In this document: positions 1 through 64,000 of the stretch, piece after piece
How the letters are laid out: each line of letters starts with the position of its first letter
Position numbering within the stretch: the stretch's first letter is position 1
Assembly (NCBI RefSeq): GCF_026162365.1
Contig: NZ_JAOANW010000005.1
Location: forward strand, 124,001 to 188,000
Length of the DNA stretch: 64,000 nt
From: Nitratireductor luteus
GTDB taxonomy: Bacteria > Pseudomonadota > Alphaproteobacteria > Rhizobiales > Rhizobiaceae
Direction of reading: 5' to 3'
Position numbers and translations under genes: made by a program
Notes under the pieces: model-generated
Seen by the model: the letters and a program-made list of their open reading frames with translations, nothing else
Databases searched by the model: none
What the model was told of the DNA's origin: nothing

Positions 1-924
1 TCCATCGTCAAAGCCGCGGATGCGTTCCTCAACAGGTTGGACGAAGAACAGAGAAAGGCCGCGGTCTACCCCTTCACCGACAACACCCAACGCTCCAACT
101 GGTCCAACTTTCCGGACGGCCCCGTTCAGCGTGGCGGCGTAAGGCGCGGCGATCTCTCCGACGAGCAGAACGCCGCCCTTGACGCCCTTCTCGGCGAGAT
201 CCTGAGCGAGGATGGCGTGCGCAACATCGCCTATCAGCTGGCGGCGGAGGACATGCTGGACAGCGGTATTGGCGGCCCCAATTTCGGCAGCGACTTCTAC
301 TATGCCTCCTTGCTGGGCGAACCTTCGGTATCCGAGCCGTGGATGCTTCAATTCGGCGGCCATCACCTTGCAGTCAACGCCACGGTCTTCGGATCGGAGA
401 TTTCCTTCTCGCCGATGCTGACGGGTGGAGAGCCGCTGAACATCACCTATGAAGGACAAGCCGTCTATGTCACGGAGGCGGAGACCGCGGCCGCGCAAGC
501 CCTTATGGACGCCCTTACGGCCGGCCAGAAGGAAGTGGCCATCATTGGCGACCAGCCGATCAACCTTCTGCTTGGCCCCGGTGAATTCGGCACTGTGCTC
601 GCACCGGAGGGGATCAGGGGCAGCGACCTGAGCGATGAGCAGAAGCGGCTGCTTCTGGACGTCATCGACGCACGGCTCGGTTTCATGAACGACAACGATT
701 TTGCCGCAAAGATGGAGACGGTCCGTAGCGAGATGGACGACACCTATTTTGGCTGGTGGGGACCGGTCGGGACCCTGGGCGCAGCCTATTTCCGCGTCAC
801 GACGCCCTCGCTGGTCATGGAATACGCACCGCAAGACATGGACGGCGACCCCACCGATCACGCGCATAACATGTACCGCGACCCCAAAAACGACTACGGC
901 GTGGCATGGATCGGATCCGATTGA
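1..924 (+). CDS. DUF3500 domain protein, 3' part (5' end outside window)
   Basis: The reading frame is open from base 1, so the gene starts to the left of the window; at least 307 codons are present. The segment reading NWSNFPDG near the start, followed by a helix with the pattern LSDEQ..ALDALL, is typical of the DUF3500 family, whose function is unknown. The same LSDEQ pattern recurs near residue 205, so the domain may hold an internal repeat. No catalytic motif is recognisable. It is translationally coupled to the next gene through a TGATG overlap, so the two products probably act together, likely outside the cytoplasm since the partner has a signal peptide. The family call is made from memory of the pattern, not from a search. 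Confidence 0.8.
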   Translation, partial: SIVKAADAFLNRLDEEQRKAAVYPFTDNTQRSNWSNFPDGPVQRGGVRRGDLSDEQNAALDALLGEILSEDGVRNIAYQLAAEDMLDSGIGGPNFGSDFYYASLLGEPSVSEPWMLQFGGHHLAVNATVFGSEISFSPMLTGGEPLNITYEGQAVYVTEAETAAAQALMDALTAGQKEVAIIGDQPINLLLGPGEFGTVLAPEGIRGSDLSDEQKRLLLDVIDARLGFMNDNDFAAKMETVRSEMDDTYFGWWGPVGTLGAAYFRVTTPSLVMEYAPQDMDGDPTDHAHNMYRDPKNDYGVAWIGSD

Positions 925-1460
925 TGCGCGGAGTTTTCATCGCGGCGCTTGTTGTGCTTCCCGTTGCAGCGGCTGCGCACCCGCACAGCTATACCGACCA
1001 GCAGGTGCAGCTTTCCGTCGGCCTCGAAGTCGCTGACGTGACCCTCGTCGTCGTTCCGTCGGCGGGAGATGGCGCCGCCATATTCTCCCATATCGATCTC
1101 GACGGAGATGGCGCAGTTTCGGACGAGGAAGCGCAGGCCTTTGGCGCCGATGTCCTTGCGACCACGGAACTGACGGTCGACGGGCGGGCATTCGCCTTGA
1201 CGGACGCTGCCGTTGCTGTCCCGAGCGCCGAAGAGGCCGCAGAAGGTATGGGCGCGTTCGTCGTCAAGGCATCGACCCCAATCAGCCTGTCTGAGGCCAA
1301 AGCGCATCGAGTGGATTTCGGCATCAGCTACGGGGCGTTCTCCCACGACTGGTTCGTCCAGCCGTTCTTCCATCCCGACCTGGTCGAGAAGACGTCCTCG
1401 CGCTCGGTGGATCGGACGGAGGCGGACGGCAAGGTTGTCATTCGTTTCAACGGTCCCTGA
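924..1460 (+). CDS. Small exported protein with an EF-hand-like loop
   Basis: This 178-residue protein starts at the ATG that overlaps the stop of the DUF3500 gene (TGATG). That start gives a clean signal peptide, MRGVFIAALVVLPVAAAAHP, with likely cleavage after the alanine run; an in-frame ATG at 906 would bury it. A segment near residue 52 reads DLDGDGAVSDEE, the canonical calcium-binding EF-hand loop pattern. HPHSY directly after the cleavage site could bind a metal. I do not recognise a named family. The coupling suggests a periplasmic or surface partner of the DUF3500 protein. Calcium or metal binding is inferred from the loop alone. Confidence 0.72.
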   Translation: MRGVFIAALVVLPVAAAAHPHSYTDQQVQLSVGLEVADVTLVVVPSAGDGAAIFSHIDLDGDGAVSDEEAQAFGADVLATTELTVDGRAFALTDAAVAVPSAEEAAEGMGAFVVKASTPISLSEAKAHRVDFGISYGAFSHDWFVQPFFHPDLVEKTSSRSVDRTEADGKVVIRFNGP

Positions 1461-2041
1461 ACTTCAGACCGTTGAGCGTGTCGGAATGGCGAGAGCAGCC
1501 AACCCCGTTCCTGAAGCGAGGTTTGCATAGGAAGCGGTCATTGACTCATCGCAGGATGATCGACTGCAACGGGTCGACTAGTGACCTTGGTTGCTTTCGC
1601 TGCATAGGTCAGGGTGGCGCGCGAGGTATCACACAGGAACCGCCAGCGAATGTCGGTATCGGTGGTTGCGAGCCCCCGCAACCACTTTCGTCATAAATCA
1701 CTGAAAATACAAGTATAACAACGGCTTAGCTGTCCCTGTGTCGGGAGGGGCGTCGGCGGCCTGCCGACATGGGCCTAGGCTGAGAGGGTGGCTTGCTGCT
1801 CTTCATGTAGCAAAGTACCAGAGGACCGCAGGCTCCACGATCGACTACACATTCTTCGACAGCGGAAGCGCGAAGGTCTGGGACACTTGAAGATTGGACC
1901 CGGGACACCTGCGACGGAGCGCCCATGGGCTCGAGTGATGGCGGATATTCCATCGGGACGCGTGCGCAAGTCTACGTCGACTACCGCTTCTACATAGGGG
2001 AAATGGCGTGCTCGGCGGCTACTTATGGCTGCATCGCTTCG
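1461..2041. other. Gene-poor stretch
   Basis: About 580 bases lie between the exported protein and the convergent unknown gene. Short open frames occur on both strands, but none has a plausible ribosome site, a family pattern or normal codon use. The only clear structure is the hairpin at 1662-1685. The stretch may hold old mobile-element debris. Confidence 0.5.
1662..1685 (+). repeat. Perfect hairpin resembling a tRNA 3' end
   Basis: Arms GTGGTTGCG (1662-1670) and CGCAACCAC (1677-1685) pair perfectly around the loop AGCCCC. The string CCCCCGCAACCA inside it equals the usual 3' end of an initiator tRNA gene, but no tRNA body precedes it. It could be an attachment-site remnant or a terminator with a weak T tract (TTTCGT follows). 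Confidence 0.4.
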
Positions 2042-2917
2042 CTAGACTTTCGGCTCGTCCGGTCTCCCGGCGTCAGTGGTAGTCTCAGCGACTATCTCCC
2101 ACTCGCCACGAATCCACATCGAGTACAATTCGTACGGATCGTCCAGATTCTGAACCGGGTCGGCGTAAGTCGCCGTCTCGACGTAGGGTATCCCGACCTT
2201 GAGCCGTTTACCGGGAACCTCGCCGAACAGATGGTCGTAGCAGGCGAGTAGCACCGCAATTGAGAGGAGCTTGGACGAGAGCGGGGACACGAAGGCCTTA
2301 CAGCCGCCCAGCGCATTCAGCGCGCGCCGATAGCGGTCCATTGCCTCGAACACCTGCTTGTAGGCTTCGAAAGGGTTGTATTCGCACGCCAGGAGAATGT
2401 TGCGTGGCTCGACCTGGAAGGTGTCGAAGAGCAGTTCGCGGTGCTCGTAGATGATCTCGTCCCCGCGCCGCGGCTCTCGCGAAGGGAATGGCACGACCGG
2501 GCAGATCTCGTCTGGGGTCAGCATCTGGTGAATTCTGTCGAGACGGTAGCGCTGGCTCTCGCCAAGAACAGGAAACCAGACGTGTGGTAGGTCCTTGGTC
2601 GTCTGCGCGGTAAGCTCTCCGGAGAAGCCTCGCACGAACGAGACTTGGTCCCGCAGCGAGCCTTGACCCACTGCGAGGTCGGCGGTGACGCTCTCCGCCG
2701 TGGTGACGTGCAGGTTGACGCACCCGCCGGTCTCCGATGCGAGGTCGAGGCCGCGCAGCAGTACGGCGACGCTCGTCATCGCGACCATCCGGGGCATGGC
2801 GCTGATGTCAACGATGACGTCGTCATACGCGGTCGCGTCGCCCGCCCCGCGGATCTTCTCGTAGGTTTGCCGCGACGCGACGGGCTCATCAAATGCGCCC
2901 CCGAGGCCAATATCCAC
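2042..2917 (-). CDS. Unknown protein, probably 5'-truncated
   Basis: The open frame of 291 codons begins at a GTG that is itself part of an AGGAGGTG string, so this is not a convincing start. The frame continues upstream into the antisense of the truncated oxidoreductase, so the native N-terminus appears to be lost at the junction near 2933. The protein contains VIVDISAMPR near residue 35, a DISxxPR pattern I associate with uncharacterised proteins of possible conflict or phage-defence systems. There is also a well-structured C-terminal half with LACEYNPFEAYKQVF and FVSPLSSKLLSIA. I cannot assign a family or function. No partner genes remain next to it, so it is probably a relic. Confidence 0.5.
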   Translation of the reverse strand: MDIGLGGAFDEPVASRQTYEKIRGAGDATAYDDVIVDISAMPRMVAMTSVAVLLRGLDLASETGGCVNLHVTTAESVTADLAVGQGSLRDQVSFVRGFSGELTAQTTKDLPHVWFPVLGESQRYRLDRIHQMLTPDEICPVVPFPSREPRRGDEIIYEHRELLFDTFQVEPRNILLACEYNPFEAYKQVFEAMDRYRRALNALGGCKAFVSPLSSKLLSIAVLLACYDHLFGEVPGKRLKVGIPYVETATYADPVQNLDDPYELYSMWIRGEWEIVAETTTDAGRPDEPKV

Positions 2918-2922
2918 CTCCT

Positions 2923-3411
2923 TTATACGCTCCGGCCGACACTGCTTGACGCAGCGGTGATGACAACGAAGTCCTCCTTGCGGAGTTCGGCAATGTCGAT
3001 CAGCGCTCCATACGCGGTGAGATATTGCATCCAGACGGCCGCCGCCGCTTCCCAGCTGAGCGATTGCGGGTGCTTGACAACGAGCTCAGCGGGAAACGTG
3101 GCAAACTCCCTATAGGCCGGCCAGCGCACCATCGATTTCGGCGGTATCACGCTAACGGCATCGCCCGGCGCGAAGCCATCGACACCTTCACCAATCCTTT
3201 CAACGGTGCCCGCCGCCTCAAGGCCAAGCCCAGAAGGCAATGTCGGGGTCTCGATGTACGAGCCCGAACGCAACAAGGCCTCGGCCCGGTTAAGGCCCAA
3301 TGCCCTGACACGGATTTGAACTTCACCCCGACCTGCCCCCGCAACATCGACGTCCTCGATGCGCAGCACCTCGGGACCACCATGCTCGTGAAAGCGAACG
3401 ACACGCGCCAT
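2923..3411 (-). pseudogene. Truncated quinone oxidoreductase (MDR superfamily)
   Basis: The start ATG at 3411 opens a normal medium-chain dehydrogenase/quinone oxidoreductase: MARVVRFHEHGGPEVL, then the GroES-like fold with LGLNRAEALLRSG and GLEAAGTVERIG. The frame stops after 162 residues. It breaks off just after ITAASSSVG, the beginning of the Rossmann nucleotide-binding motif, and continues with three foreign codons to a TAA. Family members are about 330 residues long, so the cofactor domain is missing. It is divergent from the LysR gene at 3516, a common regulator-target arrangement. The break near 2933 coincides with the broken 5' end of the neighbouring unknown gene, so a deletion or insertion joined the two. 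Confidence 0.85.
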
Positions 3412-3515
3412 CAGCGACAACTCCAAAACAGTTGAACTGAATGATCTATGCCTGCAGCCATCTGGCGGATAAATAGCTGTATAGGCAGGGTAGAAGAAAC
3501 CGGGAGTTCTCAATA

Positions 3516-4412
3516 ATGGATCGCCTTACGAGCATGGCCGTGTTCGTCAAAGCCGTCGATTTGGGCTCGTTCGCGGCCGCCGCGGCCGCGCTTGATCTGT
3601 CCGGACCGATGGTCGGCAAGCATGTCCGGTATCTCGAAGAGCGTCTGGGTGTGCGCCTGATCAACCGGACCACACGCCGCCAAAGCATGACCGACTTCGG
3701 GCGTGCCTACTACGAACGCTGCCGGGTGGTGCTCGCGGAAGCCGAGGCTGCCGACGCGCTCGTGGCCGATCAGCTTTCCCGGCCGCGCGGAAGGCTGCGT
3801 GTCACCATGCCCGCATTGTTGGGCAAGCGCTGCGTTGCTCCGATCCTGTTGGAGCTCGCGCGGCGTTATCCCGAGTTGGAACTCGATCTGTCGTTCAGCG
3901 ATCGCATCGTGGACATTGCGGAGGACGGCTACGATCTCGCCATTCGAACCGGTGACCTGGAGGACAAGACCGGTGTGATGGCGCGCCGCATCGCGCGCCA
4001 CCGCATGATCGTCTGTGCGTCGCCATCCCATATCGAGAAACACGGTCTGCCACGGCAGATAGAGGATCTGGTCAGCCATCCCGCCATCATCTACAGCCGG
4101 CCCGGTTGGGTTCATTCGTGGCTGTTTCCCGGTGACAGCCAGCCGATAGAGATCGCGCCGATCAACCGTTTGCGTCTCGATGACCTCGACGCGATCGCGG
4201 ACGCGGCAACCGCTGGCATGGGGCTCGCCTGGCTCCCATCCTGGCTGGTCCGCGAGCGCATTCAGGCGGGCTCGCTTGTCCCGCTATTGTCGGATCGTCC
4301 GGGACATTTTTTCGACAACTATGCGCTGTGGCCGCGGACACCGTACTTGCCGCTGAAGATCCGCCTTGCTGTCGATGCGTTGGCGGCCGCGTTGCCCAAA
4401 TACATGACATGA
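3516..4412 (+). CDS. LysR-family transcriptional regulator
   Basis: This 298-residue protein has the LysR winged helix-turn-helix at residues about 1-60 (MDRLTSMAVFVKAVDLGSFA, then ALDLSGPMVGKHVRYLEERL) and a co-inducer domain to the C-terminus. It belongs to the subgroup with RPRGRLRVTMPALLG at the hinge and the FSDRIVDIAEDGYDLAIRTG segment, typical of AaeR/DsdC-like LysR proteins that neighbour oxidoreductases. The divergent partner is the truncated quinone oxidoreductase, so its original target is dead. The 104-base intergenic gap would hold both promoters. The gene itself looks intact. Confidence 0.93.
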   Translation: MDRLTSMAVFVKAVDLGSFAAAAAALDLSGPMVGKHVRYLEERLGVRLINRTTRRQSMTDFGRAYYERCRVVLAEAEAADALVADQLSRPRGRLRVTMPALLGKRCVAPILLELARRYPELELDLSFSDRIVDIAEDGYDLAIRTGDLEDKTGVMARRIARHRMIVCASPSHIEKHGLPRQIEDLVSHPAIIYSRPGWVHSWLFPGDSQPIEIAPINRLRLDDLDAIADAATAGMGLAWLPSWLVRERIQAGSLVPLLSDRPGHFFDNYALWPRTPYLPLKIRLAVDALAAALPKYMT

Positions 4413-5332
4413 AAGCCAATGGCGCGATTGCCCGGCGCGTTTCATGACCGCATTGTTGGTCTCTTTTTGTCGCCGGCAACCTTCATATTGTCGCTTCCAT
4501 GCATAGGCGAGGGGCCGGGAATGATCGCGGTGGCTTCGATCACGGCTCGGATCGAACGCGTCGATTTGCGCACCGTATCCAAGAATGCGGGCGCTGGTGT
4601 TCTCCATGAGATGTCAGCACGCAATTGTTCCGTACGCTGCGTTTTCCTGCCCAATTGGAACGTCCGATAGCGGAAGGCGCGCCGCGCTGCAGTCGACAAT
4701 GGCGTACAAGCAGCGCTGCTTATTCTTGTCCGCGGATCTTCCATGAAGCGCAATCAGATCGTGAAGATCCGCCGCTCGTTGCACGTTCATTTCCGTCACG
4801 CGGCGTAGCCAGTGAGCCATGTTTCGGCTGGCGTTTTGTTGTGAGTGGCCTCCTGCGATTCAGCTGCGGGAGGCAATTTCTGCCGGTTTCCCAGACAGAT
4901 TCGAGCATCTTTCGCGATCGGGAAGGAAGGCGTCCAGGCGCGTGAAGTGCATTTCGGCCACCGCCTGCGTGGCGTATGCCGTGGTTGCAGAAATGTCCTG
5001 TGAGAAGCATTTTCGGGAGGTGGGGCGGCATGGGGCGGCGGCTTGGGAAGCGGGGATCGCGCGGTAGCAAGATAAAGCGAACCGGGGTTCGCACTCCCGC
5101 TGGTCGTTAAGTCATTGTCTGCACATTGTTTTTTGTGCCTCCGGATGACACCATGCTGACACCATCAGGAGGCAGGTTGGTGTCGACAAGCCGGATTGCG
5201 TCGTGGTTTCAATGGCTTGATATGGTGTTGTTTGAGAGGCTGAATCCAGGCAGCTACGCCCTCCTTACGTTTATGTCCGCCCACCTGCGACTGCCGTGAT
5301 TTGGGCTCTTGAACACCCGGAATCGTCGGCCC
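4413..5332. other. Gene-poor stretch with possible oriT or control repeats near its right end
   Basis: About 920 bases lie between the LysR gene and the relaxase. Several short open frames on both strands overlap one another but show no family pattern and no consistent ribosome site, so I call none. The right part, before the relaxase, contains the GACACCA repeats described separately. The mobilizable element may begin within this stretch. Confidence 0.5.
5147..5184. repeat. GACACCAT direct repeat with inverted TGGTGTC copy
   Basis: GACACCAT occurs at 5147-5154 and 5158-5165, and the inverted half TGGTGTC at 5178-5184. The group lies about 150 bases upstream of the relaxase start. Such direct and inverted repeats occur at relaxase-binding sites (oriT) and at autoregulated mobilization promoters. 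Either role is an inference. Confidence 0.4.
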
Positions 5333-7453
5333 ATGTCAGCTCTCATGGCAGACGATTTCGATGACATCTTCCGCATCAGGCCGGGACGACCGCGCAGCCG
5401 GGGCGGCAGCGGCAAATTGGGCGGAACCTCGTTCCGCCGCCAGGTGGAAATGGCGGTGCGCAAGGCGGGCGGCGATCCGCGCCGCATCGGGCGGTCGGCC
5501 GGAAGGGGAAGCGGCCGGTTCAACGCCCGCGGCCGCGGCGCCAAACTGGCGGCATCGTTGCCCAGGGAGAATGCCGGTTGGAAGCGCTACGAAGGCGGGA
5601 TGCGCTTTCGCTCGCGCCGCGTCGTGGTGAAGACCCGTGTCGTGAAGCTGAATGCAGGCCGTGGCGGACGTAGTGGCCGCAGCTTCGTCACCAGCGCCAA
5701 GGCAGTCGATGCGCATCTGCGTTATCTCGAACGCGACGGCGTGACGAGGGACGGCGAGAAGGGCCGCGTCTATTCCGCTTATCAAGACGAGGCCGACGGC
5801 AAGGCCTTCGTCGAACGCGGGCGGGAGGACCGGCATCAGTTCCGCTTCATCGTGGCGCCGGAAGACGCCGCCGAGCTCCATGACCTGCGCGGCTTCACCC
5901 GTGACCTGATGCGGCAAATGGAAGACGACCTCGACACGCGGCTCGACTGGGTGGCGATCGACCATCACAACACCGGCCACCCGCATACCCACATCCTGGT
6001 GCGCGGCGTCACCGATGACGGCAAGATCCTCAACATTGCCGGCGACTACATCGCCCATGGCATTCGCCACCGGGCATCGGAACGCTTGACGCTGGAACTC
6101 GGACCGCAGAGCGAGTTGGAGGTTGCCGAAAAGCTCGCCAGGGAAGTCGACGCCGACCGGCTGACCCGGCTCGACCGGATGCTGATCGCCGAGCAACGGG
6201 ACCACGACCTGATCGATCTCAATCCCAATGCCAGCGACAGCTTCACCATCCGCGCCAACCGCTATCTTCTGATCGACCGGGTGCGCAAGCTGGAGCGCAT
6301 GGGACTGGCCGAAGAAATCGACACCGGGCAATGGTCGCTGTCCGACAGAGCTGAGCGGACGCTGAAAGACCTCGGCATGCGCAACGACATCATCAAGACC
6401 ATGCACCGGGCGCTGACGGCGCATGACCTCGCCGAAGAGCGATCCCCCGGCAGCTTTGAGATGCACGGGCAGACCATCAAGGAGCCGATCATCGGCCGTG
6501 TGCTGGCCAAGGGGCTGGCCGGTGACGAGATGAGCGACCGGCTGCATGTCGTCGTCGACGGGATCGACGGTCGCATCCATTATGTGGAGACGGCGGACGC
6601 GGCAAAGCTCAACGACATCGGCAAAGGCCACATCGTCGCCTTGGAGCCGGTCCAGGCCAAGACCGAGCCGAGGCCCGCCGACATCAACATCCGCGATGCC
6701 GCGGACGACAACGGCCTCTATCGGCCAAGCCGCCACCGGGAACTGGCGCGCGCAAAGATCGAGCGCATGGGCGGCGATCCCGACGCCTTCATCCGATCTC
6801 ATGTCCGTCGCCTCGAAGCCCTGCGCCGGGCCGGTTATGTCGAGCGCATCGACGACGATCACTGGAGGGTTCCGCCCGACCTTCCCGAGCGCGGCATCGG
6901 CTATGACGCGCGCAGCAGGGGCAAGGACGTCACCATCCGCACGCTTTCCGCCGTCGATCTCGAAGCGCAGATCGGCAGCGACGGCGCCACCTGGCTCGAC
7001 CGCGAGCTTGCCTCAGCCGACAAGACCAGGCTTGCGCCCAGGGGCTTTGGCCGCGAGGTTACCCAAGCGCTCGACAAACGCGCCTTCAGACTGGTCGAGA
7101 TGGGCCTTGCCACGCACGATGCCGAGAGCCGTACCATCACCTTCCCGCGCGGCATGCGCCGCACGCTGGAACGGCAAGAGATTGCCCGTGTCGGCCGCGA
7201 AATGGCCAAGTCCAGAGAGCGAATGTTCACGACGATGGACATCGGCGACGAAGCACGCGGCAAGCTCGTCGGCGCCGCCAATCTCGTCAGCGGCCGCTAC
7301 GCCATGCTCGACGACGGGCACCAGCTCCATCTCGTGCCCTGGGAGCCGATGCTGGAAAAGCGGATCGGCCAGACGATCAGCGCTCATATCCGAACCACCG
7401 GCGGCATCGAATGGAGCTTCGGGCGGCAGCGCGGGATCGGCATCGATATGTAG
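5333..7453 (+). CDS. Relaxase/mobilization nuclease, DUF3363 type
   Basis: This 706-residue protein would nick the transfer origin and lead single-stranded DNA into a conjugation channel. A very basic N-terminal region of about 110 residues is followed by the relaxase core, with the metal-binding histidines in DHHNTGHPHTHILVRG near residues 210-222 (HxHxH pattern). The C-terminal DUF3363 region runs to the end (IEWSFGRQRGIG). Two in-frame ATGs (5333, 5345) and an upstream TTG (5309) are possible starts; I chose 5333. No type IV secretion or coupling-protein genes lie nearby, so the element would depend on another element for transfer. The GACACCA repeats upstream may be its oriT or operator. 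Confidence 0.9.
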   Translation: MSALMADDFDDIFRIRPGRPRSRGGSGKLGGTSFRRQVEMAVRKAGGDPRRIGRSAGRGSGRFNARGRGAKLAASLPRENAGWKRYEGGMRFRSRRVVVKTRVVKLNAGRGGRSGRSFVTSAKAVDAHLRYLERDGVTRDGEKGRVYSAYQDEADGKAFVERGREDRHQFRFIVAPEDAAELHDLRGFTRDLMRQMEDDLDTRLDWVAIDHHNTGHPHTHILVRGVTDDGKILNIAGDYIAHGIRHRASERLTLELGPQSELEVAEKLAREVDADRLTRLDRMLIAEQRDHDLIDLNPNASDSFTIRANRYLLIDRVRKLERMGLAEEIDTGQWSLSDRAERTLKDLGMRNDIIKTMHRALTAHDLAEERSPGSFEMHGQTIKEPIIGRVLAKGLAGDEMSDRLHVVVDGIDGRIHYVETADAAKLNDIGKGHIVALEPVQAKTEPRPADINIRDAADDNGLYRPSRHRELARAKIERMGGDPDAFIRSHVRRLEALRRAGYVERIDDDHWRVPPDLPERGIGYDARSRGKDVTIRTLSAVDLEAQIGSDGATWLDRELASADKTRLAPRGFGREVTQALDKRAFRLVEMGLATHDAESRTITFPRGMRRTLERQEIARVGREMAKSRERMFTTMDIGDEARGKLVGAANLVSGRYAMLDDGHQLHLVPWEPMLEKRIGQTISAHIRTTGGIEWSFGRQRGIGIDM

Positions 7454-7546
7454 CGACCTCGCATTTATCATAGCCGCCGGATCGGGGAACCACTGGCCTC
7501 GAACTGGAAGGTTGTGGCCGACAGCCTCGGGAAAGCCGCCTAAGCC

Positions 7547-7987
7547 TCAGCCGCTGCCCGTCGGCATCACCATCGTCTCGGCGTCGCTCGTATCCGTATG
7601 TACCGCCTCGCGGATCAGCCGCTCGGTCGTCGCCTCGAAGTGGAGCCACAGGTCCGAGTGCAGTTCGGAAAACTGCCGCCAGACCACCGTGTCGAAAAAT
7701 CGCCGCGGCGCGCGCACCATGACCGTTGTGTGCCGCTGCCGCGGATAGCGATAGGGCCGGATGCCATAGCGCCGGCACAAGGCCACAAAGAGCCGAATCG
7801 CCCATGGATCGGGCATCGAGAATTGCATCTCCACCGCCGGATCCTGACGGCTGATCTCCGCCAGCCTGGCCTTCAGCCGTTCGCTCGCGGCCCCGGCCGC
7901 CTCCCGCTCTCCGGTTGTCCCTGCGCCGAGATAGAGCGCCTCCACCTTGCGCAGCTTCTCGCGCAACTGTTCTTCGATGCCAATCAT
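7547..7987 (-). CDS. Small mobile-element protein, DUF2786-like N-terminus
   Basis: The 146-residue protein begins LREKLRKVEALYLGAGTTGE, then EAAGAASERLKARL. This resembles the short helical DUF2786 domain found in plasmid and phage proteins of unknown role. The remainder contains WAIRLFVALCRRYGIRPYRYPRQR and an acidic C-terminus. It is convergent with the relaxase gene, with 93 bases between the ends, and on the same strand as the Hachiman operon further upstream. Function unknown. The family assignment is tentative. Confidence 0.5.
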   Translation of the reverse strand: MIGIEEQLREKLRKVEALYLGAGTTGEREAAGAASERLKARLAEISRQDPAVEMQFSMPDPWAIRLFVALCRRYGIRPYRYPRQRHTTVMVRAPRRFFDTVVWRQFSELHSDLWLHFEATTERLIREAVHTDTSDAETMVMPTGSG

Positions 7988-8139
7988 CTATCGCCGACTG
8001 CCGTTGCCCCTCGTATGCAATGGCAACATTCCTGGTCGCAGCCGTCAACGCGGCTAAACCCCATTCCACAAAACATATCCACCCAGGCGGGCAACTCGGC
8101 TGTAGCAATCCATCGCTGGCAACCGGCCTGCATTCCTCG

Positions 8140-8280
8140 TCACCAAACATGCAGGTTGCGGCCCAATGGGGGCCGGAACCGGACCGGCAAGTTTCGGATC
8201 GGCCGCACGATGACCTGCCGCCGCCGCTCGGCCTGGATCATTGCCGTTAGCGGGTCTGACTCAAGGTCGTCATCAGCCAT
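8140..8280 (-). CDS. Possible 46-residue protein
   Basis: The frame encodes 46 residues beginning MADDDLESDPLTAMIQAE and ending LGRNLHVW. An AGGGGTGA string lies about five bases upstream of the ATG, a good ribosome site. The acidic start and basic, proline-rich end resemble small accessory proteins of mobilizable elements. No family is recognised. It lies between the DUF3223 gene and the DUF2786-like gene on the same strand, so it could be part of one transcript. Confidence 0.4.
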   Translation of the reverse strand: MADDDLESDPLTAMIQAERRRQVIVRPIRNLPVRFRPPLGRNLHVW

Positions 8281-8338
8281 ATTTCACCCCTAGCCGGCAC
8301 AGTTGCATCCGGCGATTGATTGTCGCCCCAAGAAGCCC

Positions 8339-8632
8339 TTACCCGGTGATGCAGGCCTTGTATGAGAATTTCTCGGTCGTGCCGTCGGGCCGATTGATCC
8401 AGAAACATTTGGTGCCGAAATCGGCGCTGCGAACGCTGAAATGTGTGATGCCACAGCCGACCTTGGCCTCCGCGTCAGGGTGCAGCGCGAGCGTGTCTCT
8501 CAAGACCTGTTCGTCGGCGGCGCTCACCTTGTCGCTGACATCATAGCGGTGGAGCATGGCCTGGAGAAATGCGGAGGCATCGCCTTTCTTTACGAAGTGC
8601 AGAGACCCGATGGTGAGTGGCTTGGCCGGCAT
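8339..8632 (-). CDS. DUF3223 (DCL-like) domain protein
   Basis: This 97-residue protein contains the DUF3223 pattern: HFVKKGDASAFLQAML, VSAADEQVLRDTL, LHPDAEAKVGCGITHFSV and FWINRPDGTTEKFSYKACI. The family is related to the plant DCL domain. In bacteria it occurs alone or beside nuclease and restriction genes, probably as a nucleic-acid-binding or processing module. It starts 18 bases downstream of the hamB stop on the same strand, so it is very likely co-transcribed with the Hachiman genes. Its role there is unknown. Confidence 0.82.
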   Translation of the reverse strand: MPAKPLTIGSLHFVKKGDASAFLQAMLHRYDVSDKVSAADEQVLRDTLALHPDAEAKVGCGITHFSVRSADFGTKCFWINRPDGTTEKFSYKACITG

Positions 8633-8650
8633 CTCAATCTCCTCGATAGT

Positions 8651-11266
8651 TCATTCTTTCGATGTGGCAGCCTGTTCGCCGTTTTCAGGCAGAAGCTTTT
8701 CGCGGATCTCGCGCAGGATGATCGTCGGGATGTCCATTCCCTCTAATTGCGCTTCGCGTTCGGCGACCCAAGCTTGGCAGTCTTCCTTGCTGAGGTCGTC
8801 GCGGGCGATCTTCTCGTAAAGCACGACCGCGCTCATGCGCGAGACGCCGAGTTCCATCAGCGAAAGCAGAGTTCGCGACGACACACCGAACTCGAGCTGG
8901 ATGCCGATGTCGAGGTCGTGCTCAATCAGATCCGCTCGGCCGATTGCACGCAGATGCATGTTCAGTATGTCCATGTAGGCCGAGAAGTATTTCGGCGCGC
9001 GGAAGCGCGCGATCTGCTCGACCAGCTCCATCGTGTGGCGAATTAAGACCGGTAGCCTGAAAGCTCGGCCGCGGCTGCGGTGATAATCGATGTTCTTCCT
9101 GATCATGGCGGCGAGCGAGAAGCCTTTTAGCCACTGGACTACGATAAGGGCGTGCAAGGGGATCAGGCCGTCGGGCATGAACGCAGGGAACAGATGCTCG
9201 TTGATACGCCGCATGATCGTCACGAAGCGATCATAGCTGTCCTGGCTATCGACTGCGGCCGGAAGCAAATTCTCAATGTCGCCTTCATAGGCGCGAAAAG
9301 CGTCGAGCAAACGCTGGAGGCCAAGCGCACTGACGCCGGGATGACGGCCTGCGATTTCGGGGCCGATGTCGATCTGACTAGCGATCGCGGCAAGGCGCTC
9401 GTCGAGTTTCGCGACCGTCGCGGGATCATGGCGTTTGGCGAGCGCCGCTTGCGAGATCGAGCCAAGCCGCAGGTAGTTCGCGAGCAGATAGGAACCTACT
9501 TGCTCGAAATGACCGGAGTCCTCTAGTTCCGGGAGCGTGGCGGTCGCGCGGCGGTCGAGATAGTCGGCGAGACCATCGCCCAGCTCGATGACGGCATCGC
9601 TTTCGCGCTTGATCGGATAGCGTGAGCGCGCCGGAACACCAACGGGCCATGCGTTGGTGTCCTGCGGGTCGATGCAGATGATGTTGCCCTGGAACTCGTC
9701 ACCCCAGCGACCGGCGCGGCCTGCAAGGTTCCAGAAGTCATGGGGCTCCATCGGATGACCGATCCCCTTGCGGGGGCCGCGCAACACGATGGTGCGGCAG
9801 GACAGGTTAACCCCCTCAATCAGCGTCGAGGTGCAGACGAGGAAGCGAATCTTGCCGGAGCGGAACAGCCGTTCGACCTCGAGCCGGATCAGCGACGGCA
9901 TATTGCCATAATGGAAAGCGACGCCGCGCTCGACGAGGGGCGCCAGTTTGAACTGAGGATGGACGCCCTTGCGCGCGAGATCGGCTAGCTCGAGCAGCTC
10001 GGGATCAGGCGGATGGGCTGGCGCAAGCAACTGGCTGATAAGATCGGCGATTTGTTCGGAATCGGCCGCTCGGTTGGCATAGACGAGTGTCCCGCCTCGT
10101 TCACCTGCGGCCGCGGCGATAAACGCCAGCCGCTTTTGGAGGCCGGCTGGAGAGCTGGCGAGCTGGAGGACGCCGAGAGGCAGCGCCGCGTCATGCTGGC
10201 GGACCGAGAGGTTCCATAGCTTAGGTTTGCGCGGGACCTGCTCCGCCACGATCACATTCTGGAGGACGGTTGGCGCATCGCTGTCGATGGCGGCAACCTC
10301 GACACCTTCAGGCGCGTCGGCGAGCAATTCCTCGGGATTCTGCGTAGCCGGGCTGATGAAGACGAGCTTGAGGTCGGGATTGGCACGACCGGCGCGCTCG
10401 ATCGCGTCCTGGAGGATCACTCCGCGTTGGCTATCACCGATCTTGTGCGCCTCATCGACGATAAGGAGATCGATCGCGATCGCTTCGCCAAGGATGTTGG
10501 CGAGCAGGTGCAGCCGTTCCTGCGTGAAGACGAAGATAAGACGCGCGCCGCCGGCGAGCGCAGCATCATATTTATCCCGCAACGGGAGCGAAGAGACCTG
10601 AACCGCGCTCTCCTTGCCGAGCAGGACAACGAGGCTGCCTTCAATCTCCGACACGAGGGCGCGTGTCGGCGCCAGGTAGACAGCGACGCGTGCCTCGCCC
10701 GACCGCATGCGGTCAATCAGCCATTGCAGGACAAGAAACGTCTTGCCCGACGCGGTCGGCGCCGACGCGGAGAGCCAGCGATGATCCGCGGCATCCTTCC
10801 AAAAGCGTTGCTGGAAGTCGTTGACCTGGAGCCAGCGGCCGCTCGATTCGACGAGAATGGCCTGATCCATCTGGCGGCGCTGGGCCTCGATGCGCAGCGA
10901 CATGCCGAGCCTGCCGTCAAGATCGGCGGTGAGCAGGTCGCGCTTGCCGGCCAAATTGATCGCCCGGAAGTTGGACAGCTTGCCGAGCAGCACCGTACCC
11001 GCATCCTTGATCGATTCGCTTGTCGATAGGGTGACCGCACCGGTCGCGATCCGTAGCGCCGCTTCCTGATGCGGCCGATAATCGGACCGCGCCAGGACGC
11101 TGCCGGCCAGCAGCAGGCGGGACCATTCGATTTCGGCTATGGGAGCGACGTCGTCTGGGGGAACCATGTTGTCGATCTCGGTGACGACCGTACGCCTGGT
11201 AAGCTCGTCGAGTTCGTCCCGGATGCCTTCACCTAGGAGCCAGGTTTGAAGATCGATGAGGCTCAT
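8651..11266 (-). CDS. hamB: Hachiman defence helicase HamB
   Basis: This 871-residue superfamily 2 helicase is the second gene of a Hachiman anti-phage system. Visible motifs are Walker A APTASGKT at about 169-176, APTRAL (Ia) at about 199-204, DEAH at 271-274, SPAT (III) at 305-308, and NLAGRAGRWG (VI) in the second RecA-like domain. The start ATG overlaps the hamA stop as ATGA, which fixes the start at 11266; a longer frame from 11398 would overlap hamA heavily. In Hachiman, HamB and the HamA nuclease form one complex in which helicase activity senses damaged or abnormal DNA and releases the nuclease. The pairing with a DUF1837 gene makes the assignment firm. Confidence 0.95.
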   Translation of the reverse strand: MSLIDLQTWLLGEGIRDELDELTRRTVVTEIDNMVPPDDVAPIAEIEWSRLLLAGSVLARSDYRPHQEAALRIATGAVTLSTSESIKDAGTVLLGKLSNFRAINLAGKRDLLTADLDGRLGMSLRIEAQRRQMDQAILVESSGRWLQVNDFQQRFWKDAADHRWLSASAPTASGKTFLVLQWLIDRMRSGEARVAVYLAPTRALVSEIEGSLVVLLGKESAVQVSSLPLRDKYDAALAGGARLIFVFTQERLHLLANILGEAIAIDLLIVDEAHKIGDSQRGVILQDAIERAGRANPDLKLVFISPATQNPEELLADAPEGVEVAAIDSDAPTVLQNVIVAEQVPRKPKLWNLSVRQHDAALPLGVLQLASSPAGLQKRLAFIAAAAGERGGTLVYANRAADSEQIADLISQLLAPAHPPDPELLELADLARKGVHPQFKLAPLVERGVAFHYGNMPSLIRLEVERLFRSGKIRFLVCTSTLIEGVNLSCRTIVLRGPRKGIGHPMEPHDFWNLAGRAGRWGDEFQGNIICIDPQDTNAWPVGVPARSRYPIKRESDAVIELGDGLADYLDRRATATLPELEDSGHFEQVGSYLLANYLRLGSISQAALAKRHDPATVAKLDERLAAIASQIDIGPEIAGRHPGVSALGLQRLLDAFRAYEGDIENLLPAAVDSQDSYDRFVTIMRRINEHLFPAFMPDGLIPLHALIVVQWLKGFSLAAMIRKNIDYHRSRGRAFRLPVLIRHTMELVEQIARFRAPKYFSAYMDILNMHLRAIGRADLIEHDLDIGIQLEFGVSSRTLLSLMELGVSRMSAVVLYEKIARDDLSKEDCQAWVAEREAQLEGMDIPTIILREIREKLLPENGEQAATSKE

Positions 11267-12222
11267 TCCTTGAGGCCCATTGCGCTCAGGAACGCCGAGC
11301 GGAAAGTTTCCGCGGACGGCAGGGGCAGGCAGAAGAATTCGATCTCGAACTGCTCGAGCTTCTCGGACTTGAGGCGATCGCCGATCCTCGACCGCCACTT
11401 CTCGAGTTCAGTCCGCGCGGCTTCGGCAATCTTATCGGCGACAGCCTTGGCGTCGTCGCCGGGATAGAAGGGCGCGTCGAAACCCACTAGGGCGACCCCG
11501 CAATATTGGACGCGCTTGGACATCACCGAGTTCTTGTCGAAATAACGCTTGAGCGCTTCCGTCAGGTTTGGATCGCTTAAGTCCGCCTTGTCGCTGAGCA
11601 GGATGAGATCGCGCTCGCGTTCCGCGCCCTCATGCTCGGGCTCGATGAGGAACGGTGCGAGCGAGGCGAGGCAATCTTGGATGGCGGACGCCACATTCTT
11701 GTAGATCTTGGACTCGCCCCAATATAGTTTGAGCAAGCCTTCGGCGGTCACGCCCCCATAGACACCATCGGCACCATGATAGTGCATGCGGGTGTCGGTC
11801 TTGAGGTCCATCTTGCAGAGGATCTGCGGGAGCTTAAGGAATCGCTCGGCTAAAAGGAAGAGGAGCATCTCTCCGCCCTCGCCGGTCTTTGCGAGATCGG
11901 TGAAGGAGTGCTTTGCCTGCTCGACCAGCGCTGCAACTGCCGCGGTGCTATTATGTTTCCGGTCACGTGCCTTGGCTTTGGCGAGTTGCGAGCGAGGAAT
12001 CGCATAATCCGCCACCGCATCGCGCATCAGTTCGGCGAGGCGATGTGGCTGGACGCGTCCGTTGCCGTCGACGGTTAGGGCGTGGCAATGAACCTTGACC
12101 GCGTGACCATCGATCAGAACGTCACGCTCGATCAGGGACAGGTGGACATCGAGAGCTTCGGGATCTCCCGTCAGTGCAGCTGTCAGATCGCCAGCGGTGA
12201 TGTTCGACAGACTCCCCCTCAT
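11263..12222 (-). CDS. hamA: Hachiman defence nuclease HamA (DUF1837)
   Basis: This 319-residue DUF1837 protein is the effector of the Hachiman system. The conserved core is visible: TGEGGEMLLFLLAE at about 113-126, LCKMDLKT at 135-142, HYHGADG at 147-153 and LYWGESKIYK at 166-175. Together these form a PD-(D/E)xK-like nuclease site with the GEGGE glutamates, the GAD aspartate and the ESK glutamate and lysine. Length and order match known HamA proteins, and all key residues are present, so the protein is probably active. The start has GGGAAGA just upstream. It is translationally coupled to hamB. It is carried between a relaxase and a recombinase, which explains how the system could spread. 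Confidence 0.96.
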   Translation of the reverse strand: MRGSLSNITAGDLTAALTGDPEALDVHLSLIERDVLIDGHAVKVHCHALTVDGNGRVQPHRLAELMRDAVADYAIPRSQLAKAKARDRKHNSTAAVAALVEQAKHSFTDLAKTGEGGEMLLFLLAERFLKLPQILCKMDLKTDTRMHYHGADGVYGGVTAEGLLKLYWGESKIYKNVASAIQDCLASLAPFLIEPEHEGAERERDLILLSDKADLSDPNLTEALKRYFDKNSVMSKRVQYCGVALVGFDAPFYPGDDAKAVADKIAEAARTELEKWRSRIGDRLKSEKLEQFEIEFFCLPLPSAETFRSAFLSAMGLKE

Positions 12223-12576
12223 ATTCTTCCCGCCGCCCCCAGAACGAGCATCTCGTGCCGGTGGCGAACCTAACTGTCTGGAATGCCCGCGTCTATCTCT
12301 GGTTGGCCCAAGGCGGATGGGAGCTGCGCCGATGGCGGTTCAACGGATGGCTAGGTGGTGCTCAAATCGGCTTCGTTCGCATTGCGAATGTATGGCAGTT
12401 TTTGGGAACGGCGCTGGAACCGTTCTCCGGCGACCTTCGGGCGCGAAGCGGCCGTTCATTCATCGTACGGGAGCCAAAGGTTGATTTCAGGTCAAAAGTG
12501 CCGATTACGGCCGGGTTTGTTCGAGGAAATGCAATGCAGCCTAGGAAAGTCAAAGTTCGTCATTCTACCGTAGAGA

Positions 12577-12825
12577 TCATGGCCTTTCCGGTCGGCGGGT
12601 AAGCCGGACACCGGGACCACCGCCATTCTCGAAAATGAATTCGATGCCTGCGGTTTCCAGTGCTCGGCGAATGGCAGCGAGATTGTTTCGATGCGGAACG
12701 CGGGCACCTCGCTCGAAGTCCACTACAGTTGCGCGTGATACGTCGGCAGCATCGGCCAGTTCGCTTTGGCTCCAACCAAGCATCGCCCGAGCGCCCCTGC
12801 ATTGCTCCATTGAAATCAAGCTCAT
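12577..12825 (-). CDS. Small XRE-type helix-turn-helix regulator
   Basis: This 82-residue protein has a single Cro/XRE helix-turn-helix: ARAMLGWSQSELADAADVSR followed by ATVVDFERGARVPHRNNLAAIRRAL, then GIEFIFENGGGPGVRL. This is the common short form that controls mobile-element and toxin-antitoxin genes. It is upstream of hamA on the same strand, with about 350 bases between, and divergent from the gene at 12975, so it could control either side. No partner toxin is visible. The start could also be the internal ATG at 12810. Confidence 0.85.
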   Translation of the reverse strand: MSLISMEQCRGARAMLGWSQSELADAADVSRATVVDFERGARVPHRNNLAAIRRALETAGIEFIFENGGGPGVRLTRRPERP

Positions 12826-12974
12826 TGGCTAATATCAGTCTTTTTGTTTGACTTATTCATAAAATCAGCCCAAATGTGGGAGGTCTGCTAAATGGCCGAC
12901 CGATGCGGTCGAGCAAGGTGCAGCCACACCTCGCCCGACCTGACCACAACCCAAGCTTCTGAGGAGCTCGGATC

Positions 12975-13721
12975 ATGGATGATTCGGACGATACCACGAC
13001 TTTGCCTTCCGTCACCCGCAGGCATTTGCTGGTGGGCACGATGGCGACAATGACCGCGTGGCCGTTGCAGGATGGGGCGGTGATTGCCGGCACACTGGCC
13101 GGCAACCCCTCCTTCGACCCAGCGCTTTCGCTCTGGCATGAATGGAAGGCCGCCTATCTTCACACCGCCGCCCTGTGCCGCAAGCAGCAGCGTTTGGAAA
13201 CGAAGCTGGTGGGCCGCGTCGGCTTCCCTCAAGCGGAGGTCCATCTGCCAGACGAAGACGTCACCGTCACGGTCTCCTGGCCGGGGGACATCGAGGAGCT
13301 GTTGGGCGACGACCCCGCGGTGGCCGACATTCGCGCCCAGGCGGAAGCCGATCTCGCCGCCCATCAGGCGCGCTGGGATGCCGCCGACCGGGAACTGGGC
13401 TATTCCGCCGCCAAGCGGGAAGAGGAAGATGCGGCCGACCACGAGCAGGACGTGTTCGATGCTCTGACCCACACGCCGGCCACCTCGCTTTCTGGCGTGG
13501 CCGGCAAGCTCGATGCCATCCTGCGCGAGGGCGAGAGCTGGGAGGACTGCTCCGACTTCCCCTGGCCGCAGGTGCGCTCCGCGCTCTGCGATGTCGTGCG
13601 CATCGGGCAGGCGCTGCAGCCTGATGCCTTCATGCCGGGCAGCGAGCGCAAGGGACCGTATCAGCGCCGTCACAGGGACGGCTGCTGCGTTCGGGTCTGG
13701 AAGGCTCCGGACGGGAGTTGA
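12975..13721 (+). CDS. Hypothetical mobile-element protein with Tat-like N-terminus
   Basis: This 248-residue protein starts at an ATG with GGAGCTC upstream. Residues about 13-32 read VTRRHLLVGTMATMTAWPL, resembling a twin-arginine signal, but the following region is acidic and alpha-helical (DIEELLGDDPAVADIRAQAE, HQARWDAADRELGYSAAKRE) and does not look exported. I do not recognise a family. Four bases separate it from the next small gene, and both lead toward the recombinase, so they are probably cargo or accessory genes of the mobilizable element. Confidence 0.7.
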   Translation: MDDSDDTTTLPSVTRRHLLVGTMATMTAWPLQDGAVIAGTLAGNPSFDPALSLWHEWKAAYLHTAALCRKQQRLETKLVGRVGFPQAEVHLPDEDVTVTVSWPGDIEELLGDDPAVADIRAQAEADLAAHQARWDAADRELGYSAAKREEEDAADHEQDVFDALTHTPATSLSGVAGKLDAILREGESWEDCSDFPWPQVRSALCDVVRIGQALQPDAFMPGSERKGPYQRRHRDGCCVRVWKAPDGS

Positions 13722-13725
13722 AGCC

Positions 13726-13950
13726 ATGGCCCGCCAAAAGCCTGACGCCCTCGATGCCGCACTGACGCTCTGGGACCTCGCCGGTCCGGATGAGGCGGCC
13801 GCGGCGGCGCGTGATCTTTATGGTCCTGCCGCAGCCACAGCCGCCGCATCGGCGGCCTTTACCGCCCGCTATGCCGGACGGGAGCCAGACTTCCGTTTCT
13901 GGTTTGACGTGTTCGTCAAGCTGTCCGCCGATCATGGACGGATCTCGTAA
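13726..13950 (+). CDS. Small hypothetical protein of the mobile element
   Basis: This 74-residue protein, MARQKPDALDAALTLWDLAG to FDVFVKLSADHGRIS, is rich in alanine and acidic residues and probably helical. It starts four bases after the preceding stop and is likely in the same transcript. No family is recognised. Confidence 0.6.
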   Translation: MARQKPDALDAALTLWDLAGPDEAAAAARDLYGPAAATAAASAAFTARYAGREPDFRFWFDVFVKLSADHGRIS

Positions 13951-14172
13951 TCGCAATGTATGCGCCCGAGCCTCGTTCCTACGTGAAGGCGAGCGGTGGC
14001 CGATTCGCCCGCTGTGACGAGAGGAAGCGGCATTGGCGATGAGAGCTTCCCAGAACATACAACGCCCTATGCACCTTTATGTACCCGCCAGAACGACACG
14101 ATGAAGATTCTGCTTTGAAGCCGCCGGTTGCCGGTGTTTCCTGCCAAACTGCACAGTGTGTTGGAGAACGGC

Positions 14173-14430
14173 ATGGAAGGCGAAGCCAAGTTCGAACGGG
14201 AAGACATCGGTCAGCCGGCCAACGACAATTGCGAGCCGGAACATGCCAATGTCGAGGACGCCGACATTGCACCCTGGCAGCGGGTGGACCGGGTGGTTCT
14301 GAGCATTGCCCGACTAATCGGCCGCCAGATCGCCCGTGAGCACTTCGAGGCCTTGCAGGCGGCCAACGACAATAGGCGCCCGGCAGAAGAGGCAGAGGGC
14401 CACGGTCCGAAGGGCAGGGAAGAAGGATAG
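14173..14430 (+). CDS. Small hypothetical protein upstream of the recombinase
   Basis: This 85-residue acidic protein begins MEGEAKFEREDIGQPANDN and contains the string AANDN twice. It includes a helix DRVVLSIARLIGRQIAREHF. GGAGAACGGC just before the ATG supports the start; an upstream ATG at 14128 lacks a ribosome site. It ends 12 bases before the recombinase start and could be a directionality or accessory factor, though this is only suggested by position. Confidence 0.6.
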   Translation: MEGEAKFEREDIGQPANDNCEPEHANVEDADIAPWQRVDRVVLSIARLIGRQIAREHFEALQAANDNRRPAEEAEGHGPKGREEG

Positions 14431-14442
14431 GGAGAAAGCTCC

Positions 14443-16113
14443 ATGCATCGCGCCGCGCTCTACGCCCGTTATTCGTCCGACAACCAGCGGGAAGCCTCCA
14501 TCGAGGACCAGTTCCGGCTTTGCGAGGAGCATGCGGCACGCGAAGGCTGGAAAGTCGTCCAGCGTCATTCGGATGCGGCGATCTCCGGTTCCAGCATGAT
14601 CCTGCGTCCCGGCATCCAGCAATTGCTCACCGATGCCCAGCGCGGTCTGTTCGACATCGTGTTGGCGGAGGCGCTCGACCGCCTGTCGCGGGATCAAGAG
14701 GACGTTGCCGGACTTTACAAACGGCTGCGCTTTGCCGGCGTCAAGATCGTGACCTTGTCCGAGGGTACGGTGGATGAACTCCACGTCGGCTTGAAAGGCA
14801 CCATGAACGCGCTGTTCCTGCGAGATTTGGCCGCCAAAATCAGGCGTGGTCAAAGCGGACGTGTCCTGAATGGCTATTCCGCTGGCGGCCTGTCCTATGG
14901 CTATCGCGTGGTCAAGAAGCTTGATGAGCGTGGTGAGCCGATCCGTGGGCTTAGGGAAGTCGATGAGGACCAAGCCGAGATCGTTCGGAGGATTTTCCGG
15001 GAGTTTGCGTCCGGGCAGTCTGCGCGGGCGATTGCTGCAGGGCTGAATCGAGACGGCATACCTTCCCCCTTTGGCGGGGAATGGAACGCTTCGACCATCA
15101 ATGGCAATCTCAAGCGGCGCAGCGGCTTTCTCTATAACGAGGCCTATATCGGCTTGCTCGTTTTCAACCGCGTCAAGATGGTCAAGGATCCCGAGACCGG
15201 CAGGCGCATCTCGCGGCCGAATCCGCCAGAGAAGTGGCAGGTCGTAGAAGCATCGCATTTGCGCATCATCGATGATGAGCTGTGGGATGCAGTGCACGCG
15301 CGCAAGAAGCTCTACGGTGGAGCAAGGCTCCATCATCGCCGACGGCCGAAGCACTTGTTCTCAGGCCTTGTCCGGTGCGGCTGCTGCGGCGCGTCCTACA
15401 CGGTGAAGAGCAAGGATCAGCTCACTTGTTCGGCCCATCGCGAAAAAGGAACCTGCGACAACGGCAGAACCATTCGTGTTGCCGAGCTTGCGCGACGCGT
15501 CCTTGAGGGCATCAAGAAATGCTTGCTGGCGCCCGATGCCATCGCCGGTTTTCTTGCCGAATATCATGCTGAACAGAAACGCCTGAACACCATTCATCGG
15601 CAGCACCGTCGGCACAGTGAAAAGCGGATTGCCAATATAGGGAGGCAAATCCGCAATATTGTTGATGCTATCGCCGACGGCGTTGCGACGGCCGGCATGA
15701 AGTCGAGGTTGCTTGAACTGGAGCGTGAGAAGGAGAACTTGGCTGAGGAGCTCAAGGCCATGGCCTCCGCAGAGAACGTCGTGGAATTCCACCCGGCCAC
15801 GGTCGAAGCCTATCGACGGAGGGTTTCGGAGCTTCAGGATGCATTACGTTCCGACGATAGCGAGCGCCGTGAAGCGGCGAATATCATCCGCTCGCTGGTC
15901 ACCCGTATTGAGATCGTGCCAAAGGAAGGCAGGGGACAGGTGGAGGTAAGAGTGCATGGCGCGCTCGCAGAGCTTATCAACCTGCCAAATCGCAAATCGG
16001 GTGAGGCGCCTAGGACTGTATTGATGGTAGCGGAGGACCGCTACCGTCAATCCCCATACCTACCGGAGATACGCTACAGGCTCCAATTGTTCTCTCGACG
16101 TCTGGCAGCGTAA
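14443..16113 (+). CDS. Large serine recombinase (site-specific integrase)
   Basis: This 556-residue recombinase probably integrates and excises the mobile element. The resolvase-type catalytic domain is at about 1-150, with YARYSSDNQ holding the catalytic Ser11 and LDRLSRDQEDVAGLYK further on. The Recombinase domain lies at about 165-270. A zinc-ribbon (VRCGCCGASY near 312, with later cysteines in LTCSAHREKGTCD) is followed by a long coiled coil at about 375-455. The C-terminal tail ends RQSPYLPEIRYRLQLFSR then RLAA. The gene is intact. Its last 88 bases recur as orphan copies at 33403 and 44134. No attachment core can be fixed from this window alone. Confidence 0.93.
   Translation: MHRAALYARYSSDNQREASIEDQFRLCEEHAAREGWKVVQRHSDAAISGSSMILRPGIQQLLTDAQRGLFDIVLAEALDRLSRDQEDVAGLYKRLRFAGVKIVTLSEGTVDELHVGLKGTMNALFLRDLAAKIRRGQSGRVLNGYSAGGLSYGYRVVKKLDERGEPIRGLREVDEDQAEIVRRIFREFASGQSARAIAAGLNRDGIPSPFGGEWNASTINGNLKRRSGFLYNEAYIGLLVFNRVKMVKDPETGRRISRPNPPEKWQVVEASHLRIIDDELWDAVHARKKLYGGARLHHRRRPKHLFSGLVRCGCCGASYTVKSKDQLTCSAHREKGTCDNGRTIRVAELARRVLEGIKKCLLAPDAIAGFLAEYHAEQKRLNTIHRQHRRHSEKRIANIGRQIRNIVDAIADGVATAGMKSRLLELEREKENLAEELKAMASAENVVEFHPATVEAYRRRVSELQDALRSDDSERREAANIIRSLVTRIEIVPKEGRGQVEVRVHGALAELINLPNRKSGEAPRTVLMVAEDRYRQSPYLPEIRYRLQLFSRRLAA
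16026..16113 (+). repeat. Recombinase 3'-end repeat, copy A (inside intact gene)
   Basis: These are the last 88 bases of the serine recombinase gene, including its stop codon. They match the orphan copies B (33403-33490; about 9 differences by eye) and C (44134-44217; more diverged). Similarity continues about 15 bases beyond the stop in A and B. Confidence 0.9.
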
Positions 16114-16333
16114 GTATGTTTACCGCATGATTTGTTTGGGGCCAGAACCGCCAGCCGGCTCCGGACCTCAGATCTGTCAAAGTGGACCGTCAGGTCGGCA
16201 CCTGGATCGTCGTGACGTGGAAATGGTGTAAACCGGTCGAACTAGAACAAATTGCAAGCGACAAACCCATACTCTATAACGAACGGATATAGGCTGGATC
16301 ATGTCGAATACTTAACTGGGGAGAAGTCGACCG

Positions 16334-17296
16334 GTGGATCTCAGGCAATTACGTTACTTCGCCCAGGTCGTGGATAGTGGTTCGTTTTCTAAGGCGGCAC
16401 AGGTCCTCCATGTCGCCCAGCCGGCACTCAGCCAACACGTCAGGCGCATTGAGGAAGAGCTTGGCATCCCGTTGCTGCATCGAACTGCGCGCGGCGTTGA
16501 GGCTACGGAGGCAGGCAGCCGACTCCATGTCCATGCCAAGCGTATCCTTGCAGATTTTGCCGAGATCCCCGACAGTGTCAGAGGTACATTTGTCCTTCCG
16601 CGGGGGGAAGTGCGCTTCGGCATGCCGGGCACGGTAAGCGAGTTGCTGGCGGTGCCTTTGATCGAAGCGGCAAAGCTCCGTTATCCGGATGTGAGGATCC
16701 GTGTCGTGGAAGCGATGAGCGGATATGTGCTCGAATGGCTCCGCCGTGACGAACTGGACCTCGCGATGATCTATGCCACGGCCGATCCGAGGGGGCTGGC
16801 GGTTCATTTGGGGCTGTCGGAAGAGATTTGCCTCTTCGCCAGCAAGGATTATGTGGGCCGTATCAAATCCGAACCGGAAACGATCCGGCTCGCCGACATT
16901 GCTGATTTGCCTCTGGTGGTGCCTGGGCCGAGACATGGGCTGCGCGATCTGATCGAAAGCAGCGCCACGGCGGCGCACATTGCAATCACCCCTGAGATCG
17001 AGATCGATTCATATAACCAGATCAAGAAGCTGGTGGATCGCGGAGTGGGCTACGGCATTCTTCCGCGGATGGCGATCAACAGGGAGGTCGAAGGCGACCT
17101 GTTCCGCGCATGGCGGTTCAAGGATCCGATGATAACGCGCAAGGTCTATCTCTCGTATTCGACCGAGCGGCCGCTTGCCGCAGCACCCCGCGCGATCGGC
17201 CAGTTGGGCTGGGAGATCCTCCGGGATCTGGTCCGCACGAAGCAGTGGACAGCGTCCCTTTCCGAAGAATCCCATCGCCCGAATCTCTATCCCTGA
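16334..17296 (+). CDS. LysR-family regulator of catabolic module 1
   Basis: This 320-residue protein has a LysR helix-turn-helix at its N-terminus (LRQLRYFAQVVDSGSFSKAA, then QPALSQHVRRIEEELGIPLL), in the Nac/CbbR-like style. An effector domain follows with PRGEVRFGMPGTVSELL and GYGILPRMAI. The start is the GTG at 16334 with GGGGAGAA upstream. It stands just before and in line with the CoA-transferase operon, 147 bases away, so it probably controls module 1. It directly follows the recombinase, so the module junction lies between 16113 and this gene. Confidence 0.93.
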   Translation: MDLRQLRYFAQVVDSGSFSKAAQVLHVAQPALSQHVRRIEEELGIPLLHRTARGVEATEAGSRLHVHAKRILADFAEIPDSVRGTFVLPRGEVRFGMPGTVSELLAVPLIEAAKLRYPDVRIRVVEAMSGYVLEWLRRDELDLAMIYATADPRGLAVHLGLSEEICLFASKDYVGRIKSEPETIRLADIADLPLVVPGPRHGLRDLIESSATAAHIAITPEIEIDSYNQIKKLVDRGVGYGILPRMAINREVEGDLFRAWRFKDPMITRKVYLSYSTERPLAAAPRAIGQLGWEILRDLVRTKQWTASLSEESHRPNLYP

Positions 17297-17443
17297 AGGG
17301 CGCGGTGCCCTGATCCCCTGGTTCCAGGGAGTGGCCTGAAAGGGGGTAAGACTTCGCTATAGCCCTCATTCAGAAACGGTATTTGACCCTGTCGATACCG
17401 CGGTGTGTTCTCGGGGAAACCGAATGAGGTATGGGAGAGTGCC

Positions 17444-18616
17444 GTGGCGGGCCCGCTAGAGGGAATCCTTGTTGTTGCGCTCGAACAGGCGGTGGCAGCT
17501 CCGATGGCCAGCTCACGGCTGGCGGATGCGGGTGCCAGGGTCATCAAGCTCGAAAGGCCGGAGGGCGATTTCGCCCGCAGCTATGACGCCTATGTGAACG
17601 GGCTCGCCAGCTACTTCGTCTGGAACAATCGCGGCAAGGAGTCCTGCGTCGTCGATCTCAAGACGCCGGGCGACCTCACGCTGGTCGAAGAGATGCTCGC
17701 AAGAGCCGATGTCTTCATCCAGAATCTGGCGCCCGGTGCGACCGACCGGCTGGGGATCGGGAGTGGCGACCTGCGCCGCCGCTTCCCACGCCTCGTTGTG
17801 TGCGACATCGCCGGCTATGCGCCGGGGACCCCTGACCACACGCGCAAGGCCTATGATCTTCTCGTACAGGCGGATGCCGGACTCTCGTCGATCACGGGTT
17901 CGGAAACATCGGGTCCTACCCGTGTCGGGGTGTCGATCTGCGACATCTCTACGGGCCAGGCCGCGTACGCCGCGATCGTAGAGGCGCTCTATGCACGGGA
18001 GAAGACGGGCAACGGAAGTCATATTGAGCTTTCGCTGTTCGATACGATGGCCGAATTCATGAACGTCCCGTACCTTGCGCGCAAATATGGCGGCAGCGAG
18101 CCGCCGCGTCCCGGCTTGGCTCATCCATCGATTGCGCCCTATGGCGTGTTCCACACCATTGACGGCGACATACTGATCTCGATCCAGAACGACCGCGAAT
18201 GGACGGTGCTATGCGAGACCGTGCTCGGCGATCCTGAACTGGCATCCGATCCGCGTTTCGCCACCAACAATGCGCGTGTCGCCAACCGCCCGGGCGCCGA
18301 TGCGCGCGTGCAGGAATCGTTTTCTCACCGGTCTTTCGCAGAACTCGCCGAACTGCTCGACCGGGTGCGCATCGCCTATGGCCGTGTCTCGAACATGGGA
18401 GACCTTATGGTCCACCGCAGCGTGACCGTGGCGAATGTCGAGACGGCAACAGGCACTGCCGAGCTTATCGCGCCGCCGGTCATCGTTGATGGACGGCGGC
18501 CCGAGCTCGGCAGGGTTCCGGCACTTGGAGAACACAGCGAAAGCATCCGCGAGGAATTCGTCACCGACAAATCCTCACGTCCCGAAGCGCACGCATCGGC
18601 AGGAGGAACGCAATGA
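17444..18616 (+). CDS. CaiB/BaiF (class III) CoA transferase
   Basis: This 390-residue enzyme moves CoA between carboxylic acids. The start GTG at 17444 has GGGAGAG five bases upstream; an upstream in-frame start at 17405 lacks one. Family marks are the N-terminal VIKLERPEGDFAR, the region NRGKESCVVDLKTPGDL, and the nucleophile aspartate in AYDLLVQADAGL (Asp138). In mesaconate, itaconate and citramalate pathways such enzymes activate the C5 dicarboxylate with succinyl-CoA or acetyl-CoA. The neighbours (hydratase, CoA-ester lyase) fit that role. It is coupled to the next gene by an ATGA overlap. Confidence 0.92.
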   Translation: MAGPLEGILVVALEQAVAAPMASSRLADAGARVIKLERPEGDFARSYDAYVNGLASYFVWNNRGKESCVVDLKTPGDLTLVEEMLARADVFIQNLAPGATDRLGIGSGDLRRRFPRLVVCDIAGYAPGTPDHTRKAYDLLVQADAGLSSITGSETSGPTRVGVSICDISTGQAAYAAIVEALYAREKTGNGSHIELSLFDTMAEFMNVPYLARKYGGSEPPRPGLAHPSIAPYGVFHTIDGDILISIQNDREWTVLCETVLGDPELASDPRFATNNARVANRPGADARVQESFSHRSFAELAELLDRVRIAYGRVSNMGDLMVHRSVTVANVETATGTAELIAPPVIVDGRRPELGRVPALGEHSESIREEFVTDKSSRPEAHASAGGTQ

Positions 18617-19941
18617 GTCTGACACAGGAACTGGTAAGTCTGATCCGCACCAAGCCGGTGGCCGATGCGGATCTTCAAAGCGCGGCGATGTTCGTGCTCG
18701 ATACCGTTGCCTGTGCGCTGGGTGCAGCCGAGAGCGAGCCGGCGCGCATGCTGGGCGCTGTTGCGCCGCCTGGGTGTGGCGACATGGCTCGCCGTGCCTT
18801 CTATTTCGGTGGCCTGTCGCACGTTCTGGAAATGGACGATCTGCACCGCGATTCCGTCACTCATCCCGGTTGCGTGGTTATCCCCGCGGCGTGGGCCGCA
18901 GCCGAAAGCCGCGATCTTGGCGGTATCGCCTTTCTGAAGGCGGTTCTGGCCGGCTATGAGGCATGTTGCCGGGTCGGCATGTCCGTCGGCAAGACGCATT
19001 ACAGGGTCTGGCACAACACCTCGACCTGTGGTCCCTTCGGTTCGGCGATGGCGGTCGCCGAGTTGATCGGCCTTTCCGACGAGGAGGCGGTATGGGCGCT
19101 TGGCAATGCCGGCACGCAATCGTCTGGCCTGTGGCAGTTCCTGGAATCAGGCTCGATGTCGAAGCATCTGCATACGGCGCGCGGTGCGGAATCGGGGGTG
19201 CTGGCCTCGCTGCTGGCGGCTGAAGGCTTCACCGGCGCAGCCGATATCCTGGAAGGGGACAAGGGCTTCTATGTTGGCTTGTGCCCCGACCCAGATCCGT
19301 CGGCGATCACCGCTGCTCCCTTCGGGCCGTGGGAGCTCACCAGAACGTCGATCAAGCCCTGGCCGTGTTGCCGCCATACCCATCCGACCATCGACGCGGC
19401 GATTGAGCTACACAGGCGTCTTGAGGGGGCTGAAATTCGCAAGGTGTCGGTCGGTGCCTATCAGGCGGCGCTCGATGTCTGCGACCGGCCGGACCCGCAG
19501 GACCCCTACAGCGCCAAGTTCTCGCTTCAGCACTGTGCCGCAATCGCGCTATGCGACGGCAAGGTGGAGCAGACGAGCTTCGATGCTTCGTCGCGGGCGC
19601 GGATAGCGGAGCAACGGTCGAAGGTTGAGCTTCACCTGTCTCCGTCGGTGAACGGCGCCTATCCGAAAGCCTGGGGCACGGAGGTCAGAGTCGAGACCAG
19701 CGATCGCCGTGTGCTCGAGGCAGTCCGGAACGAAGCGAAGGGCGATCCGGAGAATCCGATGAACGCGGACGAACTGTCGGCCAAGGCGCATGCACTTCTT
19801 GTCGAGGGGGGCATGCCGGCCGCCAAGGTCAGCGATCTAGTTTCTGCGATCCTCGACCTCGTCAACGACCGTCCTGTGCGCAGCCTTGGGTTGTTTGCGT
19901 CGGCCAATCACCCCAGTCCCCATTTCGCCCGGAGCGCCTAA
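18613..19941 (+). CDS. MmgE/PrpD family protein
   Basis: This 442-residue protein belongs to the family of 2-methylcitrate dehydratase (PrpD) and cis-aconitate decarboxylase. Visible marks are AMFVLDTVACALGAAESEPA near the N-terminus, HVLEMDDLHRDSVTHPGCVV with its conserved D and H residues, ECHR-like SSGLWQFLESGSMSKHLHTA, and KPWPCCRHTHPTIDA. The exact reaction cannot be told from sequence. In this context it could dehydrate, isomerise or decarboxylate a branched di- or tricarboxylate. It is translationally coupled to the CoA transferase and followed four bases later by an acyl-CoA dehydrogenase. Confidence 0.92.
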   Translation: MSLTQELVSLIRTKPVADADLQSAAMFVLDTVACALGAAESEPARMLGAVAPPGCGDMARRAFYFGGLSHVLEMDDLHRDSVTHPGCVVIPAAWAAAESRDLGGIAFLKAVLAGYEACCRVGMSVGKTHYRVWHNTSTCGPFGSAMAVAELIGLSDEEAVWALGNAGTQSSGLWQFLESGSMSKHLHTARGAESGVLASLLAAEGFTGAADILEGDKGFYVGLCPDPDPSAITAAPFGPWELTRTSIKPWPCCRHTHPTIDAAIELHRRLEGAEIRKVSVGAYQAALDVCDRPDPQDPYSAKFSLQHCAAIALCDGKVEQTSFDASSRARIAEQRSKVELHLSPSVNGAYPKAWGTEVRVETSDRRVLEAVRNEAKGDPENPMNADELSAKAHALLVEGGMPAAKVSDLVSAILDLVNDRPVRSLGLFASANHPSPHFARSA

Positions 19942-19944
19942 TCG

Positions 19945-21102
19945 ATGTTCACCACGCAAGACCACGAAGAGATTCGAGAAGCTGTCCGGAAGCTTTGCGA
20001 GCGATATCCTGCGGAATACTGGCGCGAACTAGATGTGAAACGAGCCTATCCTGAAGCCTTCGTCAACGCGCTCACGGAGGCCGGCTATCTCGCGACGCTG
20101 ATCCCGGAGGAATATGGCGGGTCGGGCCTGACGCTCTCGGCCGCTGCCGCGGTGTTGGAAGAAATTCACCGTTCTGGCGGCAATGGCGGCGCCTGCCACG
20201 CCCAGATGTATGTAATGGGCACGGTGCTGCGCCATGGTAGCGAAGCGCAGAAACAGAAATATCTTCCCGGTATCGCATCGGGCGACCTGCGCATGCAGGC
20301 ATTCGGCGTCACCGAGCCGACGAGCGGCACCGACACGACCTCTATACGAACCTTCGCGAGACGCGAGGGTGAACACTACGTCGTCAGCGGGCAGAAGATC
20401 TGGACGTCGCGCGCCGAACATTCGGATCTGATGCTGCTGCTTGCCCGCACGACGTTGAAGGACGAAGTTGCCAAGAAGACCGACGGGTTGTCGGTCTTCA
20501 TTCTCGACATGCGCGAGGCGCGGGGGAGCGGGCTTTCCATCCGTCCGATCCGCACGATGATGAATCATGCCACGACAGAGGTGTTCTTCGACAATGTGAA
20601 AGTGCCGGCCGAGAACCTGATCGGCGAGGAAGGAAAGGGCTTTCGCTACATCCTTTCCGGCATGAATGCCGAGCGAATCCTGATCGCCGCCGAATGCGTC
20701 GGCGACGCCAAGTGGCTGATCGAGAAGGCAGCCGGTTACGCAAAGGAACGCCATGTCTTCGGTCGCCCGATCGGCGCAAATCAGGGCATACAGTTTCCCA
20801 TCGCGCGCTCCTACGCCAATATGCGGGCCGCTGAACTCATGGTGCGCGAGGCGATCAGGCTCTACGAGGCGGGGGAGAATTGCGGCGCCGAGGCGAACAT
20901 GGCCAAGCTGCTCGCGGCCGATGCCTCCAACGAGGCCGCGAACGCCGCGATCCAGACGCATGGCGGCTTCGGGTTCGCCGAGGAATATGATGTGGAGCGC
21001 AAGTTCCGCGAGACGCGGCTCTATCAGGTCGCGCCGATCTCGACCAACCTGATCCTGTCCTACATTTCCGAGCATGTGCTCGGCATGCCGCGCTCCTACT
21101 GA
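19945..21102 (+). CDS. Acyl-CoA dehydrogenase, isovaleryl-CoA-dehydrogenase-like active site
   Basis: This 385-residue flavoprotein oxidises an acyl-CoA to the enoyl-CoA. The family order is seen: AFGVTEPTSGTDTTSI (FAD site), KIWTSRAEHSDLM, then the C-terminal helices with QTHGGFGFAEEYDVERKFRE. The usual catalytic glutamate position near the C-terminus reads YQVAPISTN, without a glutamate. Instead Glu243 in SGMNAERILIAAE aligns with the alternative base of isovaleryl-CoA dehydrogenase, an enzyme for branched substrates. In module 1 a methylsuccinyl-CoA-like substrate would fit, but this is inference. It lies four bases after the PrpD gene. Confidence 0.92.
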   Translation: MFTTQDHEEIREAVRKLCERYPAEYWRELDVKRAYPEAFVNALTEAGYLATLIPEEYGGSGLTLSAAAAVLEEIHRSGGNGGACHAQMYVMGTVLRHGSEAQKQKYLPGIASGDLRMQAFGVTEPTSGTDTTSIRTFARREGEHYVVSGQKIWTSRAEHSDLMLLLARTTLKDEVAKKTDGLSVFILDMREARGSGLSIRPIRTMMNHATTEVFFDNVKVPAENLIGEEGKGFRYILSGMNAERILIAAECVGDAKWLIEKAAGYAKERHVFGRPIGANQGIQFPIARSYANMRAAELMVREAIRLYEAGENCGAEANMAKLLAADASNEAANAAIQTHGGFGFAEEYDVERKFRETRLYQVAPISTNLILSYISEHVLGMPRSY

Positions 21103-21113
21103 ACGAGGCCAGA

Positions 21114-21989
21114 ATGCGCAGCATGGACGAGAATCCGTTCGCGGAATGGATAGGACGCAAAAGCGAGACAGAGGATATCGTCACGCCGCGCTTGGTCGCG
21201 AGCTTCCGCGCCACGTTCGGCCATTACCTGGCACCGTTGGGGGAAGGGGAGGCGCCGCTCGGCATCCATTGGTGCCTGTCACCGGCGATGGCGCCGATGG
21301 AAGCACTTGGAGCGGACGGGCACCCGGCAAAAAACCGCGACCTCCCGCCGATACCACTGCCACGGCGGATGTGGGCCGGCGGCAGGGTCGAGAGCCACGG
21401 ACCCATCCGCGTGGGAGACCGCGTGAGACGGGAATCGACAATCGGTTCCATCACGCGCAAGCAGGGACGCAGCGGCGAATTGTGGTTCGTCGCCATGCAC
21501 CACGACTACAGCACGCCGCGCGGCCTTGCCATTCGTGAACGGCACGACATCGTCTATCGCGAAGCGGCGAGGCCGGGCGGCGGCCGGTCGGTCAAGCGAT
21601 CCGATGAGAACGCAGGATTCGCGGACATGATCGACGGCTCCTGGGTGGTGGAGACGACGCCAACCTTGCTGTTCCGCTATTCCGCTTTGACCTTCAACGG
21701 CCACCGCATTCACTACGACCAGGACTATGCGACGCGCGAGGAGGGCTATCCGGGCCTCGTCGTCCACGGGCCCTTGCAAGCCACCTTGCTCTACAATCTC
21801 ACGGCCGTAAGCATGGGTCGAACGCCGCGCCACTTCGATTATCGCGGATTATCGCCGGCGATCGCGGGAAACCCGATACGTGCCCGTCAATCGGCGGAGA
21901 ACAGCTCCCTATTCATCACCGAAGGTGTTTCCGGCACCATCCATATGGAAGCGAGCGTGCAGGAACACGGGGAAGGAAAATCGTCATGA
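21114..21989 (+). CDS. HTD2-type hotdog hydratase (mesaconyl-CoA hydratase-like)
   Basis: This 291-residue double-hotdog protein belongs to the HTD2/FAS1-like dehydratase group. The group includes mesaconyl-C4-CoA hydratase and itaconyl-CoA hydratase. The C-terminal hotdog carries the signature RYSALTFNGHRIHYDQDYA, with the catalytic His and Asp, and YPGLVVHGPLQATLL. The N-terminal half has RRMWAGGRVESHGPIRVGD. It would add water to a 2-methyl- or methylene-branched enoyl-CoA to give citramalyl-CoA or a relative. The CoA-ester lyase at 32390 could then cleave this. It overlaps the aldehyde dehydrogenase by ATGA. Confidence 0.88.
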   Translation: MRSMDENPFAEWIGRKSETEDIVTPRLVASFRATFGHYLAPLGEGEAPLGIHWCLSPAMAPMEALGADGHPAKNRDLPPIPLPRRMWAGGRVESHGPIRVGDRVRRESTIGSITRKQGRSGELWFVAMHHDYSTPRGLAIRERHDIVYREAARPGGGRSVKRSDENAGFADMIDGSWVVETTPTLLFRYSALTFNGHRIHYDQDYATREEGYPGLVVHGPLQATLLYNLTAVSMGRTPRHFDYRGLSPAIAGNPIRARQSAENSSLFITEGVSGTIHMEASVQEHGEGKSS

Positions 21990-23458
21990 ACGTTCAAATG
22001 TCATCAGATACCGGCATCGCCGCATCGAAAGGTGTCTTTATCGACAATCGCTGGTCGCCGGCCGCGTCCGGCAAGGAGATCGATGTTGTCGCGCCAGCCG
22101 AGGGACGCGTCTTCGCACGTATCGCTGCCGGTGGATTGGAGGATATAGACCGTGCCGTCAAGGCCGCGCGGCGCGCATATGAAGGGGAATGGGGAAAGCT
22201 CGCCGCGTTCGAGCGCGGCCGGCTGCTTGCCCGGCTGGGCCTGCTGATCCTCGACAATGCGGACGAACTCGCGGCGCTGGAAGCGCGCGATTGCGGCAAG
22301 CCGATGAAGCAGGCCAGGGCCGACATCGCGGCTTGTGCCCGTTACTTCGAATTCTACGGCGGCGCTGCGGACAAATGGCACGGTACGACCATCCCGTTCC
22401 TCAACGGCTATTTCGTCGCCACCGAGCGCGAACCGCACGGCGTGACCGGCCATGTCATTCCCTGGAACTATCCGGCGCAGATGTACGGCCGCACGCTCGG
22501 ACCGGCGCTGGCGGCCGGAAACGCAGTGGTGATGAAGCCCGCCGAGGAAGCCTGCCTGACGCCCCTCCGCCTGACGGAACTGGCCGCCGAGGCAGGCTTC
22601 CCGGGCGGCGCGATCAACGTCATTCCCGGTCTTGGACCGGAAGCGGGGCAGGCGCTGATCTCGCATCCGGGCGTCGACTTCCTCTCCTTCACTGGCAGCC
22701 CCGAGATCGGTGTGCTGGTGCAGACGGAAGCGGCCAAGAACCACATTGCGTGTACGCTGGAACTTGGCGGCAAGTCGCCTCAGATCGTCTTCTCCGACGT
22801 TGATCTGGACGAGGCGCTGCCCACGCTCGTCAACGCGATCGTGCAGAATGCCGGCCAGACCTGTTCGGCCGGTTCGCGTCTGCTGGTCGAGCGTTCCGGC
22901 TACGATCGGATCGTCGGCGCGGTGGCGGAACGCTTCGGCAAGTTGCAGGCCGGAACGCCGGATATGGATCTCGATCTCGGTCCCCTTATCAGCCTGCGCC
23001 AGAAGGGTCGCGTCGAGCGCTTCTGCGCGAAGGCGACAGATGACGGGATCGCCGTTCTTGCGGAAGGCAAGATCGCCGAGGGGGCGCCCGAGAACGGTTT
23101 CTTTGTGGCTCCGAGGCTGTTTGGCCCGGTGCCCCAGGCAAACAACCTGGCGCGCGAGGAAGTGTTCGGACCGATCCTTTCGGTCATACCGTTCGAGGAC
23201 GAGGCGGACGCGCTCACGATCGCCAATGGCACCGATTACGGCCTTATCGCCGGCGTGTGGAGTTCGAACGCCAAGCGGGCCACACGCGTTGCCCGCAAGG
23301 TCCGGGCGGGGCAGGTCTATATCAATGCCTATGGGGCGGGCGGCGGCGTCGAGCTGCCCTTCGGCGGGGTACGCAAATCCGGCCATGGCCGCGAAAAGGG
23401 CTTCGAGGCTCTGCACGAATTCACAATATTAAAGACGCTCGTCTTCAAGCACGACTGA
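21986..23458 (+). CDS. NAD(P)-dependent aldehyde dehydrogenase
   Basis: This 490-residue enzyme oxidises an aldehyde to its acid. All catalytic residues are present: Asn161 in VIPWNYPAQM, Glu259 in TLELGGKSPQI and the nucleophile Cys293 in NAGQTCSAGSR. Length and motifs match the betaine-aldehyde dehydrogenase-like group. It is the last gene of the five-gene operon that starts at 17444. With the SDR at 30286 it could form an alcohol-aldehyde-acid series that feeds the CoA transferase. The true aldehyde is unknown. Confidence 0.93.
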   Translation: MNVQMSSDTGIAASKGVFIDNRWSPAASGKEIDVVAPAEGRVFARIAAGGLEDIDRAVKAARRAYEGEWGKLAAFERGRLLARLGLLILDNADELAALEARDCGKPMKQARADIAACARYFEFYGGAADKWHGTTIPFLNGYFVATEREPHGVTGHVIPWNYPAQMYGRTLGPALAAGNAVVMKPAEEACLTPLRLTELAAEAGFPGGAINVIPGLGPEAGQALISHPGVDFLSFTGSPEIGVLVQTEAAKNHIACTLELGGKSPQIVFSDVDLDEALPTLVNAIVQNAGQTCSAGSRLLVERSGYDRIVGAVAERFGKLQAGTPDMDLDLGPLISLRQKGRVERFCAKATDDGIAVLAEGKIAEGAPENGFFVAPRLFGPVPQANNLAREEVFGPILSVIPFEDEADALTIANGTDYGLIAGVWSSNAKRATRVARKVRAGQVYINAYGAGGGVELPFGGVRKSGHGREKGFEALHEFTILKTLVFKHD

Positions 23459-23477
23459 GCAGGAAGGCGCGGACGGA

Positions 23478-24989
23478 TCAGCTCGTTTCGAGCGCGGCCC
23501 GACCCTTCCAGCGTGCTGGCCCGATCTGATGTATCGACTGGCCGTCGTGGCTGACGGCGACGGTGACCGGCATATCCTCGACCCGCATTTCGTGGATGGC
23601 TTCCATTCCAAGCTCCGGATAGGCCACGACGCGCGACGATCGGATCGCCTTGGAGACGAGGAATGCCGCTCCGCCTACGGCGATGAGATACGCGGCGCGG
23701 TGGCGGGCAATGGCCTCGATCACCGCGGGGCCGCGCTCGGCCTTGCCGATCATGACGCGCAAGCCGGTCGCGGCGAGAAGTTCCTCGGTGAAGCGGTCCA
23801 TCCGCGTCGATGTCGTGGGTCCAGCCGGACCGATCACTTCCGTGCCCACTGGATCGACGGGACCGACATAATAGATAGCGCGGTTGTTCAGATCGACGGG
23901 CAGCGTTCCGCCGGCACGGAGCGTTTCCACCATCTTTTTGTGTGCCGCGTCTCGTCCGGTGAAGAGCGTGCCGGACAAAAGCAGTGTCTCTCCAGGCCGC
24001 CACTCGGCGATCTCGGCTTGCGAGAGATTGTCGAGGTCGACGCGCCGGAAGGCGGACGAGGATTGGTCGATCACCACTTCCGGCCAATCGGCAAGGTCCG
24101 GTGGATCGAAGCTGGCGGGGCCGCCGCCGTCGAGTTCGAAATGGACGTGGCGCGTCGCCGCGCAGTTCGGAATCAGCGCAACAGGCAATGACGCTGCATG
24201 TGTGGGAAATGTGCGGATGCGCACGTCGAGGACCGTCGTCAACCCGCCCAGGCCTTGTGCGCCGATCCCGAGCGCATTGACCCGCTCATAAATTTCCAGG
24301 CGCAGTTGCTCCACTTTCGACGCTGGCCCGCGGCGGCGCAGCTCGAACATGTCGAGCGGCTCGTTCAGCGCCTGCTTGGCGAGGAGCATCGCCTTATCGG
24401 CGCTGCCGCCAGCGCCGATGCCCAGCACGCCTGGGGGGCACCAGCCGGCGCCCAGCTTCTCCACGGTCGAGACGACCCAGTCGGCAACCGATTCCGACGG
24501 CTCCAGAACGGTGAAGCGGGCCTTGTTTTCCGAACCGCCGCCCTTGGCGGATACATCGAATGAGATGCGCTCGCCTTCCACGAGCTCCGTATTGAGAATG
24601 GCCGGCGTATTGTCGCCGCTGTTTTTCCGCGCGCCGAGCGGATCAAGCACGATCGAGGCGCGCAAGGGATTGTCCGCGTCGCGATAGGCGCGGCGAACGC
24701 CCTCGTCGACAAGCGCCTGCAGGGAACGAGATGTTCTCAGCCGCGCGCCTACCCCAATGGAGGCAAAAATGTTAGCGGTGCCGGTATCCTGACAGATAGG
24801 CCGGCGGCCGAGCGCGCACATTCGCGAATTCATGAGAATCTGGCCGATCGCCTGGCGGGCGGCCGCGCTCTCTTCGCCCTCATAGGCGCGGGTGAGATGG
24901 CGAATGAAATCGGCGGGATGGAAATAGGAAATGAACTGCAGCGCCTCGGCGATGCTTTGGATGACATCTTCTTCCGCAACTTCGGGCAT
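23478..24989 (-). CDS. Class I (iron-sulfur) fumarase or mesaconase
   Basis: This 503-residue hydro-lyase has the alpha and beta regions fused, as in FumA/FumB. The three [4Fe-4S] ligand cysteines are visible: Cys66 in PICQDTGTANIF, Cys184 in AGWCPPGVLGIGAGG and Cys276 in IPNCAATRHVHFEL. The C-terminal region has VGPAGPTTSTRMDRFTEELL. Enzymes of this class hydrate fumarate and often mesaconate, the latter giving citramalate. In a module with CoA transferase and CoA-ester lyase, a mesaconase role is attractive, but ordinary fumarase activity cannot be excluded. It is convergent with the aldehyde dehydrogenase. Confidence 0.93.
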   Translation of the reverse strand: MPEVAEEDVIQSIAEALQFISYFHPADFIRHLTRAYEGEESAAARQAIGQILMNSRMCALGRRPICQDTGTANIFASIGVGARLRTSRSLQALVDEGVRRAYRDADNPLRASIVLDPLGARKNSGDNTPAILNTELVEGERISFDVSAKGGGSENKARFTVLEPSESVADWVVSTVEKLGAGWCPPGVLGIGAGGSADKAMLLAKQALNEPLDMFELRRRGPASKVEQLRLEIYERVNALGIGAQGLGGLTTVLDVRIRTFPTHAASLPVALIPNCAATRHVHFELDGGGPASFDPPDLADWPEVVIDQSSSAFRRVDLDNLSQAEIAEWRPGETLLLSGTLFTGRDAAHKKMVETLRAGGTLPVDLNNRAIYYVGPVDPVGTEVIGPAGPTTSTRMDRFTEELLAATGLRVMIGKAERGPAVIEAIARHRAAYLIAVGGAAFLVSKAIRSSRVVAYPELGMEAIHEMRVEDMPVTVAVSHDGQSIHQIGPARWKGRAALETS

Positions 24990-25023
24990 GATCCGTCATC
25001 CTACGCCAGGCGGAGAGGCTCGC

Positions 25024-25262
25024 CTATCGCCGGGACGGCAGGAAAACGTGCTGGATGATGCGACCGCTTTCCAGATCCTCGAGCGCCTCGTTGATTCCCT
25101 CAAGTGGCCCATTCCCGACAGCACCCTGTCGACGGACAGTATTCCGCGCCGGTACATCTCGAAATACTGCAGTATGTTACGCGATGGAATGCAGCTGCCA
25201 ATATAGCTTCCCTTGAGCGTGCATTCCTCGGCTGCCAGCGACACCTGCTGTATCGAGAGCGG
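25024..25262 (-). pseudogene. C-terminal remnant of a zinc-type alcohol dehydrogenase (frameshifted)
   Basis: Reading the minus strand from about 25262 gives PLSIQQVSLAAEECTLKGSY then IGSCIPSRNILQYFEMYRRG and VDRVLSGMG. This is the conserved C-terminal pattern of zinc-dependent alcohol dehydrogenases. A frameshift follows; in the next frame the sequence continues LEGINEALEDLESGRIIQ and ends with a TAG at 25024, again as expected of that family. The first three quarters of the gene are missing. It lies upstream of the fumarase gene on the same strand, so module 1 has lost a dehydrogenase. Confidence 0.75.
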
Positions 25263-25541
25263 ACTGGCGGCGCATGACCGCGTGACAGATTCGGATGACG
25301 AGTGACTGGCCACGATGTACCTCCCTTTATGGTCGCAAGTTTGCAGCTCCCCGGCGACGATTGCCAATAGCGAAGCGTTATGCCGCCTATAAGAGCGCCG
25401 CAGGCAAAGACGTTCATGCAGCTATATCGGGGCGTTATAGCCCACCAAGCGAATCTGTCTTTGCAATGCTGGCGCAAGACGAGGACCATCGCGGAAGTGG
25501 AGGAGCGCGCAACTATTGCGCCGTATCATATGGAGGAACCC

Positions 25542-26846
25542 GTGAAGGCAAGACGCATCATTCTGTCGATGGCGACAGTGCTTGGACTGGGAGTCGCGCA
25601 GACCGCGCTCGCCCAGGACGCGCCCGAGAACATCAAGATCGGCATTACGACGTTCACGTCGGGTCCGGCGTCCGTCTTCGGCGTTCCCGCGCAGGCGGCG
25701 GCCGAAATGATTGCCGAAAGCATCAACGAGGCAGGCGGCATACAGGGTGTGCCGGTAGAGCTTCATTTCGTCGACGAAGGGGCTGGCGCCGAAACGCTGA
25801 CGACCGAGGTCCGCCGGCTTGTCCAGGACCTAGACGTGGATGTGATGATGGCCGCGATCTCGTCGGGCAACTGCATCAACCTGACGCCGCTGCTCGAAGA
25901 CCTGGAAGTGCTCAACATTCTCTGGGACTGCGGCACCCAGCGCATCTTCGAGGAGGCAGAGTATAAGTACAATTTCCGCACGCAGGCCAATGCGACGCCG
26001 GAAATGATGGCTGCGCTGCTCTACCTGCTGAAGACAAACCCGGATTTCGAGACGATCGCGGTCATCAATCAGGACTATGCCTGGGGTCGCGATAGCTGGG
26101 AGCTGTTCTCCAGCGCGCTGATGAAGCTGAAACCAGATGTCCAGGTCGTCGCTGAATTGTTCCCACGCCTCGGTGCCCCCGACTTTTCGGCTGAGATTTC
26201 CCGCCTGCTCGCCACGCAGCCCGACGTGATCCTGTCGACCTCGTGGGGTGGCGATCTCGACACGTTAGTCCAGCAGGCCAGTCAGCGCGGCTTGTTTCAG
26301 AATTCCACATTCGTGCTGCCGCTCGCCGAATCGTCCATCCAGCGTCTCGGCGGTGTGCTGCCCGACGGCGTGATCATCGGCGCTCGCGGTGACCACTATT
26401 TCTTGCACCCGGAATTGCGGGACGACAAGAACCTTGGCGACTTCGTCGAGCGCTTCCGAAAGCGGACCGGCGACTATCCAATCTACCCCGCCTTCCACAT
26501 GGCTCAGGCATTCGCGGCGCTGCAGGCGGCCTACGACAAGGCGGCCGAGGCTAATGGAGGAGAATTCCCCGACCGGGCCCAGGTGCTCGAAGCGATGGAG
26601 GGCCTGGAATTCCAGGGCTATGGCCGCCCCTTGACGATCCGCGAGGACAATCAGGCTCTGGAGGCCCAACTGATCGGAGTATCACGGACAGTCAACGAGT
26701 ACGATTTCCCGATTATGGATGACATGATGATCTTCGACGCGGCGGACATCATGGCGCCTGCCGGCGAGAACTCGCTGGATTGGATCGGAACGCTCGACCC
26801 GAGCTTCATCGATATCGAAGTCACGGAATACAAGCACGGGGAGTGA
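25542..26846 (+). CDS. Periplasmic substrate-binding protein of a Liv-type ABC transporter
   Basis: This 434-residue protein binds the substrate of the LivHMGF system. I start it at the GTG at 25542 because GGAGG ends five bases upstream. The nearby ATG at 25530 precedes that ribosome site. The start gives a good signal peptide (VKARRIILSMATVLGLGVAQ, then TALAQ|DAPE). The mature protein has the LivJ/LivK fold with IKIGITTFTSGPASVFGVPA and EAGGIQGVPVELHFVD. The ligand is not predictable; proteins of this type also bind aromatic and dicarboxylic acids. A GC-rich hairpin follows before the permease genes. Confidence 0.92.
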   Translation: MKARRIILSMATVLGLGVAQTALAQDAPENIKIGITTFTSGPASVFGVPAQAAAEMIAESINEAGGIQGVPVELHFVDEGAGAETLTTEVRRLVQDLDVDVMMAAISSGNCINLTPLLEDLEVLNILWDCGTQRIFEEAEYKYNFRTQANATPEMMAALLYLLKTNPDFETIAVINQDYAWGRDSWELFSSALMKLKPDVQVVAELFPRLGAPDFSAEISRLLATQPDVILSTSWGGDLDTLVQQASQRGLFQNSTFVLPLAESSIQRLGGVLPDGVIIGARGDHYFLHPELRDDKNLGDFVERFRKRTGDYPIYPAFHMAQAFAALQAAYDKAAEANGGEFPDRAQVLEAMEGLEFQGYGRPLTIREDNQALEAQLIGVSRTVNEYDFPIMDDMMIFDAADIMAPAGENSLDWIGTLDPSFIDIEVTEYKHGE

Positions 26847-26854
26847 TCCTCCCG

Positions 26855-26890
26855 GGCCGCGCCGAGTTCTTTTTTGAATGAGGCGCGGCC
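26855..26890 (+). terminator. Hairpin between binding-protein and permease genes
   Basis: GGCCGCGCC (26855-26863) pairs perfectly with GGCGCGGCC (26882-26890) around an 18-base loop that contains a run of six T. It lies nine bases after the stop of the binding-protein gene. It may act as a partial terminator or stabilise the upstream mRNA so that more binding protein than permease is made. Confidence 0.6.
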
Positions 26891-26925
26891 GTCCGCTTCG
26901 AACCGGTTCCAGGAGGCTTCCTTCC

Positions 26926-27825
26926 GTGCAAGTTCTCGTTCTCGCCACTCTCGATGGTATTGCCTATGGCGCGCTGGTGTTTCTGGTCGCCGTCGGACTG
27001 ACCCTCGTCTTCGGCGTGATGCGCATCCTCAATGTGGCTCACGGCAGCTTCTATGCACTCGGTGCATATGCAGCGGCCAGCATAGGAGGTGCGTTGGCGA
27101 GCGCGGGACTCTCGCCCTGGCTCGCATATCCGATGTTTATCGTCGCCGCGGTGCTGGTGGGCGTGGTTGTGGGTGGTCTCATGGAGCGCTTCCTGCTCCA
27201 GCGCATCTACGGACATGAGGAAACGCTTCAGCTTCTGGTGACCTTCGCGGTTTTCATGATACTCGACAATGCGCAGCGCCTGATTTGGGGCGTCCAGCCC
27301 TATTTCTACTCCGAGCCATTACGGCTGCTTGGCAACGTCAAGATCGCGGGTATCACCTATACCGCTTACCAGACGCTTTTCCTGCCGCTGGTCGCACTGG
27401 CGGTTCTGTTCGGACTGCGCTGGTTCCTGCGATACACGCTGGCTGGATCCGTCATCGTCGCAGTGACGGAGGACCGTGAGGCGGCGACTGCCGTGGGGAT
27501 CAATGCGCGGCGCGTGTTCTTTCTCACCTTTGTCATCGGCGTCACCCTCGCATCGTTAGGCGGAGCGCTGGCGTCTCCCACGACCTCGGTTCTGCCGGGG
27601 ATGGGGGCGGAGATGATCGTGCTCTCCTTCGCGGTCGCCGCGACGGCTGGGCTTGGCCAGATCGAGGGCGCGGCGGTCGCGGCCCTGATGATAGGTCTCG
27701 GTCGTTCAATGGCGGTTTTCTTCGCTCCCGAGCTTGAGGTGGTGATGCCCTACATCATCATGGTGCTCGTATTGCTTATCCGACCCGAGGGCCTGTTCGG
27801 CAAGTCGACCGCGAGGAAGATCTGA
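26926..27825 (+). CDS. livH: Liv-type ABC transporter permease (LivH)
   Basis: This 299-residue inner-membrane permease has about eight hydrophobic segments. Typical LivH patterns are TLDGIAYGALVFLVAVGLTL, GVMRILNVAHGSFYALGAYA and EDREAATAVGINARRVFFLT. The start GTG at 26926 has AGGAGG upstream; earlier in-frame codons add a basic stretch not seen in the family. It forms the channel together with LivM. Four-gene order livH-livM-livG-livF is complete and tightly spaced. Confidence 0.93.
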   Translation: MQVLVLATLDGIAYGALVFLVAVGLTLVFGVMRILNVAHGSFYALGAYAAASIGGALASAGLSPWLAYPMFIVAAVLVGVVVGGLMERFLLQRIYGHEETLQLLVTFAVFMILDNAQRLIWGVQPYFYSEPLRLLGNVKIAGITYTAYQTLFLPLVALAVLFGLRWFLRYTLAGSVIVAVTEDREAATAVGINARRVFFLTFVIGVTLASLGGALASPTTSVLPGMGAEMIVLSFAVAATAGLGQIEGAAVAALMIGLGRSMAVFFAPELEVVMPYIIMVLVLLIRPEGLFGKSTARKI

Positions 27826-27828
27826 ATC

Positions 27829-28818
27829 ATGATCATGCGCATCATCTTTCCCGCTCTCGTGTTGCTCGCGGCGATCAATCCGCTGTTCTTCCCGCAGTGG
27901 GACGCATTTCTGACCATCGTCTTCGCAAAGGCGTTGCCGGTTATCGGCATCATCCTCTTGCTTCAGGCGGGGCAGGTCTCCTTCGGCCACGCCATGTTCT
28001 TCGCGGTGGGCGCGTACTGCGCCGGCTTCGTCGGGCGATGGATGGGTGGCGGTGGCGAGATCGTCATCCTGCTTGTAGCGGCGCTGGGAGCGTCCGTCGT
28101 CGCCGGTCTTTTCGTCGGGATATTCGTTGTCCGCTACCGCTACATCTTCTTCGCCATGTTGAACCTCGCCTTCTCCATGGTGCTGTTCTCGCTGCTCGAA
28201 AAATTCATTCATATCACCGGGGGATCGGACGGATTCCGCATCGCGCGGCCGACCTTCTTCGGTCAGCAGCTTTCACGCTCGGATTTTGAGCTGGGGGTCT
28301 ACTATCTGGCGCTCGTCCTGCTGGTCGTCTCGATCTATGGCGTCTGGCGCTTGCTCGACAGTCCGATCGGCCATGCATTGAAGGCGATCAAGACCAATGA
28401 GACGCGCGTGGAATATCTTGGGATATCGCCGCGACGGACATTGCTGATCGGTTATGTCGTCTCGGCGGTGCTGGCCGGCGTTGGCGGAGCGATGGTCGGC
28501 GTCTTCCAGGGTATCGCGACGCCGGACTATGCGTACTGGACACGCTCGGGCGAGTTCGTGTTCGTGGCCATACTGGGAGGTGCGGGACACGTCACGGGCG
28601 CGCTCGCCGGTTCCTATGTGTTCGAATTCATCCGGGTCACGGCGGCAGCCTATCTGGGCGATACCTGGCAGCTCACGCTGGGGGTCGTGCTTCTTGGCAT
28701 CATTCTCTTCGCACCATCGGGCATCGTTGGTTCGCTGATCAAGCTCGGCAATCGCGTTCGTGGCGTCAAGGAGAAGCGCTCTCAATCGTCGATCGGTAAA
28801 GCCGGGGAGATTGCGTAA
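27829..28818 (+). CDS. livM: Liv-type ABC transporter permease (LivM)
   Basis: This 329-residue permease has many hydrophobic helices. LivM patterns are LLQAGQVSFGHAMFFAVGAY near residue 40, FHITGGSDG-like KFIHITGGSDGFRI, and the transporter loop ALKAIKTNETRVEYLGISPR. It pairs with LivH. Its stop overlaps the livG start by one base (TAATG). Confidence 0.94.
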   Translation: MIMRIIFPALVLLAAINPLFFPQWDAFLTIVFAKALPVIGIILLLQAGQVSFGHAMFFAVGAYCAGFVGRWMGGGGEIVILLVAALGASVVAGLFVGIFVVRYRYIFFAMLNLAFSMVLFSLLEKFIHITGGSDGFRIARPTFFGQQLSRSDFELGVYYLALVLLVVSIYGVWRLLDSPIGHALKAIKTNETRVEYLGISPRRTLLIGYVVSAVLAGVGGAMVGVFQGIATPDYAYWTRSGEFVFVAILGGAGHVTGALAGSYVFEFIRVTAAAYLGDTWQLTLGVVLLGIILFAPSGIVGSLIKLGNRVRGVKEKRSQSSIGKAGEIA

Positions 28819-29558
28819 TGACGGCCCTCCTTTCGGCTCGGGACATCGAAATCCGGTTCGGTGGCGTCGTCGCTGCCGACGGTATCGCCCTCGATGTCTT
28901 TGAAGGTGATAATCTGGCGATCATAGGCCCCAACGGTGCAGGCAAGACGACGTTCCTGAATATCTGTACGGGCTATCTGGCGCCGCAGGCAGGACGCGTG
29001 ACGTTCAAGGGCAGCGACTTGCTTGGCCAGTCGCCGCGCGCAATCACAAGGCTGGGAATCGCGCGAGCGTTCCAGATTCCGCAGCTTTTCGCGGAACAGA
29101 CCGTGTTGGAGAACATGCTGCTGGCCGCGGCCTCCCGGGCTGGCCGGTTGGCACCCTTCTCCAGGCTGGCGGATATTCCCGAACGCGAGGATGCCGAGGC
29201 CATTCTCCACCAGGTCGGATGTTCGGACGTGAAGGAGAGGATGGCTTCCGAGTTGCCGGAAGGCAAGCGCAAGCTTGTCGACATCGCCCTGGCGCTGGCG
29301 CTCAAGCCGACGGTGCTGTTGATGGACGAGCCGACATCGGGTGTCGCGTCGTCGGAGAAATTCGCGATCATGGATACGCTCATCGGCGCTCTGCGCGCGC
29401 AGCATGTCACTTCCGTATTCGTCGAACACGACATGGAGATGGTGTCGCGGTACGCCAACCGTGTCGCTGTGTGGAGCACGGGCCGCATTCAGAAGGAAGG
29501 GGCGCCGGCGGAGGTGCTTTCGGACCCCGAAGTCATTCGAACAGTGATCGGAGGCTGA
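28818..29558 (+). CDS. livG: Liv-type ABC transporter ATPase (LivG)
   Basis: This 246-residue ATPase has Walker A GPNGAGKTTFLN near residue 36 and Walker B VLLMDEPTSGVA with the switch His in SVFVEHDMEM. The LivG loop ARAFQIPQLFAEQTVLENML is present. The signature motif reads LPEGKRKLVDIALAL instead of the usual LSGGQ or LSYGQ, a variant known in some Liv-like systems. It energises LivHM together with LivF. Confidence 0.93.
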   Translation: MTALLSARDIEIRFGGVVAADGIALDVFEGDNLAIIGPNGAGKTTFLNICTGYLAPQAGRVTFKGSDLLGQSPRAITRLGIARAFQIPQLFAEQTVLENMLLAAASRAGRLAPFSRLADIPEREDAEAILHQVGCSDVKERMASELPEGKRKLVDIALALALKPTVLLMDEPTSGVASSEKFAIMDTLIGALRAQHVTSVFVEHDMEMVSRYANRVAVWSTGRIQKEGAPAEVLSDPEVIRTVIGG

Positions 29559-29560
29559 CG

Positions 29561-30238
29561 ATGCTGGCGCTGAAGAACCTGCAGGTCTCGATAGCATCGA
29601 TCCCGATCCTGCGCGGCGTGAATCTGACGGTAGGTGAAGGCGAGACCGTCGCTTTCGTCGGCCGTAACGGAGCTGGCAAGACAACCACCTTGCGAGCCGT
29701 GATGGGGCTTCTGGCTTCGACAGGCGATATCGAACTGGACGGTCAGAATATCCAGAAGGTGCCGCCGCATATGAGGCCGGGTCTCGGGATCGGCTACGCA
29801 CCGGAGGATCGGCGCTTGTTTTCCGCCTTCACCGTTGAGGAAAACATCCTCCTGCCGGCGCGCGTGGCAAAGCTTTCGGCGGGAGAGACAAAGCGGCGGC
29901 TCGGCCGGGTCTACACGATCCTGCCCGAACTCAAGGAGATGGGGCCGCGCCCGGCCGGGTCCGTGTCCGGCGGCCAGGGCAAGATGGTCGCGCTTGGGCG
30001 GGCGTTGATGATCGGCACCAAGCTGATCCTGCTCGACGAGCCGTTTCAGGGGCTCGCTCCGGTGCTGGCCAATCGCTACGCCGAGGCTTTGCGCGCCCTC
30101 AGGGACCACGACAGGTCTCTGTCCGTGGTCATCACCGAATCGAATCCCGGGCTGCTGAAAAGTTTCGCTGAACGCACCGTGACGATCGAGCGCGGCGAAA
30201 TCCAGGAAATGCCACCAGTCGAGGCTGAAACAGCGTGA
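29561..30238 (+). CDS. livF: Liv-type ABC transporter ATPase (LivF)
   Basis: This 225-residue ATPase starts at the ATG two bases after the livG stop; a much longer frame upstream is antisense-free but overlaps livG and is not used. Walker A is GRNGAGKTTTLR, the signature SVSGGQGKMVALGRAL and Walker B LILLDEPFQGLAP. It completes the LivKHMGF uptake system of module 1. Confidence 0.93.
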   Translation: MLALKNLQVSIASIPILRGVNLTVGEGETVAFVGRNGAGKTTTLRAVMGLLASTGDIELDGQNIQKVPPHMRPGLGIGYAPEDRRLFSAFTVEENILLPARVAKLSAGETKRRLGRVYTILPELKEMGPRPAGSVSGGQGKMVALGRALMIGTKLILLDEPFQGLAPVLANRYAEALRALRDHDRSLSVVITESNPGLLKSFAERTVTIERGEIQEMPPVEAETA

Positions 30239-30285
30239 GGACGATGCGCCGCACACGCATGACCAATGAAATGGAGAGAGTGAAT

Positions 30286-31032
30286 ATGCGCTTGAAGGGT
30301 AAATCGGCACTCGTCACCGGCGCGGCATCCGGTTTTGGAGCCGAAATCGCCGCTACATTCGCCAGAGAAGGCGCGCGTGTGACGATCATGGATCTCAATG
30401 GACACGGCGCGAAGACGCAGGCCGAAAAGATCGGCGGCGATGCGCAAGCCGTTGCGGGCGATGTCACATCCGTCGCGGATGTCGAAAAGGCGATCGCGGC
30501 CGCTAGGTCGAACGGACGGCTGGACATTGTCGTCAACAATGCCGGCTGGACGCACCGCAACAAGCCGATCATGGAAGTGAGCGAGGAGGAGTTCGACAAG
30601 GTCTATGCGATCAACGTCAAGGCGCTGTTCCACATGACCAGGGCGATCGTACCGGTCATGCGCGAGCAGGGAGGCGGCGTCGTCCTCAATATCGGCTCGA
30701 CCGCGGGCATCCGCCCGCGACCGGGCTTGACTTGGTACAATTCCACCAAGGGCGCGGTGAACCTGCTCTCCCGCTCGATGGCCGTCGAGCTTGCGCCGGA
30801 CAAGATCCGCGTCAATTGCGTCGCCCCCGTCATGGGCGCGACCGGTCTTCTCGAAAGCTTTATGGGCGTGCCTGATACGCCGGAGAACCGCGCCAAGTTC
30901 ATCGCCACGATCCCGCTCGGCCGAATGTCCGAGCCGAAGGACATCGCCAATGCCTGCCTCTATCTCGCATCCGACGAGGCAGAATTCATCACCGGCGTCG
31001 TGCTCGAGGTCGATGGCGGCCGGACGGTCTGA
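30286..31032 (+). CDS. Short-chain dehydrogenase/reductase
   Basis: This 248-residue SDR oxidises or reduces a hydroxyl/keto group with NAD(P). The cofactor motif TGAASGFGAE is at residues 11-20, Asp36 in IMDLNG suggests NAD, the NNAGW motif is near 84-88, and the catalytic residues are Ser138, Tyr151 and Lys155 (YNSTK). The start ATG at 30286 has GGAGAGAG upstream. The C-terminus (TGVVLEVDGGRTV) is typical. It is in line behind livF, so it is probably co-transcribed with the transporter. Confidence 0.93.
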   Translation: MRLKGKSALVTGAASGFGAEIAATFAREGARVTIMDLNGHGAKTQAEKIGGDAQAVAGDVTSVADVEKAIAAARSNGRLDIVVNNAGWTHRNKPIMEVSEEEFDKVYAINVKALFHMTRAIVPVMREQGGGVVLNIGSTAGIRPRPGLTWYNSTKGAVNLLSRSMAVELAPDKIRVNCVAPVMGATGLLESFMGVPDTPENRAKFIATIPLGRMSEPKDIANACLYLASDEAEFITGVVLEVDGGRTV

Positions 31033-31137
31033 TCAGAAAGGAGGAAGCGGAGAGGGAAGGACGGTTCTTTATGCAATTCAAACGACGTCGCGGGAGCAAA
31101 CTCGAAAGCGCTCCCGCCGACAACTCAGGAGGAGCAT

Positions 31138-32130
31138 ATGTTTTCGACGAAATTTCGCATTCCGTTGATTACCCTGGTTTCGGCCGCCGCGATGGCGACA
31201 GGGGTCCTGGCGCAGGAGAGCGGCCAGCAGGAGTGGCCGGCAAACGCGCCTGATGCGCCAGAGTGGTGCAAATCCAAATGGGGGCCGGAAGACCAGATCG
31301 GCGCGGCGAACCTTCTGTCTCCGCAACTGGCTCTGGCGGCTGCCAAGCTGGTGACGGAAGGCAAGACCTATTCGCTCGGGGTCGAGGTGAACAAGAATAC
31401 GCCCGCGTTCGGCCCACGCTCTTGGGCTTTGGTGATCAACCAGCCCGGGCAGACCGGCGGCGTGGGTCTGGGGCCGACCAACACCAATTACAACGACGAC
31501 ATCTACATGGGCTACGTCGGCACCGGCTCGCAGATCGACGGGATCGGGCATATCGGCATCAACAATGTCTACTACAACTGCCACAAGAACAGCGTTTTCG
31601 TGCAGGCGGACGGGTTGAAGCAGCTTGGCATCGAGAAGGTGCCGAATATCGTCACACGCGGGGTGCTGCTCGACATGACGGACCACTTCGGCGTCGAGAT
31701 GCTTGAAGAGGGAACGGCGTTCAACCGAGCGGAAATCGAAGCTCAGGCCGAGAAGCAGGGTGTCGAGATTCGGGAAGGCGATGTCGTGCTTTTCTACACC
31801 GGCTGGCTTTCGCTGGTTGGACAGGACGATAAACGCTATATCAGCGCCGAACCGGGGCTGGGTCTGGATGGCGCTCGCTATCTGGCCGAAAAGAACGTGA
31901 TCGCGGTCGGCGCTGACACCTGGGGCGTTGAAGTCATTCCGTTCGAGGAAGGGACAGGCGTGTTCGAGGTGCATCAGGAGTTGATTCCCAAGAGCGGGAT
32001 CTACATTCTGGAAAACATGAACACTGCCGAAATGGTGCGCGATAAGGTCTGGGAGTTCATGTTCGTGCTTGGCCATTCGAAGATAACGGGTGGCGTCCAA
32101 GCCATCATCAACCCAACAGCGATCAGGTAG
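31138..32130 (+). CDS. Exported cyclase-family metal-dependent hydrolase
   Basis: This 330-residue protein belongs to the cyclase family that includes kynurenine formamidase and isatin hydrolase. These enzymes open cyclic or linear amides using divalent metal. The usual metal motif HxGxDxxxH is modified here to SQIDGIGHIGIN, so one histidine may be replaced. A signal peptide is clear (MFSTKFRIPLITLVSAAAMA, then TGVLAQ), so it would act in the periplasm, unusual for this family. AGGAGG lies just upstream of the ATG. Further marks are GVLLDMTDHFGVEML and ADTWGVEVIPFEEGTGVFEVH. It may prepare the module 1 substrate before uptake by LivKHMGF. Confidence 0.85.
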   Translation: MFSTKFRIPLITLVSAAAMATGVLAQESGQQEWPANAPDAPEWCKSKWGPEDQIGAANLLSPQLALAAAKLVTEGKTYSLGVEVNKNTPAFGPRSWALVINQPGQTGGVGLGPTNTNYNDDIYMGYVGTGSQIDGIGHIGINNVYYNCHKNSVFVQADGLKQLGIEKVPNIVTRGVLLDMTDHFGVEMLEEGTAFNRAEIEAQAEKQGVEIREGDVVLFYTGWLSLVGQDDKRYISAEPGLGLDGARYLAEKNVIAVGADTWGVEVIPFEEGTGVFEVHQELIPKSGIYILENMNTAEMVRDKVWEFMFVLGHSKITGGVQAIINPTAIR

Positions 32131-32171
32131 CGCTGCGTGGAAAGCCCGTACGCCAAATCGGACATACCCCC

Positions 32172-32194
32172 GGGGGCGGAAGCGCTCCGCCCCC
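32172..32194 (+). terminator. Strong GC hairpin after the cyclase-family gene
   Basis: GGGGGCGGA (32172-32180) pairs with TCCGCCCCC (32186-32194) around the loop AGCGC. It is 41 bases after the stop at 32130. No long T tract follows (CCCCTGCTTTA), but the stem is very stable and probably ends or attenuates the Liv-SDR-cyclase transcript. Confidence 0.6.
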
Positions 32195-32389
32195 CCCCTG
32201 CTTTAGCGAGGCAGTGCCATATTACGCTGTTGTACCTTTGTGGAGCAGTTGGACATTGGACCCCAAAGCCACAGGGCAATTCGTGTCTTATTCGGTCGCG
32301 GGCGGGCCAAAAGAGCCAAGGCAGATCCGCAAGTCGAACGCGAATAGGGACGAGCGCTTAACAATCAACGCAATTGTGGAGATAGCCGC

Positions 32390-33247
32390 ATGGACATTGG
32401 CCGCAGTCTCGACTTTGTCGCACCGCTGTTTGTCCCCGGCAACCGACCCGAGCGCTTCAAGAAGGCGGCTGCTTCCGGCGCCGACGCAATCATTATCGAT
32501 CTCGAGGATGCGGTTCCGGCTGAAGCGAAAGTGGCGGCCCGTTCTGCCCTGCACGCTGACTTTACGAATCTGCCCGTGCTCGTGCGCATTGATGGCATCG
32601 GAACGGAGTGGCACGCGGATGATTTGGCCGCAGTCGGCCATGTACCGTTTGCGGGTATAGTCGTACCGAAGGCCCAGTTGGCGCCGGGATTGGAAGGAAT
32701 CTGCGCTTTGGCAGAACGGCGCCACGTCCCTGTGGTCGCCCTCATCGAGACGGCTCGCGGCCTCGCAGACGCGCGCGCAATCGCCAAGCTGCCTGCCGTC
32801 GAACGTCTGATCTTCGGGTCCATCGACTTTTGCGCTGATATCGCATGCGCCAATACCCAAGATGCCTTGTTGTCGGCGCGGTTCGAGTTGGTCCTTGCTT
32901 CGCGTCTGGCTGGCAAGTGCGCACCCGTTGACGGTGTCACAACAGCTATCGACGACGCGACGCTCGTGATCGACGATTCCCGGCATGCCCGCAGTCTCGG
33001 GTTCGGCGGGAAATTGTGCATCCACCCGAAGCAGGTACAGCACGTGCTCACCGGTTTTAGCCCCGACGCATCGGAGATTGCTTGGGCGCGCAAAGTGCTG
33101 GCCAGTGGCGATGGCGCGACCGCCGTGGACGGCTTGATGGTAGACGAGCCGGTTCGTTGTCGCGCGCGTTCCATTCTCAGGCGATGCGGTCAGATTGGTG
33201 GCGCCGCTGGTGGCACGGATCCTGCATCTGCAATCGCGACGAAATAG
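32390..33247 (+). CDS. CoA-ester lyase (citramalyl/malyl-CoA lyase-like)
   Basis: This 285-residue protein belongs to the HpcH/HpaI aldolase and citrate lyase beta-subunit family. Members cleave malyl-, citramalyl- or 3-hydroxymethylglutaryl-type CoA esters to acetyl- or propionyl-CoA plus an oxo acid. Marks are PLFVPGNRPERFKKAAASGA, IDLEDAVPAEAK with metal-binding residues, ALIETARGLADA and GKLCIHPKQVQHVL. With the CoA transferase and the HTD2 hydratase it would complete a three-step conversion like the itaconate route (activation, hydration, cleavage to acetyl-CoA and pyruvate). It has its own leader of about 200 bases after the hairpin. Confidence 0.92.
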   Translation: MDIGRSLDFVAPLFVPGNRPERFKKAAASGADAIIIDLEDAVPAEAKVAARSALHADFTNLPVLVRIDGIGTEWHADDLAAVGHVPFAGIVVPKAQLAPGLEGICALAERRHVPVVALIETARGLADARAIAKLPAVERLIFGSIDFCADIACANTQDALLSARFELVLASRLAGKCAPVDGVTTAIDDATLVIDDSRHARSLGFGGKLCIHPKQVQHVLTGFSPDASEIAWARKVLASGDGATAVDGLMVDEPVRCRARSILRRCGQIGGAAGGTDPASAIATK

Positions 33248-33402
33248 CGAAGCTAACGGAGCCTTCTTGGGGCTCACGTGCCATTCTTGCTCCCCCATTG
33301 GAAGGTCATAACAAGAGCATATGTTTGTGATACATGAATGAGAGTTAAACCGCTACCACGTAACAAGTTTTTATGTGTAAAATCAATCGCTTAGCAAAAA
33401 TT

Positions 33403-33490
33403 GGTAGCGGAGGGCCGCTACCGTCAATCCCCACACCTACCGGATATACGCTACAGGCTCCGATTGTCCTCTCGGCTTCTGGCGGCGTAG
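33403..33490 (+). pseudogene. Orphan 3' end of a serine recombinase gene, copy B
   Basis: The segment encodes RYRQSPHLPDIRYRLRLSSR then LLAA and a TAG. It matches the last 88 bases of the intact recombinase with about nine differences by eye. Upstream of 33400 the sequence is unrelated to the recombinase. It lies at the left edge of module 2 in the same orientation as the intact gene. Confidence 0.85.
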
Positions 33491-33600
33491 TCATGCTTAC
33501 CGCGCGGCGTCGCAAGCCGAAACGGAATCGCCCAATCCCAACTGAACGCTTATGACCCTTATGCACGCTTGGCCTGCAAGCAAAATGCAGGCAAGGGGCT

Positions 33601-33644
33601 ATATTTGATACCAAGTCAATTTTTATTGACATAGTATCAAATAT
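33601..33644. promoter_or_regulatory. Large perfect palindrome, probable TetR operator of module 2
   Basis: Outer arms ATATTTGATAC (33601-33611) and GTATCAAATAT (33634-33644) and inner arms GTCAAT (33615-33620) and ATTGAC (33625-33630) are all perfect. The spacer between the inner arms is TTTT. A TTGACA hexamer sits at 33626-33631. The site is 32 bases before the first gene of module 2. The same core architecture occurs between the TetR and VOC genes. Confidence 0.75.
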
Positions 33645-33676
33645 ATGGATTCATGAGGGTGAACAGGGAGAGAGGA

Positions 33677-34921
33677 ATGCCCGAACGAGCTTTCGAACCG
33701 CTGGCCGGTCTGCGAGGCGCCCAATGGAACGAGGATCGTCTTCCCGGGGGGCTCGTTGCGACCGTGCGCACCCTGACGACCGTCGATGGGGCCAACGTGA
33801 CTGGCTACCTCTACCGTCGTGGCGGGGAGAAGGCTGTTTGCTGTCTGATGCATCCGCGGGAAATCCTCGCGACGCACTACCTCGTGCCGGAGCTTCTGGA
33901 TGCTGGGGCGGCTGCCTGGGTCCAGGGTTCAAGAAGCGCGGGCAATGATCTGCGTCTCGAGCACGAACTGGCGGTGCTTGATGTGGATGCGGGAACGGCG
34001 TTCCTCAAGGACCGTGGCTATGACCAAATTGTGCTGGTCGGAAATTCCGGCGGGGCCGGGCTTTATGCCTACTACACCGAACAGGCGAACTTGGCCCCTA
34101 CGAGCCGAGAAACGAAGACGCCGGCCGGGCGGCCGGTGAAGTTGGCCGACGCGCCGATGGCGCGACCGGCCCTCCTGGTCTTCGTAGCGCCGCATCCGGG
34201 GCAGGGGCTGCTTCTGATGAACTCTCTCGACCCCTCCGTCACGGACGAGAACGACCCACTGTCAGTTGATCCATCACTCTTTCCATTCTCGACGGCCAAC
34301 GGCTATTCACCGGACGGTGCACGCTACACGCCGGACTTCGTTGCCCGCTACCGCACCGAGCAAAGGGCGCGCGTCGAGCGGATTGACGCGGCGGCGCGCG
34401 AAATGGTCCGCGTACGCATGGCGGCGCGCAAGGCCGGCAAGGTCGGCGATGCGGATGAGATCACCCGGCTGACCGCCGGCTGGCAGCAGATTTTCGATGT
34501 GCCGCGAACCGACGCCGATCTCAGGAACTGGGACCTCACGATTGATCCGACCGACAGGAGTTTCGGCTCGCTCTGGGGTCGCGATCCGTTCAAGACGAAT
34601 ATGAACGGCGTCGGCTTCGGCAAGGTCTGCACGCCAGAAAGCTGGCTTTCGACATGGTCCGGGCTCACCTCGAAGGCGGGCATTCTGCGCTGCGCGCCGA
34701 CTATCGATCAGCCGACTTTCGTGATCCGGTACACCGCCGACGCCTGTGTCTTCCCCAAGGAGCTGGAGGAAATCTTCGGGGCCTTCGCGACTAGCGACAA
34801 GGACCTGGCAGTGGTGCGCGGCACCCATCACGGCCAGCCCATCGCGGCGGGCGAGCCGAGCGGTCAGGAACTGGCGGGACAGGCGATCCGTGGCTGGCTC
34901 AAGGACAGGCTGTCGACCTGA
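33677..34921 (+). CDS. Alpha/beta hydrolase, first gene of module 2
   Basis: This 414-residue hydrolase has the nucleophile elbow VGNSGGAGLY (Ser124) and a C-terminal histidine in VRGTHHGQPIA. Between them is a long helical insertion (about 200-300) that makes it larger than usual. The start ATG at 33677 has GAGAGAGGA upstream. It leads the operon hydrolase, CoA ligase, hydroxylase, thioesterase, isomerase, transporter. It may cleave an ester or amide of the incoming aromatic acid, or hydrolyse a ring-cleavage product. The sequence does not decide. Confidence 0.85.
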   Translation: MPERAFEPLAGLRGAQWNEDRLPGGLVATVRTLTTVDGANVTGYLYRRGGEKAVCCLMHPREILATHYLVPELLDAGAAAWVQGSRSAGNDLRLEHELAVLDVDAGTAFLKDRGYDQIVLVGNSGGAGLYAYYTEQANLAPTSRETKTPAGRPVKLADAPMARPALLVFVAPHPGQGLLLMNSLDPSVTDENDPLSVDPSLFPFSTANGYSPDGARYTPDFVARYRTEQRARVERIDAAAREMVRVRMAARKAGKVGDADEITRLTAGWQQIFDVPRTDADLRNWDLTIDPTDRSFGSLWGRDPFKTNMNGVGFGKVCTPESWLSTWSGLTSKAGILRCAPTIDQPTFVIRYTADACVFPKELEEIFGAFATSDKDLAVVRGTHHGQPIAAGEPSGQELAGQAIRGWLKDRLST

Positions 34922-34942
34922 GGAGGTCGAAGGGAGGAGAAC

Positions 34943-36616
34943 ATGACATTCGCACCCGGAAATCCCATCGAAGGCGTGGTCTATCCCGATCCGGCGGACT
35001 TGGAGCGCTGGCACGCCACAGGAGCGTTGACCTCGGAAACGCTTGGTGACGGCTTCCGCGCCGCCGCCAAGATCCACCCAGACCGCAACGCCATCATCTG
35101 GCTTGAGGGCCGTATCAGTTATCGCGAGCTGGATGAGACGACCGACAAGGTCGCGGCCGGTCTCTTGGGTCTGGGGCTTTCCCCCTGCGACCGCGTACTG
35201 TTCCAGCTGACAAACACGCCAGAAACGCTGATCTCGTTCCTTGCCTGCTGGAAGGCCGGCATCATTCCGATCTGCACGCTTGCCGCCCACCGCGAGGCGG
35301 AAATCGGCTATCTCGGGTTATTCGGCGGCGCGAAAGCGCATTTCATCGAAAGCAACGCCGGCAAGTTCGACTTTCACGCCTTCGCCAAGAAGATGCAGGG
35401 CGAGGTGCCGGGGCTGGAGTTGATCGTCTCGACCCGGGGGGGAGCGGGCGAGGGCGCCGTGGACCTGGCCGATCTGATGACAGGCGACCTGGAGGATGCC
35501 AGGCGCAGGTTGGCCGAGGTTCCTCAGGATCCCTGGCAAGTCGCCGCCTTCCAATTGTCCGGCGGCACGACGGGTGTGCCCAAGATCATCCCGCGGATAC
35601 ACGCAGAGTATCTCTATAACATGCGTCAGGTCATGGCCTTCAAGGGCTGGACGGCCGAGGACCGTCTTTTCGTGCCGATGCCTTTTGCGCACAACCTCAA
35701 CATGGGCTGCGGCTGGGGTCCATTCATCATGTCTGGAGGCACGGTGATCGCCACACCTCGCGTCGACCAGGATGCGATGCGCGAGGTGCACAACGCGCTG
35801 ACCCCCACGGTCATGGGCGCGGCGAAGCCCATCATCATGCGGATGAAGACGGAGATCGCCGAAGGCCGGATCCCGACGGGCAATCTGCGCGAGATTTTCT
35901 CCACCGACGCCGCCGAGATCGTCACCAGGGACATGGGCGTGCCCGGTCATCACATCTTCGGAATGACCGAGGGCACGATCATGTTCACTCGCGAGGGCGA
36001 CAGCGAGTACGTGCGGTTCGAGACATGCGGAACACCGATCTCTGAACATGACCAGGTGCGGCTCCTCGGGCCTGGTAGTGAGGACGAGGTTCCGGCGGGT
36101 GAGATCGGAGAGCTGGCTGTATTCGGGCCGTACACGATCCGGGGCTACTACAACGCGCCCGAGCGCAACACCGAGACCTTCACCTCCGAGGGCTTTTATC
36201 GTTCGGGGGACCTGATGAAGTGCCACCTGATCGACGGCATGAAATTTTATTCGTTCGAGGGTCGTATTAAGGACGTCGTCGACCGCGCGGGCGAGAAGGT
36301 GAACTGCGAGGAAGTCGAGCGAGCGGTGATGGCCCATCCAGCCTTCAGCGACGTCGCCGTCGTCGGAATGCCGTCACCCACCCATGGTGAGCGCATCTGC
36401 CTCTACGCCGTAGCGCGGCCGGGTGCGACGCTGCCGGACATCAATGAACTGGGCGCGTTCCTCAAGGGCGCGGGCTTGGCGATCTTCAAGTGGCCCGAGC
36501 GGATAGAGCCCATCGACGTGCTACCGCTCACCAAGGTCGGCAAGCTCGACAAGGTCGCTCTCAGACAGCGTATCGCGGACATCCTCAAGGCCGAGGATGC
36601 TGCGGAAAACGGCTGA
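34943..36616 (+). CDS. Aryl-acid AMP/CoA ligase (salicylate or dihydroxybenzoate type)
   Basis: This 557-residue adenylate-forming enzyme would activate an aromatic carboxylic acid to its CoA ester. It resembles the DhbE/EntE and salicylyl-CoA ligase group: N-terminal YPDPADLERWHATGALT, phosphate loop QLSGGTTGVPK (206-214), the aryl-pocket segment PFAHNLNMGCGWG, and the C-terminal lysine in LTKVGKLDK. Stand-alone ligases of this type beside a salicylyl-CoA 5-hydroxylase-like gene make up a CoA-dependent route to gentisate. GGAGGAG before the ATG supports the start. Confidence 0.9.
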   Translation: MTFAPGNPIEGVVYPDPADLERWHATGALTSETLGDGFRAAAKIHPDRNAIIWLEGRISYRELDETTDKVAAGLLGLGLSPCDRVLFQLTNTPETLISFLACWKAGIIPICTLAAHREAEIGYLGLFGGAKAHFIESNAGKFDFHAFAKKMQGEVPGLELIVSTRGGAGEGAVDLADLMTGDLEDARRRLAEVPQDPWQVAAFQLSGGTTGVPKIIPRIHAEYLYNMRQVMAFKGWTAEDRLFVPMPFAHNLNMGCGWGPFIMSGGTVIATPRVDQDAMREVHNALTPTVMGAAKPIIMRMKTEIAEGRIPTGNLREIFSTDAAEIVTRDMGVPGHHIFGMTEGTIMFTREGDSEYVRFETCGTPISEHDQVRLLGPGSEDEVPAGEIGELAVFGPYTIRGYYNAPERNTETFTSEGFYRSGDLMKCHLIDGMKFYSFEGRIKDVVDRAGEKVNCEEVERAVMAHPAFSDVAVVGMPSPTHGERICLYAVARPGATLPDINELGAFLKGAGLAIFKWPERIEPIDVLPLTKVGKLDKVALRQRIADILKAEDAAENG

Positions 36617-36644
36617 AACTCGCTGATCGGCAAGGAGCACTGAC

Positions 36645-37790
36645 ATGAAGATCAATATCTTGGGCGGTGGACCGTCGGGACTCTACTTCGCCTATCTGGC
36701 GCGTAAGCGGCTGGGTGACATCGAGATCAACGTTCACGAACGCAACGCGCCAGACGCGACCTTCGGTTTCGGCGTGGTTTTGGCGGGCGCGGGGCTCGCG
36801 CGGCTTCAGGCGGCAGACGGCGAGAGCTTCGAGCGACTCCAGGCAATCACCAAGGATCTTGGTAACCAGGAGATCATCCTGAACGGAAAGCCCGTCTCGA
36901 TCGAGGGGCGGGCCTACGGCGGAGCGGTTGAACGCCTGACGCTTCTGAACATGCTGCAGGATCTCTGTGCTGAAGTGGGGGTGAACGTCACACATCACGA
37001 CGAGATCAACGACCCCCGCGTGGTGGAAGACGCCGACCTCGTAATCGGGGCTGACGGGGCCAACTCCACGCTGAGACGCACCTACGAGGCCGAGTTCGGC
37101 ACACATGGCAGTCAGCTCTCCAATGCCTTCGCCTGGTACGGTGCCGAGCGGCTGCATGACCGGCCGACGCTCAGCTTTCGCAACGCCGGCGGCGGCGCCT
37201 TCTGTGCCCATTACTATCCCTACACCGATCGGATGTGCACCTTCGTAATGGAGTGCGACCGGGCCGCATGGGACGGCTGCGGATTTGCCGATATGACTGA
37301 TGACGAACGCCAGGCGTTCGTCGAAGACCTCTACCGCGAGGATCTTCAAGGCCAACCGCTGATCTCGAACAAGTCCGAATGGCGGAACTTCCAGCCGGTC
37401 TGGAACGACAACTGGTCTTTCGGCCATCGCGTGCTGATCGGCGACGCTGTTCGGCGCGCGCATTTCTCGATCGGCTCCGGCACCCGCATCGCGATGGAGG
37501 ATTCGATCGCGCTGGTGAAGGCGCTCGAGGAGAGAGATGACATCGAGGCGGTGCTCGCCGCCTATGTCGCCGGGCGCAAACCCGCGGCCGATATCCTGAT
37601 CGGCGCGGCGCGCGAAAGCTACACCTGGTACGAGGAGATGGGGCGGCACATGGCCGAGGCCAAATCGCCGCACGACTTCGCCTTCACCTATCTCACCCGT
37701 ACCAGCCGTGTCGATGCCGCCCGTGTCGCGGCCGACTACCCGGAATTCACGGCGGCCTGCGCGGCCGAACGCGAAGGAGTGGGGCAATGA
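36645..37790 (+). CDS. Salicylyl-CoA 5-hydroxylase-like FAD monooxygenase
   Basis: This 381-residue flavoprotein has the FAD-binding GGGPSGLYFAYLARKR at about 7-22, the DADLVIGADGANS motif and VLIGDAVRRAHFSIGSG then TRIAMEDSIAL. The last is characteristic of the anthraniloyl-/salicylyl-CoA 5-hydroxylase family, here without the extra oxidoreductase half found in two-domain relatives. It would hydroxylate the CoA-activated ring para to an existing OH or NH2. It sits between the ligase and the thioesterase, the expected order. It overlaps the thioesterase by ATGA. Confidence 0.9.
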   Translation: MKINILGGGPSGLYFAYLARKRLGDIEINVHERNAPDATFGFGVVLAGAGLARLQAADGESFERLQAITKDLGNQEIILNGKPVSIEGRAYGGAVERLTLLNMLQDLCAEVGVNVTHHDEINDPRVVEDADLVIGADGANSTLRRTYEAEFGTHGSQLSNAFAWYGAERLHDRPTLSFRNAGGGAFCAHYYPYTDRMCTFVMECDRAAWDGCGFADMTDDERQAFVEDLYREDLQGQPLISNKSEWRNFQPVWNDNWSFGHRVLIGDAVRRAHFSIGSGTRIAMEDSIALVKALEERDDIEAVLAAYVAGRKPAADILIGAARESYTWYEEMGRHMAEAKSPHDFAFTYLTRTSRVDAARVAADYPEFTAACAAEREGVGQ

Positions 37791-38293
37791 CGATCCCCTA
37801 CGCGTTTTTTCCACCAACCGAGGAAGTCATCTCGGACGAGCCTCTGGTGCTCAGGCGCGTTGTGCGCTGGGGCGACTGCGACCCGGCGGGTGTCGCCTAC
37901 ACGCCGCGTTTTCTCGACTATGTCGTCTCGGCTCACGAAGCCTTCATCAGCCTGATGCTCGGCGGGTCGATCCACACGCTGAAGGATCGGCTCAACGTCG
38001 ATTTCCCGGTGCGGGGCGTCGAGATCGATTTCCGCGATCGTCTGCCACTCGACACTCAATTCGACATGGAGGTGCGTGTCGGCGAGATTCGTACCCGTAC
38101 GTTCGACCTGCACATCCGCGCCCATAAGCTGGAGGCGGAGGGCAAACGGCAGGGCCCGCTGGCGTTCACCGCACGGATATCGCCCGTGACACTCAGCCAC
38201 GAGACCCGTGTCGCGGTGGCGCTTCCGGAGAGCTTCAAGAACCGCGTGGTCGCTTACGCCGCGGCACATCCCGCAAACAAGGAGGAAAACTGA
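37787..38293 (+). CDS. 4-hydroxybenzoyl-CoA thioesterase-family protein
   Basis: This 168-residue single-hotdog thioesterase carries the 4HBT signature VRWGDCDPAGVAYTPRFLDY, with the catalytic aspartate in DCDPAG. It would release the hydroxylated aromatic acid (gentisate-like) from CoA after the monooxygenase step. It overlaps its upstream and downstream neighbours by 4 and 1 bases, so translation is coupled with both. Confidence 0.92.
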   Translation: MTIPYAFFPPTEEVISDEPLVLRRVVRWGDCDPAGVAYTPRFLDYVVSAHEAFISLMLGGSIHTLKDRLNVDFPVRGVEIDFRDRLPLDTQFDMEVRVGEIRTRTFDLHIRAHKLEAEGKRQGPLAFTARISPVTLSHETRVAVALPESFKNRVVAYAAAHPANKEEN

Positions 38294-39054
38294 TGCGCGC
38301 CTATCGCGTAGGCCAGATCGTGCCCTCATCGAACATCACGATGGAAACCGAGATCCCGGCAATGCTGCGAGCACGTGAGACGATCCGACCGGAGAGGTTC
38401 ACATTCCACTCGAGCCGCATGCGTATGAAGAAGGTGACACAAGAAGAACTCACCGCGATGGACCGGGATTCGCTGCGTTGTGCGCGAGAGCTCGCCGATG
38501 CTGACGTGGACGTGATGGGATATGCCTGCCTCGTCGCAATCATGAGCCAGGGCCTTGGCTATCACTGCGTGTCCAAATCCAATCTGGAGGGCGCTATCGC
38601 GGAAGAGGGCAAGGAGATCCCAGTCGTGTCTTCGGCCGGTGCTTTGGTCGACGGGTTGAAGGAACTTCGAGTCAAGCGTGTCAGCTTGCTGATGCCCTAC
38701 ATGAAGCCGCTGGCCGACCGTGTCACCGACTACATCGCAAGCGAGGGCTTCGAGATCCATGACAGCCTAGCGCTCGAGATCGAGGACAATCTGGCGGTCG
38801 CTGCCCGCGATCCGATGGCCCTCGTCGAGGACGTCAAACGCCTCGAGACAAAGGGGGTCGACGCGGTGGTGCTGTCTTGCTGTGTGCAGATGCCATCGCT
38901 ACCGGCGCTGGCGCCCGTCGAGGCGCGCCTCGGTATCCCGGTCACCTCGGCTGCCGCGTGCACGGTCCGGGCGATGCTTACGGAAATGAACCTCGAACCG
39001 GTAGCCCCGGCGGCTGGAGCGATCCTCGCCCCAGCCTTGCAGCCGGCTGCCTAA
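38293..39054 (+). CDS. Maleate cis-trans isomerase (Asp/Glu racemase superfamily)
   Basis: This 253-residue protein matches maleate isomerase closely: YRVGQIVPSSNITMETEIPA near the start, FHSSRMRMKKVTQEEL, then the two catalytic cysteines at Cys79 (GYACLVAIM) and about Cys196 (VLSCCVQMP). The enzyme turns maleate into fumarate. It is known from nicotinate breakdown and fits gentisate routes that yield maleate by hydrolysis of maleylpyruvate. Its presence implies that the ring-cleavage product of module 2 gives maleate or a maleate derivative. Confidence 0.92.
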   Translation: MRAYRVGQIVPSSNITMETEIPAMLRARETIRPERFTFHSSRMRMKKVTQEELTAMDRDSLRCARELADADVDVMGYACLVAIMSQGLGYHCVSKSNLEGAIAEEGKEIPVVSSAGALVDGLKELRVKRVSLLMPYMKPLADRVTDYIASEGFEIHDSLALEIEDNLAVAARDPMALVEDVKRLETKGVDAVVLSCCVQMPSLPALAPVEARLGIPVTSAAACTVRAMLTEMNLEPVAPAAGAILAPALQPAA

Positions 39055-39110
39055 TCTCAACCAAACCGACAGCGCCGACAATGGCGCGCAAGCAATGGGA
39101 GGAACCAAAA

Positions 39111-40085
39111 ATGAAGACCCTTGCGAAACTGCTTGCCTGCACCGCTCTCGTCTCCATCGCCAACATGGCATCGGCCGAAACCGTAGTCCGCATGCTCAAG
39201 ACCTGGGACGACCGCTATCCGGGTTCGGTCGTGATTTGCGACCGCTATGCGGAGCTTCTGACCGAAGCCTCGGGTGGCGAGATCGTCGTTCAGATGTCAG
39301 GCCCCGAGACCATACCGCCGCTGGAACAGCTGGAACCCACGCAGAATGGCCTGTTTCAGGTGCTGTGCACGTATCCGGGGTTCCATACCGGCTCGGCGAC
39401 TCTTCTGACCGGGCTCGAGAGCATTCGACCAGATGCGCAGGCATTCCGCGAAAGCCGCGCCATGGAGGTTGTGCGGGAGACCTACGGCGCCCTTGGTCTG
39501 CACGCGATCTCGGTGCCGTTAGGTCACGGCTACTGGATCTACCTCAACCGCGATCTCTCCGGTTCGGGAGACTTGTCGGGGATGCAGATCCGTGCGCTGC
39601 CGCCGCAGCATCCCTATATCAGCGCAATCGGAGGAACGCCGGTGGTTCTTCCGCCGGCGGAGATGTTCAGCGCACTTGAGCGCGGGGTCGTTGACGGGGC
39701 GCTGTTTCCCGCGGCGGGAGCGACCGGCTACGGTTTCACCGAGGTGACCGACCGCTATTTTGATACCCGGGTGTCGTCGCCGCACGTCATTCTGGCCAAC
39801 CAGACGTTTTGGGACGGCCTGCCCGGGGACGTCCGCAAGGTCTTCATTGACCAGGCAGAGGTGTTGGAAAACGAAATGCCCGGCACCTACGATCGGCTAA
39901 ATGAGGAAGAGCATGAGCGGATGGCGGAAGCTGGGATGGAGCGCCTGACCCTGTCAGACGAAGTTGCAGCGCGCCTGTCTCACGCCATCGTCGAAGGCTC
40001 CTGGAGCTTTGCTGCCAGTCGCGACGCCGACGCCGCTGGGCGCCTGCGCAACATCGTCGAAGGTGCGGGCCTACTGCTCGAATAG
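39111..40085 (+). CDS. TRAP transporter solute-binding protein (DctP family)
   Basis: This 324-residue periplasmic protein starts at 39111 with GGGAGGAA upstream and a signal peptide (MKTLAKLLACTALVSIANMA, then SA). The mature part has the DctP fold, with VVRMLKTWDDRYPGS, QIRALPPQHPYISAIGGTPV and a DGALFPAAGATGYG segment. Ligand residues cannot be read directly, but the operon suggests an aromatic acid. A GC-rich inverted repeat follows before dctQ. Confidence 0.92.
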   Translation: MKTLAKLLACTALVSIANMASAETVVRMLKTWDDRYPGSVVICDRYAELLTEASGGEIVVQMSGPETIPPLEQLEPTQNGLFQVLCTYPGFHTGSATLLTGLESIRPDAQAFRESRAMEVVRETYGALGLHAISVPLGHGYWIYLNRDLSGSGDLSGMQIRALPPQHPYISAIGGTPVVLPPAEMFSALERGVVDGALFPAAGATGYGFTEVTDRYFDTRVSSPHVILANQTFWDGLPGDVRKVFIDQAEVLENEMPGTYDRLNEEEHERMAEAGMERLTLSDEVAARLSHAIVEGSWSFAASRDADAAGRLRNIVEGAGLLLE

Positions 40086-40098
40086 ACCAGTGCGGCAT

Positions 40099-40128
40099 CC
40101 GCCGGGCCGTGATTCGTCCGGCCGGCGG
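40099..40128 (+). terminator. Inverted repeat after the TRAP binding-protein gene
   Basis: CCGCCGG (40099-40105) pairs with CCGGCGG (40122-40128), with further partial pairing inside. It is 14 bases after the stop. Like the hairpins after the Liv and Dpp binding-protein genes, it may raise binding-protein expression over the permeases. Confidence 0.5.
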
Positions 40129-40148
40129 TCTGGAAGGGAGGAGAAGCA

Positions 40149-40679
40149 GTGGTCTCTGTTATGGGAAAGATTCACGATCGTTCCAGTGAAGTTGGCCTCT
40201 GGCTGGGTATTGCGGCGCTGGCCGCCATCGCGTCCCTGTCCTTCATCGCCACCATGTCGCGGTATTTTCTGGCCGCGCCGATCGGCTGGGTGCCGGACTG
40301 GGCTGGCTATCTGCTGGCCGCATCGGTTTTTGTCACTACGCCAGCAGTGACCCGGCGCGGCCAGCACGTTGCCATGGACATCCTGATCTCCTACTTCACG
40401 GCGCCCGCGGTCCGGCGGCTTCTCGGGGGCGGTTCATTGCTCCTGACACTGGCGATCCTCGCAGTCATGAGTTGGATCGTCTGGCAATCGCTCGCCACGG
40501 CCTTCAAAGCCGGTACGCTGACTGCGGCCGGATATCCGATTCCACGCTGGTGGCTTCTCGCGTTCATCTTCTACGGGTTCGCATCCTCGGGTCTGCACGT
40601 CCTGCGAATGCTATTCGAAGTCCTGGGCGGAAAGAACGTCGACCAAGCCGTTCCCCACGCCGAGCCGGAGGGATTTTGA
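40149..40679 (+). CDS. dctQ: TRAP transporter small permease (DctQ family)
   Basis: This 176-residue protein has four hydrophobic segments (for example GIAALAAIASLSFIATMSRY and LLLTLAILAVMSWIVW) and the DctQ pattern DWAGYLLAASVFVTTPAVTR. The start is the GTG at 40149 with GGGAGGAGA upstream; ATG 40161 is an alternative. It links the binding protein to the large permease. Confidence 0.9.
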   Translation: MVSVMGKIHDRSSEVGLWLGIAALAAIASLSFIATMSRYFLAAPIGWVPDWAGYLLAASVFVTTPAVTRRGQHVAMDILISYFTAPAVRRLLGGGSLLLTLAILAVMSWIVWQSLATAFKAGTLTAAGYPIPRWWLLAFIFYGFASSGLHVLRMLFEVLGGKNVDQAVPHAEPEGF

Positions 40680-40681
40680 TC

Positions 40682-41971
40682 ATGCCGATCTATGCCGGTG
40701 GCGTCCTCCTCTTCGCGCTGTTTCTTCTTGGGGTACCCGTCTTTGCGGCCTTTTTCGGCTTCAACATCTTTGCGGCGCTGACGCTCATGGGGCCGCAGAT
40801 GCTGTCGATTTTTTCGGCCTCTATCCTCGATACTGTCACCACTTCCGAACTCGTTACGGTACCGCTGTTCATCCTACTCGGTGAACTCCTGTTCCGCTCC
40901 GGCTGCATTACCATCCTGTTCGACGCCGTGGATGACATCGTTGGCCGGGTCCGCGGGCGGCAATACGTCATCGTGGTGCTCATCTCGGTGCTGCTTGGCG
41001 CACTCTCTGGCTCCGCCATCGCTGTCGCGGCAATGCTCGGGCGCACGGTCATGGCTGAGGGGGTCGAGCGAGGCGGCGACAAGCATCTTCTGTCGGGGCT
41101 TGTCCTCGGCGGTGCCTGTCTCGCCCCGATCATTCCACCGAGCTTCCTCGTGGTCCTGATCGGCATGCTCTCGGGAACTTCGATCTCGGCTTTGCTGGCG
41201 GCTGGCGTGTTGCCCGGTATCGTGGCTGGCGTGCTGTTCTTCTTCTACATCCAAGTGCTGCTCTGGCGCGATCCGTCGCGCGACATTACGCGCGGTAACG
41301 ACAGGCCGCGCGGTCCGGTGTGGAAGGCGGTACTGTCGCTCCTGCCGTTCTCCATCGTGATCTTCGCTGTACTCGGCTTGATCCTGCTCGGCGTCGCCAC
41401 GCCCAACGAATCGGCGGCCTGTGGCGTGTTCGGTGCACTCGCGGTCGCGGCGATCTACCGTAAGCTCTCCGCGTCGATGCTGGTCGAAGCGCTCAAGGGC
41501 TCGATCCTGATGTCCTCGATGATCCTGCTGATCATGGCGGCCTCGAAGATCCTCACGCAGCTCATGGCATTTTCCGGTCTGACGAACGATCTCGTCGCGG
41601 TCTTCACCGCGCTTGATCTGCCGGCGGTCGCGGTCCTCGTACTCCTGATGCTCATCCCCTTCGTGCTTTGCATGTTCCTCGACCAGATCGCGCTCATGCT
41701 GATCCTGATCCCGATTTACAAACCGCTCTTGGTCACTTTCGGTTTCGACCCGCTGGTGTTCTGGACCCTGTTCCTTCTGAACCTGACGCTTGGGGCGATC
41801 ACACCGCCGTTTGGCTATGCACTCTTCGCGCTTAGCGCATCCAGCCCGCGCGCAGTTGGTCTGAGGGACATCTATGCCGCCTCCTGGCCATTTATCGGAC
41901 TGATCGTTCTGACGCTTGTTCTGGTATGGGCGTTTCCGCCACTCGCCACCTGGCTGCCGTCGCGGTTATGA
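40682..41971 (+). CDS. dctM: TRAP transporter large permease (DctM family)
   Basis: This 429-residue permease has about a dozen membrane segments. DctM patterns include VPLFILLGELLFRSG, LGALSGSAIAVAAMLGRTVM, ACLAPIIPPSFLVVLIGMLS and LGAITPPFGYALFALSASSP. It starts two bases after the dctQ stop. Its 3' end overlaps the convergent TetR gene by six bases. With DctP and DctQ it forms a complete TRAP system driven by an ion gradient. Confidence 0.94.
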   Translation: MPIYAGGVLLFALFLLGVPVFAAFFGFNIFAALTLMGPQMLSIFSASILDTVTTSELVTVPLFILLGELLFRSGCITILFDAVDDIVGRVRGRQYVIVVLISVLLGALSGSAIAVAAMLGRTVMAEGVERGGDKHLLSGLVLGGACLAPIIPPSFLVVLIGMLSGTSISALLAAGVLPGIVAGVLFFFYIQVLLWRDPSRDITRGNDRPRGPVWKAVLSLLPFSIVIFAVLGLILLGVATPNESAACGVFGALAVAAIYRKLSASMLVEALKGSILMSSMILLIMAASKILTQLMAFSGLTNDLVAVFTALDLPAVAVLVLLMLIPFVLCMFLDQIALMLILIPIYKPLLVTFGFDPLVFWTLFLLNLTLGAITPPFGYALFALSASSPRAVGLRDIYAASWPFIGLIVLTLVLVWAFPPLATWLPSRL

Positions 41972-42700
41972 CCGACGCAGTCGAGCGAAGCGGTCAAGAA
42001 GCGCCTTGAGACCCAGTTCGAAAGCGTCATCAGCACGGACCCGTGCGAAGGCGCGCAATCCGAATTCCAGCCCGGGCATCTCGCCGGATTGGTAGGCGTT
42101 GGCCTTCTCTATGAGAAAATTCTCATGGGCAGCAGGTTCCAGCCGGGTATTCGCCGATGTAGCGGTCGCCAGGCAGTGTAATGCGAGCACATGATAGAAA
42201 ATGGCGGTAGTTTCCGCATCGAAGCCTGCATCCTTGAGCATGGAAAAGGTCTGGTCGAGGTAGCGCGCACCATAGTCCGTCTCGCCATCACGAACCTTCT
42301 GGAACACCCGGAACCGCGCATGGCGCTGAATGTGCTCGGCCGCGCCGACATGGCTGCGTTCGCAGTTCATCAGTATGCGCGCGAATAGCGTCACGCGGTC
42401 TCGCCATCCAAGGTCGCCTGGTATTCCGTCGAGCTTGGCCAGAAGCTCCTTGTAGAAGCGGTTCAGGATGGCGGAGGCGAGATCGTCCTTGGTGCCAATG
42501 TGATAATGTAGCGCACCGGGCTTCACACCGAGTTCGCGGGCCATCTGCACGAAAGAAACATTGTCGATCGATTGGGTCCGGGCCTGATCGTATGCCAGAT
42601 CCACGATCATCTGGCGGTTGACCAGGCCTTCGCCTGCGTCGCCATTGGACCGGGGGCGCCCACGGCCTCGTTTCGTTTCCCGAACTGCGTTCATATGCAT
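41966..42700 (-). CDS. TetR-family repressor of module 2
   Basis: This 244-residue protein has a basic N-terminal tail (GRGRPRSNGDAG), the TetR helix-turn-helix (LVNRQMIVDLAYDQARTQ, FVQMARELGVKPGALHYHIG) and a long ligand domain. The start is at 42700 (or 42694). An open frame that extends upstream to 43270 runs antisense through the VOC gene and is not used. It is divergent from the VOC gene, with the palindromic core at 42752-42767 between them, so it probably represses both the VOC set and the hydrolase operon at 33677. Confidence 0.9.
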   Translation of the reverse strand: MHMNAVRETKRGRGRPRSNGDAGEGLVNRQMIVDLAYDQARTQSIDNVSFVQMARELGVKPGALHYHIGTKDDLASAILNRFYKELLAKLDGIPGDLGWRDRVTLFARILMNCERSHVGAAEHIQRHARFRVFQKVRDGETDYGARYLDQTFSMLKDAGFDAETTAIFYHVLALHCLATATSANTRLEPAAHENFLIEKANAYQSGEMPGLEFGLRAFARVRADDAFELGLKALLDRFARLRRS

Positions 42701-42745
42701 TTTATTGCCATACTCACAATTTCCTTGGCAACCTGATTTAATTGA

Positions 42746-42772
42746 GATACTATCAATAATAATTGATGAGAT
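42746..42772. promoter_or_regulatory. Probable TetR operator between TetR and VOC genes
   Basis: ATCAAT (42752-42757) and ATTGAT (42762-42767) form a perfect inverted repeat with the spacer AATA, flanked on the left by GATACT and on the right by GAGATC. The core RTCAAT-N4-ATTGAY with a GATAC flank is the same as in the palindrome at 33601-33644. Confidence 0.65.
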
Positions 42773-42796
42773 CCGCTCGCTAAGGGAGACACAGGA

Positions 42797-43501
42797 ATGC
42801 CGGAAAAACTGGGAACCCGGGAAGACGCGTCGTCCGCGAAGAGTTTCAACGATGCGATGGGGGTCGGCACCGGTGAGTTGACGGGGACCCGACACGCTTC
42901 CGAGGACGGCGTGCAGCTTGTCCTTCGCGGGGTCGATCACACCGCGCGACCGACATGGAAGCTCAACGAGACGGTGGAGTTTTATCGCGATATCCTCGGC
43001 CTGCCGCTTGTTCATGCGATCAGTGCGCGGGGCTGGGGGCCTCCGGGACATCACGACTTCCTCCATTTCTTCTTCGATGCGGGAAAAGGCGCGACGATCG
43101 CATTCTTCTACTACATCGGAAGCGAGCGGCCCGAGAGATACGGGCCCGAGGAACACCATTTCTATTTCGCGACCCACACTGCCTGGGCCGTGGATACGGA
43201 AGAAGAGCTCATCCAGTGGAAGGAAACGCTCGAGAACCGTGGCATCAAGGTTTCGCCCTATACGAAACACGAGATCCTCGAATCGATCTACTTCACCGAT
43301 CCCAATGGTTATCCCGTCGAGATTACGCGGCGGCTCAGGGAGACGGAACTGATCGATGAGGTAGACGCGAAACTGACGATCCAGGCCGCGCTGGAAATCG
43401 AGACCGAATCCCGGGAGGCCGGTCAGCTGATGCCCGATATCGACACTGTTTGGCGTCGCAAGGCCAAGCTGGTCGACGCCTACAAGGAGAGCGCCTCATG
43501 A
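42797..43501 (+). CDS. VOC-superfamily protein, possible ring-cleavage dioxygenase
   Basis: This 234-residue protein has a vicinal-oxygen-chelate fold: VLRGVDHTARPTWKLNETVE, EFYRDILGLPLVHAIS, then HFYFATHTAWAVDTEEEL and ESIYFTDPNGYPVEITRR. His in GVDHTA, His in ATHTAW and Glu in PVEITRR are positioned like the two-His-one-carboxylate metal site of type I extradiol dioxygenases and glyoxalases. About 45 N-terminal and 50 C-terminal residues lie outside the fold. No other ring-cleaving enzyme is recognisable in module 2, so this is the best candidate. GGGAGAC precedes the ATG. Confidence 0.8.
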   Translation: MPEKLGTREDASSAKSFNDAMGVGTGELTGTRHASEDGVQLVLRGVDHTARPTWKLNETVEFYRDILGLPLVHAISARGWGPPGHHDFLHFFFDAGKGATIAFFYYIGSERPERYGPEEHHFYFATHTAWAVDTEEELIQWKETLENRGIKVSPYTKHEILESIYFTDPNGYPVEITRRLRETELIDEVDAKLTIQAALEIETESREAGQLMPDIDTVWRRKAKLVDAYKESAS

Positions 43502-43758
43502 TCGAGGTTCATGTCATCGACGTGCCCGAGTTTCGGCCGATGGTCGAAACCCAACGCGACAATCCCGAGGTTACGATCTCGGGTCCGGTCAAGGGCTACT
43601 GGACAATCCAGGCCCCGACCCAACTCACCTTCTCCCGGAAGGCGATGAAGATGAAACCGGCTGTCTGGTACGGCATCTTCACCGGTGGGCTCAATGGCGA
43701 GATCGCCGAATGGGGCCGGGATGAAGTGCGCGTCATTGGCACGAACCGTCCGCTCTGA
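43498..43758 (+). CDS. Small uncharacterised protein coupled to the VOC gene
   Basis: This 86-residue protein starts at an ATG that overlaps the VOC stop (ATGA). The sequence (MIEVHVIDVPEFRPMVETQR, GYWTIQAPTQLTFSRKAMKM, WYGIFTGGLNGEIAEWGRDE) looks like a compact beta-rich domain. I do not recognise a family. Tight coupling suggests a subunit or partner of the VOC enzyme. Confidence 0.75.
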   Translation: MIEVHVIDVPEFRPMVETQRDNPEVTISGPVKGYWTIQAPTQLTFSRKAMKMKPAVWYGIFTGGLNGEIAEWGRDEVRVIGTNRPL

Positions 43759-43798
43759 AAGGGGTGGCCGATCAGGTACAGTAAGAGAGGAGAGGAAG

Positions 43799-44059
43799 AT
43801 GTTTGCGAAGCTCGCAAGGCATGACGGCCTGATGGCTGCCATGTCGCGGCGAGCAGGCCTCGATCTGGGCGAAGCTCTCCTGAACGGTCGCCTAAACCCA
43901 GCAGAGTACCGTGGAACGGTGGTGCGTTGCATCGGCTGTCGACATTCCGAAAAATACAGCCTATTGCTGGCCGACGAACGCGAAACTGGGCCTGTGCCGG
44001 AATACTGCGCAAATAGGGGCTTTTTCCGCAATCTGAGTGGAGTGCGATCGAAAAGCTGA
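43799..44059 (+). CDS. DUF6455-family small cysteine protein
   Basis: This 86-residue protein has GLMAAMSRRAGLDLGEALLN, then VVRCIGCRHSEKYSLLLADE and EYCANRGFFRNL. The arrangement of RC..C and YCxN matches DUF6455, a family seen in Rhizobiales and Rhodobacterales. It may bind iron-sulfur or another metal, possibly for electron transfer to a neighbouring oxygenase. GAGAGGAAG precedes the ATG. One of the usual cysteines seems replaced (KYS), which weakens the metal-binding idea. Confidence 0.7.
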   Translation: MFAKLARHDGLMAAMSRRAGLDLGEALLNGRLNPAEYRGTVVRCIGCRHSEKYSLLLADERETGPVPEYCANRGFFRNLSGVRSKS

Positions 44060-44483
44060 GGCACTGATCGCCACTGGGTAAACGTCGCTCTGGCGTGGTC
44101 TAGCATAGGGGGATGCAACGTTAGGGTATCGAGTCTGAGGACAGCTGCCGCCAATCCCCACACCTACCGGAAGTACGCTACAGGCTCCGATTGTTCTCTC
44201 GGAACTTGGCAGCGTAGGCATCCCTACAGCTTGTCTTGTCTGGGACTGGAACAGACGATCTGCTTCCGGCTGCGGGGTTGTAGGATGGCTAACGTTCGGC
44301 CACCGACCGCATCTTAGCCATTCAGCGGGCCTTCGTTTGGCTGTTTCCGCTGCCGCCCCTCATTGGGCGATGGCGACAGATGGCTCCGATGTCTATCTGC
44401 CCGAGGCGGACATTGAGAACGTGACTTGAATACGAGACAGCTTCGCTGCTTGAGCTTAACGAGCAATCCCGGGTATCTGCCGG
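44060..44483. other. Gap between modules 2 and 3
   Basis: About 420 bases lie between the DUF6455 gene and the convergent LysR gene. Apart from recombinase tail copy C at 44134-44217 I see no gene or regulatory structure here. Confidence 0.6.
44134..44217 (+). pseudogene. Orphan 3' end of a serine recombinase gene, copy C
   Basis: The segment encodes SCRQSPHLPEVRYRLRLFSR then NLAA and a TAG, matching the C-terminus of the intact recombinase. It is a little more diverged than copy B. Sequence upstream is unrelated to the recombinase. It lies at the left edge of module 3, in the same orientation as copies A and B. Confidence 0.85.
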
Positions 44484-45398
44484 TTATGCAGTGGTCGGCT
44501 CCCGATGAGGAGACGCTGGAAAAAGGTTCGCGGCCATGAAGTCGACGAAGACCCGGAGTTTGGGCGCGATGTGACGGTTGGTCGGCCAAAGCAGGCGAAA
44601 TGAACCCTCGTGCCGGACAAAGTCCGGCAGGACGGCGACGAGGCGGCCCGTGGCGAGCTGGTCGACGATCGCGAAATCGGGCAGGGAGGCAATCCCCATG
44701 CCGCGCTCGGCCATCATGATCAGCGGCTCGATCGTGTTGACGACCGCGGTCGTCGGCAGGTCCGGGCGCAACTCTGTTTCGCCCTCTTGGAGCGGCCAGG
44801 GCTCCAATTTGCCGCTCGTGGCATAGCGATGGTGCAGGCAGGCGTGCCTCATCAGATCGCGCGGAACGCGCGGTGTTCCGGCCCGTTCGAGATACTGAGG
44901 GGCGGCGACCAGAATGAGGCTGAATTGCCCCAGCATGCGTGACATGAGACGGGAATCCGCCAGGTGCCCGGCTCGAACGACAGCGTCGAAACCTTCATCG
45001 ATGACGTCGACGAGGCGGTCCGAGAAATCGAGATCCAGCTCTATCTCGGGGTAGAGGTCCATGAATCGCAGGATCGCGGGCATCATCAGCATCGACACGA
45101 TCGGCATGCTGACCTTGAGTTTACCGCGGGGACGCTCGATCGTCTGAGACAGCTCCAGCTCAGCCGCTTCCACTTCCGCCAGAATGCGCCGGCACCTTTC
45201 GAGAAACAGCGCGCCTTCACCGGTCAGCGTGATCGTCCGGGTCGATCGGTGCAGCAACCGGACCTGCAGCCGCTCCTCGAGCCGGGCGACCGCTTTGCCG
45301 ACCGCCGATGCCGAGATGCCGAGTTGGTTCGCCGCCGCGGTGAAACTGCGAAGTTCCGCGGCGTGCACGAAGGCGCTGAGAGATCCAAGGCCATCCAT
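44484..45398 (-). CDS. LysR-family regulator of module 3
   Basis: This 304-residue LysR protein has the N-terminal helix-turn-helix MDGLGSLSAFVHAAELRSFT with NQLGISASAVGKAVARLEER, then ERPRGKLKVSMPIVSMLMMP and FSDRLVDVIDEGFDAVVRAG. It belongs to the same subgroup as the LysR at 3516. The start at 45398 has GGAAAG upstream. It is divergent from the polysaccharide-deacetylase-family gene, and a perfect inverted repeat lies directly upstream of its start, so autoregulation and control of module 3 are likely. Confidence 0.92.
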   Translation of the reverse strand: MDGLGSLSAFVHAAELRSFTAAANQLGISASAVGKAVARLEERLQVRLLHRSTRTITLTGEGALFLERCRRILAEVEAAELELSQTIERPRGKLKVSMPIVSMLMMPAILRFMDLYPEIELDLDFSDRLVDVIDEGFDAVVRAGHLADSRLMSRMLGQFSLILVAAPQYLERAGTPRVPRDLMRHACLHHRYATSGKLEPWPLQEGETELRPDLPTTAVVNTIEPLIMMAERGMGIASLPDFAIVDQLATGRLVAVLPDFVRHEGSFRLLWPTNRHIAPKLRVFVDFMAANLFPASPHREPTTA

Positions 45399-45406
45399 TT
45401 CAATCT

Positions 45407-45436
45407 TTCCGGACAAATCATCTTGAGTGTCCGGAA
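45407..45436. promoter_or_regulatory. Inverted repeat in the LysR-hydrolase intergenic region
   Basis: TTCCGGACA (45407-45415) and TGTCCGGAA (45428-45436) are perfect arms separated by 12 bases. The site begins 9 bases upstream of the LysR start and overlaps its ribosome-binding region, a typical place for autoregulation by a LysR protein. Confidence 0.6.
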
Positions 45437-45518
45437 CTATCTCTCATTGTTCTCTAATTCAAGTCAAACCTATCTTGGCGGTCACAGTCGGACTGTTCCC
45501 CAACAAGGAGTGAATTTT

Positions 45519-46415
45519 ATGCCTGATACCGTCGGCACTGCGCCGCAGGAGCACGGTCGCTTTGATTTTTCGGCGATCACGAGCCGCCCCAAGCTGGAAT
45601 GGCCCGATGGGGCGCGGGTGGCGTTGTGGGTGATCCCGAACATCGAGCATTTCCTGTTCGATCGCCCGTCGAGCTCGATCATCCAGTCGACGACGAGCTT
45701 CGTGCCCGATGTCCTGAACTACGCGTGGCGGGACTACGGGGTGCGCGTCGGAATCTGGCGCATGATGGAAATCATGGAAAAATACGGGGTGAAGGGCACG
45801 GTCGCGCTCAACTCGGATGCCTGCGTCCACTATCCTGCCGTCATCCAGGCCGGGCAATCGCTCGACTGGGAATGGATGGGACACGGCACGAACAACTCGT
45901 CGGTGATCACCGGGATTCCCGAAGACGAAGAGCGCAGGATCGTCAAGGAAGTCGTGTCCACCATCACCCAGGCGACGGGTACGGCGCCTCGTGGCTGGCT
46001 AAGCCCCGCCCTGACGGAAACCCATCAGACACCGGATATCCTGGCGGAAAACGGCATCCGGTACGTCGCGAACTGGACCAATGACGATCAACCCTACGAG
46101 ATGCGCGTGCGCTCGGGCTCCATGCTGTCCATGCCGTATTCGGTGGAGATGAACGACTACACCGCCTTCCTCGAACAAGGTCTGTCGGGCAGGGATTTCG
46201 GCGACGCGATCTGCGACCAGTTCGATCAGCTTTACGCTGATGGCGCATCGACCGGCCGGGTCATGTCGCTTTGCCTGCATCCGTTCCTGATCGGGCAGCC
46301 GCACCGGGCGAAGCACTTCGAGCGCGCGCTCAAACACATCACCGCGCACGACGCCGTCTGGCTGGCCAAGGGCGGCGAGATTGCCGACTGGTACACATCG
46401 ACCAGGGGCAGATAG
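45519..46415 (+). CDS. Polysaccharide-deacetylase-family hydrolase, possibly imidase-like
   Basis: This 298-residue protein has the NodB/polysaccharide deacetylase fold. Marks are WPDGARVALWVIPNIEHFLF, then VKGTVALNSDACVHYP with a candidate metal Asp100, WMGHGTNNSSVITGI with His122, and ATGTAPRGWLSPALTETHQT. This is closer to the PuuE allantoinase and cyclic-imide-hydrolase branch than to sugar deacetylases; no signal peptide is present. AAGGAG lies nine bases before the ATG. Next to an amidase, opening of a cyclic imide or amide is a plausible role, but this is inferred. Confidence 0.85.
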   Translation: MPDTVGTAPQEHGRFDFSAITSRPKLEWPDGARVALWVIPNIEHFLFDRPSSSIIQSTTSFVPDVLNYAWRDYGVRVGIWRMMEIMEKYGVKGTVALNSDACVHYPAVIQAGQSLDWEWMGHGTNNSSVITGIPEDEERRIVKEVVSTITQATGTAPRGWLSPALTETHQTPDILAENGIRYVANWTNDDQPYEMRVRSGSMLSMPYSVEMNDYTAFLEQGLSGRDFGDAICDQFDQLYADGASTGRVMSLCLHPFLIGQPHRAKHFERALKHITAHDAVWLAKGGEIADWYTSTRGR

Positions 46416-46448
46416 CGAAAACTACGTTGCCTTCCAGGGCGACGTCAG

Positions 46449-46482
46449 GCCGGCTGCGAGGCGCCATGGCACCGCGGCCGGC
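46449..46482. terminator. Bidirectional hairpin between convergent genes
   Basis: GCCGGCTGCG (46449-46458) pairs with CGCGGCCGGC (46473-46482), with one G-U pair, around a 14-base loop. TTTG follows on the plus strand. It lies between the ends of the plus-strand hydrolase and the minus-strand AtzG-like gene. Confidence 0.55.
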
Positions 46483-46488
46483 TTTGCT

Positions 46489-46662
46489 CTATGAAGCCTC
46501 GCGCGGCCTTGGCTTCTCGATGTCTTCGGTCTTCGCGCGAAGGCGCTCGAGCAGGCGGATCAGCGCCGGATAGCCGCTCTCCATCTCCCGCACCTGTTCC
46601 TCGGGCAGGCTCAGGCTTTCCATGGCGAGAAATGCATGGAAGTCCGGTGTCTTGCGCGGCAT
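46489..46662 (-). CDS. AtzG/GatC-like small amidase subunit (57 residues)
   Basis: The small protein MPRKTPDFHAFLAMESLSLP, then EEQVREMESGYPALIRLLER, begins two bases after the amidase stop. Its length, position and helical pattern resemble AtzG/DUF4089 and GatC-like proteins. Those wrap around an amidase partner and stabilise it, as in 1-carboxybiuret hydrolase AtzE-AtzG. The sequence similarity is weak and the assignment relies mostly on context. Confidence 0.55.
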   Translation of the reverse strand: MPRKTPDFHAFLAMESLSLPEEQVREMESGYPALIRLLERLRAKTEDIEKPRPREAS

Positions 46663-46664
46663 CT

Positions 46665-48086
46665 TCACAGGCGTGCGCCCTCCGGCGGCTTGCAAAGGTG
46701 CCACTCGGTCGCATCCTGATAAGCATGCGCGGCGCTGAGCACCAGGCGATCGGAAAGATGAGCGCCGGCGATCTGCATGCCGACCGGCAACCCGGCGTTC
46801 GAGAAGCCGCAGGGGATCGCCATCGCCGGGACACCGGTAACGCTGAACGGCATGGTCACCAGCGGCTGGGCGGCGCGCGTGCTCTCCCCGTCGGGATCGT
46901 TGGGCTCGGCGGTGCCAAGCCAACCGGCAGTCAGAAGCAGGTCATACGAGGTCAACAGCATGCCCATGCGGTGCGTGAGATGCCTTCGCCATTTCAGAGC
47001 CCGCAAATAGTCTTCCGCCCGAATGAGGCTGCCGGGCAAGATGCGCTCGCGCATCAGGGCGCCCATTTCCTGCGGAGAGGATTGCAGAAAGTGGGAATAG
47101 GCCGCATGGATCTCGCTCATCGAGATCACCGTCTTGCAATCCTGGTAGTCTCGCAACGGCGCCAGCGTCACCGGTTCCATCCGCGCTCCGAGGGCTTCGA
47201 ACACTTCCGAGGCCCGGTCGACGGCGGCGGTCACGTCCGGATGCGCGTCGTCGGCATACCAATGCCTCACCAGGCCGATCCTCAACGGTCGGGGCAGCGG
47301 GTCTATCCGGGCAAGGTTGGCCGGTATTCTGCGGCGAGGGGTGAACGGGTCGGCACGACCCGCGCCGGCCATCGCCTGCAGCGCGAGGGCGCAATCCGCT
47401 GCGGTGCGCGCCATGGGACCGCAATGATCGAGAGACGGCGCGTTGGGATGGATCCCCTCCATGCTGACGACGCCATAGCTGGGCTTCAGCCCGCTGATGC
47501 CGCAAACGGCCGCCGGCCACCGGACCGATCCGCCGGTATCGGTCCCAAGCGCCAGCGGCACGATGCGCGCCGCGACGGCCGCTGCTGATCCGGATGACGA
47601 GCCGCCGGGAAGGTGCGATGCGCTCCATGGATTGATCGCTGGCGGCCAAGGCAGATCCCAAGCGGGACCGCCATGGCCGAACTCGAACAGCGAGGTCTTC
47701 CCCATGATGACGGCGCCGGCGCGCTTTAGCCGCCGCACCACTTCCGCATCCTGCCGCGGGACGCTGTGCTCGAAAATTCGTGAGTTCGAGGTTGTGCGGA
47801 TCCCGCGCATCTCGATGTTGTCCTTGAGCGCAACGGGAATCCCGTCAAGCGCGCTGCGCGGGTCTCCTTCGGCAAGTCTCCTGTCGGACGCGGCGGCCTG
47901 CTTCAAGGCGGCTTCAGCGCAAATGGTAATGAATGCACCGAGCTGCGGATTGCTGGTTTCGGCGCGTTCGATGGACAGGCGGGTGAGCTCGACGGATGAC
48001 AGGTCTCGGTTCCGCAAATGAACCGCGAGCTGCTCGATCGACAGATCCAGAGGCGCTGTCGGACGATCGGTGCTTGTCATCGCCAT
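46665..48086 (-). CDS. Amidase-signature hydrolase (AtzE/GatA-like)
   Basis: This 473-residue enzyme has the full amidase signature. Lys88 is in IPVALKDNIE, the cis-serine is in LPGGSSSGSAAAVAA (about 163-164) and the nucleophile Ser187 is in GTDTGGSVRWPA. It would hydrolyse a linear amide to acid and ammonia. The start at 48086 overlaps the PrpD stop (TGATG). A possible half-amidase role after the deacetylase-family hydrolase is inferred. The small downstream gene may be its subunit. Confidence 0.93.
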   Translation of the reverse strand: MAMTSTDRPTAPLDLSIEQLAVHLRNRDLSSVELTRLSIERAETSNPQLGAFITICAEAALKQAAASDRRLAEGDPRSALDGIPVALKDNIEMRGIRTTSNSRIFEHSVPRQDAEVVRRLKRAGAVIMGKTSLFEFGHGGPAWDLPWPPAINPWSASHLPGGSSSGSAAAVAARIVPLALGTDTGGSVRWPAAVCGISGLKPSYGVVSMEGIHPNAPSLDHCGPMARTAADCALALQAMAGAGRADPFTPRRRIPANLARIDPLPRPLRIGLVRHWYADDAHPDVTAAVDRASEVFEALGARMEPVTLAPLRDYQDCKTVISMSEIHAAYSHFLQSSPQEMGALMRERILPGSLIRAEDYLRALKWRRHLTHRMGMLLTSYDLLLTAGWLGTAEPNDPDGESTRAAQPLVTMPFSVTGVPAMAIPCGFSNAGLPVGMQIAGAHLSDRLVLSAAHAYQDATEWHLCKPPEGARL

Positions 48087-49447
48087 CAGCCTGCGGTTCC
48101 GACAGGCAGAGTTAAGCCCAGCAGGCTTGCGACGTCGTCCAAGTCCTCCAGACTCCATACGGTTGCAGCAAGTTCCTCGGCCCTGGCCCGGCCGATGCAT
48201 TCATCAGCCAGCATGTGATATTTTTGCGTGAGGGCGCCGTCTGACAACGGGTTTTTCAGGCCGCCGCTGGCCTCTTCCGTCCGCTGCGTCCATGACCGGC
48301 CGTCAGCCAGGATCAGTTCGACTTCCGCCTGATCCACCTCCAGGGATGGATCTTCTGCAACCGAGATGCGTTCCCGAAGGCCAGCCATCTGGCTGTTCGA
48401 CAGGAACGGTTCGGTAAAGTGCCTGGGCGTCGGGATGCCATGCAGCAGTGCGGTCGCTGCAGCATGCTGAAGGCTGACCTGAGCGTCCCGCTGTTGCGCG
48501 AGGCGAGGCCGGTCGGCCCGTTTCAAAAGCAGAGAGTTCCCTCGAACGACGACCCTGGTGATCCCCTCGGCTCCGCCGGACAGCCGCGTCCGGAGTTCGA
48601 GGCAGGCGTCGACCACCGGATTGATCACGACACCGCAGGGATATGGCTTGTAGGTGTTGTTCCCCAGTTCCCAGTTGTCCCCGAGCCCCTCGAGCAATAC
48701 TCCTGCGCTGTCGGGGCTTCCCATCACCGCGAACAATCCATGCGTACCCTCAAGGGCCGTTGCTGGTCCCGTGAGGCCGCGGGCGGCCAGCTCCGCCGAC
48801 CACAAACCGTTCCGGCACGCATTGCCGATACCGAGGCTTTTGCTTCCGGTTCCGATCGCCTCGACAAGCCCGCCAGACTGGGTTGCGGCACAGGCGAGCG
48901 CATGGGCAAAGACATCGTTCGGGGACCCCAGAGCATGTGCCGCCGCTGCGGCCGCCCCGAACACGCCGCAGGTGGCGGTGATGTGCCATCCACGCTGATA
49001 GTGTGCAGCCGCCAGGGCCAATCCGATCCGGCATTCGATGTCGACACCGACGGCAAATGCGGTGATCCACTGCCTGCCGGTCAGCTTGCCGCGTTCGGCC
49101 AGCGCAAACAGAGCGGGCGCGACGGGAGCAGTCGGGTGAATGATGGTCGGCAGATGCGTGTCGTCGAAGTCCGCGACGTTGGCGCTTGCGGCGTTGAGGA
49201 ACGCGGCGGACAGATGATCCGACTTCAAGGCGCGGCCGATGACCGTTGCCTTTCGCGACCCGGCGGTTCCGCTCAACGACGCTGCGAAGACCGCCATGGT
49301 GGGATCGTTCGCGCCGCTGATCGAGGTGGCGAGGAAATTGAGCAAGGCTCGTTTGGCTTCATGCCGGATCGGGTCCGGAATGTCCTCGAAGCGGATGCCG
49401 GCGCGATGCCGCGCGAGCTCTCCGACAAGACCGATTTGCTCCATCAT
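48086..49447 (-). CDS. MmgE/PrpD family protein of module 3
   Basis: This 453-residue protein belongs to the same family as the gene at 18613 but is clearly a different member. Marks are RHEAKRALLNFLATSISGAN, ASANVADFDDTHLPTIIHPT, GWHITATCGVFGAAAAAAHA and YKPYPCGVVINPVVDACLEL. The reaction cannot be predicted; relatives dehydrate or decarboxylate carboxylic acids. The start at 49447 has GTGGAAG upstream. It leads the PrpD-amidase-AtzG-like operon and has a sigma-54-like site about 50 bases upstream. Confidence 0.9.
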   Translation of the reverse strand: MMEQIGLVGELARHRAGIRFEDIPDPIRHEAKRALLNFLATSISGANDPTMAVFAASLSGTAGSRKATVIGRALKSDHLSAAFLNAASANVADFDDTHLPTIIHPTAPVAPALFALAERGKLTGRQWITAFAVGVDIECRIGLALAAAHYQRGWHITATCGVFGAAAAAAHALGSPNDVFAHALACAATQSGGLVEAIGTGSKSLGIGNACRNGLWSAELAARGLTGPATALEGTHGLFAVMGSPDSAGVLLEGLGDNWELGNNTYKPYPCGVVINPVVDACLELRTRLSGGAEGITRVVVRGNSLLLKRADRPRLAQQRDAQVSLQHAAATALLHGIPTPRHFTEPFLSNSQMAGLRERISVAEDPSLEVDQAEVELILADGRSWTQRTEEASGGLKNPLSDGALTQKYHMLADECIGRARAEELAATVWSLEDLDDVASLLGLTLPVGTAG

Positions 49448-49492
49448 GCTTCCACTTTCTGATGCCGGGCACTGGCGCCCGACAAACCAATA

Positions 49493-49508
49493 AGCAAGCA
49501 TTGGGCCA
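49493..49508 (-). promoter_or_regulatory. Possible sigma-54 promoter for the PrpD-amidase operon
   Basis: On the minus strand the sequence reads TTGGCCCAATGCTTGC, with GG and GC separated by ten bases as required at -24/-12. The match to TGGCACG-N4-TTGC is good but not perfect. It lies about 46 bases upstream of the start at 49447. Confidence 0.45.
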
Positions 49509-49520
49509 ACGCAATCGATA

Positions 49521-49536
49521 TGGCCCGCAAATTGCT
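49521..49536 (+). promoter_or_regulatory. Probable sigma-54 promoter for the dehydrogenase gene at 49584
   Basis: TGGCCCGCAAATTGCT has one difference from TGGCACG-N4-TTGCT, with ten bases between GG and GC. It is 48 bases upstream of the ATG. Confidence 0.6.
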
Positions 49537-49583
49537 AAACCAGATACATTCGCCCACCGCTTGGATTCAGTAAGGAACAGGAA

Positions 49584-50492
49584 ATGCCCAAAGCTCCGCT
49601 TGCTTTCGTCGGACTGGGTGCCATCGGCACACCCATGGCAATGCGCCTTCTGCAGGGAGGCTTCGACCTGACGATAAACAGCCGGCGGAAGGTTTCCGGC
49701 GACACCCTTGTGAAGAGCGGTGCAAACTGGGCGGATACACCCGCTGCCGCCGCAGAAGCCGCCGATCTGATCTTCACATGCCTGCCCAGTCTGGAGGCCA
49801 ACATGCTGGTCTATTTCGGCGAAGGCGGGCTGATTTCGGCGGGTAGACCCAAATGTGTAATCGACCTCGCCACGACCGGACCGGAAGGAGCTGCGGAGAT
49901 TGCCAAACGCCTGAAGCACGAGGGTTGGGGCTTTCTCGACTCTCCGGTGACAGGCGGTGTCGGGCGCGCGGTAAATGGTACGCTGACGTTCATCGTTTCC
50001 GGTGAACCTGTCCTGTTGGAGCAAGCGCGCCCGGCATTCGACGCGATGGGAAACCGCGTCTTTCATGTCGGGGCAGAGCCCGGGCAAGCGCAGCAGGCGA
50101 AATTGATCAACAATATGCTCAACTTTACCGCACTCGCCGCAAGCAGCGAGGCGATCACCGTGGGAGTCAAGGCAGGGCTCGATCCCGAGGTTCTGGTCGA
50201 GATCATCAATTCGGGTTCGGGGAAAAACTCCGCGACGGAACTTAAGTTTCCGCAAGCGATATTGCCGCGGACCTTCAATGCCGGAGCCACCAATTCACTC
50301 GCGGCAAAGGACCTTTCTCTGTTTCTCGATCTCGCGGATACGCTCGGCCTTCCCGCGCCGATTGCCGGGCACATCTTCCAGATATGGCGCGGCTGGGCAA
50401 ACCTGCATGGCGAGCAGGATTTCACGACGATCGTCAAGATGTACGAGGCCTGGGCCGGCGTGGAAGTGCGAGGACGAGCCGGCGGGGAGTGA
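49584..50492 (+). CDS. 3-hydroxyisobutyrate-dehydrogenase-family NAD(P) oxidoreductase
   Basis: This 302-residue enzyme oxidises or reduces a beta-hydroxy acid. The Rossmann motif GLGAIGTPMAMRLLQGG is near the start, the substrate motif DSPVTGGVGRAVNGTLTFIV at about 119-138, and the catalytic Lys173 is in QAKLINNMLN. Relatives act on 3-hydroxyisobutyrate, tartronate semialdehyde or similar acids. GGAACAGG precedes the ATG. It is divergent from the PrpD operon, upstream of the Dpp transporter, and has its own sigma-54-like site. Confidence 0.92.
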   Translation: MPKAPLAFVGLGAIGTPMAMRLLQGGFDLTINSRRKVSGDTLVKSGANWADTPAAAAEAADLIFTCLPSLEANMLVYFGEGGLISAGRPKCVIDLATTGPEGAAEIAKRLKHEGWGFLDSPVTGGVGRAVNGTLTFIVSGEPVLLEQARPAFDAMGNRVFHVGAEPGQAQQAKLINNMLNFTALAASSEAITVGVKAGLDPEVLVEIINSGSGKNSATELKFPQAILPRTFNAGATNSLAAKDLSLFLDLADTLGLPAPIAGHIFQIWRGWANLHGEQDFTTIVKMYEAWAGVEVRGRAGGE

Positions 50493-50663
50493 GCTTCTGT
50501 GCGCGGTGACAACACGAGTGTCTTTGCCGAAGACATGTTGCGCCGTCCTATAGCCCTTCCGGGCCTCGCGGTTTGCAGCGGCCGAGCTTCCGCCGACGTT
50601 CTTGGCTCGGCAACTGGCCGCAAATGGCGATTTAGCGCCAGATTCGCAGCAGGCTCTTCGGAG

Positions 50664-50678
50664 TGGCACGGGAATTGC
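50664..50678 (+). promoter_or_regulatory. Consensus sigma-54 promoter for the Dpp transporter operon
   Basis: TGGCACG (50664-50670), GGAA, TTGC (50675-50678) matches the -24/-12 consensus at every conserved base. It lies 75 bases upstream of the binding-protein start. A small inverted repeat (TGGCG at 50625, CGCCA at 50636) lies just upstream. No enhancer-binding activator gene is seen in the window. Confidence 0.8.
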
Positions 50679-50752
50679 GGGAGGAAGCCTTATCATACGA
50701 TCGTGGAGGATCGGATGGAAACGAGGATCGAACGATAAGGGGAGTGGAGAAT

Positions 50753-52399
50753 ATGAGGAGAAACCGAGAAGAGGCGTCACGCATTCATCGCCGTGCGCTC
50801 TTGAAGAGTTCCGTGGCTGGGGCAGTGGCGTTCGCCCTGCCGTTCGCCGGCAAGGCGTTCGCGCAGACTGGAGAAAAAGTTCTCCGGGTCGCGATGACGG
50901 TCAGCGATGTCCCGCTGACGACCGGTGCGCCAAGCCAGGGAACCGAAGGCCTGCGCTTCATGGGCATCACGGTTTATGACGGGCTTGTTCGCTGGGACCT
51001 CTCGAAGGCTGACGAAGCCGCCAAGCTCGTGCCCGGACTGGCGGAGAGCTGGACGGTCGACGAACAGGACACGACGCGCTGGACGTTCCGGCTGCGTCAG
51101 GGCGTCAAGTTCCACGACGGGTCGGAGTTCAACGCCGACGCGGTCGTATGGAATCTCGAGAAACTGATGAAGAAGGACGCGCCACACTTTGATCAGGCGC
51201 AATCGACACAGGCCGCCCAATATTACGGCGGAATCGATTCATGGTCGAAGGTCGATGACTACACCGTCGAGATCAGATCCAAGCGTCCGGACTCGGTTCT
51301 CATCTACAATCTCGCCAACCTGTTCTTCTCGAGCCCGGCGCGTTGGAAAGAACTGGGGGGGAGCTGGGAAGAATTCGCCTTCAAGGCTTCCGGCACGGGG
51401 CCTTGGATCGTCGACAAATTCGTTCCGCGCGAACGCATCGAACTGGTGCGCAACAAGAACTATTGGGACCCTGGCCGGATCCCCAAATGCGACCGCCTGG
51501 TTCTGCTGCCAATGCCCGATCCCAACACCCGCATCGCGGCGCTGCTTGCAGGTCAGGTGGATTTCGTCGAAGCGCCGCCGCCTGACGCCATCCCGCGCCT
51601 GAGGGCTTCGGGAATGCAGATCGTCACGAACCAGTATCCTCACATTTGGTGCTACGAGATCAGCGCACGCGAGGATTCGCCCTTCGGGGATGTTCGCGTC
51701 CGCCAGGCCGCCAATCTCGCTATCGATCGCGACGGTCTGGTGAAACTCCTCGGCGGTCTCGCCGTTCCTGCCAAGGGAATGGTCACCGAGGGACACCCAT
51801 GGTTCGGCAAACCGAACTTCGATCTTCGTTATGATCCCGAGGAAGCCAAGCGTCTGCTTGCGGAAGCCGGTTACGGCCCTGAGAAGCCTGCCCAGATCAA
51901 GGTCATCATTGCACCATCCGGCTCGGGGCAGATGCAGCCTATCCCGATGAACGAGTACATCAAGGAAAACTTCGCGGCCGTCGGTATCGACATGGAATTC
52001 GAGGTCCTTGACTGGGAGTCCCTGAGGGGACGACGGCGGGCCGGAGCAGCCGCGCCGGAAAACGAAGGGCGTGACGGCGTGAACAACAGCTGGGCGTTCT
52101 GGGATCCCGATATCGCGCTTTTGAAGACCGCCGCCTCCTACGAGGCGCCGCCGACGGGCTATAACTGGGGCAATTTCTCGAACCCCGAAGTCGATGAACT
52201 CGTCAAGAAGGCGAAAGAGACATTCGACCAGCAGGAGCAGGACAAGATCCTGGCGGACATACACAGTCGTATTGTCGATGAGGCCATGTGGATCTGGATG
52301 GTTCACGACTTGAACCCACGCGCGCTGTCGCCAAAGGTGGAAGGCTTTGTGCAGGCCCAAAGCTGGCTGCAGGACCTGACGTCGGTCGAAATCAGCTGA
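50753..52399 (+). CDS. Oligopeptide/dipeptide-type ABC binding protein, Tat-exported
   Basis: This 548-residue family 5 binding protein has a twin-arginine-type signal (SRIHRRALLKSSVAGAVAFA, then FAGKAFAQ). Marks of the family are TRWTFRLRQGVKFHDGSEFN, DGVRVRQAANLAIDRD-like FGDVRVRQAANLAIDRDGLV and EEAKRLLAEAGYGPEK. Such proteins carry peptides but also opines, glutathione and nickel chelates. The start ATG at 50753 has GGGGAGTGGAG upstream. It is driven by the sigma-54 promoter and followed by a strong hairpin. Confidence 0.92.
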   Translation: MRRNREEASRIHRRALLKSSVAGAVAFALPFAGKAFAQTGEKVLRVAMTVSDVPLTTGAPSQGTEGLRFMGITVYDGLVRWDLSKADEAAKLVPGLAESWTVDEQDTTRWTFRLRQGVKFHDGSEFNADAVVWNLEKLMKKDAPHFDQAQSTQAAQYYGGIDSWSKVDDYTVEIRSKRPDSVLIYNLANLFFSSPARWKELGGSWEEFAFKASGTGPWIVDKFVPRERIELVRNKNYWDPGRIPKCDRLVLLPMPDPNTRIAALLAGQVDFVEAPPPDAIPRLRASGMQIVTNQYPHIWCYEISAREDSPFGDVRVRQAANLAIDRDGLVKLLGGLAVPAKGMVTEGHPWFGKPNFDLRYDPEEAKRLLAEAGYGPEKPAQIKVIIAPSGSGQMQPIPMNEYIKENFAAVGIDMEFEVLDWESLRGRRRAGAAAPENEGRDGVNNSWAFWDPDIALLKTAASYEAPPTGYNWGNFSNPEVDELVKKAKETFDQQEQDKILADIHSRIVDEAMWIWMVHDLNPRALSPKVEGFVQAQSWLQDLTSVEIS

Positions 52400-52406
52400 T
52401 GCACGC

Positions 52407-52431
52407 GCCGGTCGGGCGGGGCCCGACCGGC
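52407..52431 (+). terminator. Hairpin between binding-protein and permease genes of the Dpp system
   Basis: GCCGGTCGGG (52407-52416) pairs perfectly with CCCGACCGGC (52422-52431) around CGGGG, seven bases after the stop. No T tract follows. It probably attenuates or stabilises the transcript to favour the binding protein. Confidence 0.65.
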
Positions 52432-52455
52432 TTAGCACCAATCAACGGGGCAAGA

Positions 52456-53400
52456 ATGTTCAACTACGCACTGCGCCGAATTCTCTATTCCGTTCCGATC
52501 GCAGTCGGTGTGTCTCTCGTCTGCTTCCTGCTGCTTCACATCGCGCCCGGCGATCCGATCGACGCAATTGCGCCGGAGAGCGCAAGCCCGCAACTGCTCG
52601 CCGAACTGCGAGCGGCCTACGGCTTCGACAGGTCGCTGCCTGTCCAATACTTCTCATGGCTGTCCAACGTCATTGTTGGTGACTTCGGCACGTCGATCAT
52701 GACCGGGCGGCCCGTGCTTGGCGAGCTTGCGAACGCCGTTGTGAACACACTCCTGCTTTCCGGCGGTGCGGTTCTGGTGGGGTTCGTCTTCGGTCTCTTG
52801 CTCGGCACGATCGCCGGCTACACCGCCGGTTCGCCGGCGGATCGCGCCGCGACGGCGTTCGCCGTCGCGGGAATAAGCGTCCCCAACTACTGGCTGGGAC
52901 TGGTGTTGGTCGTGATCTTCGCGGTCAACCAGGACTGGTTGCCGGCGATGGGGATGGGGCAGGGCGCGCCGTTCCTTTCCTGGGCCAACCTCAGGCATTT
53001 CGTTCTCCCCGTGATCGCGCTGTCGGTCATTCCGGCGGGGATCATCGCGCGCTCGGTTCGCGGAACGGTTGCCGAAGTCAGAAAGCAGGAATTCGTGCAG
53101 ACGCTCCACGCGAAGGGTCTTTCGCCGTTTCGCGTCTTCATCCACGTCATGAAGAACTCTGCTCCCGCGCTGCTTGCCGTCATGGGCCTGCAACTCGGTT
53201 ATCTCATGGGCGGCTCGATCCTGGTGGAGACCGTGTTCTCCTGGCCGGGCACGGGCTTTCTTCTCAACACCGCGATCTTCACCCGCGACCTCCCGCTCCT
53301 GCAGGGGACGATTCTGATCCTTTCCATGTTCTTCGTCGTCATCAATCTCGTGGTCGATCTCGCGCAGGCGCTCTTCGATCCGCGCATCGAGAGAAACTAG
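52456..53400 (+). CDS. dppB: Dpp-type ABC permease, DppB family
   Basis: This 314-residue permease has six membrane segments and the DppB marks LRRILYSVPIAVGVSLVCFL, LHIAPGDPID, the GDFGTSIMTGRPVL region, and the EAA-like loop TLHAKGLSPFRVFIHVMKNS. It pairs with the DppC homologue. The start at 52456 excludes the upstream hairpin. Confidence 0.94.
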   Translation: MFNYALRRILYSVPIAVGVSLVCFLLLHIAPGDPIDAIAPESASPQLLAELRAAYGFDRSLPVQYFSWLSNVIVGDFGTSIMTGRPVLGELANAVVNTLLLSGGAVLVGFVFGLLLGTIAGYTAGSPADRAATAFAVAGISVPNYWLGLVLVVIFAVNQDWLPAMGMGQGAPFLSWANLRHFVLPVIALSVIPAGIIARSVRGTVAEVRKQEFVQTLHAKGLSPFRVFIHVMKNSAPALLAVMGLQLGYLMGGSILVETVFSWPGTGFLLNTAIFTRDLPLLQGTILILSMFFVVINLVVDLAQALFDPRIERN

Positions 53401-53411
53401 GGGTAGAGCCG

Positions 53412-54314
53412 GTGAACACTCCAACCTCCACCCAAGCAGCGGCCTCCGGCAGCGATATCCCCCGGGCGCGCATCTCCCGTAGCTTCTGGCATTCCGTCGC
53501 ACGCAGGCTGTCCCGTGATCCCGTGACGATCGCCTGCACGACGGTCCTGCTCGTCATCGCCCTTGTGGCGGTCTTCGCGCCCGTGATCGCGCCCTACGAT
53601 CCCTACAAGACCAGCATTCTGGTGCGCCTTGCCCCCATGGGACACCCCGATCATTTGCTGGGCACCGACGAACTTGGCCGCGACCTGCTGACCCGCCTGA
53701 TCTATGGCGCTCGGACTTCGCTGTTCATGGGCTTCGCGCCGATCCTGCTCGCGACGCTGATCGGCGGAACCTTGGGGATCGTCGCAGGATACGCCGGCGG
53801 CGCGACCAACATGATCATCATGCGCACGATCGACGTCTTCTACGCATTCCCTTCGGTGCTGCTGGCCGTCGCGATATCCGGCGTCCTCGGGGCGGGGATC
53901 TTCAACAGCCTGGTTTCTCTTACTCTGGTGTTCATTCCGTCGTTGGCGCGTGTTGGGGAAAGCGTCACCACGCAGGTCCGAAACCAGGACTTCGTGGTGG
54001 CGGCGCGGGCGACCGGCGCGTCCGACTGGCAGATCATTCGCGGCCACGTGCTCAGCAATGTCGTCGGCCCGGTCATGATCTACGCTTCCAGCCTCGTCAG
54101 CGTCGCGATCGTCCTGGCGTCCGGATTGAGCTTCCTGGGCCTGGGCATCGTTCCACCGGAGGCGGAATGGGGCTCGATGCTGAGCACGTTGCGTCCCGCG
54201 ATCTACATCGCTCCGATGAACGCGATCCTGCCCGGCATCATGATTTTCGTCACATCCATGTGTGCCAACCTCATCAGCGACGGTTTGCGCACCGCGATGG
54301 ACGTCAAGGTTTAG
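53412..54314 (+). CDS. dppC: Dpp-type ABC permease, DppC family
   Basis: This 300-residue permease starts at a GTG with GGGGTAGAG upstream. DppC marks are DPYKTSILVRLAPMGHPDHL, LGTDELGRDLLTRLIYGART, ARATGASDWQIIRGHVLSN and LSFLGLGIVPPEAEWGSMLS. It has a hydrophilic N-terminus followed by about six membrane segments. Confidence 0.94.
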   Translation: MNTPTSTQAAASGSDIPRARISRSFWHSVARRLSRDPVTIACTTVLLVIALVAVFAPVIAPYDPYKTSILVRLAPMGHPDHLLGTDELGRDLLTRLIYGARTSLFMGFAPILLATLIGGTLGIVAGYAGGATNMIIMRTIDVFYAFPSVLLAVAISGVLGAGIFNSLVSLTLVFIPSLARVGESVTTQVRNQDFVVAARATGASDWQIIRGHVLSNVVGPVMIYASSLVSVAIVLASGLSFLGLGIVPPEAEWGSMLSTLRPAIYIAPMNAILPGIMIFVTSMCANLISDGLRTAMDVKV

Positions 54315-54318
54315 GAAC

Positions 54319-55389
54319 ATGAACATGAACGCGACCACCGGGAATACCGAGGCAGACCGGAAGGCAGGCCTTGAGCAACCCATTCTGGCGGCTGAAAACC
54401 TGAAGAAGTACTTCCCGCTCGGAGGAAGCTTCTTTCGGTCGCAAACCGCTTATGTGAAAGGCGTCGACGACGTTTCGTTCGACGTCAGGAAGGGCGAGAC
54501 CCTGGGAATCGTCGGCGAGTCCGGCTGCGGCAAGTCGACCACTGCCCGGGTGCTGATCCGGCTTCTGACGCCCGATTCAGGCGTCGTTCGCATCAATGGG
54601 AAGGTCGTCGGCGCTCCCGACGGAATATCCGTTCGCGACATGCGGCGGCGGGTCCAGATGGTGTTTCAGGACAGCTATGCCTCGCTCAATCCCCGGCTGA
54701 CGATCGAGGATTCGGTGACCTTCGGATTGCGCGCCAACGGCGTGCCGAAAAAGGCCGCACTCGAGAAGGCGCACGAAATCCTGGGGCTAGTCGGATTGGA
54801 GCCGGACCTCTTCGCCCAGCGCTACTCCCACGAGATTTCCGGGGGGCAAAGACAAAGGGTCAACATTGCCCGGGCTCTGGCGCTCAGTCCCGAAGTCGTG
54901 ATCCTCGACGAAGCGGTGTCGGCGCTCGACAAATCGGTTGAGGCGCAGGTTTTGAACCTCCTGCAAGACCTCAAGCAAAGCCTCGATCTCACCTATGTGT
55001 TCATTTCGCATGACCTGAACGTGGTCCAGTATGTCAGCGACCGTGTCATGGTGATGTATCTTGGCAAGAGCATCGAAATCGGGCCGGTTGAAGATATCTA
55101 TGCCCGACCGCTGCATCCTTACACACGGGGTTTGCTGGCGTCGCGCCTGCCGATGGATCCCCGGAGGCGCGTGCAGTCCGCACCGGTTACCGGCGACCCG
55201 CCGAATCCGGTCAATCCGCCGTCTGGATGCCGTTTCCGCACGCGTTGCGCCTGGGCCGAACACGTCTGCGCGCAGCGTGAACCCCAACTGACCGAAGCGC
55301 GGGGCGCGCATCGCGTGGCGTGTCATGCGCATATTCCGGGGTCCGGTCACTCCGGTCCGGCAAAGTGGGAGGGCGTCGATGCAGATTAG
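54319..55389 (+). CDS. dppF: Dpp-type ABC ATPase, DppF family
   Basis: This 356-residue ATPase has Walker [14 protein letters not shown]-loop [15 protein letters not shown], signature [16 protein letters not shown] and Walker [15 protein letters not shown], where the usual DEPT is DEAV as in many DppF proteins. The C-terminal oligopeptide extension carries cysteines ([20 protein letters not shown]). The start is four bases after the dppC stop. Confidence 0.94.
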
Positions 55390-56377
55390 TCCGTTGAAGC
55401 AAACCTTGCCGTCTGCCGAGACGCCGCTCGTGACCGTGGAGGATCTGCGGGTGCGGTTCCGGTCACGGGATTTCAACGTTCCGGTGGTCAACGGCGTCAG
55501 CTTTTCGCTCGGCAAGGGAGAAGTCCTGTGTCTACTCGGCGAATCCGGGTCCGGCAAGAGCGTGACCATGCGCGCTCTGATGCGCCTTTTCCCCTCGACC
55601 GCGGTTGTGTCGGGCAAGATCAATGTCGACGGTCACGATATTCTGGGGCTTTCGCGGTCGAAGCTGCGGGCGATCCGCGGCGCCGTGGTGTCGATGATCT
55701 TCCAGGAGCCCATGACGTCACTCGATCCGGTCTTCACGATCGGCAGCCAGATTGCCGAAAGCGTGATGTTTCACGAAGGTGCCAGTCGCCGCCAGGCGGA
55801 ACTTCGTGCTCTTGAGCTTCTGGAACTGGTTCAGGTGCCGTCCGCTAAGCGACGGCTGATCGCCTATCCGCACGAGCTTTCGGGCGGATTGCGCCAGAGG
55901 GCGATGATCGCTCTGGCGTTGGCCTGTCGACCCAAGCTGCTCCTGGCCGACGAACCGACCACGGCCCTCGATGCCACGGTTCAGATCCAGATATTGCTTC
56001 TGCTTCGCGAGCTGCAGCATGAACTGGGGATGGCCACGATCTTCGTGACGCATGATCTCGGGGTGGCTTGCGAGGTGGCTGACCGGGTTGCCGTCATGTA
56101 TGCCGGCCGTTTTGTCGAGCAGGGCTCGATAACCCAGGTGATGGACAATCCCAGCCACCCCTATACGCAAGGGCTGCTGCGCTCCACCGTGCATGAAGGC
56201 GTCCGCGGTGTCCGCCTTGAAACGATTCCTGGATCACCGCCCGATCTTGCGGAATTGCCGGCCGGTTGCTCCTTTGCGCCGCGTTGCGGCTTTGTTCGCC
56301 CCGATTGCACGATGGCCGTGCCACATGATGCCACTGTGGGGCAGGGGCATTCTGCGCGGTGCGTTCTGGTGGGATGA
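55379..56377 (+). CDS. dppD: Dpp-type ABC ATPase, DppD family
   Basis: This 332-residue ATPase overlaps the preceding gene by 11 bases. It has Walker A GESGSGKSVTMR, Q-loop MIFQEPMTSLDPVFT, signature HELSGGLRQRAMIAL and Walker B LLLADEPTTALD. The C-terminus has AGCSFAPRCGFVRPDC. In most systems dppD precedes dppF; here the order is reversed. It completes the transporter and is followed by a strong terminator hairpin. Confidence 0.94.
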   Translation: MQISPLKQTLPSAETPLVTVEDLRVRFRSRDFNVPVVNGVSFSLGKGEVLCLLGESGSGKSVTMRALMRLFPSTAVVSGKINVDGHDILGLSRSKLRAIRGAVVSMIFQEPMTSLDPVFTIGSQIAESVMFHEGASRRQAELRALELLELVQVPSAKRRLIAYPHELSGGLRQRAMIALALACRPKLLLADEPTTALDATVQIQILLLLRELQHELGMATIFVTHDLGVACEVADRVAVMYAGRFVEQGSITQVMDNPSHPYTQGLLRSTVHEGVRGVRLETIPGSPPDLAELPAGCSFAPRCGFVRPDCTMAVPHDATVGQGHSARCVLVG

Positions 56378-56388
56378 ACAATCGGCTT

Positions 56389-56415
56389 CATGCGTCGCCA
56401 GGCCGGCGACGCATG
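56389..56415. terminator. Hairpin between convergent dppD and cysteine hydrolase genes
   Basis: CATGCGTCGCC (56389-56399) pairs perfectly with GGCGACGCATG (56405-56415) around AGGCC. It lies between two gene ends and could serve both. Confidence 0.7.
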
Positions 56416-56435
56416 CCATCGGTTGTTTCGCGTTT

Positions 56436-57182
56436 CTACGCGGACCGGGCGCCGCGGGGGAGTTCGAACTGTCCGGCGGGAAGCCCGTCGATGTGTTCGA
56501 GAATTTCATCGGTTTTCACGACGTCGGCGTATTTGGCATGCATGTCGCAAAGGTTGATTGCGTGGCTTGCCTGCGAGCGGTCGAAGCACGCGTCTTCCGC
56601 GACTGCCACGCGATAGTTGTAGCTGAAGGCGTCGATCACGGTGGCGCGGACGCAGCCCGATGTCGTCGTACCGGTCACGAGAACCGAGTCGCACTGCAGC
56701 AGGTTGAGAAAGCTTATGAGATCCGTGCCGAAGAAGCCGGAGGGCTTGCGCTTCAACACGACGATGTCCTTGGCGCCCGGTGCGATCTTGGCAACAATCT
56801 GGTTGCCGTCGAGCTCGGTCTGATAGACATCGGCGCCTTCTTCCGTCCAACGGGAATCCTTCCAGTTCCAGCTGCCGCTGTCCCATGCGTCCTCCCGGCG
56901 CGTGCCGGTCGTGTAGATGACGGGGACGCCCTTCCCGTGACACTTGTCTATCAGCCTGCGAATATGCGCGATCGCTTCCCAGGCGTCCTCGCCGCAGGAT
57001 GTGTGCCAGCGCTTGATGGACTCCTCGATCGGGAGCGGCTTTTCATCACAGAAGGCGTAGCTGACATCGATAATCAGCAATGCGGGACGCTTGCCAAAAC
57101 CGGCGCGTGCGCCGAAGCCGGATTTCGCGAACACGCGCTTGTCCCGCTCGGTAAGAAATTGATCCCAGATACGCTCCGACAT
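56436..57182 (-). CDS. Isochorismatase-family cysteine hydrolase
   Basis: This 248-residue enzyme has the catalytic triad of the family: Asp39 in ALLIIDVSYAF, Lys142 or Lys144 in VVLKRKPSGFFGTDL, and Cys175 in TGTTTSGCVRATV. The TTSGCVRAT pattern is close to N-carbamoylsarcosine amidase and maleamate amidohydrolase, so an amide or carbamoyl substrate is likely. It is the last gene of the minus-strand operon that enters from the right of the window, 12 bases after the 3-hydroxyacyl-CoA dehydrogenase gene. It fits the amide theme of module 3. Confidence 0.9.
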   Translation of the reverse strand: MSERIWDQFLTERDKRVFAKSGFGARAGFGKRPALLIIDVSYAFCDEKPLPIEESIKRWHTSCGEDAWEAIAHIRRLIDKCHGKGVPVIYTTGTRREDAWDSGSWNWKDSRWTEEGADVYQTELDGNQIVAKIAPGAKDIVVLKRKPSGFFGTDLISFLNLLQCDSVLVTGTTTSGCVRATVIDAFSYNYRVAVAEDACFDRSQASHAINLCDMHAKYADVVKTDEILEHIDGLPAGQFELPRGARSA

Positions 57183-57194
57183 GTGGTTCTCCTT

Positions 57195-58679
57195 TCAGGA
57201 AATGGTTGATTCCGGGGCGCTCTCCCTTTGAGGAGCCACCTGAATGCTCTCACGCCAAGCCGCTTGGCGAAGAGCAAGAGAAGGCCGATATCGCGGGTCG
57301 CCTGTTTCGGCCGAGATGGCATCAAGAGCCTTCAACACGGTTGAGCAACCGATCTTCTCCGCCCACGCAAACGGGCCAATGGGATAGTTGACGCCAAAGC
57401 GCATCGCGTTGTCGATTTCCGACTGTTGCGCGACACCCTGCAGTTGGGCCTCGAAAGCCTCGTTCACCAGCATCGCCACGGTCCGGAGCACCACAAGCCC
57501 CGGCCGGTCCGCTACGCGCGAAACAGCAAAGCCATCCGCCTGAAGGCCTGCGACGAGCTTGCGCCAATCCTCCGGACAGACACCCGGGGAGGCGGTCAGC
57601 GCGACGCGTGTCGCCGACGACCGGTCGAGCATGAGATCGTAGAGTATGACGGGACTTTGCTCCGTCGCCTCCACGGCAGCGGCGCTACGCCCGTCCGATT
57701 GCCTGACCGATGTTCGACCGATCGCAAAACTTGCCCTTGTTCTCAGGGGCGCTTCTTCCGCCGAGGCGTCGCCGGCACGTGCTTCCGAAAATGCCGAGGA
57801 CACGGCCGCCTGGTCCGTGTAGTCGAAGAGGCCCCGTCCCGTTTTGCGGCCAAGCCAGCCTGCATCGACGAGCTCCTTTTGCAGGAGCGAGGGACGGTAG
57901 CGCGGGTCGTGAAAGTAGGCTTCGAACACGGACGATGTGACCGCATAGTTCACGTCGTGTCCGATAAGGTCCATGAGCGCGAAGGGGCCCATTCGAAAGC
58001 CGCCCGATTCCGTCATGATAGCATCGATCGTGGCGGGGTCCGAAAAACCTTCCTCGCGAAGACGCAAGGCCTCCCCGTAGAACGGCCGCGCCACACGGTT
58101 GACGATGAAGCCGGGCGTGGAGCGGCATGACACGGCCACCTTGCCCCAGGCCACGGCGGTCGCCAGGACGCTTTCAGCAATCATCGGATCGGTGGCCGCT
58201 CCCGAAACGATTTCGACGAGCTTCATCACCGGCGCCGGATTGAAGAAGTGCATTCCGACGAGGCGGTGAGGTCTTTCAAGATGCGCGCCGATCGCCGTCA
58301 CCGAGATCGAAGACGTATTGGTCGCGAAGATCGCGTCCGGTTCGCTCATCCGCTCGAATTCCCGGAACAGCTTCCGCTTGATCTCCAGGTCTTCCGGAAC
58401 CGCCTCGATGTAGAGGGATGCGCCGGCGGTCGGCTCCATATGATCAACCGGCTTGATCAGCCCCGTGATGCGCCGCATCTCCGCTTCGGACATGCGTTGC
58501 CTGGCGACCTGGTGCTTCAGGCCTTCAGCGATCCTGGCGAGGCCGCGAACGCTCGCTCCCTCGAAGGCGTCGTACAGCAGAACGCGGTGGCCGGCGGCCG
58601 CAGCGACTTGCGCTATGCCCGCGCCCATTGCCCCGGCGCCGGCGACGACCACGGTATCGTCAGTCGTAAGGCCGTTCAT
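57195..58679 (-). CDS. 3-hydroxyacyl-CoA dehydrogenase, long fused form
   Basis: This 494-residue enzyme has an NAD-binding Rossmann domain (VVAGAGAMGAGIAQVAAAAG), the active-site segment ATNTSSISVTAIGAHL with GMHFFNPAPVMKLVE, and a C-terminal domain that occurs twice, the second copy at about 380-480 (VLRTVAMLVNEAFEAQLQGV, GVNYPIGPFAWAEKIG). This double form is typical of PaaH-like dehydrogenases. It oxidises a 3-hydroxyacyl-CoA to the 3-oxoacyl-CoA. It overlaps the MDR gene by 20 bases. Confidence 0.93.
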   Translation of the reverse strand: MNGLTTDDTVVVAGAGAMGAGIAQVAAAAGHRVLLYDAFEGASVRGLARIAEGLKHQVARQRMSEAEMRRITGLIKPVDHMEPTAGASLYIEAVPEDLEIKRKLFREFERMSEPDAIFATNTSSISVTAIGAHLERPHRLVGMHFFNPAPVMKLVEIVSGAATDPMIAESVLATAVAWGKVAVSCRSTPGFIVNRVARPFYGEALRLREEGFSDPATIDAIMTESGGFRMGPFALMDLIGHDVNYAVTSSVFEAYFHDPRYRPSLLQKELVDAGWLGRKTGRGLFDYTDQAAVSSAFSEARAGDASAEEAPLRTRASFAIGRTSVRQSDGRSAAAVEATEQSPVILYDLMLDRSSATRVALTASPGVCPEDWRKLVAGLQADGFAVSRVADRPGLVVLRTVAMLVNEAFEAQLQGVAQQSEIDNAMRFGVNYPIGPFAWAEKIGCSTVLKALDAISAETGDPRYRPSLALRQAAWRESIQVAPQRESAPESTIS

Positions 58680-59673
58680 GTGCGTTCATCTCCAAAATTA
58701 CTCTGCCTTTCACGACACCATCGCGGATCATCGAAAGGCCTTCGGCCACGCGTTCCAGCGGCACTCGCGCTGCGATCGGCGCATCGATCAATCCGCTGCG
58801 GTAGAACGAGAATATTTCTCGCCGGGCGTCCGCCGCCTGCTGCGGAAAGCGATCCCGATAATCGGTGGACTGCAGCCCGGAAACCGAAATGTTCTTCACC
58901 AGCAGATGGCCCGCGTTGAACTGCGGGACTTGGCCGGCGGCGAAACCGACGACGATGTAGCGGCCGTTCCATCCGATCGCCCGCAACGCGGCGCTCGCCA
59001 CATCCCCGCCGATGGGGTCGATTATGATTTCGGCGCCTTGGCCGGAATTGGCGGCGAGCACCTGCGACCTTAGACTGTCGCGCAGGTTCTCCGCCGTCAG
59101 GTCGACCACTTCGTCGGCGCCCGCGCTCCGTACGAGGTCAACACCCCGTTGACCCCGGATGGCGGCGATCACGCGGCCGGCGCCGAAGGCCTTGGCCAAG
59201 CCGATGCTGGCGAGCCCGACAGCACTCGCCCCGCCGAGAACAAGCACGCTTTCATCGCGCGACAGGCGGGCGCGCTCTCGCAGCGCGAACCAGGCCGTTT
59301 GATAGGGCAGGCCAAGCGCGGCGGCTTTGTCTGAAGGGATGTCGGCGGGCACGGCGACGCAGTGCTCGGCTTTTGCGCAGACGGTTTCGGCGAAAGCGCC
59401 ATGAGGCAGATGCGCGAAAACCCGTTCGCCAACCGTGTGCCCGCAGACGTCGCGGCCGATCGCGCTGATCTTGCCAACGGCAATGGTGCCGGGCGAAAAC
59501 GGGAGACGTGGCTTGAGCTGGTAGCGGCCTTCGACCAGCAGAACATCCGGAAAGTTCAGCTCGGCGGAAGCGACGTCGATCGCGACTTCCTCGGCGACCG
59601 GGACGGGCGCATCGATGTCGTCAATCCTGAGATTTTCGACCGGGCCGAAGGCATGAATCCTAAGCGCCCTCAT
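58660..59673 (-). CDS. Quinone oxidoreductase-like MDR enzyme
   Basis: This 337-residue protein is a zinc-less medium-chain reductase: MRALRIHAFGPVENLRIDDI, ELNFPDVLLVEGRYQLKPRL, the Rossmann motif VLVLGGASAVGLASIGLAKA and IDPIGGDVASAALRAIG. It resembles the NADPH:quinone oxidoreductase family that often accompanies CoA catabolic genes, acting as an enoyl reductase or quinone reductase. The start ATG at 59673 lies 14 bases inside the CoA-transferase-family gene upstream. It is intact, unlike the relative at 2923. Confidence 0.9.
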   Translation of the reverse strand: MRALRIHAFGPVENLRIDDIDAPVPVAEEVAIDVASAELNFPDVLLVEGRYQLKPRLPFSPGTIAVGKISAIGRDVCGHTVGERVFAHLPHGAFAETVCAKAEHCVAVPADIPSDKAAALGLPYQTAWFALRERARLSRDESVLVLGGASAVGLASIGLAKAFGAGRVIAAIRGQRGVDLVRSAGADEVVDLTAENLRDSLRSQVLAANSGQGAEIIIDPIGGDVASAALRAIGWNGRYIVVGFAAGQVPQFNAGHLLVKNISVSGLQSTDYRDRFPQQAADARREIFSFYRSGLIDAPIAARVPLERVAEGLSMIRDGVVKGRVILEMNAHERPYD

Positions 59674-60778
59674 CAAGGGACTCCGCATTGTGTGCGCCCA
59701 ATCCCGGCGCTGCGGCCGGCCGCGCAACCCCTAGAAAGGCGCGGTCCAGGGGCACCGGCAGCGCCGGCATGGTTTGGCCCCGGCTGTTCGTGACGGTGCG
59801 GGAAAACAGGCCGCGCGCCGCCACGTGGCTGTCGGCGAGGGCTTCTTCCAGCCCGATCACGACGGAACAGCAGCATTCGACTTCGTCGAAGACCCGACGC
59901 CAGTGCCGGCCGGGTTTGGCGGCGATCTTCGATCTGACGGCGTCGGCGGTTGCGACCGGATCGCGATCGTCATCCCGCAGGGCCTGCTCAAGCCCGATCG
60001 CGTCGCAGAAATTCCCCCAGAATTTGTCTTCAATGGCGGCGACAGCGACCGTTTCGCCGTCCTGGGTATCGTAGAGCCGGTACCGCGGCGTGCCGCCGGT
60101 GACGAGGTCGCCGCCGTTCTGCGGCCAGCATCCCGTATGACCATTGCCGATGGCCCAATACATGAGCGTGAACAGGCTTTCGGTCATGGCGATGTCGAGA
60201 TGACAGCCATTGCCCGTGCGCTCGCGCTGCAGCAGAGCAAGCAGGATGTTGATGACGGCGGGATAGGTTCCACCGGCAATGTCGGCGATGAGGGCCGGCG
60301 GCAACACGCGTTCGCTCTTGCCCATCGACAGCGCCAGCAGCCCGGTCTCGGCGATGTAGTTGAGATCGTGCCCGGCGCGGTGCTTTTTCGGGCCGTCCTG
60401 ACCGTACCCGGTAATCGAGCAGTAAATCAGGCGGGGGAAATGGGCGGCCAGCGTCTCGTAGTCCAGGCCAAGCCGAGCCATGACGCCGGGACGAAACTGC
60501 TCGACGAGGACGTCGGCTTCGCCAATCAGCGACAGCAGACCCGCGCGAGCGTCCGGATCCTTCAGATCCACCGCCAGGCTTTTCTTCCCGCGGTTCAGCA
60601 GCGCGAAATTGACGCTGTCCTCACCCCATTTCGGCTCATAGGTGCGCATCTCGTCGCCAGATTCCGGCTTTTCGAGCTTGACCACATCCGCACCGGCTTC
60701 GGCGAGGATGAGCGATGCGAGCGGGCCGGGCAGCAGCGTGGAGAAGTCGATGACCTTCAGTCCTTGGAGTGGTTTCAA
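59660..60778 (-). CDS. CaiB/BaiF family enzyme, alpha-methylacyl-CoA racemase-like
   Basis: This 372-residue protein has the class III CoA-transferase fold. The active-site segment reads RAGHDLNYIAETGLLAL (His137, Asp138), as in alpha-methylacyl-CoA racemase. In transferases such as the one at 17444 the segment is AYDLL. N-terminal marks are VIDFSTLLPGPLASLILAEA and VVKLEKPESGDEMR. Racemisation of a 2-methyl-branched acyl-CoA or CoA transfer are both possible. The start is a TTG overlapping the upstream stop (TTGA). Confidence 0.88.
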   Translation of the reverse strand: MKPLQGLKVIDFSTLLPGPLASLILAEAGADVVKLEKPESGDEMRTYEPKWGEDSVNFALLNRGKKSLAVDLKDPDARAGLLSLIGEADVLVEQFRPGVMARLGLDYETLAAHFPRLIYCSITGYGQDGPKKHRAGHDLNYIAETGLLALSMGKSERVLPPALIADIAGGTYPAVINILLALLQRERTGNGCHLDIAMTESLFTLMYWAIGNGHTGCWPQNGGDLVTGGTPRYRLYDTQDGETVAVAAIEDKFWGNFCDAIGLEQALRDDDRDPVATADAVRSKIAAKPGRHWRRVFDEVECCCSVVIGLEEALADSHVAARGLFSRTVTNSRGQTMPALPVPLDRAFLGVARPAAAPGLGAHNAESLDEGA

Positions 60779-61410
60779 TTTTCACGCCTTTGCTTGGCAA
60801 CGACGGAGCGCCGCGCCGGTGCGAATCCCGGATTGCCGTAGGTTTCGAAAAGGGCCTGGGCGATGTCGTAGTGCCGGCCCAATCCGCCGCGTATGACACG
60901 TTCGATTGGTCCGTCCGGATAGCCGAGGCCCAGCTGACACGTCAGATCGATGTCGGCGCGGCTGGCCAGGCCTTCGTCGAGGAAGCGCAGTGCAACGTTG
61001 TATTTGGGCCGCACCAGCCGGTCGATGATGCGACCGGGCTGATCGGTACAGACCGAGACGCTGAAACCCGCGGCCTGCAAGACCGCTTTTGCCGCCTCAA
61101 TGGCTCCTGCCGCCGTATTCTTTTGCCGCACGAGCTCGATCAGTGAGGAGGGTGGTTCGTTGCCGTTGCGATAGCGGGCGAAGCCGACCACATTCGATCC
61201 CTCCTCGCCGTCGCCTTCACCCGTGCGCGCACCCAGACACTCGAGGTCGAGTTCGACCAGTACCGCGGAGAACTTGGTGTCCTGCGGACATGCCGCATCG
61301 CCTGTAATGACCAGAACGTCAGCCTCGTTCCGCGCACTTGCTCCCGCCAGGAAAGGGTCGCCGCCTGGGAAGGAGCGGCTCTGCGGGTTTTCTTGAACGA
61401 AGTATTTCAT
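60775..61410 (-). CDS. Stand-alone C-terminal domain of a 3-hydroxyacyl-CoA dehydrogenase
   Basis: This 211-residue protein corresponds to the second half of the long dehydrogenase at 57195: LVEL segment, IEAAKAVLQAAGFSVSVCTD, then PGRIIDRLVRPKYNVALRFL, ASRADIDLTCQLGLGYPDGP and the FETYGNPGFAPARRSV tail. It lacks a Rossmann domain. It begins one base after the stop of the short dehydrogenase at 61412, so the fused enzyme seems to be split into two genes here. AAGG-type ribosome signal is not evident upstream, so translation may be coupled. Confidence 0.8.
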   Translation of the reverse strand: MKYFVQENPQSRSFPGGDPFLAGASARNEADVLVITGDAACPQDTKFSAVLVELDLECLGARTGEGDGEEGSNVVGFARYRNGNEPPSSLIELVRQKNTAAGAIEAAKAVLQAAGFSVSVCTDQPGRIIDRLVRPKYNVALRFLDEGLASRADIDLTCQLGLGYPDGPIERVIRGGLGRHYDIAQALFETYGNPGFAPARRSVVAKQRREN

Positions 61411-61411
61411 G

Positions 61412-62293
61412 TCATGCCCCGAACATCGCGCTGTTCTCATATTCGAAGAAGCCACGGCCTGACTTGCGCCCTAGCAACCCCGCGGCCACCATCCTCCGCA
61501 AGAGCGGCGGAGCCGATGCCCTGGGGTCCAGCGTCGTGGGGTAGAACGCTTCGCAGAGCCGGATCTGCGTATCGAGGCCGATGAGATCGATCAGTTCCAG
61601 AGGTCCCATCTTGTAGCCGAGGGCAACCTTGATCGCCCGGTCGATATCGTCGGCTGACGCCACGCCGGCCTCGACGGCGCGGATCGCGTCGTTGTTGAAC
61701 GGGACAAGCAGGGCGTTGAGGATGAATCCCGGTTTGTCCTGCGTTCTGACCGGACGCTGCCCGGACTGTTCGGTCCAGTTCCAGGCGGTCGCAAACACGC
61801 CGGGATCGGTCAGGATGCCCGGCGTCATCTCCACCAGTTTCATCAGCTGCGCCGGAAGGCAGAAATGCATGCCCACCACCCGTTCGGGGCGGGTGGACCC
61901 GGAGGCGATTTCGGTGATCGACAGCGTGGACGTGTTCGACGCGAAGATCGTTTCGGGTGAGCAGACCGCGTCGAGCTCCGCGAGGAGCTGTTTCTTGACC
62001 CCGATGTCCTCGAACACAGCCTCGATGACGAGATCGCAGTCGCTCAGCGCGTCGATCTCCGATGTCGCGGACAGCCGGGCGAGGATCTGGTCGCGCATCC
62101 GGGTATCCATTTTTCCGCGCTGGACGGATTTGTCGAAGAACGCAGCGGTGTTCTGCGCCGCGCGCGACAGCCCTTCCGGCGATTTGTCGAACGCAATGGT
62201 CCTGAAGCCGGCGCGCGCCGCCACGATGGCGATGCCGGCCCCCATCGTGCCGGCCGCGCCGCATACGCCTACGGTCTGGATGGTTTTCGTCAT
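61412..62293 (-). CDS. 3-hydroxyacyl-CoA dehydrogenase, short form with altered active-site motif
   Basis: This 293-residue enzyme has the Rossmann motif GVCGAAGTMGAGIAIVAARA, FASNTSTLSITEIAS with the catalytic Ser/Asn, and His143 in VVGMHFCLPAQLMKLVE. The usual HFFNPxP motif is HFCLPAQ, so the asparagine is replaced by leucine. The C-terminal domain contains KPGFILNALLVPFNNDAIRA and YKMGPLELIDLIGLDT. A changed motif suggests an unusual substrate or reduced activity. It overlaps the acyl-CoA dehydrogenase stop by ATGA. Confidence 0.9.
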   Translation of the reverse strand: MTKTIQTVGVCGAAGTMGAGIAIVAARAGFRTIAFDKSPEGLSRAAQNTAAFFDKSVQRGKMDTRMRDQILARLSATSEIDALSDCDLVIEAVFEDIGVKKQLLAELDAVCSPETIFASNTSTLSITEIASGSTRPERVVGMHFCLPAQLMKLVEMTPGILTDPGVFATAWNWTEQSGQRPVRTQDKPGFILNALLVPFNNDAIRAVEAGVASADDIDRAIKVALGYKMGPLELIDLIGLDTQIRLCEAFYPTTLDPRASAPPLLRRMVAAGLLGRKSGRGFFEYENSAMFGA

Positions 62294-63456
62294 TTGCGGA
62301 TAAAGCTCTTTCCGATCAGTTGCCTGTGGATCTGGTTGGTTCCCTCCCAGATCTGCGTGATCTTCGCATCGCGCATAAGCCGCTCGACACGGTAGTCCTG
62401 GCAGTATCCATAGCCGCCGAACATCTGGACGGCTTCGGTGGTCATGCGCATGGCGAGGTCGGATGCACGCATCTTGGCCATGGATGCTTCAATGCCGAAA
62501 TCGGCCGTGCCTCCGTCGACGAGCGTTGCGACATGGTCCAGCCACGACTCGACAAAAGCGAGGTCGGTCGCCAGATCGGCAACCGTGAACTGGTTGGCTT
62601 GAAACTCGATGATCCGTCTGCCGGACTGGCGCCGCTCGTTGATGTAACTGACCATGTCGTCGAAGGCGGCCCGAGCGATGCCGAGGGCATGCGCGGCGAC
62701 GCTGGGGCGCGACTTGTTCAGGGACGCGAGAAGTATCTTCAGGCCGTCGCCCGGCTCGCCAATGAGATTGGCGCGCGGCACACGGCAGTCATTGAAGGAA
62801 ATCGCGGCAGTCGAAGACGCCCTGTGACCCATCTTGTGCTCGGTGCGCACCACTTCGAACCCCGGCGTCCCCTTCTCGAAGATAAGCACGGAGATCGCCT
62901 TGCGCGCGTCGTCGATTTCGCTCCACTTACCGAACAGAAGAATGAGGTCCGCCTGATCACCACTCGTGATGAAGAGCTTGCTACCGCTCACCACGATCTC
63001 ATCGCCATCGGGTGTGAAGCGGGTTTTCATTCCTGTGGCGTCGGAGCCGGCACCGGCCTCGGTAATTGCCAGCGCGCCGAGCCCGCCGTTCGCAATTCTC
63101 GGCAGAAGGCGGGTCTTCTGTTCCTCGGTACCGAAGTCGATAAGCGGCTTCATGCCGTGATAGTTCGTTGCATAGATGATCCCTGTTGAGGCGCAGGCGG
63201 CGGAGATGATTTTCACCACCTCCAGATAGAGACGGTAGGACATCGCCATGCCCTCGTAGGCCTCCGGCACGAAAATGGCGTTCAGCCCCAGTTCGTTGAG
63301 CGCATTCACGTTGCCATGAGGAAACTCACCGGTTCTGTCATAGTGCTCAGCCTGCGGCGCGATCACTTCGTCGGCGAGGCGACCGACCTGATCGAGGATC
63401 ATGCGCTCCTCTTCCGACCAATCGCGCCGGTGTTCGATCTGTTCAAGCACATTCAT
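62290..63456 (-). CDS. Acyl-CoA dehydrogenase, canonical type
   Basis: This 388-residue flavoprotein has ALAITEAGAGSDATGMKT, KLFITSGDQADLILLFG, and the C-terminal RDAKITQIWEGTNQIHRQLI with the catalytic Glu371 in the canonical position. This contrasts with the acyl-CoA dehydrogenase of module 1. The start at 63456 is fixed by the overlap with the SDR stop (ATGA). It likely performs the first oxidation in the module 3 beta-oxidation-like series. Confidence 0.94.
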   Translation of the reverse strand: MNVLEQIEHRRDWSEEERMILDQVGRLADEVIAPQAEHYDRTGEFPHGNVNALNELGLNAIFVPEAYEGMAMSYRLYLEVVKIISAACASTGIIYATNYHGMKPLIDFGTEEQKTRLLPRIANGGLGALAITEAGAGSDATGMKTRFTPDGDEIVVSGSKLFITSGDQADLILLFGKWSEIDDARKAISVLIFEKGTPGFEVVRTEHKMGHRASSTAAISFNDCRVPRANLIGEPGDGLKILLASLNKSRPSVAAHALGIARAAFDDMVSYINERRQSGRRIIEFQANQFTVADLATDLAFVESWLDHVATLVDGGTADFGIEASMAKMRASDLAMRMTTEAVQMFGGYGYCQDYRVERLMRDAKITQIWEGTNQIHRQLIGKSFIRK

Positions 63457-64000
63457 CGGATATGAACTCCCTGGCCGCCGTCGATGTAGATCGTCTCCCC
63501 GGTCAGGAAGACGATGTTCTCCGCGAACAGGGCGCCGACCAATCTGGCCACCTCGTCCGGATGCCCCGCCCGGCCCACCGGCACCCGGCGGCGAAGCCAT
63601 TTCTGGATTCTCTCATTGGCCAGAAACGCGCGATTGAGATCGGTTTCGATGTAGCCAGGGGCGACGTTGAGCAACGAAATCCCTGCGCCCGCCCATTCCG
63701 CGGCAAGGCAGCGCGTGATTGCTCCGACGGCCGCCTTGGACGACGCGTAAGCCACGTTTTCGGAGACGGCGAGACGGTCGACAAAAGAACCGATGTTGAC
63801 GATGAGCCCTTCACCACGGGCGACGAGATGCGGGTAGACATTCTGACACGCGACCAGCAGACCGGTCGTGTTGAGGCGCAAGGTGCTCTCGAATTCCTCG
63901 ACCGTGAGCTCGATGGTGGGTTTTTCGGAATGCGCGCCGGCCGCATTGACCAGGCCCACGATTGCACCTTTGGCGGCCACTTCCTGGAAAGCCGCCGAAA
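63453..64000 (-). CDS. Short-chain dehydrogenase, partial (5' end outside window)
   Basis: The frame is open to the right end of the window, so the N-terminal cofactor-binding part is missing. The visible part has the SDR marks GLVNAAGAHSEKP (NAG motif), NIGSFVDRLAVSENVAYASS with K following (catalytic Ser, Tyr and Lys), PGYIETDLNRAFL and ETIYIDGGQGVHIR at the C-terminus. It probably oxidises or reduces a hydroxyl group in the same pathway. It is the first visible gene of the long minus-strand operon ending with the cysteine hydrolase at 56436. Confidence 0.92.
   Translation of the reverse strand, partial: SAAFQEVAAKGAIVGLVNAAGAHSEKPTIELTVEEFESTLRLNTTGLLVACQNVYPHLVARGEGLIVNIGSFVDRLAVSENVAYASSKAAVGAITRCLAAEWAGAGISLLNVAPGYIETDLNRAFLANERIQKWLRRRVPVGRAGHPDEVARLVGALFAENIVFLTGETIYIDGGQGVHIR

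What the first reader, a model, noticed from the sequence alone, without database searches (positions are those of the whole stretch)
16026..44217. Three copies of a serine recombinase 3' end mark the left edges of three catabolic modules
The last 88 bases of the intact recombinase gene (16026-16113) recur at 33403-33490 and 44134-44217, in the same orientation and without the rest of the gene. All three keep the reading frame to the stop (RQSP-LPE/D-RYRL...LAA). Divergence between copies (about 9 of 88 between A and B, more in C) argues against a recent duplication. Each copy immediately precedes a self-contained module with its own regulator and transporter. A simple reading is repeated integration at, or loss from, recombinase-linked sites, leaving gene tails as scars. 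An alternative is that the recombinase targets the 3' ends of related recombinase genes. I know of no description of such tail arrays as module borders.
Basis: partly seen in the sequence, partly recalled or inferred. Interest (0 to 1): 0.78.

Follow-up and report, generated by a model that had tools for sequence, protein, structure and literature searches.

The report
Stacked gene islands at a tRNA
The three repeated gene tails are the left ends of mobile gene islands stacked beside a tRNA-Met gene, and each tail appears to supply an interchangeable last piece for the enzyme that inserts such islands.

Summary
The repeat is real (A 16026-16113, B 33403-33490, C ~44138-44217), but the tails are not scars of recombinase genes. 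They are attachment-site arms: left ends of islands stacked at the 3' end of a tRNA-Met(CAT) gene 8 kb right of the window. A recombinase identical over residues 1-531 runs straight into that tRNA in another Chelativorans genome; in the window it runs into tail A, the start of the next island. Tail-like arms sit on the 3' side of tRNA-Met, same orientation, in 10 of 15 genomes examined. The tail pairs, as an inverted repeat, with the arm of a different integrase (type II) found at tRNA-Met in two other genomes and not found in this one. The most unusual point: the att site lies inside the integrase's 3' end. 10 of 14 close relatives and 28 of 29 tRNA-adjacent members of a second clade terminate in tRNA sequence, and the tail is conserved as codons up to its stop. 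So the integrase C-terminus seems to be encoded at the island's far end and joined only on circularisation; its function is inferred. Closest known: Dehalococcoides ssrA islands; archaeal suicidal integrases.

The parts
14443..16113 (+). Large serine recombinase (integrase) of type I; native body to about 16035, last codons supplied by the next island
   Evidence: Resolvase, Recombinase and zinc-ribbon Pfam domains; 100% identical over residues 1-531 to G004:C1:901527-903119, which ends in tRNA-Met
16014..16035 (+). P arm of the type I att site, inside the integrase 3' end (GACTGTATTGAT + GGTAGCGGAG)
   Evidence: Inverted-repeat partner of type I arms: 19 of 26 positions against the G128 arm, 14 of 26 against tail A
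16036..16113 (+). Tail A: P' arm of type II, left end of island E2, read in frame as EDRYRQSPYLPEIRYRLQLFSRRLAA*
33403..33490 (+). Junction and tail B: core 33403-33412, P' arm 33413-33490, left end of island E3
44138..44217 (+). Tail C: P' arm, left end of island E4; left half of the core not conserved
5309..16035 (.). Right part of island E1 (relaxase, Hachiman pair, integrase); its left end was not found
16036..33412 (.). Island E2, 17.4 kb, no integrase seen: LysR regulator, CoA/acyl-CoA enzymes, LIV-type ABC transporter (names largely from reading the ORFs)
   Evidence: Borders; LysR by Pfam; ORFs; no syntenic match in 15 congeners
33413..44139 (.). Island E3, 10.7 kb, no integrase seen: AMP-binding ligase, FAD enzyme, TRAP-like transporter, TetR-like regulator, glyoxalase-family protein (transporter and regulator names from reading the ORFs)
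   Evidence: absent from 15 congeners except a 279-base match
44140..64000 (.). Island E4 as far as the window; continues to tRNA-Met(CAT) at window-equivalent 72065-72141 (G000:C40:196065-196141, minus strand)

Best explanation
Tails A, B and C are the left (P') attachment-site arms of three islands stacked in tandem at the 3' end of one tRNA-Met(CAT) gene. Large serine recombinases of this family recombine an att site whose core, GGTAGCGGAGGA, is the antisense of the tRNA 3' end. Each element has its integrase at the right end, with the integrase 3' end overlapping the core, and a P' arm at its left end that is the inverted-repeat partner of the integrase-side arm. When integrated, the integrase ORF ends inside the tRNA. 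When another island enters at the tRNA, its P' arm is placed behind the older integrase, so that ORF ends in the new island's tail; this is what happened at A. Shown by sequence: the tRNA target, the shared core, the divergence of the same integrase gene exactly at the core, the orientation rule, the arm pairing, and codon-level conservation of the tail. Inferred: the order of integration events, trans-mobilisation of the integrase-less islands E2-E4, and that in the excised circle integrase plus P' arm make the full-length enzyme.
For: (1) G004 carries the same integrase (100% over residues 1-531) running into tRNA-Met(CAT) at the same chromosomal locus; identity stops at the core. (2) The orthologous tRNA 3' end was found in 16 of 16 Chelativorans genomes; an integrase of this type sits directly on it in G004, G006 and G012. 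(3) In 10 of 15 genomes chosen because they carry a tail-like arm, the arm lies within 0.5-126 kb on the 3' side of tRNA-Met in the same orientation (G427, G312, G128, G065, G241, G410, G231, G350, G209, G041). (4) Arm pairing over 26 positions: five type I integrase arms match the type I P' arm at 18-20 and tails A/B/C at 11-15; the two type II arms (G231, G416) match A/B/C at 19-22 and the type I arm at 14-15. (5) Two examples show both ends of one element: G128 (28.9 kb, type I arm and 75.7% identical integrase) and G410 (17.7 kb). (6) 10 of 14 close integrases end in tRNA-Met sequence and one (Nitratireductor, L113) ends in the same tail type as the window. (7) In 19 tails, differences in codons 10-26 fall 23/23/73 by codon position, 72 synonymous against 40 expected, 0 of 5000 permutations, and conservation drops after the stop.
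Against: Three tails are not near tRNA-Met: G004:C1:2906109, a second copy in G350, and G230; in G402, G416, G260 and G267 the arm and the tRNA are on different contigs. The left ends of E1 and of the G004, G006 and G012 islands were not found (17 to 50 kb searched). The right ends of E2-E4 are not type II arms (E2 and E4 10-14 of 26, E3 4-7), so these islands are incomplete or of a kind I do not fully understand. Segment GC is flat, 0.613-0.627, in and outside the islands. The first 10 of the 26 paired positions are the tRNA-derived core and inflate every score; no shuffle control was run. No circular form was seen in sequence data (0 hits in viral contigs; two partial hits in plasmids).
Confidence: 0.9

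Rival explanations
1. One reading: the tails are scars of formerly complete recombinase genes that were lost.
For: The tail reads as a recombinase C-terminus and 18 of 19 copies keep the frame to the common stop.
Against: No integrase remnant was detected upstream of tails B and C or of the orphan tails in other genomes inspected (tblastn of the 1.5 kb upstream), while arm pairing and tRNA position explain why only this part is present. The same integrase without the tail ends in the tRNA.
Confidence: 0.04
2. The tails are island ends, but the codon pattern is a by-product: the P' arm is kept only as DNA bound by the integrase and its reading frame has no function.
For: Half-site codons 1-9 show no codon-position bias (14/13/14). 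Other P' arms (type I, L105, L110, G410, G241) encode quite different peptides, some are frameshifted (L041, L017), so no one peptide is required.
Against: Beyond the half-site the bias is 23/23/73 with an excess of synonymous changes, the shifted frames do not show it (31 and 34 synonymous against 84), and conservation ends at the stop. The 19 tails share ancestry, so the permutation overstates independence.
Confidence: 0.2
3. The stack arose by accretion of integrase-less islands through attL x attR recombination (CIME-like) or by homologous recombination between tRNA loci, not by successive attP x attB integrations.
For: E2-E4 lack an integrase; right ends of E2 and of several integrase-less islands elsewhere are A+T-rich (AAAATTTT-like) rather than type II arms. 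G004 and the window share only the last 2.0 kb of E1 (98.3%), so parts are exchanged.
Against: No empty site or donor was found; order of events cannot be read from these data.
Confidence: 0.4
4. Conserved structural or regulatory RNA.
For: The core is an inverted repeat.
Against: No Rfam family in the window; the inverted repeat is split between island ends in integrated elements; codon-level conservation.
Confidence: 0.02

Closest known systems
Dehalococcoides ssrA-specific genomic islands (McMurdie et al. 2011, PMC3146451; passages seen)
   Same: Tandem catabolic islands downstream of a single RNA gene, bounded by direct repeats of its 3' end; serine recombinase integrase (DsiB); many islands without an integration module, described as possible cis-mobilizable elements joined by accretion.
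   Different: Target is tmRNA; the repeat is 20 bp; the passages seen report no integrase reading frame crossing the att site and no coding conservation of the distal arm.
Archaeal suicidal (SSV-type) tyrosine integrases (review PMC8371274; passages seen)
   Same: att site lies inside the integrase gene, integration splits it, and chimeric integrases can form.
   Different: Tyrosine recombinases; the gene is cut into N and C halves and inactivated. The review calls self-disrupting recombinases exclusive to archaea. Here a bacterial serine recombinase only exchanges its last 10-30 residues.
Mycobacteriophage BPs integration-dependent immunity (PMC4557955; abstract and passages seen)
   Same: attP inside an ORF, so the protein's C-terminus depends on integration; the long form carries an ssrA-like degradation tag. 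13 of 19 type II tails end in LAA.
   Different: There the split gene is the repressor; here it is the integrase, and degradation is not tested.
Serine recombinases that use tRNA genes (mycobacterial AICEs at tRNA-Leu and phage RSM1 at tRNA-Ser, in PMC3218068; passages seen)
   Same: Serine integrase, tRNA gene target.
   Different: That paper calls it rare, and Islander (PMC4383910, passages) says only tyrosine integrases were known to target tDNAs; the present family is widespread in Alphaproteobacteria.
Mesorhizobium ICEs and IMEs (PMC8627217; passages seen)
   Same: Elements adjacent to tRNA-Met; [quoted passage not shown]
   Different: The passages do not link the serine recombinases to tRNA-Met or describe C-terminal exchange.

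Membership tests
Large serine recombinase (integrase) | N-terminal resolvase domain, recombinase domain and zinc ribbon | tested here: met
   PF00239, PF07508, PF13408 all above cut-off
Large serine recombinase (integrase) | Recombines attP x attB | not testable with these tools
   Needs an assay
tRNA-targeted genomic island | Intact tRNA at one end and its 3' fragment repeated at the far end in the same orientation | tested here: met
   GGTAGCGGAGG at 16026 and 33403 and in tRNA-Met at window-equivalent 72066; not conserved in the left half of C
Tandem island array with own integrase per island (Islander definition) | Each member carries its own integrase | tested here: not met
   Only E1 has one; the tblastn search of the own genome finds no full integrase in E2-E4
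Cis-mobilizable element (CIME) | Functional attL and attR without integrase or transfer genes | tested here: inconclusive
   P' arms present, right arms atypical; function not testable here
Integrative and mobilizable element (E1) | Integrase plus relaxase, no full conjugation system | tested here: inconclusive
   Integrase and MobA/VirD2-like relaxase with DUF3363; left end unknown, so the content is not bounded
Suicidal integrase | Tyrosine recombinase split into two inactive halves by integration | tested here: not met
   Serine recombinase; only the C-terminal codons after about residue 531 change

The most novel reading that the evidence does not exclude
A bacterial serine-integrase family keeps the last exon-like piece of its own gene at the opposite end of the island. 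Integrated next to a tRNA, the enzyme ends in a tRNA-antisense peptide (EGLEPPTQGL or GFEPAAFRL); circularised, it ends in a conserved peptide from the P' arm (in type II usually ...SRLLAA); in a stack, it takes the neighbour's peptide and becomes a chimera. The C-terminus would then report integration state, and an LAA end could mark the circle or stacked form for ClpXP-like degradation, limiting re-excision.
Probability: 0.4. Interest if true: 0.78.

Novelty: new variant of a known kind. Interest (0 to 1): 0.6.

Why it matters
It turns a puzzling repeat into a rule for finding island ends: an integrase ORF that ends in a tRNA, or in a stray conserved peptide, shows where an island starts and which integrase type placed it. 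It documents serine integrases at tRNA-Met across Alphaproteobacteria, where tRNA targeting was long credited to tyrosine integrases (passages). If the state-dependent C-terminus is functional, it gives bacteria a counterpart of the archaeal split integrase and a simple way for an element to sense whether it is integrated, free or stacked. The degron idea would be directly testable.

Tried and rejected
Scar of lost recombinase genes: rejected, see rivals. Structural RNA: no Rfam hit in the window. tRNA inside the window: none; it lies 8 kb to the right. Left end of E1: no type I arm in C40:104001-228000 with up to 4 substitutions except the integrase's own arm on the opposite strand. Common left flank of the tRNA locus in congeners: none found in the stretches compared, which range from 79 bases (G014) through 3-4 kb (G007, G013) to 17-50 kb. 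A second tRNA near the G004 stray tail turned out to be tRNA-Phe. Conserved right end for integrase-less islands: only G427 and G350 share a short motif. Viral contigs: 0 matches to the joined type II core pattern. Plasmids: two partial Methylocystis hits, no integrase annotated in the 6 kb viewed. Structure prediction was not used. Type II integrase in the own genome: best matches 41-44%, being type I and other-site integrases. G275 had a weak DNA hit (E 3.9e-4) that looked like a chance match within a coding frame, and I left it out. From 24 tail hits I dropped five before the codon test: L098 (partial), L100 (indel), L017 (no core match), L020 and L092 (weak). Two 'stop' changes counted in codons 1-26 come from codons with more than one change, by my reading.
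Full report
Observation. The three tails are present as described and form the only three-copy direct repeat found in the window. They differ by 9 to 13 of 80 bases. The upstream ORF 14443-16113 carries the three domains of a large serine recombinase. Copy C starts at about 44138 rather than 44134.

What the tail is. A search of relatives with the tail gave hits whose core, GGTAGCGGAGGA, is the antisense 3' end of a tRNA with CAT anticodon. The window's contig has such a tRNA-Met gene at G000:C40:196065-196141, window-equivalent 72065-72141, on the minus strand, right of all three tails. In G004 an integrase identical over residues 1-531 ends in this tRNA; identity to the window's DNA stops at the core. 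So tail A is not this gene's own 3' end. It is what was inserted between integrase and tRNA.

Generality. A scan of named genomes puts the window's kin in Chelativorans and kept 80 of 132 loci. Of the 14 closest integrases (69-89%), 10 end in tRNA-Met sequence with the C-terminus VA(E/G)EGLEPPT-GL (nine at a full tRNA gene, L106 at a fragment); L113 from Nitratireductor ends in the same tail type as the window; L105, L110 and L112 end in other arms, the last two with an interrupted ORF. Of the remaining 66 loci (about 50% identity), 29 have a tRNA-Met within 400 bases of the match end, and 28 of these ORFs end 43 bases inside it, as VAG-GFEP--FRL. This second tRNA-Met has a different 3' end; that it is the initiator is my guess. 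In three integrases of that clade the ORF runs into a palindromic arm instead (L064, L130, L135).

Island ends elsewhere. Of 397 genomes of the order, 11 matched the core pattern and 13 matched tail B by DNA. I took 15 genomes from these (G000 and G275 left out) and looked for tRNA-Met: in 10 the arm is on the 3' side of the tRNA, same contig and orientation, 0.5 to 126 kb away; in 4 (G402, G416, G260, G267) the contigs differ; in G230 it is far away. G350 has a second, distant copy, and G004 has a distant tail at C1:2906109. Five of the 10 (G128, G065, G241, G410, G041) carry arms of other types than the window's.

Two integrase types. G231 and G416 carry a different integrase (43-44% identical to the window's) at tRNA-Met whose arm reads GTGTGGGGATTG(A/G)T-GGTAGCGGAG, the inverted repeat of the window's tails. 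Over 26 positions, type II arms match A/B/C at 19-22, and the window's own integrase arm matches them at 12-15 but the type I arm at 19. Ten of the 26 positions are the shared core, and no shuffle control was run. G000 has no type II integrase above 44%; G003 has a broken one 10.3 kb from its tRNA-Met. So the modules E2-E4 seem to have been placed by an enzyme no longer present, or by one acting in trans.

The modules. E2 (17.4 kb), E3 (10.7 kb) and E4 (27.9 kb, running 8 kb past the window) each hold regulator and transporter genes; this is partly Pfam and partly my reading of the ORF list. E3 is missing from 15 congeners except for a 279-base match. E2 has only 0.4-1.4 kb matches of 65-74% in 14 of 15. 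E4 was not searched genome-wide. At the tRNA locus itself, the left flanks examined in the 15 congeners (79 bases to 50 kb) share no E2 or E3 sequence with the window. GC content does not differ between islands and flanks.

A C-terminus encoded elsewhere. In the integrated state the integrase ORF ends in the tRNA. The distal P' arm, when joined to the integrase in a script for four elements, continues the frame to a stop: G128 ...VAEDRYRQYSAAIEFMC, G231 ...VAEDRYRQSPHLPEIRYRLRLFSRLLAA, G410 and G065 likewise. Among 19 type II tails, codons past the half-site have 23/23/73 differences by codon position and 72 synonymous changes where 40 are expected (0 of 5000 permutations as high); shifted frames give 31 and 34; conservation falls from 0.83 before the stop to 0.35 within 40 bases. 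Fifteen of 19 end in AA, 13 of these in LAA, one has lost the stop. The tails are related, so the permutation is not a strict probability. Type I arms keep a different peptide (YRQYS-ATEF-C in three of five; two are shifted or different). I read this as selection on the integrase that forms when the island is circular. That LAA acts as a degradation signal is a guess from the ssrA-like tag in phage BPs (passages).

Known or new. Tandem catabolic islands at an RNA gene with a serine integrase are known from Dehalococcoides (passages). Serine integrases at tRNA genes were called rare (passages) or unknown (passages). Self-splitting integrases were called exclusive to archaea (passages). In searches of the open-licence library I saw no listing describing a serine integrase whose C-terminus is exchanged at its att site; those listings were capped, and most subscription papers are not held.

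Noticed in passing
window 1610-1685, minus strand: Another orphan arm, of the second tRNA-Met clade (GGTTGCGGGGGCTCGCAACCACCGATACC), in frame as VAGARNHRYRHSLAVPV*, pointing left; it may mark a further island end.
   Followed up: partly
window 8651-12222, minus strand: A Hachiman anti-phage pair (HamB, HamA) lies on the integrase-bearing island E1.
   Followed up: partly
G000:C11:29205-29227 and G000:C19:7988-8016: Two further core-plus-arm relics on other contigs of the same genome, with no tRNA found in the 20 kb around them.
   Followed up: partly
window 13982-16025 versus G004: Only the last 2.0 kb of E1 is shared with the G004 island (98.3%), which suggests the integrase module is exchanged between islands.
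   Followed up: no
left of tRNA-Met in G002, G007, G010, G015: Similar right-end sequences, unlike the integrase-bearing islands, hint at another element type using the same tRNA.
   Followed up: no
G000:C40 about window-equivalent 71940-71990: A degraded tRNA-like fragment (ttttggtagcgg...gaacccccgac) just left of the intact tRNA-Met, possibly an older insertion.
   Followed up: no
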